Assembly (NCBI RefSeq): GCF_003853705.1
Contig: NZ_QTQI01000001.1
Span: forward strand, 575,584 to 639,583
DNA length: 64,000 nucleotides
Direction: 5' to 3'
Source: Burkholderia sp. Bp8992
GTDB lineage: Bacteria; Pseudomonadota; Gammaproteobacteria; Burkholderiales; Burkholderiaceae
Below, one piece after another: positions 1-64,000 of the stretch. Under the pieces are notes generated by a model. It was given only the letters and a program-made list of their open reading frames with translations, ran no database searches and had not been told where the DNA came from. How positions within the stretch are numbered: position 1 is the stretch's first letter; every line of letters begins with the position of its first letter. The position numbers and the translations under genes are program-made.

Positions 1-185
1 CGCTGGTGCTGGGCTGCGTGCAGATCGCGGTGAGCGTCAGCGTGAACGCGCTGATCGCGTGCATGGCCGGTTCCATCGCGGGCTTTCTGGCGGGCCGGCC
101 GTTCTGGGCGTCGGTTCAGCGCTGGTTGATGGGCACCGTATTGGCCGGGCTGGCCGTGCGTATCGCGCTGGAGTCGCAACGCTAG
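1..185 (+). CDS. LysE/RhtB-family amino-acid exporter, C-terminal end (5' part outside window)
   Basis: The open frame enters from the left edge (first full codon at base 3) and stops at TAG 183-185, giving about 60 residues. It shows a hydrophobic helix rich in small residues, a short basic linker (AGRPFWASVQRW), then a last membrane helix ending in ALESQR. This layout is typical of the end of LysE/RhtB exporters, which have about 200 residues and six helices and export amino acids or related metabolites. Only the last two helices are visible, so the substrate cannot be named. It faces the YddG-type exporter convergently. Confidence 0.6.
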   Translation, partial: LVLGCVQIAVSVSVNALIACMAGSIAGFLAGRPFWASVQRWLMGTVLAGLAVRIALESQR

Positions 186-212
186 AACACGGTGGCCGGC
201 GCCCGGGAGAGC

Positions 213-231
213 GGCCGGCAGCAAGCCGGCC
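213..231. terminator. Stem-loop between convergent exporter genes
   Basis: A perfect 7-bp stem (GGCCGGC / GCCGGCC) with a 5-nt loop lies in the 70-bp gap between two convergent genes. On the + strand it is followed only by CTTG, not a T run. It may act as a weak bidirectional terminator. Confidence 0.4.
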
Positions 232-255
232 TTGCGTCGACAGCTTCGGGCAACG

Positions 256-1200
256 TCACCCGTTGCAATTGCCTTCGGCCGCTTTGCCGACGCGAACGGG
301 CGCGGCCTTGGCCTGGCGCCGGCTGCGCGTCGAGAGCCAGCACAGGATCGACCCGCCGCACACCATCGATGCGCCTTGCCAGAATTCGACCGACAGCGGC
401 GCATGCAGCAGCGTCGCGGCGAACGCGGCGGCGAGCACCGGCGTGAAGTACGACGCGCCGACGATGACCGTCACGTTGCCGTGCATGATGCCGGTGTTCC
501 AGGCCGCATAGCCGAACCCCAGCGCCGACGCCGCCAGCACGAGATACAGGACCGCGTGAAAGCTGAACGTCATGCCGCCGCCGCCTTCGATCGCGAACTT
601 GATCCAGAGCGCCGCGGCGACCAGCATGAAGAACGGCGTGACGCCGTTCTTGCCGTCGGCGAGGCGTGCGGTGACCGTGCAATAGCCGGCCCAGATCAGC
701 GCGCCGATGAACGCGAGGCCATAGCTCAGCGGATTGTCCGCGACGTTGCGGAGCATGCCGGCCGGATCGAGGCCGCGGTCGCCGCCGAGCACCCAGCAGA
801 TGCCGAGCATCGACAGCAGGACGCCCGGCACGACCAGCAGGTTTGCCCGCTGCTTGTTGAACACGATGGCGGCGACCAGCGTGAGGCTCGGCCACAGATA
901 GTTGACCATTGCGACTTCGATCGCCTGCTGCCCGTTGCTCGCATAGCCGATCGACAGTGCGAGGCACAGTTCGTACGACACGAACAGCAGGCCGCCCCAG
1001 AGCAGATAGCTTCTCGGGAATCTGCTCAGATCGGGGAAGCCGACCGAAAACAGCAGCAGCACGGACGCCACCGTATAGATCATCGCGGCGCCGCCGGTCG
1101 CGCCGAGACTTTCGCTGACGCCGCGGACGAGCGCGACCACCGAGGCCCATAACAGCACCGCGCCGAGCCCGGCGAGCGTTGCCTTGTTCTTGCGTTTCAT
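256..1200 (-). CDS. yddG: YddG-type aromatic amino-acid exporter (DMT superfamily, two EamA repeats)
   Basis: The 314-residue protein has ten predicted membrane helices in two EamA repeats. It begins MKRKNKATLAG followed by VLLWASVVALVRGV, resembling the first helix of E. coli YddG, an inner-membrane exporter of aromatic amino acids. The second repeat contains GYAAWNTGIMHGNVTV, another YddG-like segment. The start at 1200 is preferred because AGGA lies 4-5 nt upstream; an in-frame ATG at 1221 would add seven residues but has no clear ribosome site. The gene appears monocistronic. The family call is firm; aromatic amino-acid specificity is inferred from similarity. Confidence 0.8.
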   Translation of the reverse strand: MKRKNKATLAGLGAVLLWASVVALVRGVSESLGATGGAAMIYTVASVLLLFSVGFPDLSRFPRSYLLWGGLLFVSYELCLALSIGYASNGQQAIEVAMVNYLWPSLTLVAAIVFNKQRANLLVVPGVLLSMLGICWVLGGDRGLDPAGMLRNVADNPLSYGLAFIGALIWAGYCTVTARLADGKNGVTPFFMLVAAALWIKFAIEGGGGMTFSFHAVLYLVLAASALGFGYAAWNTGIMHGNVTVIVGASYFTPVLAAAFAATLLHAPLSVEFWQGASMVCGGSILCWLSTRSRRQAKAAPVRVGKAAEGNCNG

Positions 1201-1391
1201 GCTTCCTGCCTGCTTCGACATGCCGATTCGATTGCGGATGATACGAGGCCGTTCGCGCGTGCTGCTGTCGCGAGCGGAAATGCGATGGAGTGATTTCGCC
1301 GGAAGCGCGCATTTTAACGGGGCGAAGCCGTTGCAGCGATCCGGCCGGACTCGTGTGTACGGCCTGCGGTCGATTCAGGCGCGCGAATCGG

Positions 1392-1502
1392 TCACGCGTC
1401 GTCGATCCGCCATGCGGCGCCGGTTGCCTGCCGCAGGGCTTGCGCGATGGCATCGAATGCGGCGGCTGACGGGATCGTGTGGATGCGATATTCGAAACTC
1501 AT
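1392..1502 (-). CDS. Possible 36-residue small protein or 5' remnant
   Basis: The minus-strand frame starts at ATG 1502 and stops at TGA 1392-1394. It reads MSFEYRIHTIPSAAAF and continues to WRIDDA. Amino-acid and codon composition look protein-like, with mostly G/C third positions and a plausible amphipathic helix, unlike random frames nearby. No ribosome site precedes it and no recognisable family is seen. It could be the surviving start of a decayed gene. Low confidence. Confidence 0.2.
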   Translation of the reverse strand: MSFEYRIHTIPSAAAFDAIAQALRQATGAAWRIDDA

Positions 1503-1573
1503 CTGCGCGGCCCGGTGTGCGAGCCGGGCAGCCTAACCCGTGCCGCGGCATCCCGTCCTCGCAGGCAGCGCAA

Positions 1574-1599
1574 CCGGCGCCCGCCGCAGCGGGCGCCGG
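1574..1599 (-). terminator. Hairpin downstream of the phosphatase gene
   Basis: A perfect 11-bp stem (CCGGCGCCCGC / GCGGGCGCCGG) with a CGCA loop lies 5 nt beyond the phosphatase stop codon. In the minus direction it is followed by TTG only, so the U-tract is weak. Its position and stability suggest a transcription terminator. Confidence 0.55.
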
Positions 1600-1604
1600 C
1601 GTGA

Positions 1605-3290
1605 TTACCGCTCGCGCCGCTTCTTGCTCAGCTCGATCGTTTCGAACAGCTCGTACTGCGCGGTCGGGTGCTGGTCGGCACCCGGCGCGTGGTAGTAGCG
1701 CATCGTGATCGTCGTGTGCCCGCCCGGCTTGCCCGGATCGTGGTCGAACACGGCAATCCCGTAGCCGGTGCCCGTATCGCGGCGCGCGGACCAGATCGCA
1801 TCCTCGAGCGCATCGGCCGGCTGGCGCACGAACGTGTTCGGCGTGCTGCCCGGCACCGGCCGGTTCGGCTTCGTGAACACCTTCGCACGCGCGAAACCGG
1901 TCGACGGGTTTTCGCCGTACACGTCGAGCGGTGCGCTGGTGCCGCCGCCGCCGAGGATCAGGTGGATCGTGCCGTGGCTCGTGTCGAACTTCGTGCGGTC
2001 CGGGTCGTTCGAGCCGACCGGGCGCGGCTGCAGCGTCTCGACCACTTCGCCGGTCGTCGCGTCGACGCCTGCGCGGTGATTGCAGCCGCGCACCGGGTAG
2101 CTGCGTTCGTAGTCGTGATCGTGGCCGCACAGCACGAGGTCGACGCCGTAACGATCGAACAGCGGCAGCCACGCTTCGCGAATGCCCTTGTCGGAGCCGT
2201 TGCCCGTCTTCGACGAACTGAGCGCGTCCTGGTGCATCTGCACGACGATCCAGTCGATGTCGTCGTCATGGGCGGCGTGACGCAGCGTGCGTTCGAGCCA
2301 GCGCGTCTGCTCGCCGTTGCTGTAGCCGCGCACGTAGAACGACGTGCCGGGTTCGATCGGCGGGCGGCCCGTGCTCGCGGCCGGCACGAGCGGCGCCGGG
2401 CCGCCGACGAATGCGGCGGCATCCTGGTACACGACATCGTCGGCATCGAGCGACACGAACAGCACCGAGCTCACGCGGAAGCTGTACCAGCGGCCGGGGA
2501 AGTGCGTGCCGTTCTCCGGCAGCGTATAGCGCGCGAGATACGAGTCGAGCCCCTGCGGGCCGTTGTTGAACTCGATCTCGTGATTGCCGGGGCAGGGCAT
2601 CCACGGGCGGTTCGCAGCCGACGTCTGGTTGTTGTTGCCGAAATCGCGCCACACCTCGGGCTGGTGCGCGGGGTTCAGGTTCGCGTAGCAGAGGTCGCCG
2701 TTCAGCAGGTGGAACAGCGGCTGGAACTGCTCGACGGCCTGCACCGCGAAGCGGCTTTGCGGTGACGACAGCACCCACGCGCCGTTCGGCGTCGCGAGAT
2801 CGCCGTAGCTCGTGAAGCGGAACGGCGCACGGCCGCGCGGCGCCGTCGAGAAGGTCGCGGAGAACGGCTGCGCGGCGTTGCCGTCGTTGTCGGCGGTGAT
2901 CTCGTAGCGGTAGTGCGTATCGGGCTTCAGCCCGTGCACGCGCGCGTGGTACGCAAACACGGTTTCGCCGTTCAGGCCGTCGGTGTACAGGCGCTGGACG
3001 CCGTGCACGGTACGCGCCGGCTCGCCGTCGGCGACGATGCGCGCACGCGGGTTGACGGCCGGCGCGAGCGATGCCCACGAGATCACGACCTCGGACGTCG
3101 GGTCGTTGCCCCACGTCAGGTGGACCTGTTCGGGCGTGCCGTCCGGATTCGAGGCGGCGGCGCGCGCGGCCGCGAGGCCGCCGGCAGCGGTGGCGAGGCC
3201 GGAGACGCCGGCCAGTTTCAGGAAGCCGCGACGCGATACCGAGGCGGCCGGCTCGTTCGGCTGATCAGGGGAGGTGTCCTGGTTCGACAT
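1605..3290 (-). CDS. Tat-exported purple-acid-phosphatase-like metallophosphoesterase
   Basis: The protein has 561 residues. Residues 17-40 carry a twin-arginine signal (SRRGFLKLAG, then an Ala-rich helix), predicting periplasmic export in folded form. A fibronectin-III-like PAP N-domain (QVHLTWGNDP onward) precedes a calcineurin-type catalytic domain. That domain has the metal-binding blocks GDLCY, GNHE, VQMHQD and CGHDHDYERSYP. The start at 3290 is chosen because the Tat motif follows directly; the frame is open further upstream but that extension looks non-coding. The likely role is hydrolysis of phosphomonoesters in the periplasm. A hairpin follows the stop. It diverges from the WxxGHW gene. 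Substrate is unknown. Confidence 0.85.
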   Translation of the reverse strand: MSNQDTSPDQPNEPAASVSRRGFLKLAGVSGLATAAGGLAAARAAASNPDGTPEQVHLTWGNDPTSEVVISWASLAPAVNPRARIVADGEPARTVHGVQRLYTDGLNGETVFAYHARVHGLKPDTHYRYEITADNDGNAAQPFSATFSTAPRGRAPFRFTSYGDLATPNGAWVLSSPQSRFAVQAVEQFQPLFHLLNGDLCYANLNPAHQPEVWRDFGNNNQTSAANRPWMPCPGNHEIEFNNGPQGLDSYLARYTLPENGTHFPGRWYSFRVSSVLFVSLDADDVVYQDAAAFVGGPAPLVPAASTGRPPIEPGTSFYVRGYSNGEQTRWLERTLRHAAHDDDIDWIVVQMHQDALSSSKTGNGSDKGIREAWLPLFDRYGVDLVLCGHDHDYERSYPVRGCNHRAGVDATTGEVVETLQPRPVGSNDPDRTKFDTSHGTIHLILGGGGTSAPLDVYGENPSTGFARAKVFTKPNRPVPGSTPNTFVRQPADALEDAIWSARRDTGTGYGIAVFDHDPGKPGGHTTITMRYYHAPGADQHPTAQYELFETIELSKKRRER

Positions 3291-3625
3291 GGTCGGTGTT
3301 TTCGTGGGTGGGGACGCGAGAGGGTGGAACCGCGCGGCCATGCGCGAGCGCGGCCGGGGCGTGGGCCGGAAACGAGCGGGATCCCGGTCGCATGCATTGT
3401 CGAAGGGCAGTTTTGCCGCGATGTGACAGCCCCGCAACCCGGCGCGGGCGGCCGCCAATACGCAGGATCTTGCAGGATCTTGCCGAGCGGCACCGCGGCA
3501 CATGCCGACGCCACGTCGGTCTCCCCGAAATTTATTTGCAGACTCCGCGACGGATTCCGTTCGCCGGCGCCGTTTAACGCATGAACGACCGCAACCGGTC
3601 GATGCCCGTTACTTCGGAGTCTTTC
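3291..3625. other. Divergent promoter region, phosphatase / WxxGHW protein
   Basis: This 335-bp divergent gap has no gene. It contains a perfect tandem 10-bp repeat GCAGGATCTT at 3462-3471 and 3472-3481. A single CTGTCAC, resembling half a Pho box, lies on the minus strand at 3423-3429. The required second half at the usual spacing is not convincing, so Pho control of the phosphatase is unproven. Confidence 0.4.
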
Positions 3626-3925
3626 ATGAAACTTTCTGTTCCACTGCGATTCGCTGCGGCATGCGTGGCCGCGCTGGCGGCCTCCGCGTCGTTCGCGCAG
3701 GCCGTGATCGTCGCGCCTTACGCGCCGCCGCCGCCGCGCGTCGAAGTGCTGCCGGCGCCGCGTGCGGGCTACGTCTGGGATCAGGGCCACTGGCACTGGC
3801 GGCAGGGCCGCTACGTCTGGATTCCGGGCCACTGGCAAGTGGTGCGCGCCGGTTACCACTGGGTGCCCGGCCATTGGGCCGCGCGCGGGCCGGCCTGGCG
3901 CTGGGTGCCCGGTCACTGGGCGTGA
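3626..3925 (+). CDS. Secreted YxWxxGHW-repeat protein
   Basis: The protein has 99 residues. It has a cleavable signal peptide (MKLSVPLRFAAACVAAL, cleavage after ASFAQA). A Pro-rich stretch follows, then four tandem repeats of the form [YW]xWxxGHW (VWDQGHW, VWIPGHW, HWVPGHW, RWVPGHW). The aromatic/His repeat defines a family of small periplasmic or surface proteins of unknown function common in Burkholderia. The start at 3626 is chosen because the signal peptide begins there; an ATG at 3581 would add 15 residues lacking signal character. A tiny lipoprotein gene follows on the same strand. Confidence 0.75.
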   Translation: MKLSVPLRFAAACVAALAASASFAQAVIVAPYAPPPPRVEVLPAPRAGYVWDQGHWHWRQGRYVWIPGHWQVVRAGYHWVPGHWAARGPAWRWVPGHWA

Positions 3926-3995
3926 CGCATGCGCCGCCGCATGGCACGCGGTGCCGGCGCGGCAGTTACTTCGTGCAACATCATGAGTCGAAGCC

Positions 3996-4109
3996 ATGCC
4001 TTTTCGAACCATCGTGATCCTCGCGGCCGCAGCCATCGTGCTGGCCGGCTGCGTCGTGGTGCCGGCCCGTCCGGTGTATTACCGGCCCGCGCCGGTCGTC
4101 GTATATTGA
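3996..4109 (+). CDS. Tiny lipoprotein (37 residues)
   Basis: The frame starts at ATG 3996 (MPFRTIVILAAAAIVLAGC) and stops at TGA 4107-4109. It has a short basic start, a hydrophobic helix and a clear lipobox LAGC with Cys19. The mature part is only 19 residues and Pro/Tyr/Val-rich (RPVYYRPAPVVVY). A lipidated envelope peptide is predicted. It lies 70 bp after the WxxGHW gene and before the sigma-factor gene. Function is unknown. Confidence 0.5.
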   Translation: MPFRTIVILAAAAIVLAGCVVVPARPVYYRPAPVVVY

Positions 4110-4151
4110 GCGCGCCGGCCGCCGGTCGCGCGGCCGGCCGACAGGATCGAC

Positions 4152-4937
4152 ATGCCGCGCGAACCGGATGTCGATGAAACGGACATGGCCGACGCCGTGT
4201 GCGACGCCGGGCGCGATGCGCGCGGCAGTGCCGAACAGTCGGTGTGGCGCCGTCCGGTGATGGCCCGACGCATGCAAGGAGAGCACGACGATGAGCTTCA
4301 GCCGGGCGGCGGGTACCCCTGCCGTGACAGTGCGGCGCCCGCGCGCCGCGCGACGGAGCAGGCGGCGTTGAACGATCGCGGCGACCGCGATCCGGACGCG
4401 GAACTCGTCGCGCGCGTCGGCGCGCGCGATTCGTCGGCCGTGCGCGTGCTCGTCGCACGCAAGCTGCCGCGGCTGCTCGCATTGGCGACGCGCATGCTCG
4501 GCGACCGGAACGAAGCCGAGGACGTCGCACAGGAGACGTTCTTGCGAATCTGGAACCAGGCGCCGCGCTGGCGCGAAGGCGAGGCGCGCTTCGACACGTG
4601 GCTGCATCGCGTCGTGCTGAACCTGTGCTACGACCGCCTGCGCGGCCGGCGCGAGGAGCCCGTCGATACGCTGCCCGACGTGCCCGACACGCAGCCGGAG
4701 CCGGCCGCGCAGGCGGAGCTGCGTTCGCGCGATGCGCGCGTGCGGCAGGCGCTGGCCGCATTGCCGCCGAGGCAGCGGGAAGCGCTCGTGCTCCAGTACT
4801 ATCAGGAAATGTCGAATGTGGAAGCGGCCAACCTGATGGGCATCACCGTCGATGCGCTGGAAAGCCTGCTCGCCCGCGCGAGGCGCAACCTGCGCGCGCA
4901 GCTGGCCGGCGACCCACCTAGCGAGGACAAGCGATGA
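4152..4937 (+). CDS. ECF-subfamily RNA polymerase sigma factor
   Basis: The frame has 261 residues. The conserved ECF core starts near residue 82. Region 2 includes DRNEAEDVAQETFLRIW and region 4 includes ALPPRQREALVLQYYQEMS followed by the helix-turn-helix at NVEAANLMGITVDALE. About 80 low-complexity residues precede the core, longer than usual. ATG 4152 has an upstream AGGA at 4143-4146, but internal starts (4272, or TTG near 4369) would give a more typical length of about 190. The stop overlaps the next gene by 4 nt, so it is co-translated with a membrane protein, as for sigma/anti-sigma pairs. The signal sensed is unknown. Confidence 0.85.
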   Translation: MPREPDVDETDMADAVCDAGRDARGSAEQSVWRRPVMARRMQGEHDDELQPGGGYPCRDSAAPARRATEQAALNDRGDRDPDAELVARVGARDSSAVRVLVARKLPRLLALATRMLGDRNEAEDVAQETFLRIWNQAPRWREGEARFDTWLHRVVLNLCYDRLRGRREEPVDTLPDVPDTQPEPAAQAELRSRDARVRQALAALPPRQREALVLQYYQEMSNVEAANLMGITVDALESLLARARRNLRAQLAGDPPSEDKR

Positions 4938-5353
4938 CACCCGAACGATTTCGCACCATCGTCGCCGCGTACGGCTCGGACGCGCGGCGCTGGCCGGCCG
5001 GCGAGCGCGCGGCCGCCGAGGCGTGGGCGCACGCGAACCCGCGCGAAGCGCTGCTCGCACTGGACGACGCAGCCGACCTCGATGCGTGGCTTGCATGCGA
5101 TACGGTCGCGCCGCCCGCGCCGTCGCTGGTCGAGCGCATCGTCGCGACGGCGCCCGCGCCGCAGCGCGCACGCAGGCGCGGCAAAGTCTGGTGGTCGGGC
5201 GCGGCGTTCGCGGGCGTCGGCCTGGCCGGTGCGCTCGCGGGCGCGGTGGCCGTGTCGATGCTGATGCTCGGCGGCGCGCCGATGTCGCAGCATGAACCGG
5301 GCTATCTGACGACGACGTTCGGCGGCCCGAGCATCGACTGGAGCGATGAATGA
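4934..5353 (+). CDS. Membrane protein, probable anti-sigma factor of the ECF operon
   Basis: The protein has 139 residues. The N-terminal 90 residues are soluble and acidic/Ala-rich, beginning MTPERFRTIVAAYGSDARRW. One transmembrane helix (about residues 92-113, GAAFAGVGLAGALAGAV) leads to a short periplasmic tail. ATGA overlap with the sigma gene (4934-4937) and with the next gene (5350-5353) indicates tight translational coupling. A cytoplasmic sigma-binding part plus one helix is the usual anti-sigma layout. No classical zinc anti-sigma motif is visible, so the role is inferred from gene order. Confidence 0.6.
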   Translation: MTPERFRTIVAAYGSDARRWPAGERAAAEAWAHANPREALLALDDAADLDAWLACDTVAPPAPSLVERIVATAPAPQRARRRGKVWWSGAAFAGVGLAGALAGAVAVSMLMLGGAPMSQHEPGYLTTTFGGPSIDWSDE

Positions 5354-5844
5354 CTGAACGTGGCTGGAAATTCATCCTCGTCGGCTCGGTCGTGCTGAAC
5401 GTGTTCATGCTCGGCGCGATCGGCGGCGGCGCCTATCAGTGGTTCTCGACGCATCGCGACCTGCATGCGGCGGGCGCCCCTGCATCGCGCACCGCGTTGC
5501 GTTTCGCGGCGGACGAATTGCCCGATGCACGGCAGCGCGAATTCGCGGCCGCGCTGAAGGCGGCGCGCAAGACCGGCCGCGATTTCGCGCGGGAAGGGCG
5601 CGACGGCCGGATCACCGTGCTGGACCTGCTCGCCGCGCCGCAACTCGATCGTGCGGCGATCGATGCCGCGCTCGACCGCACACGCGCGGCCGATACCGCG
5701 ATGCGTGCGCAGGTCGAACGCAGCGTCGTCGATTTCGCGGCGACGCTGACACCCGACGAGCGCGCGAAGTTCGTCGACGGGTTGCAGCGCAGCGGGAACT
5801 GGCGGTTGCCGCCGAAGAAGCGGGGCGTACCGGAGAGTCAGTAA
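5350..5844 (+). CDS. Periplasmic heavy-metal sensor / CpxP-Spy-like protein
   Basis: The protein has 164 residues. An N-terminal hydrophobic anchor (residues 7-30, WKFILVGSVVLNVFMLGAIG) is followed by an all-helical, charged periplasmic region. Blocks such as DARQREFAAALKAARKTGR and TLTPDERAKFVDGLQRSG match the Metal_resist/Spy-like fold. Such proteins sense metals or misfolded envelope proteins and often sit with ECF sigma factors. It is the third gene of the sigma operon (4-nt overlap). A role as sensor partner is inference. Confidence 0.6.
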   Translation: MTERGWKFILVGSVVLNVFMLGAIGGGAYQWFSTHRDLHAAGAPASRTALRFAADELPDARQREFAAALKAARKTGRDFAREGRDGRITVLDLLAAPQLDRAAIDAALDRTRAADTAMRAQVERSVVDFAATLTPDERAKFVDGLQRSGNWRLPPKKRGVPESQ

Positions 5845-5892
5845 TCGTCGTCGCGAGCCGGCATTGCGGCGGGCGTCACCGAGCGCACGGTC

Positions 5893-8859
5893 CTACTTGC
5901 CGACGCTGTTATCGAGGCGGCTCGCCGTTGCCGTCCGGCTGATTCGCACCGCGGACGCGTCGTCGGGAAAATGCGCGAGTCGTGCCGCCAGCGCCCGATC
6001 GAAGCCGGGTGTCGTTCTCGCGAGATCCAGCCAATTCCGCAGATAGGGAGAGTCCGGCGCATCGTATCGCACGTGCGACAGCACCATCGCCGCCGCCGCG
6101 TTGCCACCGGCGGCGCGCACCAGGGTCTCGGGTGCGACGACATTGCCTGCGTCCAGCACGGTGCGCGTCGTGCCGCCGTCCTTCGTGCGAATGCTGGCCG
6201 GCGGCCGGGTAAAGACGTAGTCGGCCGAAGCGGGCTGCCATCGCAGCGGCGCGAGCCAGTGCGGCGGCGGCGCGGCTGCGCTGCCGTAGGCGGCCGTCCA
6301 CAGGCGCAGCGGCGCAGCGGCGGCGACGGTGTAGACGAACCGCGCATGCAGAAAACCGAGCGGCGCATCGAACGACTCGATCGGCTCGCCATCGGAAGTC
6401 GCGCTGACGATACGGATATCGCGGCCGCCGTGAACGGTCACGTCGGCTGACGCACCCGGTTGCAGTTCGACGTGCCGTCCGTCGATCGTCGCGGACACGG
6501 TGCGCGCGAGGCCGTTGTACACGGAGACGGTGACGCGGCCTTGCATCCAGCCGAACACGAGCACGGATCCGACGATTCCGAGTGCCACGGCCGCGCGCGC
6601 AATCCCGGGAAGCACGCCGCTGGCCGTGCCGAAGCGCTCGCGAAAGGTCGGCTGGTCGACGTGCAGCACGCGCTCGGTGCCGACGACCAGCGTGTCGTAC
6701 GCGGCCGGAACGGATGGCGCCGGCGGCGGCGCATCCGTCGCCGGTGCGCCGGAACCCGCATGGGCGGCGGCGACGATCGCTTCCGCGCGTAGCAGTTCGT
6801 CGAGCGTGGCGCGGCGCAACGCGGAAAGTTGACCGGCCGCATGCTTGACCCAGCCGCCGGCGGCACGCAGCCAGTCGTCTATGTTGCTTCGTACAGGCTC
6901 GCCGAGCGCGAAATACCCGAGCGCGTCGGGCCAGGTGTCGATGCCGAGCGCGTCCAGCACGGGCGCGCCCGGGCGTACATCCTCCGCATGGTGGAAGACT
7001 TGTGCCAATGCACGCTGCAGCTGCTCGGCCGCGCGGACGATATGGCCGATGCCGTGCTCGGTGATCGTCCCGCCTGCCGTGGCGCGCTGCCGCCACAGCG
7101 ACAGATGCGCGTGAGCGTCGCGCACATTCGCTTCGGTGTGCTCCGCATAGTGAAGCAGGCTCAGCAAGCCTTCGAGATACGCGCGCCATGCGGGCGACAG
7201 CGTGTCGGCGGCGGCCAGGTGGGCGCTGCGTACCGCCTTCAGCACCGCATGCAGGCGGCCGCGGGCGATGGATCGCTCGGCATCGACCGCATCGATCGCG
7301 CCGGGCAACTCGGCGCGCCGGAGTACCCGGCCGCGGTGGCGGATGACCCCGTCGATCGCTTGATAGCGCCCGTCGCGCAGCGAGCAAAGCAGCGCATGCT
7401 CGCGATCGAGCTTGCGCAGCCGCTCGAGGTCGTGGCCGATGGTGGCAGCGTACAGCGTGTCGGTATCGAGCGGACCGACGCGAGTAACGCGCTCCGTCAA
7501 CGACTGCACGGACCGCGCGTGCCGGGTAGCCGGGAAACCCATGTAGATGCCGCGATATTGCGGCCCAAGATGTTCCTGCACGAAATGTTCGTCCAGTTGC
7601 CGCAGCGAAACGTCGGGATCCACCGGCGCGTGTCCGGTGTCGCCGACCAGCGCGGCCGTCAGGTGCTCGCGCAGGCTGGGCGCGTCGTCGAACAGGAGCC
7701 ACGCGCTGCGTTCGTCCACGGGCGCGGCGAGATACGTGCGTTTCGCGTTTTCCTCCCGTTCGTGATTCTGCGGGTGCGTGGCCCACATGCGCGGCGGCTG
7801 CGCGATTTCCCGGTCGAACACGCGGAATGCGTCGGCTGCGTCCGCCGGCACCTGCGGGCGCTGGCCGTAAGCCGGATCGTTGTAGATGCGGCCGAGGCGA
7901 TCGGCAAAAGCCAGCTGCACGACGAATGCATCGCGCGGCGGCCGGCCGTTGGCGACTTCTCCACGCAGCAGGCCCAATGTGCGGTCCCATGCGTCGTCCG
8001 CAATCTGCAACCGGTGCAACGCATGCACGATGGCATCGCTGCCGGTCAGCGACACGGCGACCAGGTCGGCTTGCATCTCCATTTCACGCGACAGCGCACG
8101 TTGCGCGACGACAACCAGGCGGAACGCCATGTCGATGATCGATCGCAATGCCCAGACGGCGAGACCGAGCAGCCAGCCGATCCACGAGATGCGCACGTCC
8201 ACGTTCGACAGGCGGTGCAGCACGCGGTCGAGGAGGTCGCGCTGCGCCACGATATGGACGGCGATCTGCTGCGCGGTGTAGACCCATCGGCCCAGCGCCA
8301 TCGACCGCTGCGCGAAATGCCCGAACTCATGCGCACACACCGCCTTGAATTCAGTGAGATTGAGCATGTTGACGAGCGCGAGCCCGATCTCCAGATGCTT
8401 GAGCGAAGGCCGAACCAGATTCAGCAGCGACAGGTCGTAGAACACGGCCGCATTGACCCGCGCACTGACGAACACCTTGTTCGGGGGCGGCGCGCCGGCG
8501 TCTTCCGCGATACGTTCGAGGAATGCGAACAGCCGCGGCTGCTGTGCGCGCGTCAATTCAACGCGGCCCGTACTCTCGTCTTTCCGGACGAAGAAGAGCG
8601 CCTTGGCCAGGAATACCGCCAGGAACAGGCTGCCGCCGCACGAGAGCCATTCGGGCAACCCGGCCGACCCGCCATCCAGCGCGAGCCGCAGTGCACCGGT
8701 GATTGCCGAGAAGGCGAACCACGCGGTCAGCGCGAAATACAGCAGGATGAACAGCACGAGGCCCGCGACCGCCAGCCACACGTTGCGGCGATACGCGGTG
8801 CTCGCGCGCGTGAGTCCGGCCGGCACGTCGCGTGGCCCGGCGGGGTAAAGAGTGACCAT
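5893..8859 (-). CDS. Very large M48-family membrane metallopeptidase
   Basis: The protein has 988 residues. An N-terminal pair of helices (about residues 28-60) precedes an M48 domain with the zinc motif HEFGH (FKAVCAHEFGHFAQRS) and a downstream E-x-x-AD segment (EMEMQADLVAVS). More hydrophobic helices follow. The C-terminal half lacks a recognisable catalytic family; it includes another membrane helix near residue 700 (VALGIVGSVLVFGW) and then a beta-rich domain. The start at 8859 (MVTLYPAG) is preferred over an upstream extension without coding character. M48 enzymes usually have 300-500 residues, so this is an enlarged form. It diverges from a zinc-ribbon membrane protein. The substrate is unknown. 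Confidence 0.8.
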   Translation of the reverse strand: MVTLYPAGPRDVPAGLTRASTAYRRNVWLAVAGLVLFILLYFALTAWFAFSAITGALRLALDGGSAGLPEWLSCGGSLFLAVFLAKALFFVRKDESTGRVELTRAQQPRLFAFLERIAEDAGAPPPNKVFVSARVNAAVFYDLSLLNLVRPSLKHLEIGLALVNMLNLTEFKAVCAHEFGHFAQRSMALGRWVYTAQQIAVHIVAQRDLLDRVLHRLSNVDVRISWIGWLLGLAVWALRSIIDMAFRLVVVAQRALSREMEMQADLVAVSLTGSDAIVHALHRLQIADDAWDRTLGLLRGEVANGRPPRDAFVVQLAFADRLGRIYNDPAYGQRPQVPADAADAFRVFDREIAQPPRMWATHPQNHEREENAKRTYLAAPVDERSAWLLFDDAPSLREHLTAALVGDTGHAPVDPDVSLRQLDEHFVQEHLGPQYRGIYMGFPATRHARSVQSLTERVTRVGPLDTDTLYAATIGHDLERLRKLDREHALLCSLRDGRYQAIDGVIRHRGRVLRRAELPGAIDAVDAERSIARGRLHAVLKAVRSAHLAAADTLSPAWRAYLEGLLSLLHYAEHTEANVRDAHAHLSLWRQRATAGGTITEHGIGHIVRAAEQLQRALAQVFHHAEDVRPGAPVLDALGIDTWPDALGYFALGEPVRSNIDDWLRAAGGWVKHAAGQLSALRRATLDELLRAEAIVAAAHAGSGAPATDAPPPAPSVPAAYDTLVVGTERVLHVDQPTFRERFGTASGVLPGIARAAVALGIVGSVLVFGWMQGRVTVSVYNGLARTVSATIDGRHVELQPGASADVTVHGGRDIRIVSATSDGEPIESFDAPLGFLHARFVYTVAAAAPLRLWTAAYGSAAAPPPHWLAPLRWQPASADYVFTRPPASIRTKDGGTTRTVLDAGNVVAPETLVRAAGGNAAAAMVLSHVRYDAPDSPYLRNWLDLARTTPGFDRALAARLAHFPDDASAVRISRTATASRLDNSVGK

Positions 8860-9161
8860 CGTGTTATCGACCCATGAGCGTAAGCAGCGCGTCTGTCGCG
8901 CGATTAGGACATCGGACTGTGACAGCCGATCGATCGTGCCGGCATGGCGTTTCCTGGAATCGCGAGGCCTTCGAAGGCGAAATGAAAACCGGATGAAAGC
9001 ATTCGCGCCGCGTTGCGTATTCGAAACGCCCGACCGGCAAAAATCGCCACCCACCGAAAAAAAAGATCAGGCAGAATAAGCCGCCGTGTCGTTTCGGACT
9101 GGCAAACAAATATCAATGAAACGCGCATGCCGGAGCGTATTCCGGAATTCGGGGGAATGCC
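8860..9161. other. Divergent promoter region, M48 peptidase / zinc-ribbon protein
   Basis: This 302-bp gap has no gene. It is locally AT-richer around 9048-9120, including a run of eight A, and has a perfect palindrome ATTCCGGAAT at 9139-9148 just before the zinc-ribbon gene. Promoters for both genes must lie here; no clear -35/-10 pair was assigned. Confidence 0.4.
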
Positions 9162-9956
9162 ATGTTCGTCTTCTGGGGGCGGAAGTTAGTCTATCGCAAG
9201 CAAGGCTACGTAGCGGACTTCTGTCCGATCTGCCGAACGCCGCGTACGTTCGAATTGCAGCGGGTCGGCTCCGCCGGTCATGTCTACAACATCTCGGTTG
9301 GGGAAGGGCGGCTGGTCGGATATCAGCGAACTTGCCAGACTTGCCGAACGCCGGTCAAGAGCGAGCTGTCCACCTATGCGAGCGTGTCGCCGAAGGCCGC
9401 GCCGCTGCCGGAGCTGACCGCGCAGACCTTTCCGAATCTGGAATCGGCATGGAGAGACCGGCTCGTTCTCGAAGAGCGGGTACGCACCGCGCTCCCATCG
9501 CTGCAGCCCGACGAGCGACAGACGCTGATTCGCGATCCGTTCGTTGTGCTATCGACGAAGGTCGAACGCTATTTCGCATCGAGCCGGGTCAACTGGCGAG
9601 ACATACTCGCGATATTCGTCGCCTTCGCCGTCGCGATCGTAGGGTCCGTGACGGTCGGCATGGTCGCACCGGACGCGACGAACTACGGCATCTATTTCTT
9701 CATCGCGCTTGGCATATTGATCGTTGTCATGCAGATCAAGGCGACGGGGCGTCGTTATATGGTCAAGCAGATTGTCCCGCCGCTCGCGTCTGCGCTTGCG
9801 CCATTGCAGCCGACCCGGGAGGAAATCGATTCGGCGTTTCGCGAACTGGGTCTTTCGCAGCCGCGGATGGCGCGCAAGCTGCCGATCGAGGCGTTGATGT
9901 CGAGCCTGTCCGGCAAGCATGCTGCGGGGCTCGGCGACGCGGGTGCCGGCCGCTGA
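9162..9956 (+). CDS. Zinc-ribbon membrane protein of unknown function
   Basis: The protein has 264 residues. The N-terminus has two CxxC knuckles (CPIC at about 21-24, CQTC at about 58-61), suggesting a zinc ribbon. A charged helical region with a Pro-rich linker follows. Two membrane helices come next (about residues 148-195, DILAIFVAFAVAIVG and YGIYFFIALGILIVV), then a soluble C-terminal helix bundle. A G-rich ribosome site precedes ATG 9162. No enzyme motif is seen. Its divergent pairing with the large M48 peptidase suggests a shared envelope role, but this is only context. Confidence 0.6.
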   Translation: MFVFWGRKLVYRKQGYVADFCPICRTPRTFELQRVGSAGHVYNISVGEGRLVGYQRTCQTCRTPVKSELSTYASVSPKAAPLPELTAQTFPNLESAWRDRLVLEERVRTALPSLQPDERQTLIRDPFVVLSTKVERYFASSRVNWRDILAIFVAFAVAIVGSVTVGMVAPDATNYGIYFFIALGILIVVMQIKATGRRYMVKQIVPPLASALAPLQPTREEIDSAFRELGLSQPRMARKLPIEALMSSLSGKHAAGLGDAGAGR

Positions 9957-10103
9957 GGTAACCGTACGCGCCTGACGGCGATTGAAAGCAAACAGCAAGC
10001 CATCTGGTTCACCGGCCGCGAAGCACAAATATTTCGCAGTCCCGCGACGGATTTCCCGGCGCTCCCGCGTTGAACGTGGGTACGCACCGCGAGAGAGCCC
10101 GTC

Positions 10104-11498
10104 ATGGATCACCCGAACGACATCACGCCGGCCGCGATCGCGCTGAACCGCTTCGGTCTCGGCGCGCGGGCCGACGAAGCGCCGCCAGCAGACCCGAAGG
10201 CGGCACTCGTCGCGCAATTCGATCGTTACGACGCACGGCCCGCCGCGTGGGCCGGCGAGCCCGATGCGGTGGCGCTCGCCACGCGTTTCGCGAATGCACG
10301 CAACGCGATGACGGGCGACGACGCGGCCGCGAAGCGTGCGATCGGGCAATCGATCCGGCGCGACGGCTACGACGCCTATCGCAGTGCCGTCGCCGCCCGC
10401 ATGAACAGCGCGCTGAACACGCCCGCGCCGTTCGTCGAGCGTCTCGTGCATTTCTGGGCGAACCATTTCGCGGTCTCGGTCGACAAGGGGCAGGTGGCTG
10501 CCTATGCGGGCGCGTTCGAACGCGACGCGATCCGACCGCACGTGCTCGGCCGCTTCGAGGACATGCTCGTCGCCGTCGAGCGGCATCCCGCGATGCAGGT
10601 GTTCCTCGACCAGGCACGCTCGGCCGGCCCCGACAGCCCGGCCGCGTTGCGCGCCGAAGCGCGCAATCCTTCGGCAAAGCGCGGGCTCAACGAGAACCTC
10701 GCGCGCGAAATCATGGAGCTGCACACGCTCGGCGTGCGCACCGGATACACGCAAGCCGACGTGACGGAATTCGCGCGCGCGCTGACCGGCTGGAGCATCG
10801 CCGGCGGCCGCGGCCCGCAGCCGGGCGATGCCGCTCCCGGTGCATTCGTGTTCCGCCCGAAGCTGCACGAACCGGGCACGCGCACGGTGATGGGACGCAC
10901 CTACGACCAGACGGGCGAAGCGCAGGCGCGCGCGATCCTGCACGACCTCGCGCACTCGGACGCAACGGGCCGGCACATCGCGTTCCAGCTCGCACGTCAT
11001 TTCGTCGCCGACAATCCGCCGCCCGCGCTGACCGACCGGCTGGCCCGCGCCTTCGATGCGAGCGGCGGCGACCTGCCGACCGTCTATCGCGCGCTCGTCG
11101 ATGCGCCCGACGCGTGGTCGCCGGTCAACCGCAAGTTCAAGACGCCGTGGGAGTGGGCCGTATCGTCGCTGCGCGGGCTCGGCTGGAGTGATACGGGCGA
11201 CCTGAAGGCCGCGCCGCTGCTCGCTCAGCTCGGCCAGCCGGTGTGGCGGCCGGGCTCGCCGGCCGGCTACGACGATGTCGACGCGAGCTGGGCTGCGCCC
11301 GACGCGCTCGTGCGCCGCGTCGAGATTGCACAGCGGCTGGCCGCGCGCACGGGCGACCGCCTCGATCCGCGCACGCTCGGCAACACGCTGCTGGCCGGTT
11401 CGATGAGCGCGGCGACCGCGACTGCGCTGTCGCGTGCCGAAAGCGCGACCACGTCGCTCGCGCTGCTGCTCGTTTCGCCCGATTTCCAACGGAGATGA
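10104..11498 (+). CDS. DUF1800 family protein
   Basis: The protein has 464 residues, full length for DUF1800. It begins with ITPAAIALNRFGLGARADEA, the typical opening of the family, and includes RLVHFWANHFAVSVDKG, NENLAREIMELHTLGV and a C-terminal LLVSPDFQRR. The function of the family is not established. It is nearly always encoded with a DUF1501 partner, as here, where only 2 nt separate the stop from the next start. No signal peptide is evident. Confidence 0.85.
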   Translation: MDHPNDITPAAIALNRFGLGARADEAPPADPKAALVAQFDRYDARPAAWAGEPDAVALATRFANARNAMTGDDAAAKRAIGQSIRRDGYDAYRSAVAARMNSALNTPAPFVERLVHFWANHFAVSVDKGQVAAYAGAFERDAIRPHVLGRFEDMLVAVERHPAMQVFLDQARSAGPDSPAALRAEARNPSAKRGLNENLAREIMELHTLGVRTGYTQADVTEFARALTGWSIAGGRGPQPGDAAPGAFVFRPKLHEPGTRTVMGRTYDQTGEAQARAILHDLAHSDATGRHIAFQLARHFVADNPPPALTDRLARAFDASGGDLPTVYRALVDAPDAWSPVNRKFKTPWEWAVSSLRGLGWSDTGDLKAAPLLAQLGQPVWRPGSPAGYDDVDASWAAPDALVRRVEIAQRLAARTGDRLDPRTLGNTLLAGSMSAATATALSRAESATTSLALLLVSPDFQRR

Positions 11499-11500
11499 CC

Positions 11501-12658
11501 ATGGCCCTGTCACGCCGACAATTCCTGAGCGTTGCCGCCGCGGGTGCGGGCGCGATCCTCGTCGCGCCGCGGATCGTGTTCGCGAACGTCGCGACCGACC
11601 GGCGCTTCGTGTTCGTGATCCAGCGCGGCGCGGCCGACGGCCTGAACATCGTCGTCCCGTATGCGGAACCCGCGTATGCGTCGCTGCGCGGCCCGCTCGC
11701 GATCGACACGGCGGCCGCGACGCGGCTCGACGGCACGTTCGCGCTGCATCCGTCGCTCGCGCAAACCGCGCAGCTGTATCGCGACGGGCAGGCGCTGTTC
11801 GTTCATGCAATCGCGTCGCCGTATCGCGACCGCTCGCATTTCGACGGCCAGAACGTGCTCGAAACGGGCGGCCGCGCGCCATACCAGGTGAAGGACGGCT
11901 GGCTGAACCGGCTCGCCGCGCTGCTGCCGGCGACACGCGAAAACGCGATCGCGTTCGCGCCGACCGTGCCGCTCGCGTTGCGCGGCGCCGTGCAGGCCGC
12001 GTCGTATGCGCCGTCCGGTTTGCCGGCCGCGCCGGACGACCTGCTCGCGCGCGTGTCGTCGCTCTACGAGGCCGACGCACAGCTCGGCCCGCTGTGGCAG
12101 TCGGCGATGGATGCGCGCGGCCTCGCCGGCGACGCGCATGCGCGCCAGGACCCGACCGGCGTCGGCAAGCTCGCGGCGACGTTCCTCGCGCGCGACGACG
12201 GCCCGCGGATCGCGATGATCGAGACAGGCGGCTGGGACACGCACAGCGCGCAGAACGCGCGGCTCGCGAACCAGTTGAAGGCGCTCGACACGATGCTCGC
12301 CGCGCTGCGCGACGGCCTCGGGCCCGCCTGGCAGCAGACCACGGTGCTGGTCGCGACCGAGTTCGGCCGCACGGCGGCCGCGAACGGCACGGGCGGCACC
12401 GACCACGGACAGGCGTCGGTCGCGATGCTCGCAGGCGGCGCGGTGGCCGGCGGCCGCGTGATCGCCGACTGGCCGGGGCTGCGGCCGGGCGACCTGTACG
12501 AAGGGCGCGACCTGAAGCCGACTGCGTCGCTCGACGCGCTGATCTCGGGCGCAGCGGCCGAAAGCCTGCGGCTCGATCCGCGCCGCACGGCAGCCGCATT
12601 GTTCGCGGAAAGCGGCACGACGCGGCCGCTGAGCGGCCTGATTCGCGGGGCCGCGTGA
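11501..12658 (+). CDS. DUF1501 family protein with Tat-like signal
   Basis: The protein has 385 residues. The N-terminus has a twin-arginine-like signal (LSRRQFLSVAAAGAG), predicting export. The body shows alkaline-phosphatase-fold features of DUF1501: FVFVIQRGAADGLN, ETGGWDTH, TEFGRT and GGTDHG. ATG 11501 is chosen because GGAG lies 6 nt upstream; an ATG at 11495 overlaps the DUF1800 stop. It forms an operon with the DUF1800 gene. Family biochemistry is poorly known, so substrate is not assigned. Confidence 0.85.
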   Translation: MALSRRQFLSVAAAGAGAILVAPRIVFANVATDRRFVFVIQRGAADGLNIVVPYAEPAYASLRGPLAIDTAAATRLDGTFALHPSLAQTAQLYRDGQALFVHAIASPYRDRSHFDGQNVLETGGRAPYQVKDGWLNRLAALLPATRENAIAFAPTVPLALRGAVQAASYAPSGLPAAPDDLLARVSSLYEADAQLGPLWQSAMDARGLAGDAHARQDPTGVGKLAATFLARDDGPRIAMIETGGWDTHSAQNARLANQLKALDTMLAALRDGLGPAWQQTTVLVATEFGRTAAANGTGGTDHGQASVAMLAGGAVAGGRVIADWPGLRPGDLYEGRDLKPTASLDALISGAAAESLRLDPRRTAAALFAESGTTRPLSGLIRGAA

Positions 12659-12722
12659 CGCGGCGCATGCCGCGTTCGTGCTGTCGACCGATTACACGAT
12701 TACACAACAGGGAGAATTGACG

Positions 12723-12941
12723 ATGAAGATGCGATCCGTTTCGCTTGCGGTGCTGGTGAGCGCGAGTTCCGTGCTGATGTCCGCCTGCGTGGTCGAACCC
12801 GTGCGGCCGCCGCAGCCGGCGCCGCTCGTCGAGGTGGCACCGCCGCCGCCTGCACCGGGCTATCGCTGGGCCAAGGGGCATTACCGGTGGGCAGGCAATC
12901 ACTGGGCGTGGGTGCCGGGGCACTGGGTGGCGGTGTACTGA
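12723..12941 (+). CDS. Small WxxGHW-type lipoprotein
   Basis: The protein has 72 residues. The signal peptide MKMRSVSLAVLVSASSVL ends in lipobox MSAC (Cys22). A Pro-rich stretch precedes two repeats, YRWAKGHYRW and WAWVPGHW, of the same type as in the gene at 3626. ATG 12723 has a GGGAG site upstream; an in-frame ATG 45 nt upstream is rejected because the signal begins here. It is a paralogue of the earlier repeat protein, but lipidated. Function is unknown. Confidence 0.7.
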   Translation: MKMRSVSLAVLVSASSVLMSACVVEPVRPPQPAPLVEVAPPPPAPGYRWAKGHYRWAGNHWAWVPGHWVAVY

Positions 12942-12975
12942 GCGGGCGTGACGTGCCTGACGGTGCGGATAGCGG

Positions 12976-14169
12976 CTACCACCCGATCCGGTGCTTCTCC
13001 TCCGTTTCGCGATGCCGCCAGTCGTCGTCCGCGTGCAGGTACTGGCTCGTCGTCGTCAGCGACACATGGCCGAGATTGTCGCGCACGAGCCGCAGGTCGA
13101 CGCGGCCGTCGGCCATGTGCGAGCCTGCGCTGTGGCGCAGCCAGTGCGCGGACGCCTGTTCGAGCACGCGTGCCTGCTGGTCGCCGGCTTCGCCGTTCGC
13201 GCGCAGCCGGTCGGCCGCGTGCCGGAATACCTGCTTCACGATCCGGTGCAGCGCTGCGCGCGTGAGCGGCTTGTGCGTCCGGCCGACCGGCAGCACGAGC
13301 GGCGTGGGCTCGCCGTCCGACGGCAGCGCGGCCAGGCCATGCGCGCGCCGGTAGCGCGACAGCTCGGCCATCATCTCGTCGGTGGCCGGCACGAGCCGCT
13401 GCCGTCCGCCTTTGCCCGTCACGTCGAGCCACCAGCGGTCGTGCCCGTTCGCATCGCGCCGGCAGAAGAACTGCCCCATCGTCGTGTCGGCCGCTTCGGT
13501 GATGCGCAGCCCGCCGAGATACAGCAGCGTGAACAGCCAGCGCGCGCGATCCGCATGGAAGCACGCGCGCGCATCGTCGCGCGGCATCGCGGCGATCGCC
13601 TCCTTGACCGACTGCCACAGCGGCTGCCCGAGATGGCGCGTGACGCGCGGCGCGGGCCGGCGCTGCCGTTGCCGCGACAACGCGAGCGGGTTGCCGGCCA
13701 GATAGCCGGCCTGCACGAGCCACGAGAACATCACGTTCAGGATCACCAGCGCCTGCCGCTGGCTGGCCGCCGACAGCGGCCCGTAGAACGGCCGCCAGCG
13801 CGGATCGTCGCGCGGATGCTTGCGGCCGCCGTTCGCGCACCACAGGTCCGCCGGCGCGGGCGCGAGCAGGAACTGCCGGTAGACGACGAGATCCTCGTGC
13901 GTGAGCGACGACAGCGGCTTGCCGCACGCGATCACGGCCCACAGCAGCAGGCGCTCGGCTTCCTTGCGGTAGTTCTGGAACGTGGTCGGCGTATCGACGA
14001 AGCGTGCGAGCCACGCGCGCACGGCGTCGAGATCGTTGGTCGCGGCGATCTGCGGATGCGCGCTGCCGGAACGGTTGGAGCCGGTGCGTCCGTCGAGCGC
14101 AGCCGGTACGGTCAGCGTATCGATCGGCAGCGGGCGCAGCGCGGCGTCGGACGGAACGGGTGAGGGCAT
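12976..14169 (-). CDS. Tyrosine-type site-specific recombinase (phage/XerC-like integrase)
   Basis: The protein has 397 residues. A SAM-like core-binding region (AWLARFVDTPTTFQNYRK) precedes the catalytic domain. The catalytic Arg is in YLGGLRITEAAD, the HxxR pair in HWLRHSAGSH, and the trailing His and nucleophilic Tyr in LGHVSLTTTSQYLH. All key residues are therefore present. The start at 14169 (MPSPVPSDA) is chosen because the upstream extension lacks conserved content. It stands alone: no excisionase or phage genes, no tRNA, and no evident att repeats nearby. It may be a resident solitary recombinase or a relic of island insertion at the edge of the steroid locus. Confidence 0.85.
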   Translation of the reverse strand: MPSPVPSDAALRPLPIDTLTVPAALDGRTGSNRSGSAHPQIAATNDLDAVRAWLARFVDTPTTFQNYRKEAERLLLWAVIACGKPLSSLTHEDLVVYRQFLLAPAPADLWCANGGRKHPRDDPRWRPFYGPLSAASQRQALVILNVMFSWLVQAGYLAGNPLALSRQRQRRPAPRVTRHLGQPLWQSVKEAIAAMPRDDARACFHADRARWLFTLLYLGGLRITEAADTTMGQFFCRRDANGHDRWWLDVTGKGGRQRLVPATDEMMAELSRYRRAHGLAALPSDGEPTPLVLPVGRTHKPLTRAALHRIVKQVFRHAADRLRANGEAGDQQARVLEQASAHWLRHSAGSHMADGRVDLRLVRDNLGHVSLTTTSQYLHADDDWRHRETEEKHRIGW

Positions 14170-14267
14170 GCGAAGGGCGGCGCGTTGCGCGAACCGCACG
14201 GGCGTGGCCGGGCGGACACAGGCAACGAACGCGTCAAGGCGTATCGGGAAGCGCCGATGGTACACGA

Positions 14268-15023
14268 TCACCACACGGTGAAACCGCCGTCGATCGCGAT
14301 CGCCTGGCCGGTGACGAAGCGTGCGGCCGGCGAGCACAGCCATAACACCGTTTCCGCGATGTCGCGCGGTTCGCCGAGCCGCGCCATCGGCGTGGCCTGC
14401 ATCAGCCGCGCCATGTCGTCGCGATTGTCCGGCCGCTCGGTGATCGCCGTGTTCGCGATGCCGCCCGGACACACGGCATTCACGCGGATGCCGCGGCTCG
14501 CATAGTCGATCGCCACCGCTTTCGTGAGGCCGATAACGCCGCTTTTCGACGCCGAATACGCAGCGAGCCCGGGCCCGCTGACGAGCCCCATGATCGACGA
14601 CGTATTGACGATCGCGCCACCGCCGGATTGCAGCATGTACCGGCATTCGTGCTTCAGGCACAGCCACACGCCTTTCAGGTTCACGGCGATCGTGCGGTCC
14701 CATTCGCCTTCGTCGAACTCGGCGGCGGGGGCTCCGCGCGGTGCGATGCCCGCGTTGTTGAAGGCGAAGTCGAGGTGGCCGAACGTGGCGACCGTCGTGT
14801 CGATTGCCGCGCGCACGTCATCGTCGCGCGACACGTCGGCGCGTAGCACGATCGCCTTTGCGCCGAGGCGCTCGATTTCGTGCGCGGTGTCGTCCGCGGC
14901 GGATTCGACGGTGTCCAGCAGCGCGACCTGCGCACCGGCTTCGGCGAAGCACAGGGCGGCCTGGCGTCCGATACCGGTCGCTGCACCGGTCACGACGGCG
15001 ACTTTTCCTGCGAAATGTTCCAT
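14268..15023 (-). CDS. SDR oxidoreductase, candidate hydroxysteroid dehydrogenase
   Basis: The protein has 251 residues, a classical SDR. It has the Rossmann motif TGAATGIG, NNAG, the catalytic Ser in NTSSIMG and YSASK (Tyr/Lys), and ends with FVTGQAIAIDGGFTVW. ATG 15023 has a strong AGGAGAC site. It precedes the LuxR gene on the same strand side (110-bp gap). A 19-bp motif shared with the DUF1302 promoter lies 57 bp upstream, linking it to the steroid genes. A 3- or 17-hydroxysteroid dehydrogenase role is plausible but not shown by sequence; many SDRs of this type act on sugars or acyl substrates. Confidence 0.75.
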   Translation of the reverse strand: MEHFAGKVAVVTGAATGIGRQAALCFAEAGAQVALLDTVESAADDTAHEIERLGAKAIVLRADVSRDDDVRAAIDTTVATFGHLDFAFNNAGIAPRGAPAAEFDEGEWDRTIAVNLKGVWLCLKHECRYMLQSGGGAIVNTSSIMGLVSGPGLAAYSASKSGVIGLTKAVAIDYASRGIRVNAVCPGGIANTAITERPDNRDDMARLMQATPMARLGEPRDIAETVLWLCSPAARFVTGQAIAIDGGFTVW

Positions 15024-15080
15024 ACCTGTCTCCTGAGGCGGGGGGAGCGACAGGTTAGGCGGCACGGGCCGGTGCTTCGA

Positions 15081-15099
15081 CGTTGAAACGGACTAGGCG
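15081..15099 (-). promoter_or_regulatory. Candidate regulator site with CTAG core upstream of SDR
   Basis: In gene orientation the site reads CGCCTAGTCCGTTTCAACG. It aligns without gaps to the site upstream of the DUF1302 gene (14 of 19 identical, all five differences transitions). It starts 57 nt before the SDR start codon. CTAG is a rare tetranucleotide in high-GC proteobacteria. The binding protein is unknown; the adjacent LuxR-family gene is the obvious candidate. Confidence 0.4.
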
Positions 15100-15133
15100 G
15101 ATTCGACGGCGGGCATGCTTCGCGCAGCGCCCC

Positions 15134-16309
15134 TCATCCCAGCGACAGCACGCTGTTCAACAACATCCGCACCAGCGTGGCCTGCCGCGTGACGCCCGTC
15201 TTCGAAAAGATCGCACGCAGGTGCGAACGCGCGGTGTTCTTGCTGATCGCGAGTTCGTCGGCCGCTTCCTCGAGCGTCTGCCCGTTGACGAGCGCGAGCG
15301 CCAGCGCCGTTTCGGCCGGCGTGAGGTCGAACAGCTTGCGCACGATGTCGTGAGACGCCTGCGACTTGCGCTCGGCATCGCGGATGAAGATCGCGCACGC
15401 CGGCCGGCGCGGGTTGTCCTCCGACCATTCGCTCAACGGGACCGCACGGATCAGCACGCCAAGCCGCGGCTTGCCGGACGGGCGCGGCACCGCGATCGCG
15501 TGCGCGACCGACGGCGTGACGCCCGTGCGTTCCGCGAGCACCTGGCGGATCAGCTTCTGCAGCTTGCGATCCTCGAGCGGATACGACGCCTCGAGCGTGC
15601 CGCCGCGCACGCGCAGGCCGTCGCATTCGGCGAAGATCTCGTCGGCGACGGAGTTGGTCCTCATGATCGTGCCGCGCTCGTCGAGAATCGCGGTGCCGAC
15701 GAGCATGCGGTCGATCGTGCTCGCATACAGCGTGCGCTCGGATTCGACCATCCCGAACTTCGCGTGCAGCCGCACCGCGCGCTTCAGGTGCGGCAGCAGC
15801 GCGTTGCACACGGCCTTGTCGGCCGCCGAGAATGCCTGGCCGCGATGCGGACGGCAGACGCGAAACCGGCACTCGACGCCGTCGTGCGTGCGCAGGTCTG
15901 CGCCCATGAGATAGCCGACGTCGAACGGCTTCAGGAATTCGGCATACATCGCGCTGTTGCGCCAGACGCCGACGCCGAGCAGCTCGTCGACGGTGACGAC
16001 GCGATCGCCCGGCAGGTTCACGAACGGATCGAGTGCGTAGTAATAATTGTTGTAAGACGCGACGCCCGTCAGCGGCGCACTCTCCGCGGATGCGTTGATC
16101 ATCAGCCCCGTATGGCCGCTGGCGGGCCAGCGCAGGATCATCGTCACGTAGTTCGCGTGGAGGTGCACGCGGATCTGTTCGAGCGCGGCGCCCCACGGCA
16201 CGTCTTCGAGCGGGCCTTCGTAGATGGTCGTGAGCAACGCGTCGAACTGCTCGAGCGTCAGTTTCGATTGGGCAAGGTTTGGCGGCAGGGCCGGGGGCGC
16301 CGTGATCAT
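15134..16309 (-). CDS. LuxR-family transcriptional regulator, TesR-like by context
   Basis: The protein has 391 residues. A long N-terminal sensory part without autoinducer or receiver motifs includes a PAS-like middle (DRMLVGTAILDERGTIM). The C-terminus (about 325-388) is a LuxR helix-turn-helix: LTPAETALALALVNGQTLEE, then ADELAISKNTARSHLRAIF. The start at 16309 has AGGAGAC upstream. Comamonas testosteroni uses a LuxR-type activator of about this size (TesR/TeiR) for steroid genes. Position at the edge of this locus supports the same role, but that is inference. It diverges from the DUF4377 lipoprotein gene. Confidence 0.75.
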   Translation of the reverse strand: MITAPPALPPNLAQSKLTLEQFDALLTTIYEGPLEDVPWGAALEQIRVHLHANYVTMILRWPASGHTGLMINASAESAPLTGVASYNNYYYALDPFVNLPGDRVVTVDELLGVGVWRNSAMYAEFLKPFDVGYLMGADLRTHDGVECRFRVCRPHRGQAFSAADKAVCNALLPHLKRAVRLHAKFGMVESERTLYASTIDRMLVGTAILDERGTIMRTNSVADEIFAECDGLRVRGGTLEASYPLEDRKLQKLIRQVLAERTGVTPSVAHAIAVPRPSGKPRLGVLIRAVPLSEWSEDNPRRPACAIFIRDAERKSQASHDIVRKLFDLTPAETALALALVNGQTLEEAADELAISKNTARSHLRAIFSKTGVTRQATLVRMLLNSVLSLG

Positions 16310-16533
16310 TCGGGTTGTCTCCTGTTGCGGCCGCCGGGTCGCAGGGCGCCTGGCGTGCACGTTCGGACCGCCGGCGGCGATGCGCGTGGCGGAACCGGAA
16401 CACGGTAGCGTATCGGCTCGCGCGCGACATCCCATGAATGAGGGTGGTTGAGTGCGTTTTGTAAGGTATTTGTGAACCTTCTCGCCGCGCCGGTCGTCTA
16501 ACCGGCCCTCCAACGCTCCCAGAGGAACATCTG

Positions 16534-16914
16534 ATGATTCACAAGACCCGAACGCTGCTCGGCGCGGCCGTGATTGCCGGCAGCACGCTCCTCGCCGGAT
16601 GCCAGACCGACGCGGCCGCCACGGCGCCGAGCGCGGCCCGCCCGGTCGACGGCAAGCCCGTGACCAAAACCGTCTACGTCGCGCCGCAGTCGGCGCGCTG
16701 CACGGGCGTCGCGCCGATGGAGTGCCTGCAGGTGCGCAGCAGCCCGAGCGAGCCGTGGAGCCTGTGGTACGCGGGGATCGAAGGGTTTGCCTACCAGCCC
16801 GGTTACCTGTACACGCTCGAAATCGACGAATACCGCGTCGCGCAGCCGCCGGCCGACGGTTCGTCGATCCGCTGGGTGCTCAAGCGTGTCGTCGAACGCC
16901 GTCAGGTGAACTGA
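16534..16914 (+). CDS. DUF4377 lipoprotein
   Basis: The protein has 126 residues. A signal peptide ends in lipobox LAGC (Cys23). The mature domain has KTVYVAPQSARCTGVAPMEC, then LQVRSSPSEPWSLWY and PGYLYTLEIDEYRV, a pattern matching DUF4377/META-type small beta domains. The two Cys near residues 58 and 65 could form a disulfide. Ribosome site AGAGGAAC lies upstream. It converges with the MFS gene after 9 bp. Function is unknown. Confidence 0.7.
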   Translation: MIHKTRTLLGAAVIAGSTLLAGCQTDAAATAPSAARPVDGKPVTKTVYVAPQSARCTGVAPMECLQVRSSPSEPWSLWYAGIEGFAYQPGYLYTLEIDEYRVAQPPADGSSIRWVLKRVVERRQVN

Positions 16915-16923
16915 CGGCCGCGT

Positions 16924-18312
16924 TCAAGCGGACGGCCGCGCCGCCGCACCGGCCGGCGGCGCGGCCGTATCGATCCGCCGGAATACGGCGGACGACAGCA
17001 GCGTCACGCCGCCCATGCACGCGAACGACAGCATGAATCCGTGCGCCATCGAGCCCCAATAGGCGGCGAACAGGTTGACGAGCCCGCCGCCGATCGACAC
17101 GCCCAGGCCCATCGCGAGCATCTGCATCATCGTGAACAGGCTGTTGCCGCTGCCGGCGTCGGCATGCGACAGCCCCTTGAGCGTCACGCTGTTCATTGCC
17201 GCGAACTGCATCGAGTTCGCCGTGCCGAACACGATCAGCAGCACACTCTCCAGCACCGGCGCGGGCCGCGCCGACACCAGCGCGAATCCCGTGATCGCGC
17301 AGCCGACGATCACCGTGTTCACGACCAGGAACGTCGCATAGCCGAAGCGCTTCACGAGCGGCGCGATCCAGCGTTTCGCGATGACGCCCGCGATCGCGGC
17401 CGGCAGCATCATCAACCCCGATTGCAGCGGCGTATAGCCGAGCTGCACCTGCATCAGCAGCGGCAGCATGAACGGCACCGAGCTCGTGCCGATCCGGCAC
17501 AGCAGGTTGCCGAGCAGCCCCGAACCGAAGTTCGGTTCGCGAAACAGCCCGAGCCGGAACAGCGGCTGCGCACGCCGCCGCGCATGCGGCAGGTAGGCGA
17601 GCGCGCTCGCGAGCCCGACCACGGCCAGCCCGGCCGCCCACGCGGTGCGATGCGCGGGCGTCGGCGGGTCAATCGCGAGCGACAGCGCGATCATCGCGAC
17701 CGACAGCAGCGCACAGCCGACGAAGTCGAACGGCGGCGGCTGCGTCGCCTGGTCGTGCGGCAGGTAGCGCTGCACCGCGACGAAGCCGACCACGCCGACC
17801 GGCACGTTGACGATGAACACCCAGTGCCATGACATCGCCTGCGTGAGCCAGCCGCCGAGCGTCGGCCCGACGATCGGGCCGAGCTGGCCTGCGGTCGACA
17901 CGAACGCGATCGCCGCGACGTACTGTTCGCCCGGCACGCGGCGCAGCACGGCGAGCCGCCCGATCGGCAGCAGCATCGAGCCGCCGATGCCCTGCACGGC
18001 GCGCGCAATGACGAGCTGGCCGAGCGTATGCGACGCCGCGCAGCCGATCGACGCGAGCACGAACACGAGGATCGCGACCGAAAACACGCGGCGCGTGCCG
18101 AAGCGGTCGGCGAGCCAGCCGGACGCCGGCGTGAGCATTGCCATCGTCAGCGTATAGACGACCACGACGGGCTGCATCGCGAGCGGCGACGCGTGCAGGC
18201 TTTGGGCGATCGAGGGCAGCGCGGTGTTGACGATCGTCGTGTCGAGCGACTGCATGAAGAATGCAGCGGCGACGATCCAGAGCAGCACGGCGTGTGTGGG
18301 TTCCCGGGACAT
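16924..18312 (-). CDS. MFS multidrug-type transporter, MdtD-like (DHA2 family)
   Basis: The protein has 462 residues, about 12-14 membrane helices. The N-terminus, LWIVAAAFFMQSLDTTIVNT followed by ALPSIAQSL, and motif A (GWLADRFGTRRVF) and motif C (GPIVGPTLGGWL) closely resemble E. coli MdtD. Drug/proton antiport is the family activity; the actual substrate is unknown. Its place between the LuxR gene and the steroid operon might reflect export of a steroid or intermediate, but no sequence feature requires this. The start at 18312 is followed directly by the first helix. Confidence 0.8.
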   Translation of the reverse strand: MSREPTHAVLLWIVAAAFFMQSLDTTIVNTALPSIAQSLHASPLAMQPVVVVYTLTMAMLTPASGWLADRFGTRRVFSVAILVFVLASIGCAASHTLGQLVIARAVQGIGGSMLLPIGRLAVLRRVPGEQYVAAIAFVSTAGQLGPIVGPTLGGWLTQAMSWHWVFIVNVPVGVVGFVAVQRYLPHDQATQPPPFDFVGCALLSVAMIALSLAIDPPTPAHRTAWAAGLAVVGLASALAYLPHARRRAQPLFRLGLFREPNFGSGLLGNLLCRIGTSSVPFMLPLLMQVQLGYTPLQSGLMMLPAAIAGVIAKRWIAPLVKRFGYATFLVVNTVIVGCAITGFALVSARPAPVLESVLLIVFGTANSMQFAAMNSVTLKGLSHADAGSGNSLFTMMQMLAMGLGVSIGGGLVNLFAAYWGSMAHGFMLSFACMGGVTLLSSAVFRRIDTAAPPAGAAARPSA

Positions 18313-18371
18313 GGCGAAATCGGTGGTGCGAAAGCCCGGCGGGGGGGCGCCGGTGCGCGGTTGCGCGGCGC

Positions 18372-18503
18372 CTGCCGGACTTCAAGCGCTCGATGGTACC
18401 GATTCCGGCGGTTATCGGGAAGCTGTCTGAGGAAATCGAGGCCGAGCCGGGCGTCACGCACGCGGTCGTGCCGAAGGCGCTCGCGAAAAAAGGGGGCAGG
18501 TGA
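18372..18503 (+). pseudogene. Possible 3' remnant of an unidentified gene
   Basis: A frame ending at TGA 18501-18503 encodes, over its last 43 codons, LPDFKRSMVPIPAVIGKLSE then EIEAEPGVTHAVVPKALAKK. This has natural protein character, unlike its Arg-rich upstream extension. No start codon with a ribosome site fits. It lies inside the leader of the MFS gene on the opposite strand. It may be the tail of a deleted gene. The family is not recognised. Confidence 0.2.
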
Positions 18504-18552
18504 CGCACGCCATGCGCCGGCATCCGGCATTCGGCGCCCGCGCCGCGCATCG

Positions 18553-18903
18553 TCAGGCCGACCGCTTCTGCGAGATCACGAGCAGCGCGCCGTTCTTGTC
18601 CTCCAGTACCGCGCGGTATTCGTGCGGCCCGGCCTGCACGGGCACGCGCACCGATGCGCCGGCCTTCACGACCCGCGCCATCGCCGCATACAGGTCGTCG
18701 TTTTCGTCGACGCGCAGCGTGAGCGCCGCGCGCTCGACGATCTGCTCGTCGCCCGCGACCAGCGCGATCGTCAGCGGGCCGCCGTCGAGCGCGCAATAGC
18801 GGTCGCCGTCGCGGAATTTCACGTTCAGCCCCAGCCCGTCGACGAACAGCGGCAGCGCCGTGTCGATGTCGTCGACCGGATACAGCAGCATCGATACCTT
18901 CAT
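18553..18903 (-). CDS. VOC-superfamily protein (glyoxalase/bleomycin-resistance fold)
   Basis: The protein has 116 residues, one VOC module of two beta-alpha-beta-beta-beta units: VSMLLYPVDDIDTALPLFVD, LGLNVKFRDGDRYC and RAVLEDKNGALLVISQ. The pattern Asp-rich loop plus YRAVLEDKNG suits small VOC proteins rather than the larger extradiol dioxygenases. Metal ligands are not clear. It diverges from the first steroid operon, so a role in steroid metabolism is possible but unsupported. Confidence 0.7.
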   Translation of the reverse strand: MKVSMLLYPVDDIDTALPLFVDGLGLNVKFRDGDRYCALDGGPLTIALVAGDEQIVERAALTLRVDENDDLYAAMARVVKAGASVRVPVQAGPHEYRAVLEDKNGALLVISQKRSA

Positions 18904-19163
18904 CCCGGTTCTCCCTTGTCTTGATGTGGGCGGCGTGCAATGCGCCGCCGGTCGATGCTAGCGCGTCGCCCGCGGGCTCACGCAGTCCGATCGGATGACC
19001 GTGAAACCCCTCTGTCCCCGCAGGCGGGCAGCTACTCCGAACAGATGATGCCCACGCCAGCCGGCGCGCCGACACTCCCATTCGTGGACCGTCGCTATTC
19101 GTCCGTATCGTGCGGGCGGCCTGCGCGACCCCGACTCGTCCAACACACATGGAGACGCACGCA

Positions 19164-20303
19164 ATGAAGTTTTCCCTCATCTACGAAGCCCAGACCACCG
19201 ACGCATCGCGCGAGGGCGACCACCGGGTGTTCAAGGAGACGGTCGAGCAGGCGCTGCTCGCCGAGCAGGTCGGTTTCGACACGATCTGGTGCGTGGAGCA
19301 CACGTCGCTGACCCACTATGCGCACATGAGCGCGCCGGAGACCTTCCTTGCGTACCTGGCCGGCCGCACGACGCGCATCGGCCTCGGCCACGGCGTCGTG
19401 TGCCTGCCGCCGGCGATGAACCACCCGATCAAGGTGGCGGAACGCGTCGCGCTGCTCGACATCCTGTCGGGCGGTCGCGTGCATTTCGGCGTCGGCAAGG
19501 GCGGCAGCCAGCAGGAAGCCGGCGCGTTCGGCTACGACCTCAACGAACTGCAGCCGATGATCGACGAATCGATGTACCTCGTGCCGAAGATGTTCGTGCA
19601 GGACGAGATCGAGCACGACGGCAAGTACATCAAGATCCCGAAGCGCCCGATCCACCCGAAGCCGTTCCAGGATCCGCACCCGCCGATGTACCTCGCGTGT
19701 ACGAACACCGATGCGCTGCTGCGCGCCGGCCAGCGCGGGATGGGCGCGCTGGTGCTCGGCTTCGGCGGCCCGGACGAGGTCGCGAAGAAGAATGCCGTGT
19801 ACCGAGAGGCATGGGCGAACCGCAAGCCGGAAGACCAGGTCGGCTTCCGCCCGACCCGGCACCTCGCGGCGCTGTGCCCGACGGTCGTGATGGCCGACGG
19901 CCAGGCCGCCCGCAAGATCGGCATCCGCGGCCAGCGCTACTTCATGGAATCGCTCGCGTACTGGTACACGGGCGGCGAGCGTCCGGACCCGGCGAAGTGG
20001 GACGACGATCTCGTGCAGGCCGACACCGGCGAGATGGTGATCCGCTCGCGCTTCGCGTCGGAGGAAGTCGTCGTCAACTTCGCCGACCCCGCGCTCGCGA
20101 TGATGAACCCGAACCACGCGTACGGCACGGTGGACGACTGCATCGGCTATGTCGGCCGCCTGCAGGAAGCCGGTGTCGACGAAGTGCTGTTCCTGTGCCA
20201 GATGGGCACGGTGCCGCACGAAGCGCAGATGGAGACGATCCGCAACATCGGCGAGCACGTGATCCCGTTCTTCAACCGCGAGAAGGAACGCGCCTGCGCG
20301 TGA
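19164..20303 (+). CDS. LLM-class flavin-dependent oxidoreductase, first gene of steroid operon 1
   Basis: The protein has 379 residues, a bacterial luciferase-like TIM barrel: MKFSLIYEAQTTD, GFDTIWCVEHTSLTHYAHMS, RTTRIGLGHGVVCLPPAMN, HPIKVAERVALLDILSGGRV and FGVGKGGSQQE. Enzymes of this class use reduced FMN or F420. The ribosome site GGAGA precedes ATG 19164. The gene is followed after 168 bp by hsaA, and the rest of the operon encodes steroid ring-A/B enzymes. None of the standard 9,10-seco steps needs an LLM enzyme, so its job is open: it might oxidise a side chain, a modified steroid or an aldehyde. HsaB could supply reduced flavin. Confidence 0.8.
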   Translation: MKFSLIYEAQTTDASREGDHRVFKETVEQALLAEQVGFDTIWCVEHTSLTHYAHMSAPETFLAYLAGRTTRIGLGHGVVCLPPAMNHPIKVAERVALLDILSGGRVHFGVGKGGSQQEAGAFGYDLNELQPMIDESMYLVPKMFVQDEIEHDGKYIKIPKRPIHPKPFQDPHPPMYLACTNTDALLRAGQRGMGALVLGFGGPDEVAKKNAVYREAWANRKPEDQVGFRPTRHLAALCPTVVMADGQAARKIGIRGQRYFMESLAYWYTGGERPDPAKWDDDLVQADTGEMVIRSRFASEEVVVNFADPALAMMNPNHAYGTVDDCIGYVGRLQEAGVDEVLFLCQMGTVPHEAQMETIRNIGEHVIPFFNREKERACA

Positions 20304-20471
20304 TGCACGGGGCCGCGCCCGTCGTCCCGTCCGGTCGGACGATGCGGCGCGGTCGCGCGAAGCCGACCATCGGTGGTGGCGAGCATCGCCCGCGGCCAGG
20401 CCGCGCCGAACAACTTTGAACGAGAGCGGGGCGCGCACCACGGCGCAGCCCCCGTTCCACAGGAGACATTC

Positions 20472-21665
20472 GTGCATCGCGACAACGATTCGAACGCATT
20501 GGCCGCCACGCTGGTCGCCCGGGCCGAGGCACTGGCGCCGGTGCTGGCCGGCCGCGCCGCGCAGGCGGACGCGCAGGGCCGGATCCCGGCCGAGACGATC
20601 GCCGACATGCAGGCCGCCGGCTTCTTCAAGGTGCTGCAGCCGAAGCGCTACGGCGGCTACGAGCTCGATCCGCAGGCCTTCTTCGACATCCAGATGGCAC
20701 TCGCGCGCGGCTGCATGTCGACCGCGTGGGTGTACGGCGTCGTCGGCGTGCACAACTGGCAGCTCGCGCTGTTCGACGAACGCGCGCAGCAGGATGTCTG
20801 GGGCAACGACCCGGCCACGCTGATCGCGTCGACCTACATGCCGGTCGGCCGCGTGACGCCGGTCGACGGCGGCTTCCGCCTGTCGGGCCACTGGAAGTTC
20901 TCGAGCGGCAGCGAACTGTGCGAATGGGTGTTCCTCGGCGCGCTGGTGCCGCCGGCCGAGGCCGGCCAGCCGCCCGAATACCGGACCTTCCTGCTGCCGA
21001 AAACCGACTACCGGATCCAGCAGGACTGGGACGTGCTCGGCCTGCGCGCGACGGGCAGCCACGACATCGTCGTCGACGACGTGTTCGTGCCCGCGTACCG
21101 CACGCACAAGGCGATCGACGGGATGATGGGCACGAGCCCCGGTCTCGCCGTCAACGCTGCACCGCTGTTCAAGCTGCCGTTCGCGCAGATCTTCGTGCGC
21201 GCGGTGTGCACGTCGTGCATCGGCGCGCTGCAGGGTGCGCTCGACGATTTCACCGGCTATGCGGCGACGCGCGTGTCGGCGAACAGCGGCGCGAAGACGA
21301 CCGACGATCCGGGCGCGCAGAGCGCGTGCGCGAACGCGGCCGTCGCGATCGACGAGATGAAGGTGCTGCTCCAGCGCAATTTCGCGGAACTGATGGCGTC
21401 GGTGACGGGCGGCCCGGCCGTGTCGATCGAGCGCCGCGTGCATTTCCGCTACCAGTCGGCGCAGGTCGCCGAGCGCTGCGCGCAGGCCGCGAACACGCTG
21501 CTGCGCTACGCGGGCGGCAACGGCATCTATCACCGCAATCCGCTGGTGCGCCGTTTCCTCGACCTGCATGCGGCCCGCGCGCACTACGCGAACAACGTCG
21601 ACCGCTTCGGCCAGAACCTCGGCGCGGTGATGCTCGGTCGCGACAACACGGACTTCTTCATCTGA
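20472..21665 (+). CDS. hsaA: 3-HSA hydroxylase, oxygenase component (HsaA/TesA2-like flavin monooxygenase)
   Basis: The protein has 397 residues with the acyl-CoA-dehydrogenase fold of group D flavin monooxygenases. Blocks shared with mycobacterial HsaA include LQPKRYGGYELDP (near residue 60), ALFDERAQQDVWG, LSGHWKFSSGSE and GLRATGSHDIVVDDVFVP. It hydroxylates the phenolic seco-steroid 3-HSA at C4 to the catechol using FMNH2 from HsaB. GTG 20472 is taken as start because AGGAGA lies 5-6 nt upstream; an in-frame ATG 99 nt earlier has no such site. It is 10 bp from kstD in the same operon. Confidence 0.9.
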   Translation: MHRDNDSNALAATLVARAEALAPVLAGRAAQADAQGRIPAETIADMQAAGFFKVLQPKRYGGYELDPQAFFDIQMALARGCMSTAWVYGVVGVHNWQLALFDERAQQDVWGNDPATLIASTYMPVGRVTPVDGGFRLSGHWKFSSGSELCEWVFLGALVPPAEAGQPPEYRTFLLPKTDYRIQQDWDVLGLRATGSHDIVVDDVFVPAYRTHKAIDGMMGTSPGLAVNAAPLFKLPFAQIFVRAVCTSCIGALQGALDDFTGYAATRVSANSGAKTTDDPGAQSACANAAVAIDEMKVLLQRNFAELMASVTGGPAVSIERRVHFRYQSAQVAERCAQAANTLLRYAGGNGIYHRNPLVRRFLDLHAARAHYANNVDRFGQNLGAVMLGRDNTDFFI

Positions 21666-21675
21666 CGAGGCCGCG

Positions 21676-23436
21676 ATGAACGACACGCAAGCACAGCAAT
21701 ACACGTTCGACGTGATCGTCGTCGGTTCGGGCGCGGGCGCGCTGCTCGCCGCGTGCCGCGCGGCCGACCACGGGCTGTCCGTCGTCGTGATCGAGAAGAC
21801 GGCGCTGTACGGCGGCACATCGGCCGTATCGGGCGGCGGCATCTGGATTCCGTGCAACCACCATATCGCCGAGCTCGGCGCGACCGATTCGCGCGAGGCC
21901 GCGCGCCGCTATGTCGACGCGTGCGTGGCCGGCGCGTCGACACAAGAACGGCTCGACGCCTATCTCGATCGCGCGCCGGAGATGCTGCGCTATCTGGAAG
22001 CGAAGACGCCCGTGCGCTTCCAGGCGCTGCCGAAATACGCGGACTATTTCCAGAAGCTGCCGGGCGCGATGCCCGGTTATCGTGCGCTCGATCCGCTGCC
22101 GTTCGACGGCGGCCTGCTCGGCGACGAGTTCGACCGGCTGCGGCCGCCGTCGCCCGGCACGCTGATCTTCGGGCGTCTGTCGGTGACGTCGAAGGAAGCG
22201 CACACCTTGTTCTCGCGCGGGCCCGGCTTCATGACGCTCACGATCAGGCAGTTCGGCCGCTACTGGCTCGATTTCCGCATGCGCCGCCACACGCGGCGCG
22301 ACCGGCGCCTGACGCTCGGCAACGCATTGATCGGCGGGCTGCGCCGTGCGCTGCTCGACCGCAACGTGCCGGTGTGGCTCGACACGCCGATGCGCGACCT
22401 GCTCGACGCGGACGGCCGCGTGACGGGCGTGCGTGCGCAGCGCTTCGGGCAGCCGGTGACGATCGCCGCGCGGCATGGCGTGATCCTCGGCGCGGGCGGT
22501 TTCGAGCGCAACCAGCCGATGCGCGAGCGCTACCTGCCGCAGCCGACCCGGGCGCAATGGAGTGCGACGCCGCCATCCAACACCGGCGACGCGATCGCCG
22601 AAGGCCACCGGCTCGGCGGCGCGCTGGCGCTGATGGAGCACGTGTGGGGCGCGCCGACGGTCCGCGTCGCGGGCGAGGAGAAGCAGCGTGCGCTGTTCGT
22701 CGAACGCAACCTGCCGGGCTGTGTGATCGTCAACGGCCTCGGCAAGCGCTTCGTCAACGAAGCCGCGCCGTATTCCGAATTCGTGCCCGCGATGTATCGC
22801 GACCATGCGCGCACCGGCGCGACCGTGCCCGCATGGATGGTGTTCGACGCGCGTTTTCGCCGCAAGTATCCGTGCGGGCCGGTCATGCCGGCGTCGATGA
22901 TGCCCGATGCGCGGATACCGGAAGCCTTTCGCGACGTGCTCGTGAAAGCCGACACGATCGATGCGTTGGCCGCGAAGATCGGCGTCGACGCGGCCGGCCT
23001 GCACGACACGCTGCGCGACATGGCGCGCTACGCGGCCACCGGCGTCGACGAAGCGTTCGGCAAGGGTGACAACGCGTTCGACACGTACTACGGCGATCCG
23101 CGCAATACGCCGAACCCGTGTCTCGGGCCGGTCGACGAAGCGCCGTTCTACGCGGCGCGGATCGACGCGGGCGATATCGGCACGAAGGGCGGGCTCGTCA
23201 CCGACGTGCACGCCCGCGTGCTGCGCGCCGACGGCGAGCCGATCGACGGCCTCTACGCGATCGGCAACACCAGCGCATCGGTGATGGGCGCGAGCTACCC
23301 CGGCGCGGGCTCGACGCTCGGCCCGGCGATGACCTTCGGGTATCTCGCCGCCGACCACCTGGCTGCTCGCGCAGCCGACGCCGGAGGCCGGCAGGCCCGG
23401 CCATCCACGACTGAACTTGACGGAGTCCGATCATGA
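21676..23436 (+). CDS. kstD: 3-ketosteroid delta1-dehydrogenase (KstD/TesH-like)
   Basis: The protein has 586 residues. An N-terminal FAD-binding motif GSGAGA (residues 17-22) is followed by GLSVVVIEK and GGTSAVSGGGIW. The C-terminus has GLYAIGNTSASVMGASYPG and GSTLGPAMTFGYLAADHL, the signature of 3-ketosteroid delta1-dehydrogenases. The enzyme introduces the C1-C2 double bond in ring A, which with 9-alpha-hydroxylation opens ring B. It overlaps hsaB by 4 nt. A related delta4(5alpha)-dehydrogenase role (TesI) cannot be excluded from sequence alone. Confidence 0.85.
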   Translation: MNDTQAQQYTFDVIVVGSGAGALLAACRAADHGLSVVVIEKTALYGGTSAVSGGGIWIPCNHHIAELGATDSREAARRYVDACVAGASTQERLDAYLDRAPEMLRYLEAKTPVRFQALPKYADYFQKLPGAMPGYRALDPLPFDGGLLGDEFDRLRPPSPGTLIFGRLSVTSKEAHTLFSRGPGFMTLTIRQFGRYWLDFRMRRHTRRDRRLTLGNALIGGLRRALLDRNVPVWLDTPMRDLLDADGRVTGVRAQRFGQPVTIAARHGVILGAGGFERNQPMRERYLPQPTRAQWSATPPSNTGDAIAEGHRLGGALALMEHVWGAPTVRVAGEEKQRALFVERNLPGCVIVNGLGKRFVNEAAPYSEFVPAMYRDHARTGATVPAWMVFDARFRRKYPCGPVMPASMMPDARIPEAFRDVLVKADTIDALAAKIGVDAAGLHDTLRDMARYAATGVDEAFGKGDNAFDTYYGDPRNTPNPCLGPVDEAPFYAARIDAGDIGTKGGLVTDVHARVLRADGEPIDGLYAIGNTSASVMGASYPGAGSTLGPAMTFGYLAADHLAARAADAGGRQARPSTTELDGVRS

Positions 23437-23951
23437 GCGATCTCACCACCCACCCGCTGCGCACCGACATGCTGCTCGCGATGCGCCGCCTCGCGCGCTC
23501 CGTCACGGTCATCAGCAGCACGCACGACGGCCGGCGCTACTCGATGTCCGCGACGGCGGTCGACTCGCTGTCGACCGATCCGCCTTCGCTGCTGATCTGC
23601 ATCAACCGCAGTGCGTCGCTGTATCCGCCACTCGATGCGGGCGCGCCGTTCTGCGTGAACGTGCTGTCCGCGCGCCACGAAGGCATCGCGATCGACTGCA
23701 GCGGCCGCCTGAAGGGCGAGGCACGCTTCACGACCGGCGAATGGCATACGTCGCCGCACGGCGTGCCGTATCTGCGCGACGCGCAGGCGAGCCTCGTGTG
23801 CGAGCAGGACGGCCGCTTCGAATACGGCACGCATACGGTGTTCATCGGGCGCATCCGCGAGGTGCTGATGAGCGGCGACGTCGATCCGCTCGTCTATCTC
23901 GACGGCGCGTATACGACGCCCGGCGCGCCGGTGGCCCGTGCGGTCGCGTGA
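23433..23951 (+). CDS. hsaB: Flavin reductase component (HsaB/TesA1-like)
   Basis: The protein has 172 residues, a flavin-reductase split-barrel: AMRRLARSVTVISSTHDGRR, YSMSATAVDSLSTDPPSLLI and CVNVLSARHEGIA. It supplies reduced flavin to the HsaA oxygenase. ATGA overlap with kstD (23433-23436) and a 15-bp gap to kshB show it belongs to the operon. Pairing with HsaA is inferred from operon membership; it could also serve the LLM oxidoreductase. Confidence 0.88.
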   Translation: MSDLTTHPLRTDMLLAMRRLARSVTVISSTHDGRRYSMSATAVDSLSTDPPSLLICINRSASLYPPLDAGAPFCVNVLSARHEGIAIDCSGRLKGEARFTTGEWHTSPHGVPYLRDAQASLVCEQDGRFEYGTHTVFIGRIREVLMSGDVDPLVYLDGAYTTPGAPVARAVA

Positions 23952-23966
23952 CGCAAGGAACCGGCG

Positions 23967-25016
23967 ATGAGCGATCCACGCTTCCACCGGCTGACCGTGG
24001 CCGACGTGATTGCCGAAAGCGACGACGCGTGCTCGTTCGTATTCGACGTCCCGGCCGCGCTGCGTGACGCATTCACGTACCGGCCCGGGCAGTTCCTGAC
24101 GCTGAACGTGCCGTGCGCGGACGCGACCGTCGCGCGCTGCTATTCGCTGTCGAGCGCACCGGGTATCGACGCGGCGCCGAAGATCACCGTCAAGCGCGTG
24201 CGTGACGGCCGCGCGTCGAACTGGCTGTGCGACCGCGTGAAGGCCGGCGACACGCTCGACGTGTTGCCGCCGGCCGGCATGTTCACGCCGCGCACGCTCG
24301 ACGGCGACCTGCTGCTGTTCGCGGGCGGCAGCGGCATCACGCCCGTGCTGTCGATCCTGAAATCGGCGCTCGTGCACGGCCGCGGGATGCTGACGCTGAT
24401 CTATGCGAACCGCGACGAACGCTCGGTGATCTTCCGCGCCGAGTTGCAGCAGCTTGCGCAGCGCCATCCGGGCCGCGTGCGCGCGATCCACTGGCTCGAC
24501 AGCGTGCAGGGCATCCCGCAGCAGCGCCATCTCGAGGAACTCGCGCGGCCGTTCAGCCGGCAGGAGACGTTCATCTGCGGGCCCGCGCTGTTCATGGAGA
24601 ACGCGCTGGCCGCGATGCTCGGCCTCGGGTTGCCGCGGGCCCGCGTGCATGTCGAGCGGTTCGCGTCGCTGCCCGATGCACCGGCGCAGGCTGCCGATAC
24701 GGCGCCGTCGAGCGCAGCGGTGGCGGTTGTGTCCGGCGACGGCGCGGCGATCGAGACGGTGCTCGACGGCGACGCGTTCGCATTCGACAGCGCGCCCGGC
24801 GAAACGCTGCTCGATGCGATGCTGCGTGCGGGCGTGCCGGCGCCGAATTCCTGCCGGATGGGGCAGTGCGGCGCGTGCATGTGCCGGATCGAGCGCGGCG
24901 AGGTCGCGCTCGACAGCAACCACGTGCTCGACGACGACGAGATCGCGGCCGGCTGGACGCTCGCCTGCTGCGCGCGGCCCGCGAGCGGCGCGCTGCGCGT
25001 GGTGTTTCCCGACTGA
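23967..25016 (+). CDS. kshB: 3-ketosteroid 9-alpha-hydroxylase, ferredoxin reductase component (KshB)
   Basis: The protein has 349 residues. An FNR-type FAD domain shows YRPGQFLTL and RCYSLSS (57-63). An NAD-binding domain has GGSGITP (120-126). A C-terminal plant-type 2Fe-2S domain has Cys296, Cys301, Cys304 and Cys334 (C-x4-C-x2-C-x29-C). This domain order and length match KshB, which passes electrons from NADH to the KshA oxygenase. The kshA gene lies about 24 kb downstream at 49175 rather than adjacent. Paa-type reductases share this layout; location inside the steroid operon supports KshB. Confidence 0.87.
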   Translation: MSDPRFHRLTVADVIAESDDACSFVFDVPAALRDAFTYRPGQFLTLNVPCADATVARCYSLSSAPGIDAAPKITVKRVRDGRASNWLCDRVKAGDTLDVLPPAGMFTPRTLDGDLLLFAGGSGITPVLSILKSALVHGRGMLTLIYANRDERSVIFRAELQQLAQRHPGRVRAIHWLDSVQGIPQQRHLEELARPFSRQETFICGPALFMENALAAMLGLGLPRARVHVERFASLPDAPAQAADTAPSSAAVAVVSGDGAAIETVLDGDAFAFDSAPGETLLDAMLRAGVPAPNSCRMGQCGACMCRIERGEVALDSNHVLDDDEIAAGWTLACCARPASGALRVVFPD

Positions 25017-25055
25017 GCCGCGACGCGCCGGCGGCGCGCACGGCCATCCTGATCT

Positions 25056-26642
25056 ATGACGATGGACAATGAAATCCTGACCACGCCCGCGCTGATCGCA
25101 CGGGCTGCCGCGCGCCACGGCGCGCATCCGGCGATCGAGTCGGAGCACGGCCGGCTGACTTACGCGGAACTCGACGCCGCGCGACTCGACGCGGCCCGTG
25201 CGCTGCTGGCGAGCGGCATCGACGCCGGCGACCGCATCGCGGTCTGGGCGCCGAACCTGCCGCAATGGATCGTCGCGGCGCTGGCGATCCACACCGTCGG
25301 CGCGATCCTCGTGCCGGTCAATACGCGGATGAAGGGAATGGAGGTCGGCGGCATCCTGCATGACAGCGGTGCGCGGCTGCTGTTCTGCTGCGGCGCCTTC
25401 CTCGGCGAATCGTATCCGGCGATGCTCGCGCCGCACCGGCCCGCGACGCTCGAGCGGGTCGTCGTGTTCGACGGAGAGCCGCCGTCCGGTGCGCGCGACG
25501 AGACGTGGAACGCGTTCCTCGCGCACGGTGCGGCGGTATCGCTGGCCGCGGTGCGCGAACGCGAGGCGCAGGTCACACCCGACACCGTGATGGACCTGAT
25601 GTTCACGTCCGGCACGACGGGCCGTCCGAAGGGCGTGATGACCGCGCACGGCCAGAACCTGCGCGCCGCGCAGGCGTGGGCCGCGATCGCGGGCGTGCGC
25701 CAGGACGACCGCTACCTGATCGTCAATCCGTTCTTCCATACGTTCGGCTACAAGGCCGGCTGGCTCGCCGCGCTGTCGAGCGGCGCGACCGTGCTGCCGC
25801 ATCTCGTGTTCCAGCCGGCCGACGTGCTGCGACGCGTCGCCGATGATCGCGTGTCGGTGCTGCCCGGGCCGCCGACGCTGTACTACGCGCTGCTCGACGC
25901 GCCCGATCGTGCGACGCGCGACCTGTCGTCGCTGCGGATCGCGGTGACGGGCGCGGCGGCGATCGCACCGAGCCTGATCGAACGGATGCGCGCGGAGCTC
26001 GGCTTCGAGACGGTACTGACCGGCTACGGGCTGACCGAATCGTGCGGCTTCGCGACGCTGTGCCGTCACGGCGACGATGCGGAGACGGTCGCCTACACGT
26101 CGGGCCGGCCGATGCCGGACGTCGAGCTGCGCATCGCCGGGCCGGGCGGCGTGCCGCTCGGCCCGGACGAGACCGGCGAGATCTGGGTGCGCGGCTACAA
26201 CGTGATGCGCGGCTACTTCAACCAGCCGGACGCGACGCGCGAGACGGTCGATACCGATGGCTGGCTGCATACCGGCGATCTCGGCTGCGTCGATGCGAAC
26301 GGCAACCTGAAGATCACCGACCGCATCAAGGACATGTTCATCGTCGGCGGCTTCAACTGCTATCCGGCGGAGATCGAACGGCTGCTCGCCGCGCATCCGG
26401 CGATCGCGCAGGTCGCGCTGGTCGGTGTGCCCGATACGCGGCTCGGCGAGGTCGGTCATGCGTATGTCGTGCTGCGTCCGGGCGCGCATGTCGATGCCGG
26501 CGAATTGAACGACTGGGCGCGCAGCAACATGGCGAACTACAAGGTGCCGCGATTTTTCACGTTCGTCGAGCAGCTGCCGACGAGCGCCGCGGGGAAGGTG
26601 CTGAAGTACCGGTTGCGCGCGGCGGCCGACGCGGCTGCCTGA
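25056..26642 (+). CDS. fadD3: Acyl-CoA ligase, FadD3-like (HIP-CoA synthetase)
   Basis: The protein has 528 residues, an ANL-superfamily ligase: P-loop FTSGTTGRPKGVM, TGYGLTESCG, GWLHTGDLG, DRIKDMFIVGGFNCYPAEIE and the C-terminal Lys in TSAAGKVLKYRLR. FadD3 activates 3aa-H-4a(3'-propanoate)-7a-methylhexahydro-1,5-indanedione (HIP) as its CoA ester, the entry to ring C/D degradation. The last gene of operon 1, 39 bp after kshB. The specificity is inferred from operon and similarity to FadD3; a general medium-chain acyl-CoA ligase is the alternative. Confidence 0.8.
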   Translation: MTMDNEILTTPALIARAAARHGAHPAIESEHGRLTYAELDAARLDAARALLASGIDAGDRIAVWAPNLPQWIVAALAIHTVGAILVPVNTRMKGMEVGGILHDSGARLLFCCGAFLGESYPAMLAPHRPATLERVVVFDGEPPSGARDETWNAFLAHGAAVSLAAVREREAQVTPDTVMDLMFTSGTTGRPKGVMTAHGQNLRAAQAWAAIAGVRQDDRYLIVNPFFHTFGYKAGWLAALSSGATVLPHLVFQPADVLRRVADDRVSVLPGPPTLYYALLDAPDRATRDLSSLRIAVTGAAAIAPSLIERMRAELGFETVLTGYGLTESCGFATLCRHGDDAETVAYTSGRPMPDVELRIAGPGGVPLGPDETGEIWVRGYNVMRGYFNQPDATRETVDTDGWLHTGDLGCVDANGNLKITDRIKDMFIVGGFNCYPAEIERLLAAHPAIAQVALVGVPDTRLGEVGHAYVVLRPGAHVDAGELNDWARSNMANYKVPRFFTFVEQLPTSAAGKVLKYRLRAAADAAA

Positions 26643-27406
26643 GCGACGACGGATTTCCGCAGGGCGCGGTGCTCGTGTTCGCGCGCGGCGGCGTCCCTTC
26701 TTGAAGTCATCGATGACGCGAGCCGAGACGCCGATCGGCTCGCTTGTCGCATCCGTACCCGGTGCGGGCAAGATGCATGCGCACGCATCGGTATTCACCC
26801 TGCCTCGTCACGCACGAGGGTGCATCGGCACCGCTTGCGCACGCCACGAGGTCACACTTTTGCAACGCTTTTCCAACGTATTCCTCTGCACACGATCGAT
26901 CGCGATGGCGACGCGCGTGCGCTGACGCGCCGTCCGGCCTCGTTCTGCTGACGTTGTGCGACCGATGCGCGATTCCGCCGATCGCGTATTTCGGCCTGGC
27001 GTGCCGAATACGGATACGTTCCTGAAACATTTCCCCACCATTGCGACCCGCAGTGTCGCGCGTGCGCGGCCGTCACGCTTTTCCCGCTTCGATTTGCGCC
27101 GCATGGCACGTGCCTTGCGGTTGACCCGGTGCCGCCGGCGCAGACGGATTCGCCAGAACGATCAGCACATCGGCGGCGTGTAACGACATCGAAACAAACC
27201 GGGGATCGGATCGGGTCGCGGGCGCCGCGTGTCGTGGCGCAAGCGCCGCGCATGTCGTATCGGTCATGCGCACGGTGCAACGCGTTCCCGATCCGTCGAA
27301 CAGCAAGCTTGCTTGCAAGGTGTCGTGCCGGGGTTCGCACCGCGCATCGCGACGAAGGCCGCGTGCGGCGGGACGCTGCGCCCGGCACGTGTCGGGGGAG
27401 GCGCCC
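26643..27406. other. Long intergenic region between fadD3 and the outer-membrane protein gene
   Basis: This 764-bp stretch shows no convincing gene on either strand; open frames are Arg/His/Cys-rich and lack ribosome sites. It contains an imperfect inverted repeat at 26985-27012 (CGTATTTCGGC / GCCGAATACG, one bulge), with no T run. It may hold the 3' end of operon 1 and the promoter of the next gene, or be the scar of lost genes. Confidence 0.5.
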
Positions 27407-28066
27407 GTGAAAACGACGGTGAATCAATGGGCATTCGTCGCGGTGGCGTTTGCCGCGAGTGCGCACGCGCAGGAAATCTATCTGCAGGGCGGTACGCAGG
27501 GCGTCGGCATCGGCGCGGCCGTGAGCTTCAATTCGATGCTGGGTGCGCATGCGGATTTCAACGCGATCGATCTTTCGCATGACTTCACGGTGGCCGGCAA
27601 TCGCTATCAGGACGACCTGAAGCTGCGCCAGGGCGGCTTGTACGCCGACATCTTTCCGTGGCGGGGCAGCGGCTTCCGCGCGACGCTCGGGCTGCGCTTC
27701 AACGACGACGAGCTTCGCGGCGTGTCGGTACCGACCAACGGCACGTACGTGTTCGGCGGCAAGCGCTATCCGGCGCTGCCGGGGATGTATGCGGTCGCGG
27801 AAGCGCGCTATCCGACCGTGATGCCGTATGCGGGAATCGGCTACGGGCACCGGCCGGCGTCGAAAGGGCTCGGATTCGTCGCCGATATCGGCGTCGCGTA
27901 CGGGATCCCGAAATGTTCGTACTCGCTGTCGCCGGAACTGGCGGCCGCGGCCGGACCGGTGAAGAGCCAGATCCTGGTCGCGAGCGGGCTCGACCAGCTG
28001 CGGCGGGTGATGTCGCGATACCGGTGGTATCCGGTCTTGCAGATCGGGATTTCGTACCGGTTCTGA
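27407..28066 (+). CDS. Predicted outer-membrane beta-barrel protein
   Basis: The protein has 219 residues. A signal peptide (VKTTVNQWAFVAVAFAASAHAQ, shown here only in part: AFVAVAFAASAHAQ) is followed by alternating strands such as QGVGIGAAVSFNSMLGAHAD and GFRATLGLRFNDDEL. It ends in Phe (ISYRF), as outer-membrane barrels do. GTG 27407 is the start because GGGGGAGG lies just upstream; earlier ATGs give a Cys/Arg-rich leader that is not a signal. It resembles small OmpW/Omp25-like barrels with no enzyme motif. It converges with the acyltransferase after 12 bp. Function is unknown. Confidence 0.65.
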   Translation: MKTTVNQWAFVAVAFAASAHAQEIYLQGGTQGVGIGAAVSFNSMLGAHADFNAIDLSHDFTVAGNRYQDDLKLRQGGLYADIFPWRGSGFRATLGLRFNDDELRGVSVPTNGTYVFGGKRYPALPGMYAVAEARYPTVMPYAGIGYGHRPASKGLGFVADIGVAYGIPKCSYSLSPELAAAAGPVKSQILVASGLDQLRRVMSRYRWYPVLQIGISYRF

Positions 28067-28078
28067 ACTGCGCATCCG

Positions 28079-29305
28079 TCACGACGTGACCGTGTGATGC
28101 TCGCGAACGGGGTCGGCCGCGCGGCGCGCGGGGCGCGCATCGTCGCGCTTCGCGATGAACGGGTGCTCGATGTAGCGGTAGGTCAGCAGCGCGCAGAAGA
28201 CGGCGATCAGCGCGCATGCAAGCGCGAGCGCCCAGATGCCGGAGACGCCGGCCGAATCGATCGGGAACGCGAACTTGTTGGCCGCATGCGTGATCGCGTA
28301 CACGATCACCATGTGGATCATGTAGATGCTGAAACTGGCGGTGCCGAGCAGCGCGAGCGGCCGCGTGCCGAGCACACCGTAGAACGTGTTCCCGCATGCG
28401 ACGCAGAGGAATACCGGTAGCAGCGGCAGCGCGCCCTCGATCGAATAGCGTTCGGTCGGGGACGGGGACACGGCGAGGATCAGCAGCGCGACGGTAGCCG
28501 CCGATTTCGTGCCGAGCCGTGCACGGATCACGGGGTGCCGCGATACCTCGTATGCCGCGGCGCCGAACGCGAACAGCAGCGCCATGCCGGCTGGCGGTCC
28601 GAACAGCGCGGCGCAGGCCATGACGATCGCGAGCGCGAGCAGCTTGCGCCACGCGTGCGTGGCGACGAACCATGCGAGCAGCGGAACGGCGACGTAGAAG
28701 CGCCATTCGTATGCGAGGGTCCACCACACGCCACTCAGATAACTGGTTCGCGCCGCACCGTTGATCGGGAACGCTCCGAACCAGCCGAGCGACACCGCTT
28801 TGAGCAGGTCGCCCAGCAATTGCGCCGGAGCGCCGACGGCGTTGCGGGGAAACCAGTACAGCGTGCACGCGACGATGACGACCGCGTAAGACAGGTAGAG
28901 CGGCGCGAGGCGTCGCACGCGTCCGACGAAGAAGGTCCGCACGTCGAACGAGCGTCGGCATGCGCGTTCCCAGAACAGGAAACCGGTGACCATGAAGAAC
29001 ATCGCGACGGGAATCGTCCCGAGATTGCGCAGGAAATCGGAGTCGGCTCCCCAGATGCCGGTCGACAGCAACGCCTGGTTGCACGCGAAGTGATGGAAGA
29101 CGACGGAGGTGGCCAGGATGCCGCGGAATCCGTCCAGGTTGCGATAGCGCATCGACAACGACCGGTCGACGGCCCACCGGTAGAACGGCACGTGCCTGGC
29201 GACGAGCCACGCGATGATCGCGACGGCCGCGAGGCATGCCGGGAAGTAGAGTTTGTCGGGGGTTGGGGAGAACAGGGTGGCCGGAGAGAGCGTAACGAAG
29301 TCCAC
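28079..29305 (-). CDS. Membrane acyltransferase (OafA/YrhL, acyltransferase-3 family)
   Basis: About 408 residues with roughly ten membrane helices. The diagnostic opening YRNLDGFRGILATSVVFHHF contains the catalytic-type His. Later blocks include RYIEHPF near the end. Such proteins O-acylate cell-surface sugars or exported metabolites. The start is uncertain: GTG 29305 is used, with GTG 29344 and an ATG at 29599 also in frame, and none has a strong ribosome site. It separates the two steroid operons and has no obvious steroid role. Confidence 0.75.
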   Translation of the reverse strand: MDFVTLSPATLFSPTPDKLYFPACLAAVAIIAWLVARHVPFYRWAVDRSLSMRYRNLDGFRGILATSVVFHHFACNQALLSTGIWGADSDFLRNLGTIPVAMFFMVTGFLFWERACRRSFDVRTFFVGRVRRLAPLYLSYAVVIVACTLYWFPRNAVGAPAQLLGDLLKAVSLGWFGAFPINGAARTSYLSGVWWTLAYEWRFYVAVPLLAWFVATHAWRKLLALAIVMACAALFGPPAGMALLFAFGAAAYEVSRHPVIRARLGTKSAATVALLILAVSPSPTERYSIEGALPLLPVFLCVACGNTFYGVLGTRPLALLGTASFSIYMIHMVIVYAITHAANKFAFPIDSAGVSGIWALALACALIAVFCALLTYRYIEHPFIAKRDDARPARRAADPVREHHTVTS

Positions 29306-29761
29306 TGAAGAGCGTCTCGTGTCTTGGATCGGGGTTTCAGGCACGGAGGGTCCGCGTCGATGCAAGGTCTTCTGCGCGCTTCGTGCGGCGTTCGATCGCC
29401 GACTTATGGGCTGATGGTAGCAAACGGTTGCAACGGCCGCAGCCCGTTGTGCAACACGATGTTTCAGCGTGAATCGAGATGGCGCCCGTATTCCATCGCG
29501 CATGTCGCCAACGATGCTCGTGTCGCAAATCCCGTTCCCCGCCGGCCGGACATTCGTCGGTGTCGACGGCACTTGACTGGCCATTCGGCCGGCTTCCACA
29601 TCGTCCCGCTCCGGCTTACCTTGAGCGACAGCAGTTCGACGCGTCGCGCCCGCGGCGGAAGGTGGACGAATTCATGCCGTCCGCTGCCGCGGGTCTGCGC
29701 CGACCCCGTTGTCCGTCCGGTCATGAAGGTGATAGCAATGCTTGCAATTCATCCTCATGGC
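29306..29761. other. Intergenic region upstream of the acyltransferase and FitAB
   Basis: Nothing clearly coding was seen. Part of it may be translated if the acyltransferase starts further upstream. An imperfect dyad (GTTGCAACGG / CCCGTTGTGCAAC) lies around 29426-29456. Base composition is visibly less GC-rich than the flanking operons, fitting acquired DNA around the toxin-antitoxin genes. Confidence 0.4.
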
Positions 29762-29776
29762 GCTATCATTGATAGC
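29742..29776 (+). promoter_or_regulatory. fitAB promoter with operator palindrome
   Basis: A -35 like TTGCAA (29742-29747) and -10 like TATCAT (29765-29770) are 17 bp apart. A perfect palindrome GCTATCA-T-TGATAGC (29762-29776) covers the -10. A second TGATAGCAA half-site lies at 29730-29738, exactly 40 bp upstream of the matching half in the palindrome (29770-29778). This layout is what an autorepressing FitAB complex would bind. Confidence 0.65.
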
Positions 29777-29796
29777 AAATCCGGATGGAGGAACTC

Positions 29797-30033
29797 ATGG
29801 CAAATTTATTGGTGCGTAACGTGGATGACACTATCGTTCAGAGCCTGCGCGAGCAGGCTGCGGCAAACGGCAGGAGCGCCGAGGCCGAACATCGGGCCAT
29901 TCTGGCCGAAGCGCTCGGCCGCCCGAAGCGGCGGACATTCGCGCAAGTGCTGATGAGCATGCCGGAGGTCGGCGAGGACGCGGATTTCCAACGGGTTCAG
30001 GATTCCGGCGAGGTCAGGCGTGTTTTTGATTGA
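29797..30033 (+). CDS. fitA: FitA/VapB-type antitoxin
   Basis: The protein has 78 residues from ATG 29797, which has GGAGG 5-6 nt upstream (an ATG at 29785 precedes that site). The N-terminus MANLLVRNVDDTIVQSLREQ is a ribbon-helix-helix DNA-binding domain of the Arc/FitA type, followed by GRSAEAEHRAIL. The C-terminal tail should wrap the toxin active site. The 3' end overlaps fitB by 14 nt. The antitoxin represses its own promoter through the palindrome upstream; this is family knowledge applied to the visible site. Confidence 0.88.
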   Translation: MANLLVRNVDDTIVQSLREQAAANGRSAEAEHRAILAEALGRPKRRTFAQVLMSMPEVGEDADFQRVQDSGEVRRVFD

Positions 30034-30436
30034 TACGAACGTCATCAGCGAAATCAGGAAGGGCAAGCGAACCAACCGCGGCGTGCGGGCGTTCTTCAGG
30101 CAGGCCGAGGCCGACGCGAGCCCGCTCTACTTGTCCGTCGTGACGGTGGCCGAGCTGCGGCGCGGCGTCGACCTGATCCGTCATCGCGGCGATCACGTCC
30201 AGGCGTCGGCGCTCGATGCGTGGATGGCGATGATCCTGTCCGGCTATGCGCCGAACATCCTGCCGGTCGATATCGAGATCAGCCAGATGTGGGGGCATTT
30301 GCGCGCGCCCGATCCGGCGCACGAACTCGACAAGCTGATCGCGGCCACCGCGCTGATCAACGATCTCACGGTCGTCACGCGCAACGTCGGCGATTTCGCG
30401 CGTACCGGCGTGCGCCTGCTGAATCCGTTCGACTAG
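30020..30436 (+). CDS. fitB: FitB/VapC-type PIN-domain toxin (ribonuclease)
   Basis: The protein has 138 residues with GTG start at 30020 inside the antitoxin frame. The PIN-domain acidic residues are all present: Asp5 (FLIDTNVIS), Glu45 (VAELRRG), Asp104 (HELDKLIAATA) and Asp125 (RNVGDFA). It is expected to be an Mg2+-dependent RNA-cleaving toxin held inactive by FitA. The module lies between steroid operons 1 and 2 and may stabilise the surrounding DNA. Confidence 0.88.
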   Translation: MFLIDTNVISEIRKGKRTNRGVRAFFRQAEADASPLYLSVVTVAELRRGVDLIRHRGDHVQASALDAWMAMILSGYAPNILPVDIEISQMWGHLRAPDPAHELDKLIAATALINDLTVVTRNVGDFARTGVRLLNPFD

Positions 30437-30667
30437 CGGCGGCGTGGCCGCGTCTGGTGGTCTGCCGTCGCGTGAAATCGACGCGGGCGGCGGCCCGCAG
30501 GCAGGCCGGCACCCATTGCCGGCCGCCGTGACCGCGTCCGGCACGGCCACCGCAATCCACGCTCGAGCACCGAATCTCCCTTCGGCGCCCATTCCGCGCC
30601 GCAAACCCCGCTGTTTCCCACCCGTCCTCTCGTCCCAACAGACGATGTAACGCCACCCCCGACCGGC

Positions 30668-30696
30668 CAGAATCCTTACACGAACAACGGATTCTG
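30668..30696 (+). promoter_or_regulatory. Inverted repeat in the hsaC leader
   Basis: A perfect 8-bp inverted repeat CAGAATCC / GGATTCTG has a 13-nt spacer and a centre-to-centre spacing of 21 bp, two helical turns. It ends 18 nt before the hsaC start, just upstream of the AGGAGGAGG ribosome site. It could be an operator or an RNA hairpin controlling operon 2. No matching repeat was found upstream of the other steroid operons. Confidence 0.4.
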
Positions 30697-30714
30697 AACC
30701 AGGAGGAGGCCGAC

Positions 30715-31611
30715 ATGATCGATGTCCGTGCGCTTGGCTATGTCGTCGTCGAGGCGACGCGCGTCGATGCGTGGCGCCGCTACGCGGAAGACGTGCTGGG
30801 CATGCAGGCGCTCGATGCGCCCGGCGGCGCGTTGTACCTGAAGATGGACGAGCGCGATTTCCGCTACGTGATCGTCCCCGGCGCGGCCGACCGCTATTTC
30901 GCGTCGGGCTGGGAGCTGCCCGACGGCGCCGCGTTCGACGCCGCGCTGGCGGCACTGCAGCGCTCGGGCGTCGAGCCCGTGCGCGCGACCCGCGACGAAG
31001 CCGCGCTGCGCCGCGTACAGGCAATGGCGTGGTGCACCGACCCGTCCGGCAACCGCCACGAGTTGTACTGGGGCGCGCGCTGCGACTTCCGCCGCTTCGT
31101 GTCGCCGCTGGGCGTCGCGTGCTTCGTCACCGGCGACATGGGGCTCGGCCACGCGGTGCTGCCCGCGCCGCAGTTCGACGCGACCGACGCGTTCGTACGC
31201 GGCGTGCTCGGCTTTGAACTGTCCGACATCTACCGCGTGAAGTTCACGGCCGATCCGGCCGAACCGGAAAAGCGCATCCATTTCATGCACTGCCGCAACG
31301 CGCGCCATCACAGCCTCGCGCTGTTCGAGATGGCCGTGCCGTCGGGTTGCGTGCACGTGATGGCCGAAGTCGATTCGATGGACGAAGTGGGCCGCGCGCT
31401 CGACCGTGTCGCCGCGCACGACGTGAAGATGTCCGCGACGCTCGGCCGCCACTGCAACGACCAGATGATCTCTTTCTACATGAAGACCCCCGGCGGCTTC
31501 GATCTCGAATACGGCTTCGGCGGCCTCACGGTCGACTGGTCGAAGCACGCGGTGTTCGAGGCCACCAAGGTGAGCCAGTGGGGCCACGATTTCAGCATCG
31601 GATACCGGTAA
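30715..31611 (+). CDS. hsaC: Extradiol ring-cleavage dioxygenase (HsaC/TesB-like)
   Basis: The protein has 298 residues, two VOC-type domains as in type I extradiol dioxygenases. Iron ligands are His146 (GLGHAVLP), His198 or His199 (NARHHSLALFE) and Glu265 (GFDLEYGFGG). It cleaves the catechol 3,4-DHSA to the ring-opened 4,9-DSHA. A strong AGGAGGAGG precedes ATG 30715, the first gene of the long operon 2. BphC-type biphenyl dioxygenases share the fold; the context of ipdAB, fadE and kshA points to HsaC. Confidence 0.9.
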   Translation: MIDVRALGYVVVEATRVDAWRRYAEDVLGMQALDAPGGALYLKMDERDFRYVIVPGAADRYFASGWELPDGAAFDAALAALQRSGVEPVRATRDEAALRRVQAMAWCTDPSGNRHELYWGARCDFRRFVSPLGVACFVTGDMGLGHAVLPAPQFDATDAFVRGVLGFELSDIYRVKFTADPAEPEKRIHFMHCRNARHHSLALFEMAVPSGCVHVMAEVDSMDEVGRALDRVAAHDVKMSATLGRHCNDQMISFYMKTPGGFDLEYGFGGLTVDWSKHAVFEATKVSQWGHDFSIGYR

Positions 31612-31620
31612 GCCAGCACG

Positions 31621-32514
31621 ATGACGATGAAACCTCTCGACAAGACGATGTCCGCGCGCGACGTGGTCGCGCAACTCGCCGACGGCATGACGATCGGCAT
31701 CGGCGGATGGGGGCCGCGGCGCAAGCCGATGGCGCTGGTGCGCGAAATCGCGCGCTCGAACCTGCGGGACCTGACGATCGTCGCCTATGGCGGCGCCGAT
31801 GTCGGCCTGCTGTGCGCCGCGGCCAAGGTTCGCAAGGTGGTGTTCGGCTTCGTGTCGCTCGACGTGATCCCGCTCGAGCCGCATTTCCGCCGTGCGCGCG
31901 AACAGGGCCGCATCGACGTGCTCGAACTCGACGAAGGGATGCTGCAGCTCGGCCTGCGCGCCGCCGCCGCGCGCCTGCCGTTCCTGCCGACGCGCGCCGG
32001 GCTCGGCACCGCGTTGCTCGATCACGCGCCGGCACTGCGCACCGTGCAATCGCCGTACGACGGCGGCGAGACGCTGCTCGCGATGCCGGCGATCGAACTC
32101 GACGTCGCGCTGCTGCACGTGAACGCGGCCGACCGGATGGGCAATACGCGCATCGACGGCCCCGATCCGTTCTTCGATGCGTGGATGGCGCGGGCCGCTC
32201 AGCGTTGCTACGTATCGGCGGAAACGGTCGACGCATCGCTCGCGAGCGAAGACCTCGACGCCGCCAGACGCAACCCGTTCGAGCGCTCGCTCGTCAGCGG
32301 CGTCGTGCATGCGCCGGGCGGCGCGCACCCGACGTCGTGCGGGCCGGCCTACGGCTGGGACCTGCCGCACCTGCGCGCGTACTGCGCGAGTGCGGAAGAC
32401 GACGCGAAAACGGCGGCGTACCTGCGCGACGTGGTCGGCCGGGACGAACGCCGGTACCTCGAAGGCGTCGGCGGCCTGTCGCACGTGACGACGCTGCCGT
32501 TGCCGATTCTGTAA
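31621..32514 (+). CDS. ipdA: CoA-transferase-like alpha subunit (IpdA, COCHEA-CoA ring hydrolase)
   Basis: The protein has 297 residues of the CoA-transferase family I alpha type: LADGMTIGIGGWGPRRKPMA, YGGADVGLLCAA and ALLHVNAADRMGNTRIDGPD. IpdAB uses this fold not to transfer CoA but to hydrolyse ring D of the last bicyclic intermediate, COCHEA-CoA. Nine base pairs after hsaC and ten before ipdB. The assignment rests on similarity plus adjacency to ipdB, ipdC and echA20; Comamonas calls the equivalent pair ScdL1L2. Confidence 0.85.
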   Translation: MTMKPLDKTMSARDVVAQLADGMTIGIGGWGPRRKPMALVREIARSNLRDLTIVAYGGADVGLLCAAAKVRKVVFGFVSLDVIPLEPHFRRAREQGRIDVLELDEGMLQLGLRAAAARLPFLPTRAGLGTALLDHAPALRTVQSPYDGGETLLAMPAIELDVALLHVNAADRMGNTRIDGPDPFFDAWMARAAQRCYVSAETVDASLASEDLDAARRNPFERSLVSGVVHAPGGAHPTSCGPAYGWDLPHLRAYCASAEDDAKTAAYLRDVVGRDERRYLEGVGGLSHVTTLPLPIL

Positions 32515-32524
32515 AGGAGCGCCT

Positions 32525-33322
32525 GTGAGCGAATTTCTCGACCATTCCCTCGCGGAACTGATGATCGTCGCGTCCGCGCGACTCTGGCGCGACGACGGTG
32601 AAGTACTGTCGACCGGCATCGGCACGGGCCCGCGGCTCGCGGCCGGCCTCGCGCGGCTTGCCTACAACAGCGGGCTGATGCTGACCGACGGCGAAGCGTA
32701 TCTCGTCGAGGAGCCGGTGCCGCTTGGGCCCAGGCCCGACGGCTATCGCGTGAAGGCGAGCGGCTGGATGACCTACGAACGCGTGTTCGACTGCCAGTGG
32801 CACGGCCGCCGCCATGCGCTCGTGATGCCGACGCAGATCGACCGTTTCGGCCAGGCCAACATCTCGTGGCTCGGCGACGACTACGCCCGCCCGACAACCC
32901 AGCTGCTCGGCGCGCGCGGCTTCCCCGGCAACACGACGAACCACGCGAACTCGTTCTTCGTCAGCGGCCACGGCAAGCGCACGTTCGTCGACGGCGAAGT
33001 CGACATGGTGTGCACGGTCGGCTACAACCCGGCGCGCCGGCTGCCGGGGATGAAGACCTTCGTCGACCTGCGCAGCATCGTTACCGACCTGTGCGTGATG
33101 GATTTCGGCGGCGCCGACCACGCGATCCGCGTGCGTTCGCTGCACCCGGGCGTGAGCTTCGACGAAGTGCAGGACGCGACCGGCTTCCCGCTGATCGCGG
33201 CGCCCGAGCTCGGCACGACGGCCCCGCCGAACGCGGAGGACCTGCGCATCGTGCGCGCGCTCGATCCGCACAACCTGCGCGCGACGATCGTGCGCAACAA
33301 TCCGGCGCCGCGCCGGCGATGA
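32525..33322 (+). CDS. ipdB: CoA-transferase-like beta subunit (IpdB)
   Basis: The protein has 265 residues, start GTG 32525 with AAAGGAG upstream. It has beta-subunit features: STGIGTGPRLAAGLARL, MPTQIDRFGQANISWLG and GNTTNHANSFFVSGHGKRTF. It forms the heteromeric IpdAB enzyme with the previous gene. Its stop overlaps by 4 nt a possible ATG of the next gene (33319), showing translational coupling. Confidence 0.85.
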   Translation: MSEFLDHSLAELMIVASARLWRDDGEVLSTGIGTGPRLAAGLARLAYNSGLMLTDGEAYLVEEPVPLGPRPDGYRVKASGWMTYERVFDCQWHGRRHALVMPTQIDRFGQANISWLGDDYARPTTQLLGARGFPGNTTNHANSFFVSGHGKRTFVDGEVDMVCTVGYNPARRLPGMKTFVDLRSIVTDLCVMDFGGADHAIRVRSLHPGVSFDEVQDATGFPLIAAPELGTTAPPNAEDLRIVRALDPHNLRATIVRNNPAPRRR

Positions 33323-33330
33323 GGTCCGAC

Positions 33331-34251
33331 ATGGAAGCGACCCAGATGGCGTTCGGCGACGGTGTCGTCGACTACGCGGTCGAGGACGGCATCGCGACGA
33401 TCACGATGAACCGCCCCGAGTATCACAACGCGCAGAATTCGAAGATGACGTATGCGCTCGATGCGGCGTTCCGGCGCGCGGCGCACGACGACGCGGTGAA
33501 GGCGATCGTGCTCGCGGGCGCCGGCAAGCATTTCTCGGCGGGCCACGACATCGGCACGCCGGGCCGCGACATCCATGAGTCGTTCGATCGTGCGTCGCTG
33601 TGGTACGACCACGTCGACAAGGAAGGCGGCGAATTCCTGTATGCACGCGAGCAGGAGGTGTACCTCGGAATGTGCCGGCGCTGGCGCGACCTGCCGAAGC
33701 CGACGATCGCGATGGTGCAGGGCGCATGCGTCGCGGGCGGTCTGATGCTCGCGTGGGTGTGCGACCTGATCGTCGCGTCCGAGGACGCGTTCTTCGCCGA
33801 TCCGGTCGTGCGGATGGGGATTCCGGGCGTCGAGTATTTCGCGCATGCCTACGAGCTGAACCCGCGCATCGCGAAGGAATTCCTGTTCCTGGGCGAGCGG
33901 ATGCCGGCCGAGCGCGCATACCAGATGGGGATGGTCAACCGCGTGGTGCCGCGCGAGCGGCTACGCGACGCGACCTACGCGATCGCCGCGAAGATCGCGA
34001 CGATGCCGCGCCTCGGGCTCACGCTGACCAAGCAGGCGCTGAACCACGTCGAGGAACTGCAGGGCAAGCGCGCGGCGATGGACGCGGCGTTCGCATGGCA
34101 TCACTTCGCGCATGCGCACAACGAACTGGTGAGCGGCGACCGCCTCGGCGGCTACGACGCGCGCAGCATGGCCAGCTCGCAGCGCCAGCCGAACGGCGCG
34201 GATCGCGGCGACGTTCCGGCCCCGGTCGCCGTCAACGGAGCCGCCGCATGA
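33331..34251 (+). CDS. Enoyl-CoA hydratase/isomerase family protein
   Basis: About 306 residues with a crotonase fold: ITMNRPEYHNAQNS, GAGKHFSAGHDIG (oxyanion loop) and VQGACVAGGLMLAWVCDLIV. A C-terminal Ala/Gly-rich extension (after SMASSQRQPN) is unusual. ATG 33331 has GAGG 6 nt upstream; ATG 33319 overlaps the ipdB stop and is an alternative. It is one of two crotonases in operon 2; the other is EchA20-like. It may hydrate an enoyl-CoA during ring C/D or side-chain breakdown; the exact step cannot be assigned. Confidence 0.8.
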   Translation: MEATQMAFGDGVVDYAVEDGIATITMNRPEYHNAQNSKMTYALDAAFRRAAHDDAVKAIVLAGAGKHFSAGHDIGTPGRDIHESFDRASLWYDHVDKEGGEFLYAREQEVYLGMCRRWRDLPKPTIAMVQGACVAGGLMLAWVCDLIVASEDAFFADPVVRMGIPGVEYFAHAYELNPRIAKEFLFLGERMPAERAYQMGMVNRVVPRERLRDATYAIAAKIATMPRLGLTLTKQALNHVEELQGKRAAMDAAFAWHHFAHAHNELVSGDRLGGYDARSMASSQRQPNGADRGDVPAPVAVNGAAA

Positions 34252-35348
34252 GCACGACGCTGCAAAGCCCGCTGCATACGCCGCTGTGCGACCTGCTCGG
34301 CTGCCGCTACCCGATCGTGCAGACCGCGATGGGCTGGGTGGCCGACGCGCGGCTCGTCGCGGCGACCGCGAACGCCGGCGGCTTCGGCTTCCTGGCCGGC
34401 GCGACGCTCGAACCCGGGCAGGTCGAGGCCGAGATCCTGAAGGTGAAGTCGCTGACCGACCAGCCGTTCGGCATCAATTTCCACATGTTCCAGAAGAACG
34501 CCGCGCAGGTGGTCGATCTCGCGATCAAGCACCGGCTGCGCGCGGTCAGCTACGGCCGCGGGCCCGATGCGAAGACGATTCGCCGCTTCAAGGACGCCGG
34601 CATCGTCTGCATGCCGACGGTCGGCGCGCCGAAGCACGCGGCGAAGGCCGTCGAACTCGGCGCGGACATCGTGACGGTGCAGGGCGCGGAAGGCGGCGGC
34701 CACACGGGCTCGGTGCCGACCACGCTGCTGCTGCCGAAGGTGCTCGACGCGGTGCGCGTGCCGGTGGTCGCGGCCGGCGGGTTCTTCGACGGGCGCGGGC
34801 TGGCTGCCGCGCTCGCATACGGCGCGGCCGGCATCGCGATGGGCACGCGCTTCCTGATGAGCGCCGAATCGCCGGTGCCGCGCGAAACGCTCGACCGCTA
34901 CGTCGCGGTCGGCGACCCGGCGCGCATCCGCGTGTCGGACGCGCTCGACGGGCTGCCGCAACGGATGATCGACAACCCGTACCTGCTGAAGCTCGAACGC
35001 TTCGGCCCGCTGCGCCGCACGTGGTTCGCGCTGAAGACGGCCGAAGCGTGGCGGCGCCAGAACGGCCTCGGCACGGGCGACATGCTCGGCCTCGCGCTCA
35101 AGGCGCTGCGTTCGCACGACTACACGGCGAGCCAGACGCTGATGGCCGCGAACGCGCCGTTCCTGATCCAGCGCGCGATCGTCGAGGGCCGCCCGGATGA
35201 AGGCGTGCTGCCGAGCGGCCAGGCGGCCGCGATGATCGGCGCGATCGAGTCGTGCGACGCGCTGATCGCGCGGATCGTCGCGGAAGCCTGCGAGCGAATC
35301 GATGCACTGGCCGCGTTGCGCGGCGCGGCAGCGGTGCAGGCCGCATGA
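34248..35348 (+). CDS. ipdC: Nitronate-monooxygenase-like flavoprotein (IpdC)
   Basis: The protein has 366 residues, an NMO/2-nitropropane dioxygenase TIM barrel: RYPIVQTAMGWVADARLVAA, GINFHMFQKN, GADIVTVQGAEGGGHTG and PVVAAGGFFDGRGLAAALAY. IpdC is the family member in the steroid ring C/D pathway (ScdK in Comamonas), acting on 5OH-HIP-CoA-derived intermediates before EchA20. ATGA overlap with the hydratase gene. The pathway role comes from context; the fold assignment is firm. Confidence 0.85.
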   Translation: MSTTLQSPLHTPLCDLLGCRYPIVQTAMGWVADARLVAATANAGGFGFLAGATLEPGQVEAEILKVKSLTDQPFGINFHMFQKNAAQVVDLAIKHRLRAVSYGRGPDAKTIRRFKDAGIVCMPTVGAPKHAAKAVELGADIVTVQGAEGGGHTGSVPTTLLLPKVLDAVRVPVVAAGGFFDGRGLAAALAYGAAGIAMGTRFLMSAESPVPRETLDRYVAVGDPARIRVSDALDGLPQRMIDNPYLLKLERFGPLRRTWFALKTAEAWRRQNGLGTGDMLGLALKALRSHDYTASQTLMAANAPFLIQRAIVEGRPDEGVLPSGQAAAMIGAIESCDALIARIVAEACERIDALAALRGAAAVQAA

Positions 35349-35374
35349 ACAACCATCACAGGGAGGCCAAGGAG

Positions 35375-36184
35375 ATGACAGCATCCAACCAACCGGCCGG
35401 CGCGATGCCGTTCCGGATCGATCGCGCCGACGGCATCGCCGAACTGGTGATCGCCCATCCGCCCGTGAACGCGCTCGACGCGCAGGGCTGGCATGCGCTC
35501 TCGCGTGCGCTCGACGCGCTCGGCGCGGACGACGACGTCCGCGTGATCGTGGTGCGCGGCGAAGGCCGCGGCTTCTGCGCGGGCGTCGACATCAAGGAAC
35601 TGGCCGCGCATCCGGAGCGGATCGTGCCGGTCAACGCGGGCAACTACGAGACGTTCCGCGCAGTGCACCGCAACCCGAAGCCGGTGATCGCGGCCGTGCA
35701 CGGCTTCGTGCTCGGCGGCGGGATCGGCATCTGCGGCGCAGCGGACATCGTCGTCGCGGCCGATTGCGCGCGCTTCGGCGTGCCCGAGATCGATCGCGGC
35801 GCGATGGGCGGCGGCGCGCACCTGCAGCGGTTGTTCGGCGTACAGAAGGTCCGCGCGATGTACTTCACCGGCGACATGATCGACGCGGCCGAAGCGTACC
35901 GGCTCGGCGCGGTCGAGCAGGTCGTCACGCGCGCCACGCTGCGCGACGCCGCGCTCGCGATCGCCCGCAAGATCGCGGAGAAGAGCCCGGCGATGGTGCG
36001 GCTCGCGAAGGAGGCGCTGAACGGCGTGGAGGACGGCGATCTCGAGGACAAGTACCGCTGGGAGCAGGGCTTCACGCTGCAGGCGTACATGACGAACGAC
36101 TCGACGGAAGCGCGCGCCGCGTTCGTCGAGAAGCGCGATGCGCGCTTCGACGCGCAGGCAACCGCCGGGGAGGCACGCGCATGA
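35375..36184 (+). CDS. echA20: Crotonase-family ring hydrolase (EchA20/ScdY-like)
   Basis: The protein has 269 residues. It shares blocks with mycobacterial EchA20: PPVNALDAQGW, VRGEGRGFCAGVDIKEL, VIAAVHGFVLGGGIGICG, FGVPEIDRGAMGGGAHL and YRWEQGFTLQ. EchA20 hydrolyses a ring of HIEC-CoA to give COCHEA-CoA. ATG 35375 is preferred because GGGAGG lies 8 nt upstream; ATG 35345 overlaps the ipdC stop and would add ten residues. It overlaps the following dehydrogenase gene by 4 nt. Confidence 0.85.
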   Translation: MTASNQPAGAMPFRIDRADGIAELVIAHPPVNALDAQGWHALSRALDALGADDDVRVIVVRGEGRGFCAGVDIKELAAHPERIVPVNAGNYETFRAVHRNPKPVIAAVHGFVLGGGIGICGAADIVVAADCARFGVPEIDRGAMGGGAHLQRLFGVQKVRAMYFTGDMIDAAEAYRLGAVEQVVTRATLRDAALAIARKIAEKSPAMVRLAKEALNGVEDGDLEDKYRWEQGFTLQAYMTNDSTEARAAFVEKRDARFDAQATAGEARA

Positions 36185-37350
36185 ACCTGACCTATACGCC
36201 GCAACAGCAGGCGTTCCGCGCGGAAATCCGCGAATGGCTTGCCGCGCACGTGCCGCGCGAGCGGCTGCCGAGCTTCGACACCGAGGAAGGCTTCGCCGCA
36301 CACCGCGAATGGGAGCGCACGCTGCACTCGGGCCGCTGGAGCATGGTCACGTGGCCGCGCGAGCTGGGCGGGCGCGGCTGCGACCTGATCGAGTGGCTGA
36401 TCTTCGAGGAAGAGTACTGGCGTGCCGACGCGCCGATGCGCGTGAACCAGAACGGCATCTTCCTGCTCGGCCCGACGCTGATGGATTTCGGCACCGACGC
36501 GCAGAAGGCGCGCTTCCTGCCCGCGATGGCGGCCGGCGAGCACGTGTGGGCGCAGGGCTGGTCGGAACCCAACGCGGGTTCGGACATGGCCGCGATCCGC
36601 ACGACGGCCACCCGCATCGGCGACGAATACGTGCTGAACGGCCAGAAGATCTGGTCGACCCGCGCGGTGTGGGCCGACTGGCTGTTCGGGCTGTTCCGCA
36701 GCGATCCCGAATCGTCGCGCCACCACGGGCTGACGTTCCTGATGGTGCCGCTGTCCGCGCCGGGCATTACGGTGCGGCCGATCCGGCAGCTCAACGGGCA
36801 GACCGGTTTCGCTGAAATCTTCTTCGACGACGTGCGCGTGCCGGTCGAGAACCGGCTCGCGGCCGAAGGCGCGGGCTGGCAGGTCGCGATGGCGACGGCC
36901 GGGTTCGAGCGCGGGCTGATGCTGCGGTCTCCCGCACGCTTCCAGCGCACCGCGCAGGCGCTGCGCGACCTGTATCTCGCGCACCGCGACAGCGCGGACC
37001 GCGACCCGACGCTGCGCGAACGCGTGGTGCAGGCCTGGATGGACGCGCAGGCCTATGCGCTGTCGACCTACGCGACCGCGAGCCGGCTGCTGAAGGGCGG
37101 CCACATCGGCGCGGAGTCGAGCACCAACAAGGTGTTCTGGTCGGAGCTCGACCTGCGCATGCACCAGACCGCGCTCGACATTCTCGGTGCGCACGGCGAG
37201 GTCGTCCCGCAGACGGCCGCGCAGCACGCGGCGCTCGGCCACTGGCTCGACGGCTTCCTGTTCGCGCAGGCCGGCACGATCTACGCGGGCACCAACGAGA
37301 TCCAGCGCAACATCGTCGCCGAACGGATGCTCGGCATGCCGCGCGCGTAA
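36181..37350 (+). CDS. Acyl-CoA dehydrogenase, FadE31-like large partner
   Basis: The protein has 389 residues, a full ACAD: WAQGWSEPNAGSDMAAIRTT, NGQKIWSTRAVW (FAD-binding region) and IYAGTNEIQRNIVAERMLG. The unusual ring-specific features (MRVNQNGIFLLGPTLMDFGT, FERGLMLRSPARF) resemble FadE31 of the mycobacterial KstR2 regulon. It is followed after 29 bp by a shorter ACAD lacking that end motif, fitting the alpha2beta2 heterotetramers used for steroid-derived acyl-CoAs. Electrons should go to ETF, whose gene starts at 63775. Confidence 0.8.
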   Translation: MNLTYTPQQQAFRAEIREWLAAHVPRERLPSFDTEEGFAAHREWERTLHSGRWSMVTWPRELGGRGCDLIEWLIFEEEYWRADAPMRVNQNGIFLLGPTLMDFGTDAQKARFLPAMAAGEHVWAQGWSEPNAGSDMAAIRTTATRIGDEYVLNGQKIWSTRAVWADWLFGLFRSDPESSRHHGLTFLMVPLSAPGITVRPIRQLNGQTGFAEIFFDDVRVPVENRLAAEGAGWQVAMATAGFERGLMLRSPARFQRTAQALRDLYLAHRDSADRDPTLRERVVQAWMDAQAYALSTYATASRLLKGGHIGAESSTNKVFWSELDLRMHQTALDILGAHGEVVPQTAAQHAALGHWLDGFLFAQAGTIYAGTNEIQRNIVAERMLGMPRA

Positions 37351-37379
37351 CGGCGCCACCCTCACAGAACGGACATCGT

Positions 37380-38450
37380 ATGGATTTCGTATTCGATGAA
37401 GACCAGGAAGCACTCGCGGACAGCGTGAAGCGCCTGCTGATGACCGAGATGACGCCCGAGCTGATCCGCGAGCTCTGGGCGACGCCGACCGGGCGCTCGG
37501 ACGACCTGTGGGCGCTGTTCGCGTCGCAGGGGCTGACCGCCGTGTCGGTGCCCGAGCCGCAGGGCGGCCTCGGCCTGACCGAAGTGGAATGGGCGCTACT
37601 CGCGCAGGCCTACGGCTATTTCGGCAGCCCCGAGCCGCTGCTCGACACGGCGCTCGTGTCGGCCGGCGTGCTGGCGCGGCTGCCCGCGAGCGACTGGCGC
37701 GACGCGCTGCTGCGCGACATCGCCGAAGGGCGCGCGCGTGTCGCGCTCGTGCATCCGGTGAATCCGTATGCGGCCGACGTGCACGTCGCGCAGACGCTCC
37801 TGTGCGAACACCGCGGCGAGCTGCACCGCGTCGATCCCGCGCAGTGCGCGTGGCGTGCGGTCGACAGCGTCGACCCGTCGCGGCGCCTGTTCACGCTCGA
37901 CTGGGAGCCGTCGGCGGCTACCCGCGTCGCGCGTGCGGACGACGCAGCGCCGCTGCTGAATCGCGCGCTCGACCGCGGCGCGTTCGCGGTCGCCGCACAG
38001 CTGCTCGGCCTCACGCAGCGCGTGCTCGACGTCGCGCTCGACTACAGCGCGCAGCGCAAGCAGTTCGGCAAGGCAATCGGCTCGTACCAGGCGCTCAAGC
38101 ACCTGCTCGCCGACGTCGCGATCCGCTACGAGTTCGCGCGGCCGGTGGTGGCGCGCGCCGCACAGGCGATCGCCGACGATCATCCGCAGCGCGCGGTGTT
38201 CGTGTCGCACGCGAAGCTCGCGGCGATGTCGGCCGCGCAACTGGCCGCGCGCCACTCGATGCAGGTGCACGGTGCGATCGGCTACACGTGGGAGCTCGAC
38301 CTGCAGATCTTCATGAAGCGGATCTGGGCGCTCTCGGGCAGCTGGGGCGACGCCGCCTTCCACAAGGCCCGCGTGGCCGACGCGATCCTCGGCGACGCAT
38401 TGCCGATCGGCCCCGCGCAGACCTTCGACCTCGAGGAATCGAACGCATGA
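37380..38450 (+). CDS. Acyl-CoA dehydrogenase, FadE32-like partner subunit
   Basis: The protein has 356 residues. ACAD features include MDFVFDEDQEALADSVKRLL, QGLTAVSVPEPQGGLGL, LDYSAQRKQFGKAIGSYQAL and MQVHGAIGYTWELDLQIFMK. The middle beta domain is short and the usual WCxxTEPxAGSD-type motif is missing, as expected of the beta subunit in heteromeric steroid ACADs. The gene overlaps fadA6 by 4 nt. Partnering with the preceding FadE31-like protein is inferred. Confidence 0.78.
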   Translation: MDFVFDEDQEALADSVKRLLMTEMTPELIRELWATPTGRSDDLWALFASQGLTAVSVPEPQGGLGLTEVEWALLAQAYGYFGSPEPLLDTALVSAGVLARLPASDWRDALLRDIAEGRARVALVHPVNPYAADVHVAQTLLCEHRGELHRVDPAQCAWRAVDSVDPSRRLFTLDWEPSAATRVARADDAAPLLNRALDRGAFAVAAQLLGLTQRVLDVALDYSAQRKQFGKAIGSYQALKHLLADVAIRYEFARPVVARAAQAIADDHPQRAVFVSHAKLAAMSAAQLAARHSMQVHGAIGYTWELDLQIFMKRIWALSGSWGDAAFHKARVADAILGDALPIGPAQTFDLEESNA

Positions 38451-39598
38451 AACAGGCTTATATCGTCGACGCGCTGCGCACGCCGACCGGCCGCCGCAAG
38501 GGCGGGCTCGCGCACGTCCATGCAGCGGACCTCGGCGGCTTCGTGTTGAAGACGCTCGTCGAACGCAACGCAATTCCCGCCGACGCATACGACGACGTGG
38601 TGTTCGGCTGCGTCGACACGATCGGCCCGCTCGCGGGCAACATCGCGCGCACCTGCTGGCTGGCAGCCGGGCTGCCGCTGCAGGTACCGGGCGTGACGGT
38701 CGACCGCCAGTGCGGGTCGTCGCAGCAGGCCGTGCACTTCGCCGCGCAGGCCGTGATGAGCGGCGTGCAGGATGTGGTCGTCGCGGGCGGCGTGCAGACG
38801 ATGACGCAGATCCCGATCTCGTCCGCGATGACCAGCGCGGCGCCGCTCGGCTTCACCGATCCGTTCTCGGGCAGCACCGGCTGGCGCGCGCGTTTCGGCG
38901 ATGCACCGGTGTCGCAGTTCGTCGCCGCGCAGCGGATCGCCGATCACTGGAACCTGTCGCGCGGCGCGATGGAGCGTTATGCGCTGGAAAGCCACCGCCG
39001 TGCGGTCGCGGCGATCGAGGCCGGCCATTTCAGGCGGGAGATCGTGCCGTTCGAAGGCGTGACGCACGACGAGACGCCGCGCCCCGATACGTCGCTGGAG
39101 AAGATGGCGACGCTCGCGCCGCTGACGCCGGGCGGCTCGCTGACGGCGGCCGTCGCGAGCCAGACCTGCGATGCGGCGGCCGCGCTGCTGATCGTGTCGG
39201 AAGAGGCGCTGAAGCGCTACGGCCTCACGCCGCGTGCGCGTATCCATCACCTGAGCGTGCTCGGCGACGATCCGCTGTGGATGCTCACCGCGCCGATTCC
39301 GGCAACGAAGGCCGCGTTGAAGAAGAGCGGGCTCGATCTGGCGCAGATCGACGTCGTCGAGCTGAACGAGGCGTTCGCTTCGGTCGCGCAGGCGTGGCTC
39401 GCCGACACGCGTTTCCCGCACGAGAAGACCAACCCGAACGGCGGTGCGATCGCGCTCGGCCATCCGCTCGGCGCGACCGGCGCGCGGCTGATGACGACGC
39501 TGCTGCACGAGCTGGAGCGCACCGGCGGCCGCTACGGGCTGCAGACGATGTGCGAAGGCGGCGGCCTCGCGAACGTCACGATCATCGAGCGCCTGTGA
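38447..39598 (+). CDS. fadA6: Acetyl-CoA acyltransferase, thiolase (FadA6-like)
   Basis: The protein has 383 residues. Thiolase active-site blocks are complete: DRQCGSSQQAVHFA (acylated Cys), NEAFASVAQAW, GHPLGATGARLM and CEGGGLANV. It would cleave a 3-oxoacyl-CoA with CoA, releasing acetyl- or succinyl-type units late in ring C/D degradation. It is one of two thiolases in the operon. The FadA6 label follows gene neighbours rather than a unique motif. Confidence 0.8.
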   Translation: MKQAYIVDALRTPTGRRKGGLAHVHAADLGGFVLKTLVERNAIPADAYDDVVFGCVDTIGPLAGNIARTCWLAAGLPLQVPGVTVDRQCGSSQQAVHFAAQAVMSGVQDVVVAGGVQTMTQIPISSAMTSAAPLGFTDPFSGSTGWRARFGDAPVSQFVAAQRIADHWNLSRGAMERYALESHRRAVAAIEAGHFRREIVPFEGVTHDETPRPDTSLEKMATLAPLTPGGSLTAAVASQTCDAAAALLIVSEEALKRYGLTPRARIHHLSVLGDDPLWMLTAPIPATKAALKKSGLDLAQIDVVELNEAFASVAQAWLADTRFPHEKTNPNGGAIALGHPLGATGARLMTTLLHELERTGGRYGLQTMCEGGGLANVTIIERL

Positions 39599-39631
39599 GC
39601 GCGCCACCTTCACGATCCACGAGGCACAAGC

Positions 39632-40510
39632 ATGGGAATCTGTAACGGACGCACGGTCATCATCACCGGCGCGGGCGGCGGGCTCGGGCGCGAATACGCG
39701 CTGGCGTTCGCGGCCGAAGGCGCGTCGGTCGTCGTCAACGACATCCGGCACGACGCCGCGCAGGCCGTGTGCGACGAAATCGCCCGGCGTGGCGGCCGCG
39801 CGCTCGCGAATGCCGACGACATCACGCAGACCGACACCGCGCAGCGGATCGTCGACGTGGCGCGCGACGCATTCGGCGACGTCCATGTGCTCGTCAACAA
39901 CGCGGGCATTTGCCGCGACAGGATGTTCACGAGCATGACCGAAGCCGACTGGGACGACGTGATGCGCGTGCACCTGCGCGGCCACTTCTGCCTGTCGAGC
40001 GTGCTGGCGCGCGTGTGGCGCGACGCGGCGAAGGCCGGCCGCGCGGTCGACGCACGGATCGTCAACACGAGTTCGGGCGCCGGGCTGCAAGGCTCGATCG
40101 GCCAGTCGAACTACGGCGCGGCGAAGGCCGGAATCGCCGCGCTCACGCTGATGCAGGCGGCCGAGCTGCAGCGCTACGGCGTGCGCGTGAATGCGCTTGC
40201 GCCGGCCGCGCGCACGTCGATGACGGAAGGCGTGTTCGCCGACATGATGAAGAAGCCCGAGGACGGCGGCTTCGACTATTTCGATCCGGCCAATGTCGCG
40301 CCGCTGGTCGTATGGCTCGGCAGCACGCTGTCGGCCGACGTGACGGGCCAGGTGTTCGAGGTCGCGGGCGGGATGATCGCGGTCGCCGAAGGCTGGCGCA
40401 CGGGCCCGAGCGTCGATCGCGGCGCGCGCTGGGCGGCAGCCGAGATCGGCCCGGCGGTCGCGCAACTGCTGGCCGATGCGCGGCCCGCGCAACGCGTGTA
40501 CGGGAGCTGA
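39632..40510 (+). CDS. SDR-type 3-hydroxyacyl-CoA dehydrogenase (MFE-2/17beta-HSD4-like)
   Basis: The protein has 292 residues. It opens MGICNGRTVIITGAGGGLGR, with NNAGICRD, NTSSGAGLQGSIGQ, SNYGAAKAGIAALT (Tyr/Lys) and a C-terminal acyl-binding extension. The GAGGGLGREYAL motif and NNAGICRDRMF resemble the dehydrogenase domain of MFE-2/17beta-HSD4 proteins, which oxidise 3-hydroxyacyl-CoAs, including sterol side-chain ones. It lies 33 bp after fadA6 and 3 bp before a fadE gene. A beta-oxidation step is likely; the exact substrate is not. Confidence 0.75.
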   Translation: MGICNGRTVIITGAGGGLGREYALAFAAEGASVVVNDIRHDAAQAVCDEIARRGGRALANADDITQTDTAQRIVDVARDAFGDVHVLVNNAGICRDRMFTSMTEADWDDVMRVHLRGHFCLSSVLARVWRDAAKAGRAVDARIVNTSSGAGLQGSIGQSNYGAAKAGIAALTLMQAAELQRYGVRVNALAPAARTSMTEGVFADMMKKPEDGGFDYFDPANVAPLVVWLGSTLSADVTGQVFEVAGGMIAVAEGWRTGPSVDRGARWAAAEIGPAVAQLLADARPAQRVYGS

Positions 40511-40513
40511 CCG

Positions 40514-41746
40514 ATGGATCTGGCGTTCACCGACGAACAGGCGATGATCCGCGACGCGGCGGCCGACGTGCTCGCCGAACGCAGTGCGTCGGCCGACGTG
40601 CGCCGCGCGCTCGAACAGTCGGCCGGCCGCGACGACGGGCTGTGGGCGACGCTCGCGGGCGAGCTCGGCTGGAACGCGCTCGCGTTGCCGGAAGCGGCCG
40701 GCGGGCTCGGGCTCGGCGCGGTCGAGCAGACGGTGCTGATGGAGCAGCTCGGCCGGCGCGTCGCGTGCGTGCCGTATTTCGCGACCGCATGCCTCGCGGC
40801 GACCGCGCTGGCCGGCTGCGACACGCCGCTGGCCAACGGCTGGCTCGCGAAGATCGCCGAAGGCGCGTGCAGCGCGACGCTGGCGCTGCCGTTCGACCTG
40901 CCGGTCGGCGCGTGGAAGCTGCCGGTCGTCGCGGCAGAAGCGGCGGGCGGCTATGCGCTGTCCGGCACGGTCGAACAGGCGATCGACGGCGCACGCGCCG
41001 ACCTGCTGGTGATGCCCGCGCGGATCGCGAACGAAGGGCAATCGATCGGGCTGTTCGCGATCGACGTTGCATCGGCGTCGGGCCTGGCCGTCACGCCGCT
41101 CGACACGCTCGACGCGACGCGGCCGATCGCGCGCGTGGTGTTCGACGACACGCGCGTGAGCCGCGAGGGGCTGTTCGCCAGCGGCGCCGCTGCTGCACGG
41201 GCGCTCGAACGCGCAGGCTGGTTCGCGGCACTCGCGCTGGCCGCCGAACAGCTCGGCGGCGCGCAGCAGTGCCTCGACCTGACGCTCGACTACACGAGCC
41301 AGCGCGTGCAGTTCGGCCGCGTGATCGCATCGTTCCAGGCCGTCAAGCACCGCTGCGCGCAGATGATGGTGCTGATCGAAGCGGCGCGCTCGGCCGTGCT
41401 CGGCGCCGCGCATGCATGGGACGCCGAAGCCGGCGCGACGCCGGGCGCCGCGTTGCGCGCCGACATCGCGGCCGCGAAAGCCGCCGCGAACGACGCGTAT
41501 GCGTTCTGCGCACAGGAAGCGATCCAGCTGCACGGCGGCGTCGGCTTCACGTGGGAATACGACCCGCATCTCTATTTCAAGCGCGCACAGGCGTCGGGCG
41601 CGCAGTTCGGCAGTACGCCGCAACTGCTCGAATGGATCGCCCGTCATGCGATCGACGGCAGCGCGTCGCCGCGCGATGCAGCGTTCGAGTCATCGGTTGC
41701 CGCCGCATCCCGCCCATCGGCCGCGCGCTCAGGAGCCCTCCAATGA
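40514..41746 (+). CDS. Acyl-CoA dehydrogenase, FadE33-like subunit
   Basis: The protein has 410 residues: MDLAFTDEQAMIRDAAADVL, ELGWNALALPEAAGGLGLGA, LDYTSQRVQFGRVIASFQAV and IQLHGGVGFTWEYDPHLYFK. It is again a shorter-motif ACAD, lacking the SEPxAGSD block, and ends in an Ala/Ser-rich tail. It overlaps the FadE30-like gene by 4 nt, forming the second large/small ACAD pair in the operon. Numbering relative to mycobacterial FadE proteins is approximate. Confidence 0.75.
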   Translation: MDLAFTDEQAMIRDAAADVLAERSASADVRRALEQSAGRDDGLWATLAGELGWNALALPEAAGGLGLGAVEQTVLMEQLGRRVACVPYFATACLAATALAGCDTPLANGWLAKIAEGACSATLALPFDLPVGAWKLPVVAAEAAGGYALSGTVEQAIDGARADLLVMPARIANEGQSIGLFAIDVASASGLAVTPLDTLDATRPIARVVFDDTRVSREGLFASGAAAARALERAGWFAALALAAEQLGGAQQCLDLTLDYTSQRVQFGRVIASFQAVKHRCAQMMVLIEAARSAVLGAAHAWDAEAGATPGAALRADIAAAKAAANDAYAFCAQEAIQLHGGVGFTWEYDPHLYFKRAQASGAQFGSTPQLLEWIARHAIDGSASPRDAAFESSVAAASRPSAARSGALQ

Positions 41747-42939
41747 ACAGCGACACGCGCGAACAGCAATTGCGGCACGAAGTGGCCGACTGGGTGCAGT
41801 CGCACCTGACCGGCGAATTCGCCTGCCTGAAATATCGCGGCGGCCCTGGCGACGAGGAAGCGTGGCCGGCCCTGCGCAAGGCGTGGGAGCAGGTGCTGGC
41901 GAAGGGCGGCTGGACCGGGCTCGGCTGGCCGGCGAGCGCGGGTGGGCGCGGCTTCTCGGTCACCGAGCAGGTAATCTTCCACGAGGAATATGCCCGCGCG
42001 GGCGGCCCCGGCCGGATGGGCCATATCGGCGAAGGGCTGCTCGGGCCGACGCTCGTCGCGTGCGGCACCGACGACCAGCGCGCGCGCTTCCTGCCCGGCA
42101 TTCTGGCCGGCACGCAGTTCTGGTGCCAGGGCTATTCGGAGCCGGGCGCGGGTTCCGACCTGGCCAATGTGCGCACGCGCGCCGAACAGGACGCGGACGG
42201 CACGTGGCGCGTGGTCGGCCAGAAGGTGTGGACGTCGCTCGCGCACGATTCCGACTGGATCTTCGTGCTGGCGCGCACCGATCCCGCGTCGAAGGGCAAC
42301 AAGGGGCTGTCGTTCCTGCTGATGCCGCTCGACCAGCCGGGCATCGAGATCCGTCCGATCAGGCAACTCAACGGCGGCGCGGAATTCAACGAAGTGTTCT
42401 TCGACGGCGCGCGGGCCGAAGCACGCGACCTCGTCGGCGCGCCGGGCGATGGCTGGCGGATCGCGATGACGCTGCTCGGCTTCGAGCGCGGGATGTCGAC
42501 GCTCGGCCAGCAGATGCAGTTCGTCCGCGAACTCGAATGGGTGATCGACGCCGCGCGTGCATCGGGCGCGGACCGCGACCCCGTGCTGCGCCAGCGGATC
42601 GGCCGCGCATGGGCCGGGCTGCGCGTGATGCGCTACAACGCGCTGCGGATGCTGTCCGGCGCCGACGATGCCGACGCAAGCGCGCCGCTGCGCCGCGAGG
42701 CGCTGATCTACAAGTATTTCTGGTCGAACTGGCACCGCGACCTCGGCCAGCTCGCGATGGATGCGCTCGGGGCCCGCGCGAACGTGATCGATCCCGCCGA
42801 CGACAAGCTCACCCATCTGCAGCGCGTATTCCTGTTCTCCCGTGCGGACACGATCTACGCGGGCACCAACGAAATCCAGCTCAACATCATGGCCGAGCGC
42901 GGGCTCGGCATGCCCAGGGAACCACGAGGCACCGCATGA
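41743..42939 (+). CDS. fadE30: Acyl-CoA dehydrogenase (FadE30-like, 5OH-HIP-CoA)
   Basis: The protein has 398 residues. Blocks such as HLTGEFACLKYRGGPGDEEA, CQGYSEPGAGSDLANV, GQKVWTSLAHDSDW, ELNGGAEFNEVFFD-type text and ERGMSTLGQQMQF match FadE30, which dehydrogenates the propionate side chain of 5-OH-HIP-CoA. It ends TIYAGTNEIQLNIMAERGLG. The catalytic domain is complete. ATGA overlaps on both sides bind it to the upstream fadE and downstream ipdF genes. Confidence 0.83.
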   Translation: MNSDTREQQLRHEVADWVQSHLTGEFACLKYRGGPGDEEAWPALRKAWEQVLAKGGWTGLGWPASAGGRGFSVTEQVIFHEEYARAGGPGRMGHIGEGLLGPTLVACGTDDQRARFLPGILAGTQFWCQGYSEPGAGSDLANVRTRAEQDADGTWRVVGQKVWTSLAHDSDWIFVLARTDPASKGNKGLSFLLMPLDQPGIEIRPIRQLNGGAEFNEVFFDGARAEARDLVGAPGDGWRIAMTLLGFERGMSTLGQQMQFVRELEWVIDAARASGADRDPVLRQRIGRAWAGLRVMRYNALRMLSGADDADASAPLRREALIYKYFWSNWHRDLGQLAMDALGARANVIDPADDKLTHLQRVFLFSRADTIYAGTNEIQLNIMAERGLGMPREPRGTA

Positions 42940-43736
42940 CCGAACCCCAGATCCAGAAAGCACCGGCCTACGTGCCGGGCCACCAGCTGCTCGCCGGCAA
43001 ATCGGTGCTGATCACGGCCGCCGCCGGCGCCGGCATCGGCTTCGCGGCCGCGCGCCGTTGCGCGGAGGAGGGCTGCCGCGCGCTGTTCATCTCCGACATC
43101 CACGAAAAGCGTCTCGAACAGGCCGTCGACACGCTACGCGCGGAAACGGGGCTGCAACGGATCCATGGCCGCCTGTGCAATGTCGCGGTCGAGGCCGACG
43201 TGCGGGCGCTCGTCGCCGCGGCCGAGGACACGCTCGACGGCGTCGACGTGCTGATCAACAACGCCGGGCTCGGCGGGGCGACCCGCATCGTCGATATGGA
43301 CGATGCCGAATGGTCGCGCGTGATCGACATTAGCCTGACCGGGACGTTCCGGATGACGCGCGCGATGCTGCCGCACATGCAGGCCCGCGGCCGCGGCGCG
43401 ATCGTCAACAACGCATCGGTGCTCGGCTGGCGCGCGCAGGCGGAACAGGCGCACTACGCGGCCGCAAAGGCGGGCGTGATGGCGTTCACGCGCTGCGCGG
43501 CGCTCGAGGCGTCGCCGTACGGCGTGCGCATCAACGCGGTCGCACCGAGCATCGCGATGCACGATTTTCTGAAGAAGTCGGCTCCGGCCGACCTGCTGAA
43601 TCAACTGGCGTCGCGCGAGGCCTTCGGGCGCGCCGCCGAAGTCTGGGAGGTCGCGAACGTGATGGTGTTTCTTGCAAGCGATTACGCGTCGTACATGACG
43701 GGCGAAGTGCTGTCGGTCAGCAGCCAGCACGCATGA
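42936..43736 (+). CDS. ipdF: SDR 5-hydroxy-HIP-CoA dehydrogenase-like (IpdF)
   Basis: The protein has 266 residues. The glycine motif is TAAAGAGIG rather than the usual TGxxxGIG, with NNAGLGGATRIVDMDD, NNASVLGWRAQAEQAHYAAA (Ser/Tyr) and KAGVMAFTRCAALEA. The C-terminus SDYASYMTGEVLSVSSQHA resembles that of mycobacterial IpdF. IpdF handles the 5-hydroxyl of HIP-type CoA esters. Overlaps the fadE30 stop and the MaoC start by 4 nt each. The assignment is good; substrate order is family knowledge. Confidence 0.82.
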   Translation: MTEPQIQKAPAYVPGHQLLAGKSVLITAAAGAGIGFAAARRCAEEGCRALFISDIHEKRLEQAVDTLRAETGLQRIHGRLCNVAVEADVRALVAAAEDTLDGVDVLINNAGLGGATRIVDMDDAEWSRVIDISLTGTFRMTRAMLPHMQARGRGAIVNNASVLGWRAQAEQAHYAAAKAGVMAFTRCAALEASPYGVRINAVAPSIAMHDFLKKSAPADLLNQLASREAFGRAAEVWEVANVMVFLASDYASYMTGEVLSVSSQHA

Positions 43737-44221
43737 TGGACACGACCCTCGACCCCGTGCATGCGACGCCCCGCGTGTTCGCGCATCCCGGCGAACTCGC
43801 CGCGGCCGTCGGCGACACGCTCGGCGCGAGCGCGTGGCTCGCGATCGACCAGCCCCGCATCGACGGCTTCGCCGATGCGACGGGCGATCACCAGTGGGTG
43901 CACGTCGACCCCGTGCGCGCGAAGGACGGCCCGTTCGGCGCGTGCATCGCGCACGGCTACCTGACGCTGTCGCTCGTCAATCATTTCCTGCCGCAGATCG
44001 TGCGCATCGACGGCGCGCGGCTCGGCGTCAACTACGGCTGCGACAGGATCCGCTTCCCGGCGCCGGTGAAGGTCGGTGCGCGCGTGCGCGGCGTCGGCGA
44101 GCTGCTGCGCGTCGAGCCGCTCGAAGGCGGCGTGCAGGCGTGGATTCGCGTGACCGTCGAGATCGAGGGCGAAGCGAAACCCGGCTGCGTCGCCGACACG
44201 ATCAGCCGCTATTACTTGTAG
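43733..44221 (+). CDS. MaoC-type (R)-specific enoyl-CoA hydratase
   Basis: The protein has 162 residues with one hot-dog fold. The hydratase-2 motif is visible: IDGFADATGDHQWVHVDPVR then GPFGACIAHGYLTLSLVNHF, giving the catalytic Asp/His dyad. ATG 43733 overlaps the ipdF stop; a second ATG follows at 43736. It would hydrate an enoyl-CoA to the (R)-3-hydroxyacyl form, complementing the MFE-2-like SDR. Twelve bp separate it from the thiolase. Confidence 0.82.
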   Translation: MMDTTLDPVHATPRVFAHPGELAAAVGDTLGASAWLAIDQPRIDGFADATGDHQWVHVDPVRAKDGPFGACIAHGYLTLSLVNHFLPQIVRIDGARLGVNYGCDRIRFPAPVKVGARVRGVGELLRVEPLEGGVQAWIRVTVEIEGEAKPGCVADTISRYYL

Positions 44222-44233
44222 AGAGTCAGAGAC

Positions 44234-45439
44234 ATGGAAGACGCAGTCATCGTTTCCGTCGCACGCACGCCGATCGGCAAGGCGTTTCGCGGCATGTTCA
44301 ACGATACCGAGGCGCCGGCGCTGGGCGGCCACGTCGTGCGCGCGGCGCTCGAACGCGCGGGCGTCGCGCCGGCCGACGTCGACGACGTGCTGATCGGCTG
44401 CGCCGCGCAGCAGGGCACGCAAGGCTACAACCTCGGCCGCCTGTCGGCCGCGGCGGCCGGGCTGCCGGCGTCGGTTCCCGGCATGGCGATCGACCGCATG
44501 TGCTCGTCGGGCCTGATGTCGATCGCGAACGCCGCGCGCAGCATCGGTGCGGGTGACGCTCGGATCGTCGTCGCGGGCGGCGTCGAGTCGATCTCGCTCA
44601 CGCAGAACAAGCACAAGAACGCATATCGCGCGCGCTCGCAGGCCGTGCTCGACCACCAGCCGGCCGCGTATATCGCGATGATGGAAACGGCCGAGATCGT
44701 GTCGCGCCGCTACGGGATCCCGCGCGCCGAGCAGGACGCCTTCGCGCTGCAGAGCCACCGTCGTACGGCCGACGCCCAGGCGGCCGGACGCTTCGACGCG
44801 GAAATCGCGCCGCTCGACGTGCGCCGCGCGCTGTTCGACCAGGAAGGCAACGCGACCGGCCACGAGGATCTGCGCGCAGCGCGCGACGAAGGCGTGCGCG
44901 CCGACACGACGGCCGAGCGGCTCGCGGGGCTGAAGCCGTCGTGGAGCGGCGGCAAGGTCGTCGAGCAGGGCGAGTTCGTGACGGCCGGCAATGCGTCGCA
45001 GCTGTCGGACGGCGCGGCGGCCGTGGTGGTGATGTCGCGCAGCGAGGCGGTGCGCCGCGGGCTGACGCCGCTCGGCGCATTCCGCGGCCTCGCGGTGGCC
45101 GGCTGCGAGCCGGACGAGATGGGCATCGGCCCGGTGTTCGCGATTCCGAAGCTGCTGCAACGCTTCGGGATGACGGTGGCCGACGTCGGGTTGTGGGAGC
45201 TGAACGAGGCGTTCGCGTGCCAGGCGCTGTACTGCCGCGACACGCTCGGCATTCCCGACGACCGGCTGAACGTGGACGGCGGCGCGATCGCGCTCGGCCA
45301 CCCGTTCGGGATGTCGGGCACGCGCATGACGATGCACGCGCTGCTCGAAGGCGCGCGGCGCGGCGTGCGGCACGCGGTGGTGACGATGTGCATCGGCGGC
45401 GGGATGGGTGCCGCCGCGCTGTTCGAAGTCGGCGCGTAG
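44234..45439 (+). CDS. Thiolase, second of operon 2 (FadA5-like acetyl-CoA acyltransferase)
   Basis: The protein has 401 residues. Active-site blocks are complete: [42 protein letters not shown] and CIGGGMGAA. It is longer than FadA6 and of a different subfamily, with an inserted loop ([15 protein letters not shown]) that is typical of steroid-active FadA5-type enzymes. It closes the beta-oxidation part of the operon. Which acyl-CoA it cleaves cannot be told from sequence. Confidence 0.8.
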
Positions 45440-45589
45440 CGATACGCGGACAGGCTGCGCCGCACACGCGGCCATCCAGTCGGGACCATTCGAGGCCGCG
45501 GCAACGACCGACGGCCCGGAGACTTGCAGTCGACGGCGGCAGGCGCTTCCGAGCGCACCGCCGTCGAACGCAGACACAGGAGACAAGCG

Positions 45590-46552
45590 ATGAAACGAAC
45601 TTTGCCCGGACTCGCGATGTCGGCGCTGGTGCTCGGCGCCGCGCTGTTCGCGTTTTCGCCGCGCCCGCTGCCGGCGTTCCCGGTCACCGCGATCCACGCG
45701 GACCGGCTGCAGATCAACGGGCTTGCCCGCGCCGGCACGACGCGCATCGTCGCGGTCGGCGAACGCGGCGTGATCCTGCTCAGCGACGACGCGGGTGCGC
45801 ACTGGCGTCCGGCATCGATCGCGCGTGACCAGGCGTCGACGCTCACGCAGGTGCGCTTCATCACGCCGACGCTCGGGATCGCGGTCGGCCACGACGGCCG
45901 GATCGTCCGCAGCGACGACGCGGGCGTGCACTGGCGCGAGGTTCACATGGACCCCGCGCATTCCGATCCGCTGCTGTCCGTATGGGGCACCGCCGACGGC
46001 CCGCTGTTCGCGGCCGGCAGCTTCGGCCAGCTGCTGCGCTCGGACGACGCCGGCATCAGCTGGCAGACGGTGAAGACACCGGCCGGCGACCGCCACCTGA
46101 ACGCGATCGTCGGCGATGGCCGCGGCAACCTGCTGATCGCGGGCGAGAGCGGCACGCTGCTGCGCTCGACCGACAACGGCGCCACGTGGGACAAGCTCGC
46201 GTCGCCGTATGCCGGCTCGCTGTTCGGCGCGCTGATGCTCGCGAACGGCGACTGGGTCGCGTACGGGATGCGCGGCAACGTCGTGCGCAGCACCGATCAC
46301 GGCGCGACCTGGACGCACGTCGACAGCCACGTGCCGGTGTCGTATTTCGGCGCGACCCAGCTCGGCGACGGCGAACTCGTGCTGGTCGGCCAGGGCGGCG
46401 CGATCGTCGCGTCGCGCGACGGCGGGCTGACCTTCGACGTACGGAAGCTCGGCGGCGTGCAGAGCCTCGCGGCCGTGCTGGACATGGGCCATGGCGCGCT
46501 GCTGCTCGGCGGTGAATCCGGCGTCGCGCCGCTCGCCGCGTCGCCGTCCTGA
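45590..46552 (+). CDS. Ycf48-like beta-propeller exported protein
   Basis: The protein has 320 residues. A signal peptide or anchor (MKRTLPGLAMSALVLGAALF) is followed by a BNR/Ycf48 propeller with six clear repeats: SDDAGAHW, SDDAGVHW, SDDAGISW, STDNGATW, STDHGATW and SRDGGLTF. ATG 45590 has AGGAGA upstream. It lies between the thiolase and an RND transporter. In Proteobacteria this protein type often accompanies RND, DUF1302 and DUF1329 genes in clusters for hydrophobic substrates; a periplasmic scaffold role is inferred. Confidence 0.75.
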   Translation: MKRTLPGLAMSALVLGAALFAFSPRPLPAFPVTAIHADRLQINGLARAGTTRIVAVGERGVILLSDDAGAHWRPASIARDQASTLTQVRFITPTLGIAVGHDGRIVRSDDAGVHWREVHMDPAHSDPLLSVWGTADGPLFAAGSFGQLLRSDDAGISWQTVKTPAGDRHLNAIVGDGRGNLLIAGESGTLLRSTDNGATWDKLASPYAGSLFGALMLANGDWVAYGMRGNVVRSTDHGATWTHVDSHVPVSYFGATQLGDGELVLVGQGGAIVASRDGGLTFDVRKLGGVQSLAAVLDMGHGALLLGGESGVAPLAASPS

Positions 46553-46646
46553 TGCGCGCCCATGGCGGCCGCGACCGACGCGACCGCCGGTTTCCGCATG
46601 CAACCGTTCGTTTCGCATCGCCCGTCCGTACCGACACGAGAAATCC

Positions 46647-49106
46647 ATGAACGACCTGTCACGCCCCCCTGAAGCGGTTCCCGCGTCGCGTCTCGCGACG
46701 TTCGTCGAGCGCTGCGCCGACACGATCATCCGCCGGCGCAAGCTGCTGATGCTGCTGTGCGTCGCGGTGACGCTCGCGCTCGGGCTGTCCGCGACGCGCC
46801 TGAAGCTCGATCCGGGCTTCAACAAGATGATCCCGATGCAGCACCCGTACATGCAGGTGTTCGAGCGCTATACGGGCGCGTTCCCCGGCGCGAACACGAT
46901 CCTCGTGAGCCTGCGCTGGAAGGGCGACGGCGACATCTACAACCAGACGTTCATGGATGCGCTGCGCCATGCGACCGACGACGTGTTCTTCATCCCCGGC
47001 GTGAACCGCTCGCGCGTGTTCTCGCTGTTCACGCCGAACGTCCACTACACGGAAGTGACCGAGGCCGGCTTCCGCGGCGACGTGGTCGTGCCCGGCCAGT
47101 TCTCCAGCGCGAACCCGGACGATCTCGCTAAGGTGCGCCGCAACGTCGCGCGCTCGGGGCAGATCGGCCGCCTCGTCGGCAACGACCTGAAGTCGGCGCT
47201 GATCCGCGCGGAGCTGCGCGAGACCGATCCGGCGACCGGCAAGCGGCTCGACTACAGCGCGGTCGCGCGCCAGCTCGAAGAGATCCGCGCGAAGTATGCG
47301 AAGCAGGGCATCGACGTGAACATCATCGGCTTCGCGAAGCTGGTCGGCGACGTCGAGAACGGCATCGCGGGCGTGATGGCGTTCTTCGCGCTCGCGTTCC
47401 TCGTGACGGCCGCGCTGCTGTTCGCCTATACGCGCTCGCTGAAGACGACCGTGCTCGCGCTCGTCGTCGCGCTGCTGCCGGTCGTCTGGCTGCTCGGTTC
47501 GCTGCCGCTGCTCGGGCTCGGCATCGACCCGATGTCGATCCTCGTGCCGTTCCTGATCTTCTCGATCGGCGTGTCGCACGCCGTGCAGATGACCAACGCG
47601 TGGAAGCAGGCGCTGGTGCGCGGCGCGTCGTCGGCCGGCGCCGCACGCGACGCGTTCCGCAAGCTGTTCGTGCCGGGCACCGTCGCGCTGCTGACCAACG
47701 CGCTGGGCTTCATGGTGATCATGCGGATCAGGATCGACATCGTGCGCGAGCTCGGCATCACCGCGTGCCTCGGCGTGCTGCTGATGATCGTGACGAACAA
47801 GGTGTTCCTGCCGATTCTGCTGTCGTACACGCGCCTCGAACGCGGCACGCTGGCGCGTGCGCAGCGCACGGCGGCGGCCGGCGGCAGCCGGATGTGGTCG
47901 CGCTTCGCGGTGTTCGCGCGGCCGGCGCCGGCGCTCGGCGTGTTCGCGGTGGCGCTCGCGCTGCTGGCGTACGGCGCGCTCGAGTCGCGCAAGCTGGAGA
48001 TCGGCGACATCGGCACGGGCGCGCCGGAGCTGCGCACGAACTCGCGCTACAACGTCGACAACGCGGCGATCACGCACCAGTACAACATCGGCGTCGACGT
48101 GCTGTCGGTGATCGTCGAGACGACCGGCTTCGACGACGCGTGCCTGCATTACCCGGTGATGAGCGCGATCGAGAAGTTCGAGATGAACATGCGCGGCGTG
48201 GCCGGCGTGCAGTCGGTGACGAGCGTGTCGTCGCAGGGCAAGGTATTCATCGCCGCGTTCAACGAGGGCAACCCGCGCTGGGCCGCGCTGCCGCGCTCCA
48301 TCGAAGGGCTCACGCAGGGTTCCAGCGCGTTCGACCCCGACAACGGGATGAACACCGCGAACTGCAAGGCGATCCAGGTGCTGATCTACACGAAGAATCA
48401 CGAAGGCACGACCATCGCGCACATCGTCGACGAGATCAGGCGTTTCGCGGCCGAGGACCGGGTGCCGAACGTCGCGTTCCGGCTCGCGGGCGGCAACGTC
48501 GGCGTGATGGCCGCGACCAACGAGGCCGTCGGCGACGCGGAGATCGCGATGCTGCTGTCGATCTTCGGGGCGATCGCGCTGCTCTGCGCGGTGACGTTCC
48601 GCTCGTGGCGCGCGGTGCTGTGCATCATCGTGCCGCTCACGCTCGTGTCGATCCTGTGCAATGCGGTGATGGCGCGCCTCGGCATCGGGCTGAAGGTCGC
48701 GACGCTGCCGGTGATCACGCTCGGCGTCGGCGTGGGCGTCGACTACGGGATCTACCTGTACGAGCGCCTGCAGCACGACATCCGCCACGGCGCGACGCTC
48801 CCCGATGCATTTGCCGACGCGATGCGCCAGCGCGGCACCGCGGCGCTGTTCACGGCCGTCACGATGTTCATCGGCGTCGGCACGTGGGCGTTCTCCGCGC
48901 TGAAGTTCCAGGTCGACATGGGCGTGCTGCTCGCGTTCATGTTCCTCGTGAACCTGTTCGGCGCTGTCTTTCTGCTGCCCGCGCTTGCCGCGTGGCTCGG
49001 CGTCGAACGTGCCGAGCGCCGCGTGTCGACCCGGCCGCTGGCTTCGGCGGCCCCGGCGCCGCTGAAGCCGTCGCCCGCGCTCGAACCCGGCAACCCGATG
49101 CGCTGA
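46647..49106 (+). CDS. RND/MMPL-superfamily transporter
   Basis: The protein has 819 residues and about twelve membrane helices in two halves, each with a large periplasmic loop (RRRKLLMLLCVAVTLALGLS; GVDYGIYLYERLQHDIRHGA). The SSD/MMPL signature regions LVPFLIFSIGVSHAVQMTN and LPVITLGVGVGVDYGIYLYE are clear. It is shorter than drug-efflux RNDs and resembles hopanoid/lipid exporters of the HpnN/MMPL type. No membrane-fusion gene is adjacent. Placement between Ycf48 and kshA suggests movement of steroids or their CoA-free acids. Direction of transport is not known. Confidence 0.82.
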   Translation: MNDLSRPPEAVPASRLATFVERCADTIIRRRKLLMLLCVAVTLALGLSATRLKLDPGFNKMIPMQHPYMQVFERYTGAFPGANTILVSLRWKGDGDIYNQTFMDALRHATDDVFFIPGVNRSRVFSLFTPNVHYTEVTEAGFRGDVVVPGQFSSANPDDLAKVRRNVARSGQIGRLVGNDLKSALIRAELRETDPATGKRLDYSAVARQLEEIRAKYAKQGIDVNIIGFAKLVGDVENGIAGVMAFFALAFLVTAALLFAYTRSLKTTVLALVVALLPVVWLLGSLPLLGLGIDPMSILVPFLIFSIGVSHAVQMTNAWKQALVRGASSAGAARDAFRKLFVPGTVALLTNALGFMVIMRIRIDIVRELGITACLGVLLMIVTNKVFLPILLSYTRLERGTLARAQRTAAAGGSRMWSRFAVFARPAPALGVFAVALALLAYGALESRKLEIGDIGTGAPELRTNSRYNVDNAAITHQYNIGVDVLSVIVETTGFDDACLHYPVMSAIEKFEMNMRGVAGVQSVTSVSSQGKVFIAAFNEGNPRWAALPRSIEGLTQGSSAFDPDNGMNTANCKAIQVLIYTKNHEGTTIAHIVDEIRRFAAEDRVPNVAFRLAGGNVGVMAATNEAVGDAEIAMLLSIFGAIALLCAVTFRSWRAVLCIIVPLTLVSILCNAVMARLGIGLKVATLPVITLGVGVGVDYGIYLYERLQHDIRHGATLPDAFADAMRQRGTAALFTAVTMFIGVGTWAFSALKFQVDMGVLLAFMFLVNLFGAVFLLPALAAWLGVERAERRVSTRPLASAAPAPLKPSPALEPGNPMR

Positions 49107-49174
49107 ACGGCGTGCCCCATTTCCCCTGCGCGCGGCCGGCCGCCGCGCGCTCTCCAACCAAGGAGTCAACCCAC

Positions 49175-50254
49175 ATGTCCGCACGCCCTTACAAGATCGA
49201 AGCCCAGCCGCTCGCGCAGCGCTATGCGCGCGGCTGGCACTGCCTCGGGCTCGCCCGCGACTACAAGGACGGCAAGCCGCACACGCTGAACGTCTTCGGC
49301 CGCAAGCTTGCCGCGTTCGCCGATTCGACCGGCAAGGTCAACATCGTCGACGCGTACTGCCCGCACATGGGCGCCGACCTGAGCCTCGGCACGGTCGAAG
49401 GCGACAACCTCGTGTGCCCGTTCCACGGCTGGGCGTGGAGCGGCGCAGGGCAGTGCGCGTCGATCCCGTACTGCAAGCGGATTCCGCCGAAGGCGCGCAT
49501 CGGCGCGTGGTCGACCTGCGAGGAAAACAACCTGCTGTTCGTGTGGAACGACCCGGAAGGCAATGCGCCGCCGGTCGACGTCGCGATTCCGCGCCTCGAC
49601 GTGTGCTTTTCCGACGAATGGTCGGACTGGGTCGTCGACAAGATGGTGATCCAGGCCAACTGCCGCGAGCTGGTCGACAACATCTCGGACGTCGCGCATT
49701 TCGCGACCGTGCACCATGCGCCGATCGACTATTTCGCGAACCTGTTCGAGGACCACAAGGCGACGCAATTGATGGTCGGCCGCAGCGAGAAGCTCGGCGG
49801 CGACAGCCTGACCGCGCTGTCGACCTATTTCGGACCGGCCGTGCACATCACGCAGATGACGGGGCAGAGCAACGGGCAGCCGATCCATTCGGTGCTGCTG
49901 AACTGCCACGTGCCGATCGACATGAACAGCTTCGAGCTGCGTTACGGCGTGATCGTGAAGAAGGTGGCCGGCCTGACCGACGAGCAGAACATGGAGATCG
50001 CGAACGCGTACGTGAAGGAAGCGCAGCGCGCGTTCTACGAGGACGTCGACATCTGGCACAGCAAGACGCGGATCGACAACCCGCTGCTGTGCGAGGGCGA
50101 TGGGCCGCTGTACCAGATGCGCGACTGGTATTCGCAGTTCTACCTGGACGTGGCCGACGTGCGGCCGTCCAGCGTCGCGCGCAAGGCGTTCGAGATGCGG
50201 ATTCGCGACGGCGGCGAGCCGCCGGTGCTGCATCACGTGTTCGAGCCACGGTAA
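49175..50254 (+). CDS. kshA: 3-ketosteroid 9-alpha-hydroxylase, Rieske oxygenase component (KshA)
   Basis: The protein has 359 residues. The Rieske cluster ligands are Cys62, His64, Cys81 and His84 (CPHMGADLSLG / VCPFHGWAW). The mononuclear iron site has His175 and His180 in DNISDVAHFATVHH, with the third ligand Asp in FYLDVADV. These blocks match KshA, which hydroxylates C9 and, with KstD, causes spontaneous ring B opening. AAGGAG precedes ATG 49175. It is the last gene of operon 2; its reductase KshB lies in operon 1. Confidence 0.9.
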   Translation: MSARPYKIEAQPLAQRYARGWHCLGLARDYKDGKPHTLNVFGRKLAAFADSTGKVNIVDAYCPHMGADLSLGTVEGDNLVCPFHGWAWSGAGQCASIPYCKRIPPKARIGAWSTCEENNLLFVWNDPEGNAPPVDVAIPRLDVCFSDEWSDWVVDKMVIQANCRELVDNISDVAHFATVHHAPIDYFANLFEDHKATQLMVGRSEKLGGDSLTALSTYFGPAVHITQMTGQSNGQPIHSVLLNCHVPIDMNSFELRYGVIVKKVAGLTDEQNMEIANAYVKEAQRAFYEDVDIWHSKTRIDNPLLCEGDGPLYQMRDWYSQFYLDVADVRPSSVARKAFEMRIRDGGEPPVLHHVFEPR

Positions 50255-50536
50255 AAAAGCGGGCAGGCCGGCCGAAAACGGGGATGTAACGATAGGTGCC
50301 CCGTCGGCCGGTCACGCCCGCCGCATAAGGCGCTCGAGGCGATCGCATGCTGCACTGCATCGAAATGGCTTGACGAACCGGCTGCGACAGCGTAGTGTCT
50401 ACGGTCGAAGTGTTCAAGAAGTCCGATTGCTCATCATTGGCCGCATTCCGTGCGGCAGTCGTTGGTCTCTCCCTCTTTGAGTCTTTCTGTGCCCGTCGTG
50501 GGCGCATGTTCAATTATTTGTATTAAGGAAGTATTT
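50255..50536 (+). promoter_or_regulatory. csp promoter and long 5' leader
   Basis: No gene lies in this 282-bp stretch. A promoter-like pair TTGACG (50370-50375) and TAGTGT (50393-50398) is spaced 17 bp. It would give a leader of about 130 nt, typical of cold-shock mRNAs. The leader holds a small hairpin GCCGCA / TGCGGC at 50440-50456 and an AT-rich run before the AAGGAAG ribosome site. Confidence 0.5.
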
Positions 50537-50740
50537 GTGGATACCGGTACCGTCAAGTGGTTCAACGAAACCAAGGGCTTTGGTTTCATTTCCCCGGACA
50601 ACGGCGGCGACGATCTGTTCGCCCATTTCTCGGAAATTCGCGGCACGGGCTTCAAGACCCTGGCCGAAGGCCAGAAGGTCAGCTTCGAAGTGAAGCGCGG
50701 CCCGAAGGGTCTGCAAGCGTCGAACATCACGCCGCAGTAA
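50537..50740 (+). CDS. Cold-shock protein (CspA family), GTG start
   Basis: The protein has 67 residues, one CSD OB-fold: [20 protein letters not shown] (RNP1 KGFGFI), [14 protein letters not shown] and [13 protein letters not shown]. It binds single-stranded RNA/DNA and melts mRNA structure in the cytoplasm. GTG 50537 with AAGGAAG upstream is the start; an upstream ATG extension is not conserved. It breaks the run of steroid genes and is followed by hairpins and infA. Confidence 0.9.
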
Positions 50741-50796
50741 GCCGCATCGGCATCGGTCGCCAGCGGCGGCCGCTGCCGGATGGAGTTTCGCGCGAT

Positions 50797-50814
50797 GCGC
50801 CGCTTTGGCGGCGC
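50797..50814 (+). terminator. Hairpin after csp
   Basis: A 7-bp stem GCGCCGC / GCGGCGC with a TTTG loop lies 57 bp beyond the csp stop. No T run follows. With the larger dyad 18 bp further on, it may help end csp transcription. Confidence 0.35.
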
Positions 50815-50831
50815 CAGCGCGTTCCGATGCG

Positions 50832-50872
50832 CACGACCGATGCATCGCGACATTCACGATGCATCGGTCGTG
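50832..50872. repeat. 16-bp perfect inverted repeat between csp and infA
   Basis: Left arm CACGACCGATGCATCG (50832-50847), 9-nt spacer, right arm CGATGCATCGGTCGTG (50857-50872). It is the most stable dyad in the window outside terminators. The downstream strand is C/T-rich (GCCTCCCTCC) rather than a T run. It could be the csp terminator, an mRNA stabiliser or a protein-binding site. Confidence 0.6.
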
Positions 50873-51206
50873 ACGCCTCCCTCCTCGCATGCCTGAACGG
50901 CGTGCGACGTAACGCCCTCGTAAAGCGCTCGCCGCTTCGCGAGCGCATCACCGCTTCAACGCATCAACCTGAGCAGACCGCCGCCATGCCGTAGCCGGCG
51001 CGGTCCCGACTTGCGCGGCGCTCATCCCGCCGCCGCCACCGACCGCCCGAACGCCGCAACGCGCCGGGCTCCGATCGCAAGACGGGCCCGTTGCCCGTCT
51101 GAACGAACCGATCCCCGGCAGCCTGCCGGCGGCCGTCCCGTTGCGGGATACGGCGCCGGGCAGATCGCCGCGGCCGCGGTCTATCACCTTGTCTGGAGGA
51201 ATTGGT
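50873..51206 (+). other. infA leader region
   Basis: No gene is seen. A hairpin GCGCTCGC / GCGAGCGC lies at 50925-50946. The rest must carry the infA promoter if infA is not read from csp; no clear -35/-10 was assigned. Confidence 0.4.
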
Positions 51207-51470
51207 TTGGCAAAAGAAGAACTGCTGGAACTCGACGGAATCGTCGACGAAGTGCTGCCGGACAGCAAATACCGCGTAACGCTGGAAAACGGCGTCGTGG
51301 TTGGCGCGTATGCGTCGGGCCGCATGCGCAAGAACCACATCCGCATTCTCGCGGGCGACCGCGTGACGCTGGAACTGTCGGTCTACGACCTCACGAAGGG
51401 CCGCATCAACTTCCGTCACAAGGACGCGAACTCCCCGCGTCCGCCGCGAAGCGGCCAGCCGCGTCGTTAA
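51207..51470 (+). CDS. infA: Translation initiation factor IF-1, TTG start
   Basis: The protein has 87 residues, a full S1-type OB-fold: [40 protein letters not shown] and [20 protein letters not shown]. It has a C-terminal Arg/Pro-rich tail ([11 protein letters not shown]) longer than E. coli IF-1. TTG 51207 is the start: GGAGG lies 7 nt upstream and the frame then reads AKEE as in other IF-1 proteins. A ribosomal-operon infA would normally exist elsewhere, so this is probably a secondary copy coupled to csp. Confidence 0.88.
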
Positions 51471-51545
51471 GCGGCCACGATCGGTGCGCGGCACATCGCG
51501 CACGCGGTCGACATCCGTCCGGTCACTCGGCCGGACGAACCGGAT

Positions 51546-51597
51546 GAACGGCACGTTGCATGCCGTTCGTCGGTCGCCGGCGGCGCCATCGCGCCGC
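51546..51597 (+). terminator. Two stem-loops after infA
   Basis: The first stem is GAACGGCA / TGCCGTTC (51546-51568, 7-nt loop). The second is GCGGCGC / GCGCCGC (51580-51597, CATC loop). They lie between infA and the converging hydrolase remnant. No T tract follows, so termination strength is unclear. Confidence 0.4.
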
Positions 51598-51641
51598 GGC
51601 GGCCAACCCCGCCTTTACCGGCTACTGCGCGTGCGCAACGC

Positions 51642-51866
51642 TCAGGCAGCCGCGTCCCGCAGGAAATCCTCGACGATCATCGTGAAGTACTGCGGACATT
51701 CCTGCATCGGGTAATGCCCGCAATTCGGTATCGCCACGAGCTGCGCGTTCGGATGCCATGCGAGGAACGTCGCCTGCATCGCCGCCGTGTCGAGCCCCGG
51801 ATCCTTGTCGCCCACGATCACCAGAAAGCGCGTATCGAGCCCGCGGATGTCGTGACGCTGAAAACC
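51642..51866 (-). pseudogene. Truncated alpha/beta hydrolase (C-terminal third only)
   Basis: The minus-strand frame ending at 51642-51644 encodes about 74 recognisable codons: RGLDTRFLVIVGDKDPGLDT, AQLVAIPNCGHYPMQECPQY and FTMIVEDFLRDAA. This is the acid (DKD) and catalytic His (GHYPMQE) end of an alpha/beta hydrolase. The nucleophile half is missing and no start codon or ribosome site precedes it; homology stops at about 51866. It is a decayed relic, perhaps of an epoxide or haloalkane-type hydrolase. Confidence 0.65.
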
Positions 51867-52054
51867 GCATCGGCCGACGGCTGAACCGGCAGGCGGTGAC
51901 GCCGTTCGTATGACGCTTTACGCGCGGGGTGGCGCGGTCGTACACTCGTCGGCAATTCGCGGCCCGCGCGCCTGGCTTTCAATCCCTTCAGTGGCTTTCA
52001 GCGGGCCTGCGACCGTGCCAGCCGGACATTCGTCGCGCGACGCCAGGAGGCGCC

Positions 52055-53302
52055 ATGAGTGCAGACGCAGCCCCCGCATCCCCGTCCGTTCAGGACCGCA
52101 TCCAGCACGTGTTCGTGCTGATGCTCGAGAACCGCTCCTTCGATCACCTGTTCGCGCTGTCGGGCTATCGCGACATCGTCGCCGCATCGCCGGGCAACAG
52201 CAACGCATACGGCGGCGCGGTCTATCCGTTCGGCGGCGGTGCGCCGGACCGGATGCCGACCGATCCGTGCCACGAATTCACCGACGTGCTCGAGCAACTC
52301 TGCGGCGCGGGCGTGCCGTTCGTGAAAGGGCAGGCCTATCCGCCCATCGGCAATTCCGGCTTCGTGTCGAATTACGCGACGTCGCATTCGGAAGGCACCC
52401 CGCCGCAGCCGGCCGACGCGGGCAAGATCATGCAGGGTGTCGACGTCGCGACGCAGGCGCCGTCGTTGCACGCGCTCGCGAACGCGTTCGTGCTGTGCGA
52501 CGCGTGGCATGCGTCGATGCCGGGGCCGACCTGGCCGAATCGCTTCTTCCTGCACGGCGCGTCGTCGGCCGGGCTCGACCATTCGCCGACCAAGGAAGAG
52601 ATGGCCGGATGGGATGCATTCGACGGCTTTCCGTATCCGAAGGGCTCGATCTTCGGCGCGCTCGGCGACGGCAACTGGCGCATCTACCAGGACCAGACGG
52701 GCGACCCGCTCGGCCACGTACCGCAGGTCGCGTCGCTGAAGGGCGTCAGCTTCTTCGACATCGACGATCTCGCGCATTTCGAAGCCGATCTCGCGGCCGG
52801 CTACACGGCGCGCTACACGTTCATCGAGCCCGGCTACGGCGACATCGTGCACGGCACCTATCGAAACGGCAGTTCGCAGCATCCGATGGACGGACTGGCC
52901 GGCGGCGACCAGCTCGCCGCGCGCGTGTACAACGCGATCCGCAATTCACCGGTGTGGAACAGCAGCCTGTTCGTGATCGTCTACGACGAGCACGGCGGCT
53001 TCTACGATTCGGTCAAGCCGGGCGCCGCGCCGCCGCCGAACGACGGCGCGGCCGCGACGCTGAACGCGAGCGGCTTCGGCTTCGACGTGTACGGCGTGCG
53101 CGTGCCGGCGATCGTGATTTCGCCGTGGGTCGCGGCCGGGCAGGTCGATCACACGCCGTACGACCATGCGTCGGTCGCCGCGACGCTCGAGCGGCTGTTC
53201 GGCTTCGCGCCGCTGACCGATCGCGATCGCCTTGCCAACGACCTGCTATCGCTCGTGACGACAACGTGCCGGACGGATTGTCCGCAAAGGATCGGAACAT
53301 GA
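52055..53302 (+). CDS. Phosphoesterase-family protein (phospholipase C / AcpA-like)
   Basis: The protein has 415 residues. The N-terminal metal motif FVLMLENRSFDHLFALSG and the later YDEHGGFYD, PAIVISPWVAAGQVDHTPYD and HASVAATLERLFG are those of PF04185 phosphoesterases. No signal peptide is seen, unlike Tat-exported bacterial phospholipases C of this family. AGGAGG precedes ATG 52055; in-frame earlier ATGs lack it. It overlaps the following small gene by 4 nt. Substrate is unknown; phosphatase or phospholipase activity is expected. Confidence 0.8.
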   Translation: MSADAAPASPSVQDRIQHVFVLMLENRSFDHLFALSGYRDIVAASPGNSNAYGGAVYPFGGGAPDRMPTDPCHEFTDVLEQLCGAGVPFVKGQAYPPIGNSGFVSNYATSHSEGTPPQPADAGKIMQGVDVATQAPSLHALANAFVLCDAWHASMPGPTWPNRFFLHGASSAGLDHSPTKEEMAGWDAFDGFPYPKGSIFGALGDGNWRIYQDQTGDPLGHVPQVASLKGVSFFDIDDLAHFEADLAAGYTARYTFIEPGYGDIVHGTYRNGSSQHPMDGLAGGDQLAARVYNAIRNSPVWNSSLFVIVYDEHGGFYDSVKPGAAPPPNDGAAATLNASGFGFDVYGVRVPAIVISPWVAAGQVDHTPYDHASVAATLERLFGFAPLTDRDRLANDLLSLVTTTCRTDCPQRIGT

Positions 53303-53541
53303 GTACGACCCCGGACCCGCGCGATGCGCTGCCCGTGCGCGACGGCACGAGCCTGATCGCGTATCTGCACATCCTGCGCAAAGCGCATGCGGCGCTGGTC
53401 GGCCAGGACAAGGCGCATCAGCGTTTCAGCGAGATCGCCACGCGCGGACAGGCGCGGCAATATATCGAGGAACTGATGCCGGCGTTGCTGCAAAAGCGCG
53501 CCGAGCATCGGGCGCGCAAGCACGGCGGGAAACATCGTTGA
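53299..53541 (+). CDS. Small hypothetical protein coupled to the phosphoesterase
   Basis: The protein has 80 residues: MSTTPDPRDALPVRDGTSLI, then a helical, basic region HQRFSEIATRGQARQYIEEL and a Lys/Arg/His-rich tail. There are no membrane helices or known motifs. The ATGA overlap with the phosphoesterase gene (53299-53302) shows co-translation. Function is unknown; a partner or chaperone of the phosphoesterase is possible. Confidence 0.6.
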   Translation: MSTTPDPRDALPVRDGTSLIAYLHILRKAHAALVGQDKAHQRFSEIATRGQARQYIEELMPALLQKRAEHRARKHGGKHR

Positions 53542-53558
53542 GCGGGTGGAGCGGTGGG

Positions 53559-54938
53559 TCATGCAGCCTGCTGCACGCTGGTCGCCGACACTGCCGCGCC
53601 TGTCAGTTGAACCATCGCGCCGGCAAACATTGCCGCGCGCAATCCTGCCGCGCCGCCGTGCGCGGCCGCGAACAGCGTGCCGAGCACCGCGATCCCGAGT
53701 GTCGCGCCCGTCATTCGTGCGACGTTGACGAGCGCGCTCGCGGTACCCGAACGCGCGGCATCGACTGCGCCGACCGCGACGGTCATCAACGGGCCCGTCG
53801 CAATTCCCATCCCGAGCCCCGTCAACGCGAGTCCGGTTTCGGCGCCGAGCAGGCTCGGTGAACCGGCGGACGCGCCGATCACGGCGAGTCCGCTCGCGAT
53901 CACCGCGACGCCGCCGGCCGTCGTCGCGCGCGCGCCGATTCGCTCCGACAGCGGCCCCGACCACGGCGATACGACGACGAACACGAGCGCCATCGGCAGC
54001 AGCGCGAGGCCGGCGCCGGTCGAGTCCAGGCGGCCGATGCTTTGCCACGTCAGCGGCAGCAGGAACAGCACGCCGTACATCCCGAACGTCATGCCGGCGG
54101 TCGCGGCGATCGCGCCACGAAACGTTCGAATTCCCAAGATGTCGAGCGGCACGAGGGCGGCTTCTCCATGGCGGCGCTCGATCGCGACGAACGCGACGAG
54201 CGACGCAACTGCGACGCAGCCGGCGAGCACGCCCGCGGCCGGCGAATCGCGGAACACGATCGCCGCATACGCAAGTGCGCCGAGCGCGAGCGCCCCCGTG
54301 ACTTGCGCCGCGCCGTCAAAATGCCGGCCACGCGGATCGGACGACTCGGGCACCGCCGGGATCGCGAGCAGCATCGCGGCGACGCTCAGCGGCACGACCA
54401 CGAAGAAGATGCTGCGCCAGCCGAAATGACGAATCAGCACGCCGCCGAGCGTCGGACCGATCGCCATCGCCGCGCCGTTGCATGCGGCCCAGATGCCGAG
54501 CGCACGGCCGCGATCGACCGGATCGTGCCATACGACACGCACGATCGCGAGCGATGCCGGCAGCAGCAGTGCCGCGCCTACACCGGCCAGCGCGCGTGCG
54601 GCGATCAGCGCCGTCACCGACGGCGCGAGCGCGCACAGCAGCGATGCGACGGTGAAGATGGCGGTGCCGGCGATGAAGATGCGGCGCCGGCCGTGCAGAT
54701 CGGCAAGCAGCCCGCCGGTGAGCAGCAGCACCGCGTAACAGAGGTTGTAGCTGTCGACGACCCATTGCAACGCACCGACGCCGGCGTGGAAATAGTCGCC
54801 GATCGCGCGTGTCGCCAGATTCACGACGGCCGTGTCGACCTGCGCGACGAGCACGGCGATGCAGAGGGTCAGGAGGGTGAGGCCGCGTCGTTTGACGATA
54901 CGTTCGGCCAGTGCGGCGAGTTCTCCGGGATGAGCCAC
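53559..54938 (-). CDS. MFS exporter, DHA2-like drug/proton antiporter
   Basis: The protein has 459 residues and about 14 helices: LLTLCIAVLVAQVDTAVVNL, motif A GGLLADLHGRRRIF and motif C AMAIGPTLGGVLIRHFGWRS. This is the EmrB/QacA-type family. It has no membrane-fusion partner nearby. It converges with the phosphoesterase operon after 17 bp and lies upstream of, but not in the operon of, hsaF. Its substrate is unknown. Confidence 0.82.
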   Translation of the reverse strand: MAHPGELAALAERIVKRRGLTLLTLCIAVLVAQVDTAVVNLATRAIGDYFHAGVGALQWVVDSYNLCYAVLLLTGGLLADLHGRRRIFIAGTAIFTVASLLCALAPSVTALIAARALAGVGAALLLPASLAIVRVVWHDPVDRGRALGIWAACNGAAMAIGPTLGGVLIRHFGWRSIFFVVVPLSVAAMLLAIPAVPESSDPRGRHFDGAAQVTGALALGALAYAAIVFRDSPAAGVLAGCVAVASLVAFVAIERRHGEAALVPLDILGIRTFRGAIAATAGMTFGMYGVLFLLPLTWQSIGRLDSTGAGLALLPMALVFVVVSPWSGPLSERIGARATTAGGVAVIASGLAVIGASAGSPSLLGAETGLALTGLGMGIATGPLMTVAVGAVDAARSGTASALVNVARMTGATLGIAVLGTLFAAAHGGAAGLRAAMFAGAMVQLTGAAVSATSVQQAA

Positions 54939-55080
54939 GGGCGGTGCTCCTCGAGTGTCGGTCCATCGAGCTTAGGTGCGGTCTGCTGACAGCGTGGTTT
55001 CAGCAGGGGCCGGCTGATGCACCACGAACGCTCGCAATTCCGATGCCCGCCGCGAAGGCCACTGGGCGGCGCGCGGAAAT

Positions 55081-55108
55081 GCCAAACGGGGCTTTCGCCC
55101 CGTTTGGC
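55081..55108 (-). terminator. Terminator of the hsaEGF operon
   Basis: A perfect 12-bp stem GCCAAACGGGGC / GCCCCGTTTGGC with a TTTC loop lies 27 bp after the hsaF stop. In the transcribed direction ATTTCC follows. It is the best intrinsic terminator candidate in the window and marks the end of operon 3. Confidence 0.75.
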
Positions 55109-55135
55109 CATCGCGACTCGTGCGATGCCGTCCGC

Positions 55136-56167
55136 TCAGGCCGCCACCGCCCGCGCCCGCGCCATCGTCAGCGCCGCATCCTCGATCATGTCCTCCTGGC
55201 CGCCGACGAGCCGCTGCCGGCCCAGCTCGACGAGAATGTCGCGTGCCGGAATCCCGTACTTCGCCTCCGCGCGCTTCGCGAACAGCAGGAACGACGAGTA
55301 GACGCCCGCATAGCCGAGCGTCAGCGCATCGCGGTCGAGGCGGATCGGCGCGTCCATGATCGGCACGACGAGATCCTCGGCGACGTCCGAAATCGCGAAC
55401 ACGTCGACGCCCGTCTCGATCCCCATCCGGTCGCACACCGCGACGAACACTTCCATCGGCGTGTTGCCCGCGCCGGCGCCGAGGCCGGCCGCGGCCGCGT
55501 CGATCCGGTTCGCGCCGGCCGCAACCGCCGCGACCGAGTTCGCGACGCCCATCGCGAGATTGTGGTGGCCGTGGAAGCCGAGTTCCGTCTCCTGCTTCAG
55601 CGCATCGCGCACCTGGCCGATTCGTGCGGTCACGTCGTCGGGCAGCATGTGACCGGCCGAGTCGGTGATGTAGATGCAGTTCGCGCCGTAAGACTCCATC
55701 AGCTTCGCCTGCACGACGAGCTGCTCCGGCGACGACATGTGCGCCATCATCAGGAATCCGACAGTATCGAGCCCGAGCGTGCGCGCAAGGCCGATATGCT
55801 GCTCCGATACGTCCGCTTCGGTACAGTGCGTCGCGACGCGGATCGTGCCGACGCCGAGTGCGTGCGCCATGCGCAGGTGCTCGACGGTGCCGATGCCGGG
55901 CAGCAGCAGCGCCGAGACCTTCGCCTGCTTCAGCTCCGGAATCACGGCGCTCAGGTACGCCTCGTCGGTGTGCGCGGGAAACCCGTAGTTGACCGACGCG
56001 CCGCCGAGGCCGTCGCCGTGCGTGACCTCGATCAGCGGCACGCCGGCCGCGTCGAGCCCGCGCGCGATGTCGCGCATCTGGTCGAGCGTGATCTGGTGGC
56101 GCTTCGGATGCATCCCGTCGCGCAGCGACATGTCGTGGACGGTGATCTTCTTGCCTGCAAGTGACAT
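55136..56167 (-). CDS. hsaF: 4-hydroxy-2-oxovalerate aldolase (HsaF/TesG-like)
   Basis: The protein has 343 residues, the full length of DmpG/BphI-type aldolases. [14 protein letters not shown] and the metal-binding [15 protein letters not shown] are clear, with [19 protein letters not shown] near the channel end. It cleaves 4-hydroxy-2-oxo acids (the C5/C6 product of HsaE) to pyruvate and an aldehyde that is channelled to HsaG. It is the last gene of operon 3, 16 bp after hsaG, with a hairpin terminator downstream. Confidence 0.92.
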
Positions 56168-56183
56168 CGTGTGGCTCCTCGGC

Positions 56184-57083
56184 TCAAGCGGTGGCGGCCG
56201 TCGCGGCCAGCATCTGTTCGGCGAAACGCTCGGCGGTGGCGGCCGCGGCGGCGGTCATGATGTCGAGGTTGCCCGCGTATTTCGGCAGGTAGTCGCCGAG
56301 CCCTTCGACTTCCATGAACACCGACACGCGATTGCCGTCGAACACCGGCCCGTTCTTCAGCGTGTAGCCGGGCACGTAGCGCTGGACTTCCTTGACCATC
56401 GCATGCACGGACGCGGTGATCGCGTCGACGTCGGGCGGCCCGTCGGTCAGGCAGTGGATCGTGTCGCGCATGATCAGCGGCGGCTCGGCCGGGTTGATCA
56501 CGATGATCGCCTTGCCCTTGCGTGCGCCGCCGACCTGTTCGATCGCGCCGGACGTCGTGCGCGTGAACTCGTCGATGTTCTTGCGCGTGCCGGGGCCGAC
56601 CGAGCGCGACGACACGGTCGCGACGATCTCGCCGTACGCGACCGGCTGCACGCGCGATACCGCGTACATCATCGGGATCGTCGCCTGGCCGCCGCAGGTC
56701 ACCATGTTGACGTTCGTCTGCGCGCTGTCGAGATGCGCGTCGAGGTTCACCGGCGGCACGCAGTACGGGCCGATCGCGGCGGGCGTCAGGTCGATCATCT
56801 TCACGCCGAGCGCGGTGAGCTTGTCGGAGTTGTCGCGGTGCACGTACGCCGACGTCGCGTCGAACGCGATGCGGATGTCGTCGGCGGCAACGTGCGGCAG
56901 CAGCCCGTCGACACCCTTGTCGGTGGTCTTCAGGCCGAACTCGCGCGCACGGGCGAGACCGTCGGATGCCGGATCGACGCCGACCATCCATACCGGTTCG
57001 AGCACCGTCGAGCGGCGCAGCTTGTATAGCAGGTCGGTGCCGATGTTGCCGGGCCCGATCAGTGCGCATTTGATTTTCTTCAT
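56184..57083 (-). CDS. hsaG: Acylating acetaldehyde/propanal dehydrogenase (HsaG/TesF-like)
   Basis: The protein has 299 residues. The N-terminal NAD-binding motif [17 protein letters not shown], the catalytic Cys in [13 protein letters not shown] and [20 protein letters not shown] are those of DmpF/BphJ enzymes. It converts the aldehyde from HsaF to acetyl-CoA or propionyl-CoA. ATG 57083 ([10 protein letters not shown]) is chosen with AAGGAA upstream; a longer N-terminal frame is not conserved. It lies between hsaE and hsaF as in other meta-cleavage operons. Confidence 0.92.
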
Positions 57084-57096
57084 CAGGATGGTTCCT

Positions 57097-57879
57097 TTAG
57101 ATAAAGCGGACGTCGCAGCCGCCGATGCCGGAGATGTGCATCGACAGCGTGTCACCGGCCGTGACCGGAATCAGTTTCGCGAGCGAGCCGGACAGCACGA
57201 TCTCGCCGGTCAGCAGCGGCACGTCGTACGCGGCGAGCGTGTTCGCGAGCCACGCGACCGCGTCGGCAGGGTGGCCGAGCGCCGCGTCGCCGCGTCCTTG
57301 CGCGACGCGCTCGCCGTTCTTGTCGATCGTCATCTCGCACGCGGCGAGATCGAGCGTATGCGGGTCGACGCGCGCATCGCCGAGCACGTACACGCCGCAC
57401 GACGCGTTGTCGGCGACAGTGTCCTCGATGCGGATCGCCCAGTCGCGGATGCGCGAATCGACGATCTCGAAGCAGGGCGCGACGGCGGCCGTCGCGGCGA
57501 TCACGTCGGTGCGGTCGATGCCGGGGCCGCGCAGGTCGTGCGCGAGGATGAACGCGATCTCGCCTTCGGCGCGCGGCGCGATCAGCGAATCGGCGGCAAT
57601 CGCCTCGCCGGCCGCGTAGTGCATGCCGGACAGCAGGATGCCGAAATCGGGCTGGCGCACGTTCAGCATGTCCTGCACGGCCTGGCTCGTCACGCCGATC
57701 TTCTTGCCGACGACCGCTTCGCCCTGTTCGACGCGACGCTCGATGAAGCGCTGCTGGATGCGGTAGGCGTCGTCGAGCGACAGCCGGCGCGGACGGTTCG
57801 ACAGCGGCGCGACCGGCGCACGCGCGTGCCACGCGGCGTACAGTTCGTCGCCGAGTGTCGTATGCAGGCGGGAAGACAT
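57097..57879 (-). CDS. hsaE: 2-hydroxypenta-2,4-dienoate hydratase (HsaE/TesE-like)
   Basis: The protein has 260 residues of the MhpD/BphH/fumarylacetoacetase-like fold: [51 protein letters not shown] and [14 protein letters not shown] (metal-binding Glu pair), [17 protein letters not shown]. It hydrates the dienoate released by HsaD from ring A. Thirteen bp upstream of hsaG. The family assignment is firm; steroid use follows from the operon with DUF1302/1329 and proximity of hsaD. Confidence 0.9.
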
Positions 57880-57988
57880 GAAAGGGCCCTCGAATCTCGA
57901 ATGGAAAAGGCCGCCGTCGCGGGCGGCGTCGTGCGCCGGAGCGGGGCTCCGGCGCGTGGGTCGCGGCCGCGCCGCGTCAGTGGATCGA

Positions 57989-59371
57989 TCAGTTGCCCGA
58001 ACTGCGGATCGCGTCCGGCGAGAAGTACGCCTCGTTGAACTGCGGGCTGTTGTCGAGCTTCGGCATCGGGCCTTCGTTCGTCAGGCGGTCGGCGAAGTAC
58101 GCGCCGGAAATCAGGTCGTGGTAGAACACCGCGCTCGGGTAGAACGTCTTCGCGTCGAACGCATACAGCGACGTCGCGACGTTGGTGCGCCACAGCTGGC
58201 CGCGCGCATCGTAGTTGTCGGCCAGCAGCGATTGCCAGGAGTCCTCGTCGATGTACAGCACGCGCTTCGCATACTGGTGGCGATAGCCGTTCTTCAGTGT
58301 CTCCTGCAGCACCCACACGCGATGCAGTTCGTAGCGGAGGTACGCCGGGTTCTCGTGGCCCTTGGTCAGCAGCTCGCCGTACTTGATCGCGCTGTCCATG
58401 ACCTTGTAGTTGTCGTACGGCACGTAGATCTCGCGCTTGCCGACGATCTTCCAGTCGTAGCGGTCGCCGGGGCCGTTGTACAGGCGGTCGTCGTCGACAG
58501 TGCGAAAACCGCCCGCGCCCGACGGCTGGTCGTACCCGTACTCGGGCGCCTGGCGCACGCGCCGCGTGCCGGGGTTGTACATCCACGTGCGCGACGCGTT
58601 GTCGGCGCCGGCCTTGTCCCAGTTCTGGAAGCCGACGATCAGCGAGCCGCGGTCCGACAGCGGCAGCTCCGTCGCGTTGCGGTAGTACGTGCGGTTGTTC
58701 AGGTCGTTCTTCACGTCGTACTTGCCGACGTTGCGCGGCGAGTAGATGTCGTAGCGGATCTTGCCCCACGCGATGTTGCCGTCCGAGTACACGACCGCCT
58801 GGTCGTAGGTCGCCTGCTCGGCGCCGATCGCCGACGAGAAGCGCTGGTTCCACAGCAGCTCGGCGGCCGTCTTCGGGATCGGGTACGGCACCGTCGGCGG
58901 CGCGTTCGTCAGGCCGTTCGCATCGGGCGTCATCGTCGACTCGGGCGCGTACGTGCGGATGTCCTTGTAGAGGGCATCCGGGAAGCGGAAGTCGCGATGG
59001 CTCGGATAGACGTTGATCTTGAACGTGGCCGGATAGCGCTTGAACATCGCCTTCTGGCCGTCGGTCAGGTGCTCGGCGTACTGCGCCATGTTCTCCGCGG
59101 TGATCGTCGCGATCGGTTTCTCGCTCGCGAACGGATCGGGGTAGCGGCTGCCGCGCTTGTACTGCACGTCGGGCGGCGTGCCGAGCCACTTGCCGGTCCA
59201 CTCGGGCACGCCGTTGTCCTTGCTCGCGGCGCGCACCGCGCCGACCGGCGTCAGCGGGCCGTCGAGCGCCTTCAGGTCGTCCTGCGTGACCTTCGGGAAC
59301 GACGCCGTCGCGACGACCGCGCACGCGGCCATCACCGACGCGCGCAGGAGGGGAAGATGAATGCGTTTCAT
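57989..59371 (-). CDS. DUF1329 exported protein
   Basis: The protein has 460 residues. A signal peptide (MKRIHLPLLRASVMAACAVV, then TASF) is followed by a beta-rich LolB/LolA-like DUF1329 domain: YDIYSPRNVGKYDVKNDLNN, RDRFYDWKIVGKREIYVPYD-type text with YNGPGDRYDWKIVGKREIY. Such proteins are always next to DUF1302 barrels in clusters for hydrophobic compounds and are thought to bind the substrate in the periplasm. It is 40 bp after DUF1302 and 109 bp before hsaE in the same direction. Biochemical role is inferred. Confidence 0.82.
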   Translation of the reverse strand: MKRIHLPLLRASVMAACAVVATASFPKVTQDDLKALDGPLTPVGAVRAASKDNGVPEWTGKWLGTPPDVQYKRGSRYPDPFASEKPIATITAENMAQYAEHLTDGQKAMFKRYPATFKINVYPSHRDFRFPDALYKDIRTYAPESTMTPDANGLTNAPPTVPYPIPKTAAELLWNQRFSSAIGAEQATYDQAVVYSDGNIAWGKIRYDIYSPRNVGKYDVKNDLNNRTYYRNATELPLSDRGSLIVGFQNWDKAGADNASRTWMYNPGTRRVRQAPEYGYDQPSGAGGFRTVDDDRLYNGPGDRYDWKIVGKREIYVPYDNYKVMDSAIKYGELLTKGHENPAYLRYELHRVWVLQETLKNGYRHQYAKRVLYIDEDSWQSLLADNYDARGQLWRTNVATSLYAFDAKTFYPSAVFYHDLISGAYFADRLTNEGPMPKLDNSPQFNEAYFSPDAIRSSGN

Positions 59372-59411
59372 ATCGATCCTCGTAGTGCTGAATGACGAGC
59401 GGCCGAGCCGC

Positions 59412-60977
59412 TCAGAAGTGGTAGGTCGCCGTGGCCAGCACGTAGTCGCGATCCGACAGCGGACGCGTGACCGGATTCGGCGAACCGAGGAACTTCGCGT
59501 AGACGAGCGACAGCTGCAGGTTGCTCAGGCGCGTGAACGTCACGCCGGCCGTCACGCGGTGATCGCCCTGGCCCGTCAGCGAGCCGAGCGCGCCGGCGAG
59601 CGGCGACGTGCCCGTCAGGTCGTGCGTGTAGGTCAGCGGCACGTCGAGATCCCAGCCGTTGAACACGTTCTTGTAGCTGAGCGTCCACGCGATCTCCATC
59701 GCGAGCGCGTTGCGTGAATTCGCGAGCGTGGTCGAGCCGTCGAGCGCCGAGATGCTGCCGGCGTGCACGTACGTGAGTTCGCCGATCAGCGATTGCGAGT
59801 TCGCGAGGAAGCTCGGCCCGATCGAGTAGATGCCGGACAGGTTGGTCTGCAGCACGTTCGCGCGCGTCGATTGCGGGCCCGTCGGCGTATTGACGAGCAC
59901 GGCCGCGCCCTGGCGGTACGACACTTCGCCCGCGACGTTCACGGGGCCGACCTGCGTCGAGAAGCTCGCGCCGGTCAGCTTGATGTTGCTGAAATAGGTC
60001 TGCTGATACTGGAGCGTCGGGAAGTACGTCGTGACGACGCTCGGGTTCATGTCGTTGTAGTGCAGGTGGTACAGGCCGATCTCGGTGTCGCCGAGCACGC
60101 GCACGCGCGCGCCGATACCCCACTGGTTGCGCGCGCTCGGCTTGTCGTCGGGGCCGCGCGGAATGATCATGCCGCCCGGGCCGATGATGTATTGGGCACC
60201 GGGGCCCGTGACGTCGGAGTAGCTCCAGTACGTGCCGGGCGCGGTCAGCCGGTTCTGCTGGTACGAGAACTGGTAGTAGCCGAGCAGGCTGAAGTTCGGC
60301 GTGATCTGCCACTGCGTCGAGATCTGCGGCACCGGCAGCAGGATGTCCTTCACCTCGGCGCCGGCCATGTACGACTTGGTCGCGTCAGACGGCCCCTGCG
60401 CGCCGGCGATGTTCGGGAAGAACAGGCTTTCGCCCCATGCGACCACCTGGTCGCCGACCTTCACGTTCAGGCTCGTCGAACCGATGTGGAAGGTGTTGTA
60501 CGCATACGCGGCGAGCAGCGTCGTGTGGCCCCCCGACCAGTAGCGCGCATCGCTCGTGAAGTCGTTGTACTGGCCAGCATGGTTCACGGTGCCCGGCGCG
60601 TCGTTGTAGTTCGGGCGGTGATAGGCCTGGTCGTAGAACGTGTCCGCGCGGACGAACACACCCCAGTCGTCGTGCTTCAGGTTCACTTCGCCGAGCAGGC
60701 TGACCTGGTTCTCGATCAGCTTGTTCTTCGCGAAGTTGCGGTCGCCGTCGTCGCCGTTGATGTTCGCCGGCGTCAGCAGATTGCCGCTCGGTGCGCGGGT
60801 GCGCATGCCGAGGCCATAGCTGAGCGTGAACGTGTAGTCCAGCGTCGTGTCGGCGCCAAGCTCGATCGTGCTGCCGGCGTGCGCACCGGGAACGGCGCAC
60901 GTCAGCAGCGCGGCGGCCAGCGTCGACAGCGTGGCGGTCGCCCGCTTGTCGGTACGGCGCGAAATCCGTTGATGCAT
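59412..60977 (-). CDS. DUF1302 outer-membrane beta-barrel protein
   Basis: The protein has 521 residues. A Sec signal (MHQRISRRTDKRATATLSTL, then AALLTCAVPGAHA) precedes alternating amphipathic strands, including FTLSYGLGMRTRAPSGNLL and TYWSYSDVTGPGAQY. It ends in Phe (LATATYHF), the outer-membrane insertion signal. DUF1302 proteins are large barrels seen in steroid and other hydrophobic-compound clusters and probably form uptake channels. ATG 60977 has GAGGAGA. It is the first gene of operon 3, and a CTAG-core motif lies 85 bp upstream. Confidence 0.85.
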   Translation of the reverse strand: MHQRISRRTDKRATATLSTLAAALLTCAVPGAHAGSTIELGADTTLDYTFTLSYGLGMRTRAPSGNLLTPANINGDDGDRNFAKNKLIENQVSLLGEVNLKHDDWGVFVRADTFYDQAYHRPNYNDAPGTVNHAGQYNDFTSDARYWSGGHTTLLAAYAYNTFHIGSTSLNVKVGDQVVAWGESLFFPNIAGAQGPSDATKSYMAGAEVKDILLPVPQISTQWQITPNFSLLGYYQFSYQQNRLTAPGTYWSYSDVTGPGAQYIIGPGGMIIPRGPDDKPSARNQWGIGARVRVLGDTEIGLYHLHYNDMNPSVVTTYFPTLQYQQTYFSNIKLTGASFSTQVGPVNVAGEVSYRQGAAVLVNTPTGPQSTRANVLQTNLSGIYSIGPSFLANSQSLIGELTYVHAGSISALDGSTTLANSRNALAMEIAWTLSYKNVFNGWDLDVPLTYTHDLTGTSPLAGALGSLTGQGDHRVTAGVTFTRLSNLQLSLVYAKFLGSPNPVTRPLSDRDYVLATATYHF

Positions 60978-61062
60978 GGTGTCTCCTCTTGGGGTATCGA
61001 CGACGGTCGACTGTGTGTGTTGTCGTGAGAGGCAGAGTAGGGAGATCGCGGTAGCAGGGAAT

Positions 61063-61081
61063 CGTCGAAATGAACTAGATG
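61063..61081 (-). promoter_or_regulatory. Candidate regulator site with CTAG core upstream of operon 3
   Basis: In gene orientation it reads CATCTAGTTCATTTCGACG and matches the site before the SDR at 15081-15099 at 14 of 19 positions, all differences transitions. It starts 85 nt before the DUF1302 start. A flanking GGGAA / TTCCC dyad (61057-61061 and 61084-61088) surrounds the core. A second CTAG lies at 61088-61091. Confidence 0.4.
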
Positions 61082-61131
61082 ACTTCCCTAGGACTGGAAA
61101 CGAATTGCCCGCACCGCTTGCATTGCGCGGG

Positions 61132-61911
61132 TCAGCGCGCGTCGGCCTGCGCGGCCGACAGGAACGCGGGCCGTTCGCCGCCGCCGTCGAGCCGCAGGTT
61201 CGTGCCCGACGTGTACGACGCATCGGGCGACGCGAGGAACAGGCAGGCGGAGGCAACGTCGTCGGGCGTCGCGAGCCGCCCGGCTGGAATCGTCGCGCGG
61301 ATCGCGTCGAGCGCGGCGTCGTCGCCGTAATGGCCTTCGGTGGCCGATTCGGTCTGCACGAGGCTCGGGCTGATCGCGCACACGCGCACGCGCGGCGCCC
61401 ACTCGACCGCGAGCGACGCGACCGCATTGACGAGGCCCGCTTTCGCGGCGCCGTACGCGGCCGTGCCGGGCGACGGTCGCGACGCGCTGACGCTTGCGAT
61501 GAACAGCATCACGCCGCCTGCCGGTTGAGCCTGCATGATCGCGTTCACGCGCTGCGCGAGCTGCAGCGGCGCGATCAGGTTCAGCCGCACGATCGAATCG
61601 GTGAAGCGCGGCGATGCATCGGCCGCGAGCGCGAACGGCGAGCCGCCCGCGTTGTTGACGAGCACGTCGAGGCCGCCGGCCGTCTCGCGGATCGCCGCGA
61701 GCATCGCATCGACCTGCTCGACGTCGCGCAGGTCGGCCGCGATGAAGGCCGCCGAGCGGCCATCGGCCGAAGGTGGCGCATCGGGTGCACTGCGCCCGCA
61801 GACGAACACGCGCGCACCTGCCGCGAGAAACCGTTCGGCGATGCGCCGCCCGATGCCCTTGGTGCCGCCCGTCACGAGCACCGTCTTGCCGCTGTAGTCG
61901 AATCCGTTCAT
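61132..61911 (-). CDS. SDR oxidoreductase upstream of operon 3
   Basis: The protein has 259 residues: VTGGTKGIGRRIAERFLAAG, NNAGGSPFAL, FIASVSASRPSPGTAAYGAA (Ser/Tyr) and KAGLVNAVASLAVEW. It ends GTNLRLDGGGERPAF. A GGAGG site precedes ATG 61911. It is 154 bp before DUF1302 on the same strand and may be its operon leader or a separate unit. A hydroxysteroid dehydrogenase is plausible; the C-terminus does not distinguish substrates. Divergent from hsaD. Confidence 0.72.
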   Translation of the reverse strand: MNGFDYSGKTVLVTGGTKGIGRRIAERFLAAGARVFVCGRSAPDAPPSADGRSAAFIAADLRDVEQVDAMLAAIRETAGGLDVLVNNAGGSPFALAADASPRFTDSIVRLNLIAPLQLAQRVNAIMQAQPAGGVMLFIASVSASRPSPGTAAYGAAKAGLVNAVASLAVEWAPRVRVCAISPSLVQTESATEGHYGDDAALDAIRATIPAGRLATPDDVASACLFLASPDASYTSGTNLRLDGGGERPAFLSAAQADAR

Positions 61912-62048
61912 CGTTGCCTCCGTTTCGGTGGGCCGATGATAGGAAGAAGTGCGGGCGGCTTCGTAGTCTGAAAGGATGATGCCGGCCGGCGCCGGCGGCG
62001 CAATCATCGTGGCAGGCATCCATCGAACGACGAAGGAGACAACTCGCG

Positions 62049-62885
62049 ATGACGACCCTCACGACGCCGCCGGCCGGCATCTTCACCGACGTACCGGGCG
62101 GCATGTGCCTGCACCATTTCGAGGCGGGCGAGGGCCGGCCGGTGGTGTTCATCCACGGCAGCGGCCCGGGCGCCAGCGGTTTCAGCAACTTCAAGCACAA
62201 CGTTCCGGCGTTCGCGGCGGCCGGCTACCGCGCGATCGTCGTCGACCTGCCGGGCTACGGGCAGTCGTCGAAGCCGTCCGACGTCGCCTATACGCTCGAT
62301 TTCTTCGTCGGCGCGCTGCATGCGCAACTGGCCGCGCTCGCGATCGGGCCGGCCGTGCTGCTCGGCAATTCGCTGGGCGGCGCGATCGCGCTCAAATACG
62401 CGCTCGACTACCCGGACGAAGTCGACGGGCTGATCATGATGGCGCCGGGCGGGGTCGAGGATCGCGACACCTATTTCCGGATGGAAGGAATCCAGCGGAT
62501 GGTGCAGCTGTTCACCAATCGCCAGATGAATGACGACACGATGCGCGAGCTGCTGACGCTGCTCGTGCACGATCCGGCGATCGTCACCGACGCGCTCGTC
62601 GCCGAGCGGATGAAGGTGTGTGTCGAGCAGCCGACCGAGGTGCTGTCGACGATGAGCGTGCCGAACCTGACCGGTGCGCTCGGCGACCTGCGCTGCCCGA
62701 TACTCGGTTTCTGGGGCACGGACGACCGCTTCAATCCGGTCGGCGGCGCGCTGAAATTCCTCGAACACTGTCGCGACGCGCGCTTCGTGCTGATGAACCG
62801 GTGCGGCCACTGGGTGATGGTGGAACACGCCGATTATTTCAATCGGGAATGCCTCGATTTTCTTGCGACGCGGAACACGCGATAA
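62049..62885 (+). CDS. hsaD: Meta-cleavage product hydrolase (HsaD/TesD-like)
   Basis: The protein has 278 residues, a C-C bond-cleaving alpha/beta hydrolase. The nucleophile Ser108 is in GNSLGG, the acid near Asp225 in GTDDRFNP and the His254 in NRCGHWVMVEH; HGSGPGASGFSNFK forms the oxyanion region. HsaD hydrolyses the HsaC product 4,9-DSHA to HIP and 2-hydroxyhexa-2,4-dienoate, joining ring A and ring C/D branches. GAAGGAGAC precedes ATG 62049. An SDR and etfB follow on the same strand. BphD-type enzymes share the motifs; the context favours HsaD. Confidence 0.9.
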   Translation: MTTLTTPPAGIFTDVPGGMCLHHFEAGEGRPVVFIHGSGPGASGFSNFKHNVPAFAAAGYRAIVVDLPGYGQSSKPSDVAYTLDFFVGALHAQLAALAIGPAVLLGNSLGGAIALKYALDYPDEVDGLIMMAPGGVEDRDTYFRMEGIQRMVQLFTNRQMNDDTMRELLTLLVHDPAIVTDALVAERMKVCVEQPTEVLSTMSVPNLTGALGDLRCPILGFWGTDDRFNPVGGALKFLEHCRDARFVLMNRCGHWVMVEHADYFNRECLDFLATRNTR

Positions 62886-62947
62886 CGCTGGATGCCCTTG
62901 AAGGCCGCCGCGCATGCGGGCGGCCCGTATGAATCTACGGAGACACC

Positions 62948-63736
62948 ATGAAACTCATCGAAGAACTGTTCGACCTGCGCGGCAAGGTGGCCGCGATCAC
63001 CGGCGGCGCGCGCGGCATCGGCGCGGAGACGGCGCGCACGCTGGCTGCGGCCGGCGCGAGTGTCGCGATTCTCGATGTGCTGTCGCAACCGGCGGAAGCG
63101 CTGGTCGGGGAAATCCGCGCGCAGGGCGGCCAGGCCGCGTTCTGGTCGCTCGACGTGACGCAGGAGGCCGACGTCGCGCGCGTGTTCGGCGAGATCGTCG
63201 CGCGCTTCGGGCGCCTCGACGTGCTCGTGAACAACGCGGGCATCGAAGGGCACAACGTGCCGACGCACGAGCTCACGCTCGCGCAGTGGCAGCGCGTGCA
63301 GGACGTGAACGTGAACGGCGTGTTCCTGTGCACGCGTGCGGCGATTCCGCATATCGACGCTGCCGGCGGCGGGTCGATCGTGAACCTGTCGTCGATGTAC
63401 GGGATCGTCGGCGGCCCCGACGTGCCCGCATATCATGCGTCGAAGGCCGCGGTGCGGATGATGGCGAAGGTCGACGCGATGCTGTACGCGGCGAAGAACA
63501 TCCGCGCGAATTCGGTGCATCCCGGCTATATCCGCACGCCGATGCTCGAGGACGCGTTCCGCCAGATGGGGCAGGACCCCGATCGCGCATTCGAGTACAT
63601 GCAGACGCACGTGCCGATGGCGAAGATCGGCAGCCCGCGCGACATCGCGGCCGGCATCCTGTATCTCGTGTCGCCGGCAGGCCGCTACGTGACGGGCGCG
63701 GAGCTCGTGATCGACGGCGGGTATACCGCGCGCTGA
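62948..63736 (+). CDS. SDR oxidoreductase (3-hydroxysteroid- or acyl-CoA-type)
   Basis: The protein has 262 residues: [49 protein letters not shown] and [16 protein letters not shown] (Ser/Tyr/Lys), [27 protein letters not shown] site precedes ATG 62948. It lies 62 bp after hsaD and 38 bp before etfB. Classical SDRs of this kind in steroid clusters often oxidise 3- or 17-hydroxyls, but sequence alone does not show it. Confidence 0.75.
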
Positions 63737-63774
63737 TACGGCGTGGCGCACGCAATGGAACAGGAGACAGGCAG

Positions 63775-64000
63775 TTGAAAGTGTTCGTGGCAGTGAAACG
63801 CGTGGTCGACGCGAACGTGAAGATCGGCGTGAAATCCGACCGGACGGGTGTCGACATCGCGAACGTGAAGATGTCGATGAACCCGTTCGACGAAATCGCC
63901 GTTGAAGAAGCCGTGCGGTTGAGGGAAGCGGGCGTCGCGACCGAAGTGATCGCGGTGTCGGTGGGCGTGACGCAAGCGCAGGAAACGCTGCGCACGGCGC
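63775..64000 (+). CDS. etfB: Electron-transfer flavoprotein beta subunit, 5' end (runs off window), TTG start
   Basis: The frame starts at TTG 63775 with CAGGAGACAG upstream and is open to the window end (75 residues). It reads [20 protein letters not shown] and [19 protein letters not shown], the conserved N-terminus of EtfB/FixA. EtfAB carries electrons from acyl-CoA dehydrogenases to the quinone pool, fitting the four FadE proteins of operon 2. The TTG start would be missed if only ATG/GTG were considered. The etfA gene is expected just beyond the window. Confidence 0.88.

Follow-up and report, generated by a model that had tools for sequence, protein, structure and literature searches.

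A predicted near-complete 9,10-seco steroid breakdown locus in Burkholderia sp. Bp8992, with a luciferase-like monooxygenase as a candidate for progesterone entry

Gene content of the locus

The core enzyme set of the 9,10-seco pathway (KstD, KshA, KshB, HsaA to HsaG, FadD3, IpdA/IpdB and further C/D-ring genes) was found in a 64,000-nucleotide stretch of DNA from Burkholderia sp. Bp8992 (the window). Judged by gene content, synteny, co-occurrence and homology, the locus very probably encodes a near-complete aerobic route for steroid breakdown, to which we add proposed and partly inferred roles in regulation, transport and steroid entry. The genes for ring A/B opening and ring A cleavage are listed below; the HsaB, KshB and HsaD names are weaker by sequence alone and depend partly on context.

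20472..21665, +, HsaA, 3-HSA hydroxylase oxygenase (NCBIfam HsaA 394.5 bits, cut-off 450; PDB 2rfq 277.5 bits)
21676..23436, +, KstD (PDB 7p18, 3-oxosteroid 1-dehydrogenase, 664 bits; NCBIfam 593, cut-off 788)
23433..23951, +, candidate HsaB, flavin reductase (flavin-reductase family matches; position between KstD and KshB)
23997..25016, +, candidate KshB, 3-ketosteroid 9-alpha-hydroxylase reductase (best family PaaE, 233 bits; synteny in other genera)
30715..31611, +, HsaC/TesB, extradiol dioxygenase (PDB 2zi8 248.6 bits; motifs GHAVL, HHSLA, GFDLE)
49175..50254, +, KshA, Rieske oxygenase (KshA_C 247.9 bits; Rieske and iron motifs)
55136-56167, -, HsaF aldolase (TIGR03217 554 bits, above cut-off)
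56184-57083, -, HsaG acylating aldehyde dehydrogenase (TIGR03215 480 bits, above cut-off)
57097-57879, -, HsaE hydratase (TIGR03220 444.5 bits, above cut-off)
62049..62885, +, candidate HsaD/TesD, meta-cleavage product hydrolase (profile and PDB matches, ambiguous with BphD)

KstD is accompanied by both components of KshAB, and HsaAB, HsaC and HsaD cover the hydroxylation of ring A, its cleavage and the hydrolysis that follows, with HsaB weak and HsaD ambiguous. KshA scores 398 bits against 3-ketosteroid 9-alpha-hydroxylase chains in the PDB (4qdc), with the next family at 72, while HsaC scores 248.6 bits against 2zi8, which the PDB itself labels probable BphC and which we take to be M. tuberculosis HsaC, versus 172 for BphC proper; the NCBIfam HsaC model gives 308.9 versus 281.4 bits for BphC. 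The HsaB candidate scores higher with RutF (105.9 bits) and HpaC (89.9 bits) than with the HsaB model (67.4 bits), the KshB call is based on family and position, and the HsaD candidate matches BphD best in the PDB (177.7 bits, versus 147 for HsaD) and HsaD by a small margin in NCBIfam (193.8 versus 189.8 bits for BphD). HsaA, HsaB, HsaC, HsaD and KstD all miss the curated NCBIfam cut-offs; all three equivalog models for HsaE, HsaF and HsaG are matched above cut-off, and these enzymes serve other meta-cleavage pathways too. KstD and KshAB would open ring B and aromatize ring A, HsaAB would hydroxylate 3-HSA, HsaC would cleave ring A and HsaD hydrolyze the cleavage product, leaving HsaE, HsaF and HsaG to turn the C5 fragment into pyruvate and propionyl-CoA. 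The genes assigned to the C/D rings are as follows.

25056..26642, +, FadD3, HIP-CoA ligase (NCBIfam FadD3 829 bits, cut-off 657)
31621-32514, +, IpdA, ring C/D hydrolase (PDB CoA-transferase chain 248 bits)
32525-33322, +, IpdB, ring C/D hydrolase (PDB CoA-transferase chain 178 bits)
33331..34251, +, crotonase, PRK08290 type (468 bits, cut-off 280)
34248..35348, +, IpdC-type nitronate monooxygenase-like flavoprotein (FabK-type 230 bits, below cut-off; synteny)
35345..36184, +, EchA20-like crotonase, PRK07938 type (386 bits, cut-off 260)
36181-37350 and 37380-38450, +, two acyl-CoA dehydrogenase subunits (pimC-like and IpdE2-like, below cut-offs)
38447..39598, +, FadA6-type thiolase, PRK07801 (706 bits, cut-off 591)
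39632..40510, +, SDR, PRK07791 (479.5 bits, cut-off 373)
40514-41746 and 41743-42939, +, two acyl-CoA dehydrogenase subunits (IpdE2-like and pimC-like, below cut-offs)
42936..43736, +, IpdF-type SDR, PRK07831 (454 bits, cut-off 336)
43733-44221, +, MaoC hydratase (profile match)
44234-45439, +, second thiolase (profile match)
63781..64000, +, etfB, first 73 codons, cut at the window end (Pfam ETF 34.4 bits)

The C/D-ring set is represented by FadD3, IpdAB, IpdC, IpdF, crotonases, acyl-CoA dehydrogenases and thiolase; IpdC, EchA20, FadA6 and IpdF are the names that we presume for the products so labeled above, and no chain named EchA20 is among the 21 PDB matches of the 35345..36184 crotonase. 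IpdA and IpdB score 248 and 178 bits against chains of 6co6 and 6con, which we take to be mycobacterial IpdAB structures, versus 93 and 41.5 against glutaconate CoA-transferases. Together with the thiolases, these enzymes would break down the C/D-ring propionate (HIP), with ETF as electron acceptor for the acyl-CoA dehydrogenases. The preliminary description had listed the core of this inventory, and its core enzymes do match profiles or solved structures; in place of its FadE30-33 numbering, the four acyl-CoA dehydrogenases and two crotonases are named here by type and not by individual FadE and EchA number, and the ETF that it placed in the window is represented there by the etfB fragment alone, 67 of whose 72 residues are identical to etfB of another genome (G034), in which etfA comes next. 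LLM, LuxR, Ycf48/RND and DUF1329/DUF1302 genes, described below, were absent from its list.

All core genes are open frames, several of which overlap by 4 bp, and KshB (end 25016) and KshA (start 49175) are separated by the 24 kb reported at the outset. By gene spacing and strand, the catabolic genes appear to form at least four transcription units and not the three operons first proposed; no promoter or terminator pattern rose above shuffles between 14900 and 31000. Among the scanned window proteins, annotation recognized no cholate or cholesterol side-chain genes; the predicted Burkholderia and Cupriavidus clusters are reported to be without most cholate side-chain genes (PMC4810484).

A LuxR-family regulator and an AmeABCD-like transporter

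Five further genes lie among or next to the catabolic genes.

15134..16309, -, LuxR-family regulator, 391 aa, TesR/TeiR-type (GerE/LuxR HTH)
45617..46552, +, Ycf48/BNR protein, AmeC-like (PSII_BNR 59.9 bits)
46647..49106, +, HAE3-family RND transporter, AmeD-like (TIGR00921 HAE3, below cut-off at 167.6 bits in a scan beginning at 46491; start placed at 46647 on comparison with genome G056)
57989..59332, -, DUF1329 LolA-like protein, AmeB-like (389.9 bits)
59412..60977, -, DUF1302 protein, AmeA-like (433.2 bits)

The LuxR gene moves the upstream limit of the locus from 19164, as first given, to near 15134. As with TesR/TeiR, a LuxR-type HTH protein is encoded with the steroid cluster, and it probably acts as an activator of the locus; the tes/scd genes of Comamonas testosteroni encode a pathway of this kind and have their own LuxR-type regulator (PMC6678751). 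Homologues lie on the same strand within 3.3 kb upstream of hsaC in three Cupriavidus loci (L035, L041, L042; 61-62% identity) and divergent from hsaC in a Pseudomonas locus (L047; 43%).

All four protein types of AmeABCD from Castellaniella defragrans (DUF1302, DUF1329, the COG4447/Ycf48 protein AmeC and an HAE3 RND transporter, here below the HAE3 cut-off) are encoded in the window, but AmeABCD acts on monoterpenes, and the window genes, instead of one contiguous cassette, form two pairs (45617-49106, +, and 57989-60977, -) 8.9 kb apart, each adjoining steroid genes (PMC6394551). Since the pairs are separate, they may function like AmeABCD, and we do not class them as a member. The system probably provides for envelope passage of hydrophobic steroids or intermediates, the direction being one that we infer.

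LLM and the entry of C21 steroids

A luciferase-like flavin monooxygenase (LLM) gene and a divergent small gene precede hsaA.

18553..18903, -, small glyoxalase/VOC-family protein (Pfam Glyoxalase 27 bits)
19149..20303, +, LLM (Bac_luciferase 158.5 bits)

LLM is predicted to be a type II Baeyer-Villiger monooxygenase acting on C21 20-ketosteroids. It is 65% identical to the pNL2 LLM of N. aromaticivorans, for which two tags are given in PMC12239570 and which is 88% identical to the assayed C. tardaugens enzyme (PMC12239570), making the likeness to the latter indirect. In a tree, three outgroup rows are separated, at 100/100, from 18 proteobacterial rows that include the N. aromaticivorans LLM, and the window LLM combines the luciferase-like domain and clade of the EGO55_13860 type, the clade being represented in the tree by the N. 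aromaticivorans LLM in place of the assayed sequence. Against 4uwm, a type II Baeyer-Villiger enzyme of solved structure, LLM scores only 33 bits, and its structure model is poor (pLDDT 53.5). The C. tardaugens relative is a Baeyer-Villiger enzyme that converts progesterone to testosterone acetate and is active, in crude extracts, on progesterone, pregnenolone and 1,2-dehydroprogesterone; when it alone is deleted, progesterone cultures only show a longer lag, the organism also having a redundant type I BVMO (PMC12239570). Annotation recognized no type I BVMO among the scanned window proteins. The substrates of LLM are probably progesterone-type C21 steroids, which it would convert to 17-acetoxy C19 steroids (progesterone to testosterone acetate) that feed the central pathway, and with LLM in the locus the substrate range may exceed androgens and extend to progesterone.

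LLM was found in 48 of 299 Burkholderiaceae genomes, all 48 of which also encode HsaC, itself found in 52; the two genes share a contig in 45 of the 48 and lie within 25 kb in 43, these being raw genome counts with shared ancestry included. LLM is almost as constant as HsaC, where more frequent loss might be anticipated of an accessory entry enzyme, and it lies upstream of hsaC in six of ten Pseudomonas loci (retrieved DNA), with the order HsaA-LLM-HsaC in one (L045). Such constancy would suit an enzyme that acts at a step common to all steroids, perhaps on a ketone of the C19 or C/D-ring compounds, and is not confined to progesterone entry. We regard this as unlikely, given the C21 substrates of the C. 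tardaugens relative, the four of 52 HsaC genomes with no LLM match at E <= 1e-100, and the reported absence of an LLM homologue from C. testosteroni TA441, a strain with the testosterone pathway (PMC12239570).

On the progesterone reading, reduced flavin for LLM could come from HsaB, which would then supply FMNH2 to both HsaA and LLM; we put this pairing forward tentatively. The 168 bp between LLM and hsaA make a shared transcript putative. The acetate-removing esterase is a gap in the pathway of PMC12239570, and an Abhydrolase_3 protein (HYD) is encoded close to LuxR and LLM in five genomes (G285/Caballeronia, G213, G146, G279, G017); in seven further Burkholderia genomes where the distance was measured, its gene lies some 180-240 kb away from hsaC. 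Burkholderiaceae steroid loci may carry a built-in C21 route composed of LLM for side-chain cleavage at C17, HsaB for HsaA and LLM, and HYD as esterase, a combination that we consider possible but somewhat doubtful. The pdc cluster of Caenibius tardaugens, also a steroid degrader, likewise has an LLM relative adjoining LuxR, with a TetR and a type I BVMO gene, but is located 12.8 kb from the testosterone cluster, whereas the window LLM heads the hsaA-kstD-hsaB-kshB-fadD3 group, near the flavin reductase. If the LLM reading is true, sequence could be used to predict progesterone use in six of 25 sampled Burkholderiaceae genera, the progesterone pathway published in 2025 gains candidates for two unsettled enzymes (HsaB as flavin reductase, HYD as acetate esterase), and an RND transporter linked to steroids becomes testable. 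The divergent glyoxalase/VOC gene occupies the same place in G279 (61%), G213 (83%), G285 (83%) and G146 (51%).

Related loci and the steroid assignment

Steroid clusters were predicted earlier in Burkholderia, so the present locus is a further example and not the first. As far as the available parts of the sources go, the Burkholderia/Cupriavidus clusters (PMC4810484), the B. cepacia GG4 cluster (PMC5790920) and B. cenocepacia J2315 TesB (PMC5062160) share genus or family and core pathway with the window, and those parts do not mention LLM, LuxR copies or the transporter. Androgen use by a carrier of the locus would fit the growth on testosterone recorded for another member of the family, Cupriavidus necator ATCC 17699 (PMC4810484 Table 2). 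Steroid hormones are pollutants, and there is value in knowing soil bacteria that remove androgens and progestogens.

HsaC orthologues above 300 bits occur in 35 of 65 Burkholderia genomes, and 22 of 26 Burkholderia-titled loci (L001-L022) align at 87-95% nucleotide identity, the part of the window that they cover being syntenic with them except for the stretch from 26.6 to 30.6 kb. The arrangement, initially thought distinct, is collinear in Caballeronia (G285), including LLM, Ycf48-RND-KshA and DUF1302/DUF1329. An SDR that follows FadD3 in 17 of these 22 loci, and a flavoprotein and SDR located between HsaB and KshB in Paraburkholderia, have no close match in the window, and large parts of the locus are lost in L057 and L070, as might be expected if the locus were decaying and had ceased to support growth of the source strain. 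The intact, overlapping frames described above make this very unlikely, and a module of SnoaL protein, SDRs and flavoprotein is located elsewhere in G034 (about 78 kb from hsaC) and G017.

As the preliminary description had it, the locus reads as one for the steroid nucleus, with KshA, IpdA/IpdB and HsaC all closest to steroid-enzyme chains; the grouping with biphenyl enzymes that it named as a test is not seen by score for hsaC and kshA and is ambiguous for hsaD. That the locus serves mainly another polycyclic or aromatic compound (biphenyl, diterpenoids), its steroid labels borrowed, is highly improbable, for the BphD-like HsaD and the general reductase scores of HsaB and KshB are set against KshA, IpdA/B, HsaA and HsaC, nearest to steroid-enzyme chains among solved families (the IpdAB and HsaC chains as we take them to be), and FadD3 above its curated cut-off.

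Two accessory SDRs near HsaD are possible hydroxysteroid dehydrogenases.

61132..61911, -, SDR, PRK07856 type (378.8 bits, cut-off 255)
62948..63736, +, SDR (PRK07231 235.6 bits; syntenic in G285)

Identity of the steroid catabolic genes

Genes were called by codon use across the 64 kb window; 40 of the encoded proteins were scanned against NCBIfam, others, in a partly overlapping set, against Pfam, and ten were searched by sequence against the PDB. The groups obtained are given here, with the reaction order of the steroid pathway serving as general background.

Steroid genes and neighboring features of the window
12976-14169, minus strand: tyrosine recombinase
19149-26642, plus strand: luciferase-like monooxygenase (LLM), HsaA, KstD, HsaB, KshB and FadD3 (gene calls and profiles)
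26643-30700: CarO-like porin match, acyltransferase and PIN-domain gene, in the variable region that separates FadD3 from HsaC
30715-45439, plus strand: HsaC, IpdA, IpdB and C/D-ring genes (gene calls and profiles)
After the C/D-ring genes, up to 50254, plus strand: Ycf48, RND and KshA
55136-61911, minus strand: HsaF, HsaG, HsaE, DUF1329, DUF1302 and an SDR
From 62049, plus strand: HsaD, an SDR and the start of etfB

Eight adjacent gene pairs in the window overlap by 4 bp. The preliminary description had claimed a nearly complete 9,10-seco steroid locus, and the presence of the pathway genes is upheld by the KshA, HsaC and IpdAB scores and by HsaE, HsaF, HsaG and FadD3, which pass their curated NCBIfam cut-offs. 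KshA has strong PDB matches only to 3-ketosteroid 9-alpha-hydroxylases (398 bits, the next match scoring 72). HsaC scores 249 bits against 2zi8, which we take to be M. tuberculosis HsaC, versus 172 bits against BphC, while IpdA and IpdB score 248 and 178 bits to the CoA-transferase chains 6co6/6con, presumably IpdAB. A biphenyl-type or other aromatic pathway was rejected on these KshA, IpdAB and HsaC scores.

The HsaB, KshB and HsaD assignments rely in part on context. For IpdC, IpdF, EchA20 and FadA6 we assumed that the PRK models correspond to the M. tuberculosis proteins; the PDB search with the EchA20-like protein returned crotonases, none bearing the expected name, and that with the FadA6-like protein returned thiolases without the expected name, FadA5 being present among them. 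ARAGORN placed a 97-base tRNA-Asp at 41608-41704 (plus strand), within the acyl-CoA dehydrogenase gene at 40514-41746, which is probably a false positive.

Distribution and layout in the Burkholderiaceae

An HsaC scan of genome contigs gave 71 related loci, 26 of them titled Burkholderia, and other relatives came from whole-genome searches around the nearest genome compared (G001) and from PLSDB. The window shares 87-95% nucleotide identity with 22 of the 26 Burkholderia-titled loci (L001-L022), many of whose species we take to belong to the cepacia complex, and a 3.5 Mb replicon of B. arboris in PLSDB covers 88% of the 25-49 kb region at 94.8%. From these matches, the window is probably second-chromosome DNA of a cepacia-complex Burkholderia. 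Orthologues of HsaC scoring more than 300 bits were found in 35 of the 65 genomes of the Burkholderia genus set, none above the family's curated cut-off, and at E <= 1e-90 HsaC is found in 52 of the 299 genomes of the Burkholderiaceae family sample, in 7 of 25 genera; the two sets overlap in genomes and are not independent. In two loci, from B. stagnalis (L057) and B. paludis (L070), hsaC is truncated and most of the segment matching approximately 31.5-50 kb is missing, and the pathway looks to have been lost there.

A steroid locus in Burkholderia is already known rather than new. In PMC4810484, Burkholderia and Cupriavidus are predicted to degrade steroids, most genes for the cholate side chain being absent, and C. 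necator is shown to grow on testosterone; a tree legend in PMC5790920 counts B. cepacia GG4 among steroid-degrading bacteria, and an excerpt of PMC5062160 places TesB of B. cenocepacia J2315 among androgen-degrading proteobacteria. Judged by its genes, the window carries an ordinary, well-conserved steroid locus of a genus already predicted to have one, to which it adds a specific and testable extension, the predicted use of progesterone.

The arrangement had also been described as distinct, which was not borne out, the gene order being collinear with that of a Caballeronia genome (G285). There, the same genes lie in the same order across three adjoining stretches (L102-L104). The 5' part comprises RibB, a crotonase, an Abhydrolase_3 protein (HYD), a LuxR regulator of another type, a small glyoxalase/VOC protein (Glx), LLM, HsaA, KstD and HsaB; a flavoprotein, an SDR, KshB and FadD3 follow, then HsaC through KshA, and the 3' part comprises HsaF/G/E, DUF1329, DUF1302, an SDR, HsaD and an SDR. 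In the window, by contrast, LuxR and Glx are separated by an MFS gene, FadD3 and HsaC by a variable 4 kb stretch, and KshA and HsaF by two genes or more. No close match was found in the window to the flavoprotein and SDR located between HsaB and KshB elsewhere, nor to the SDR present in the FadD3-HsaC stretch of 17 of the 22 Burkholderia loci. With 21 of the 71 HsaC loci included in the gene-neighborhood comparison, the layout is, by gene order, a trait common to the family.

A recent island delivered by the tyrosine recombinase was rejected: the recombinase has the same neighborhood, with 94-95% identity, in genome G034 and locus L070, and is therefore probably not a recent arrival.

Several modules were observed around the conserved genes. 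At 4152-5844 (plus strand) the window encodes a sigma-70-family (ECF-like) sigma factor, one unmatched gene and a heavy-metal-resistance family gene. In G001, the MFS gene and HsaF flank a module (L080, 3151-10017; G001:C53) that encodes another KshA (60% identity), an SDR, a ligase resembling FadD3 (55%) and a homologue of LuxR (41%); a LuxR match of approximately 41% is likewise present in G010 and G013. A module in G034 (L094, 9590-15180), approximately 78 kb from hsaC, encodes SDRs together with a SnoaL-like protein and a flavoprotein of the FAD-binding-2 type; the flavoprotein was found in 35 of the 65 Burkholderia genomes, every one of which has LLM. Beyond the position of the window end, G034 (L076, 9039-12776) encodes a zinc-type alcohol dehydrogenase, two SDR-like proteins and a protein with a Dabb domain, a set whose annotations resemble those of the progesterone-induced Dabb and oxidoreductase genes of C. 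tardaugens.

LLM, a predicted progesterone Baeyer-Villiger enzyme

LLM (19149-20303) shares 65% identity with the LLM that N. aromaticivorans encodes on plasmid pNL2, where its gene adjoins a LuxR gene and lies near one annotated as steroid delta-isomerase. In the available part of PMC12239570, the C. tardaugens relative, 88% identical to the N. aromaticivorans LLM (for which two locus-tag versions are given), is a Baeyer-Villiger enzyme converting progesterone to testosterone acetate, as found with crude extracts and mutants, and is redundant with a type I BVMO; its flavin reductase is left unsettled, the acetate hydrolase is called unknown, and Burkholderia is not mentioned in that part. Among the matches listed from open-licence papers, this was the only one linking luciferase-like monooxygenase, steroid and progesterone, and none linked Burkholderia, progesterone degradation and Baeyer-Villiger in its title or abstract opening.

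In a tree, 18 proteobacterial LLM rows separate from three outgroup rows with support of 100/100. F420 dependence is disfavored: an F420 subfamily is the best NCBIfam model, but at 123 bits falls below the cut-off of 166.9. In the PDB, LLM comes closest to luciferase-like and luciferase chains, and its structure model is of low confidence (pLDDT 53.5). LLM and HsaA, separated by 168 bp, may share a transcript. HsaB, two genes on from HsaA in the same-strand group, is a plausible shared reductase for HsaA and LLM.

At E <= 1e-100, LLM was found in 48 of the 299 Burkholderiaceae genomes, all within the 52 with HsaC (Fisher p = 2.7e-51, a figure that ignores shared ancestry). The two genes share a contig in 45 of the 48 and lie within 25 kb in 43; they are on separate contigs in G255, G286 and G310, and are 35 kb apart in G009 and 66 kb in G010. 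Four HsaC genomes (G159, G187, G206 and G224) have no LLM match at that threshold, and four of ten Pseudomonas loci (L047, L051, L055 and L060) lack LLM in the fetched DNA, which extends only 1.4 kb upstream in L051. In the genus search, G026, an assembly of 480 contigs, has LLM and no HsaC match at E <= 1e-60, and the LLM match of G028 spans 209 residues only.

HYD, encoded outside the window and assigned to Abhydrolase_3 by Pfam, can be guessed from its position to be a candidate esterase. It lies approximately 4 kb or less from LLM, with LuxR in between, in G285, G213, G146, G279 and G017. In G034 its gene is 226 kb away from hsaC and is accompanied by a LuxR copy and a RibBA-type gene; the HYD-hsaC distance is 178-237 kb in the seven genomes measured. 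Among the 65 Burkholderia genomes, close orthologues (at least 75% identity to the G017 protein) are confined to the 36 with full-length LLM and present in all of them; weaker relatives are common elsewhere.

Regulator and transporter genes

TesR/TeiR is required for induction in C. testosteroni, according to the part of PMC6678751 available. Homologues of the window LuxR (15134-16309) lie a short way upstream of hsaC; those of Cupriavidus share its strand, and that of a Pseudomonas locus (L047) is divergent. With a threshold of E <= 1e-80, LuxR is matched in 37 of the 65 Burkholderia genomes (all 36 that carry LLM, plus G058), with as many as four copies per genome. For the structure model (pLDDT 69.8), the 50 matches listed had low TM-scores (0.18-0.32, normalized by query length) and were mostly phytochrome and VqmA-type chains, no more than a hint of a GAF/PAS-like sensor. 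Across 14900-31000, no promoter or terminator pattern exceeded its level in shuffled sequence.

According to PMC6394551, AmeABCD is composed of DUF1302, DUF1329, Ycf48 and HAE3 RND proteins. All four component types are encoded in the window, where they would form a putative transporter; none of the open-licence papers searched contained both DUF1302 and steroid. The four genes keep their positions in the Caballeronia locus; in G279 and G146, Ycf48 and RND are found upstream of KshA, RND being separated from it by one or two genes.
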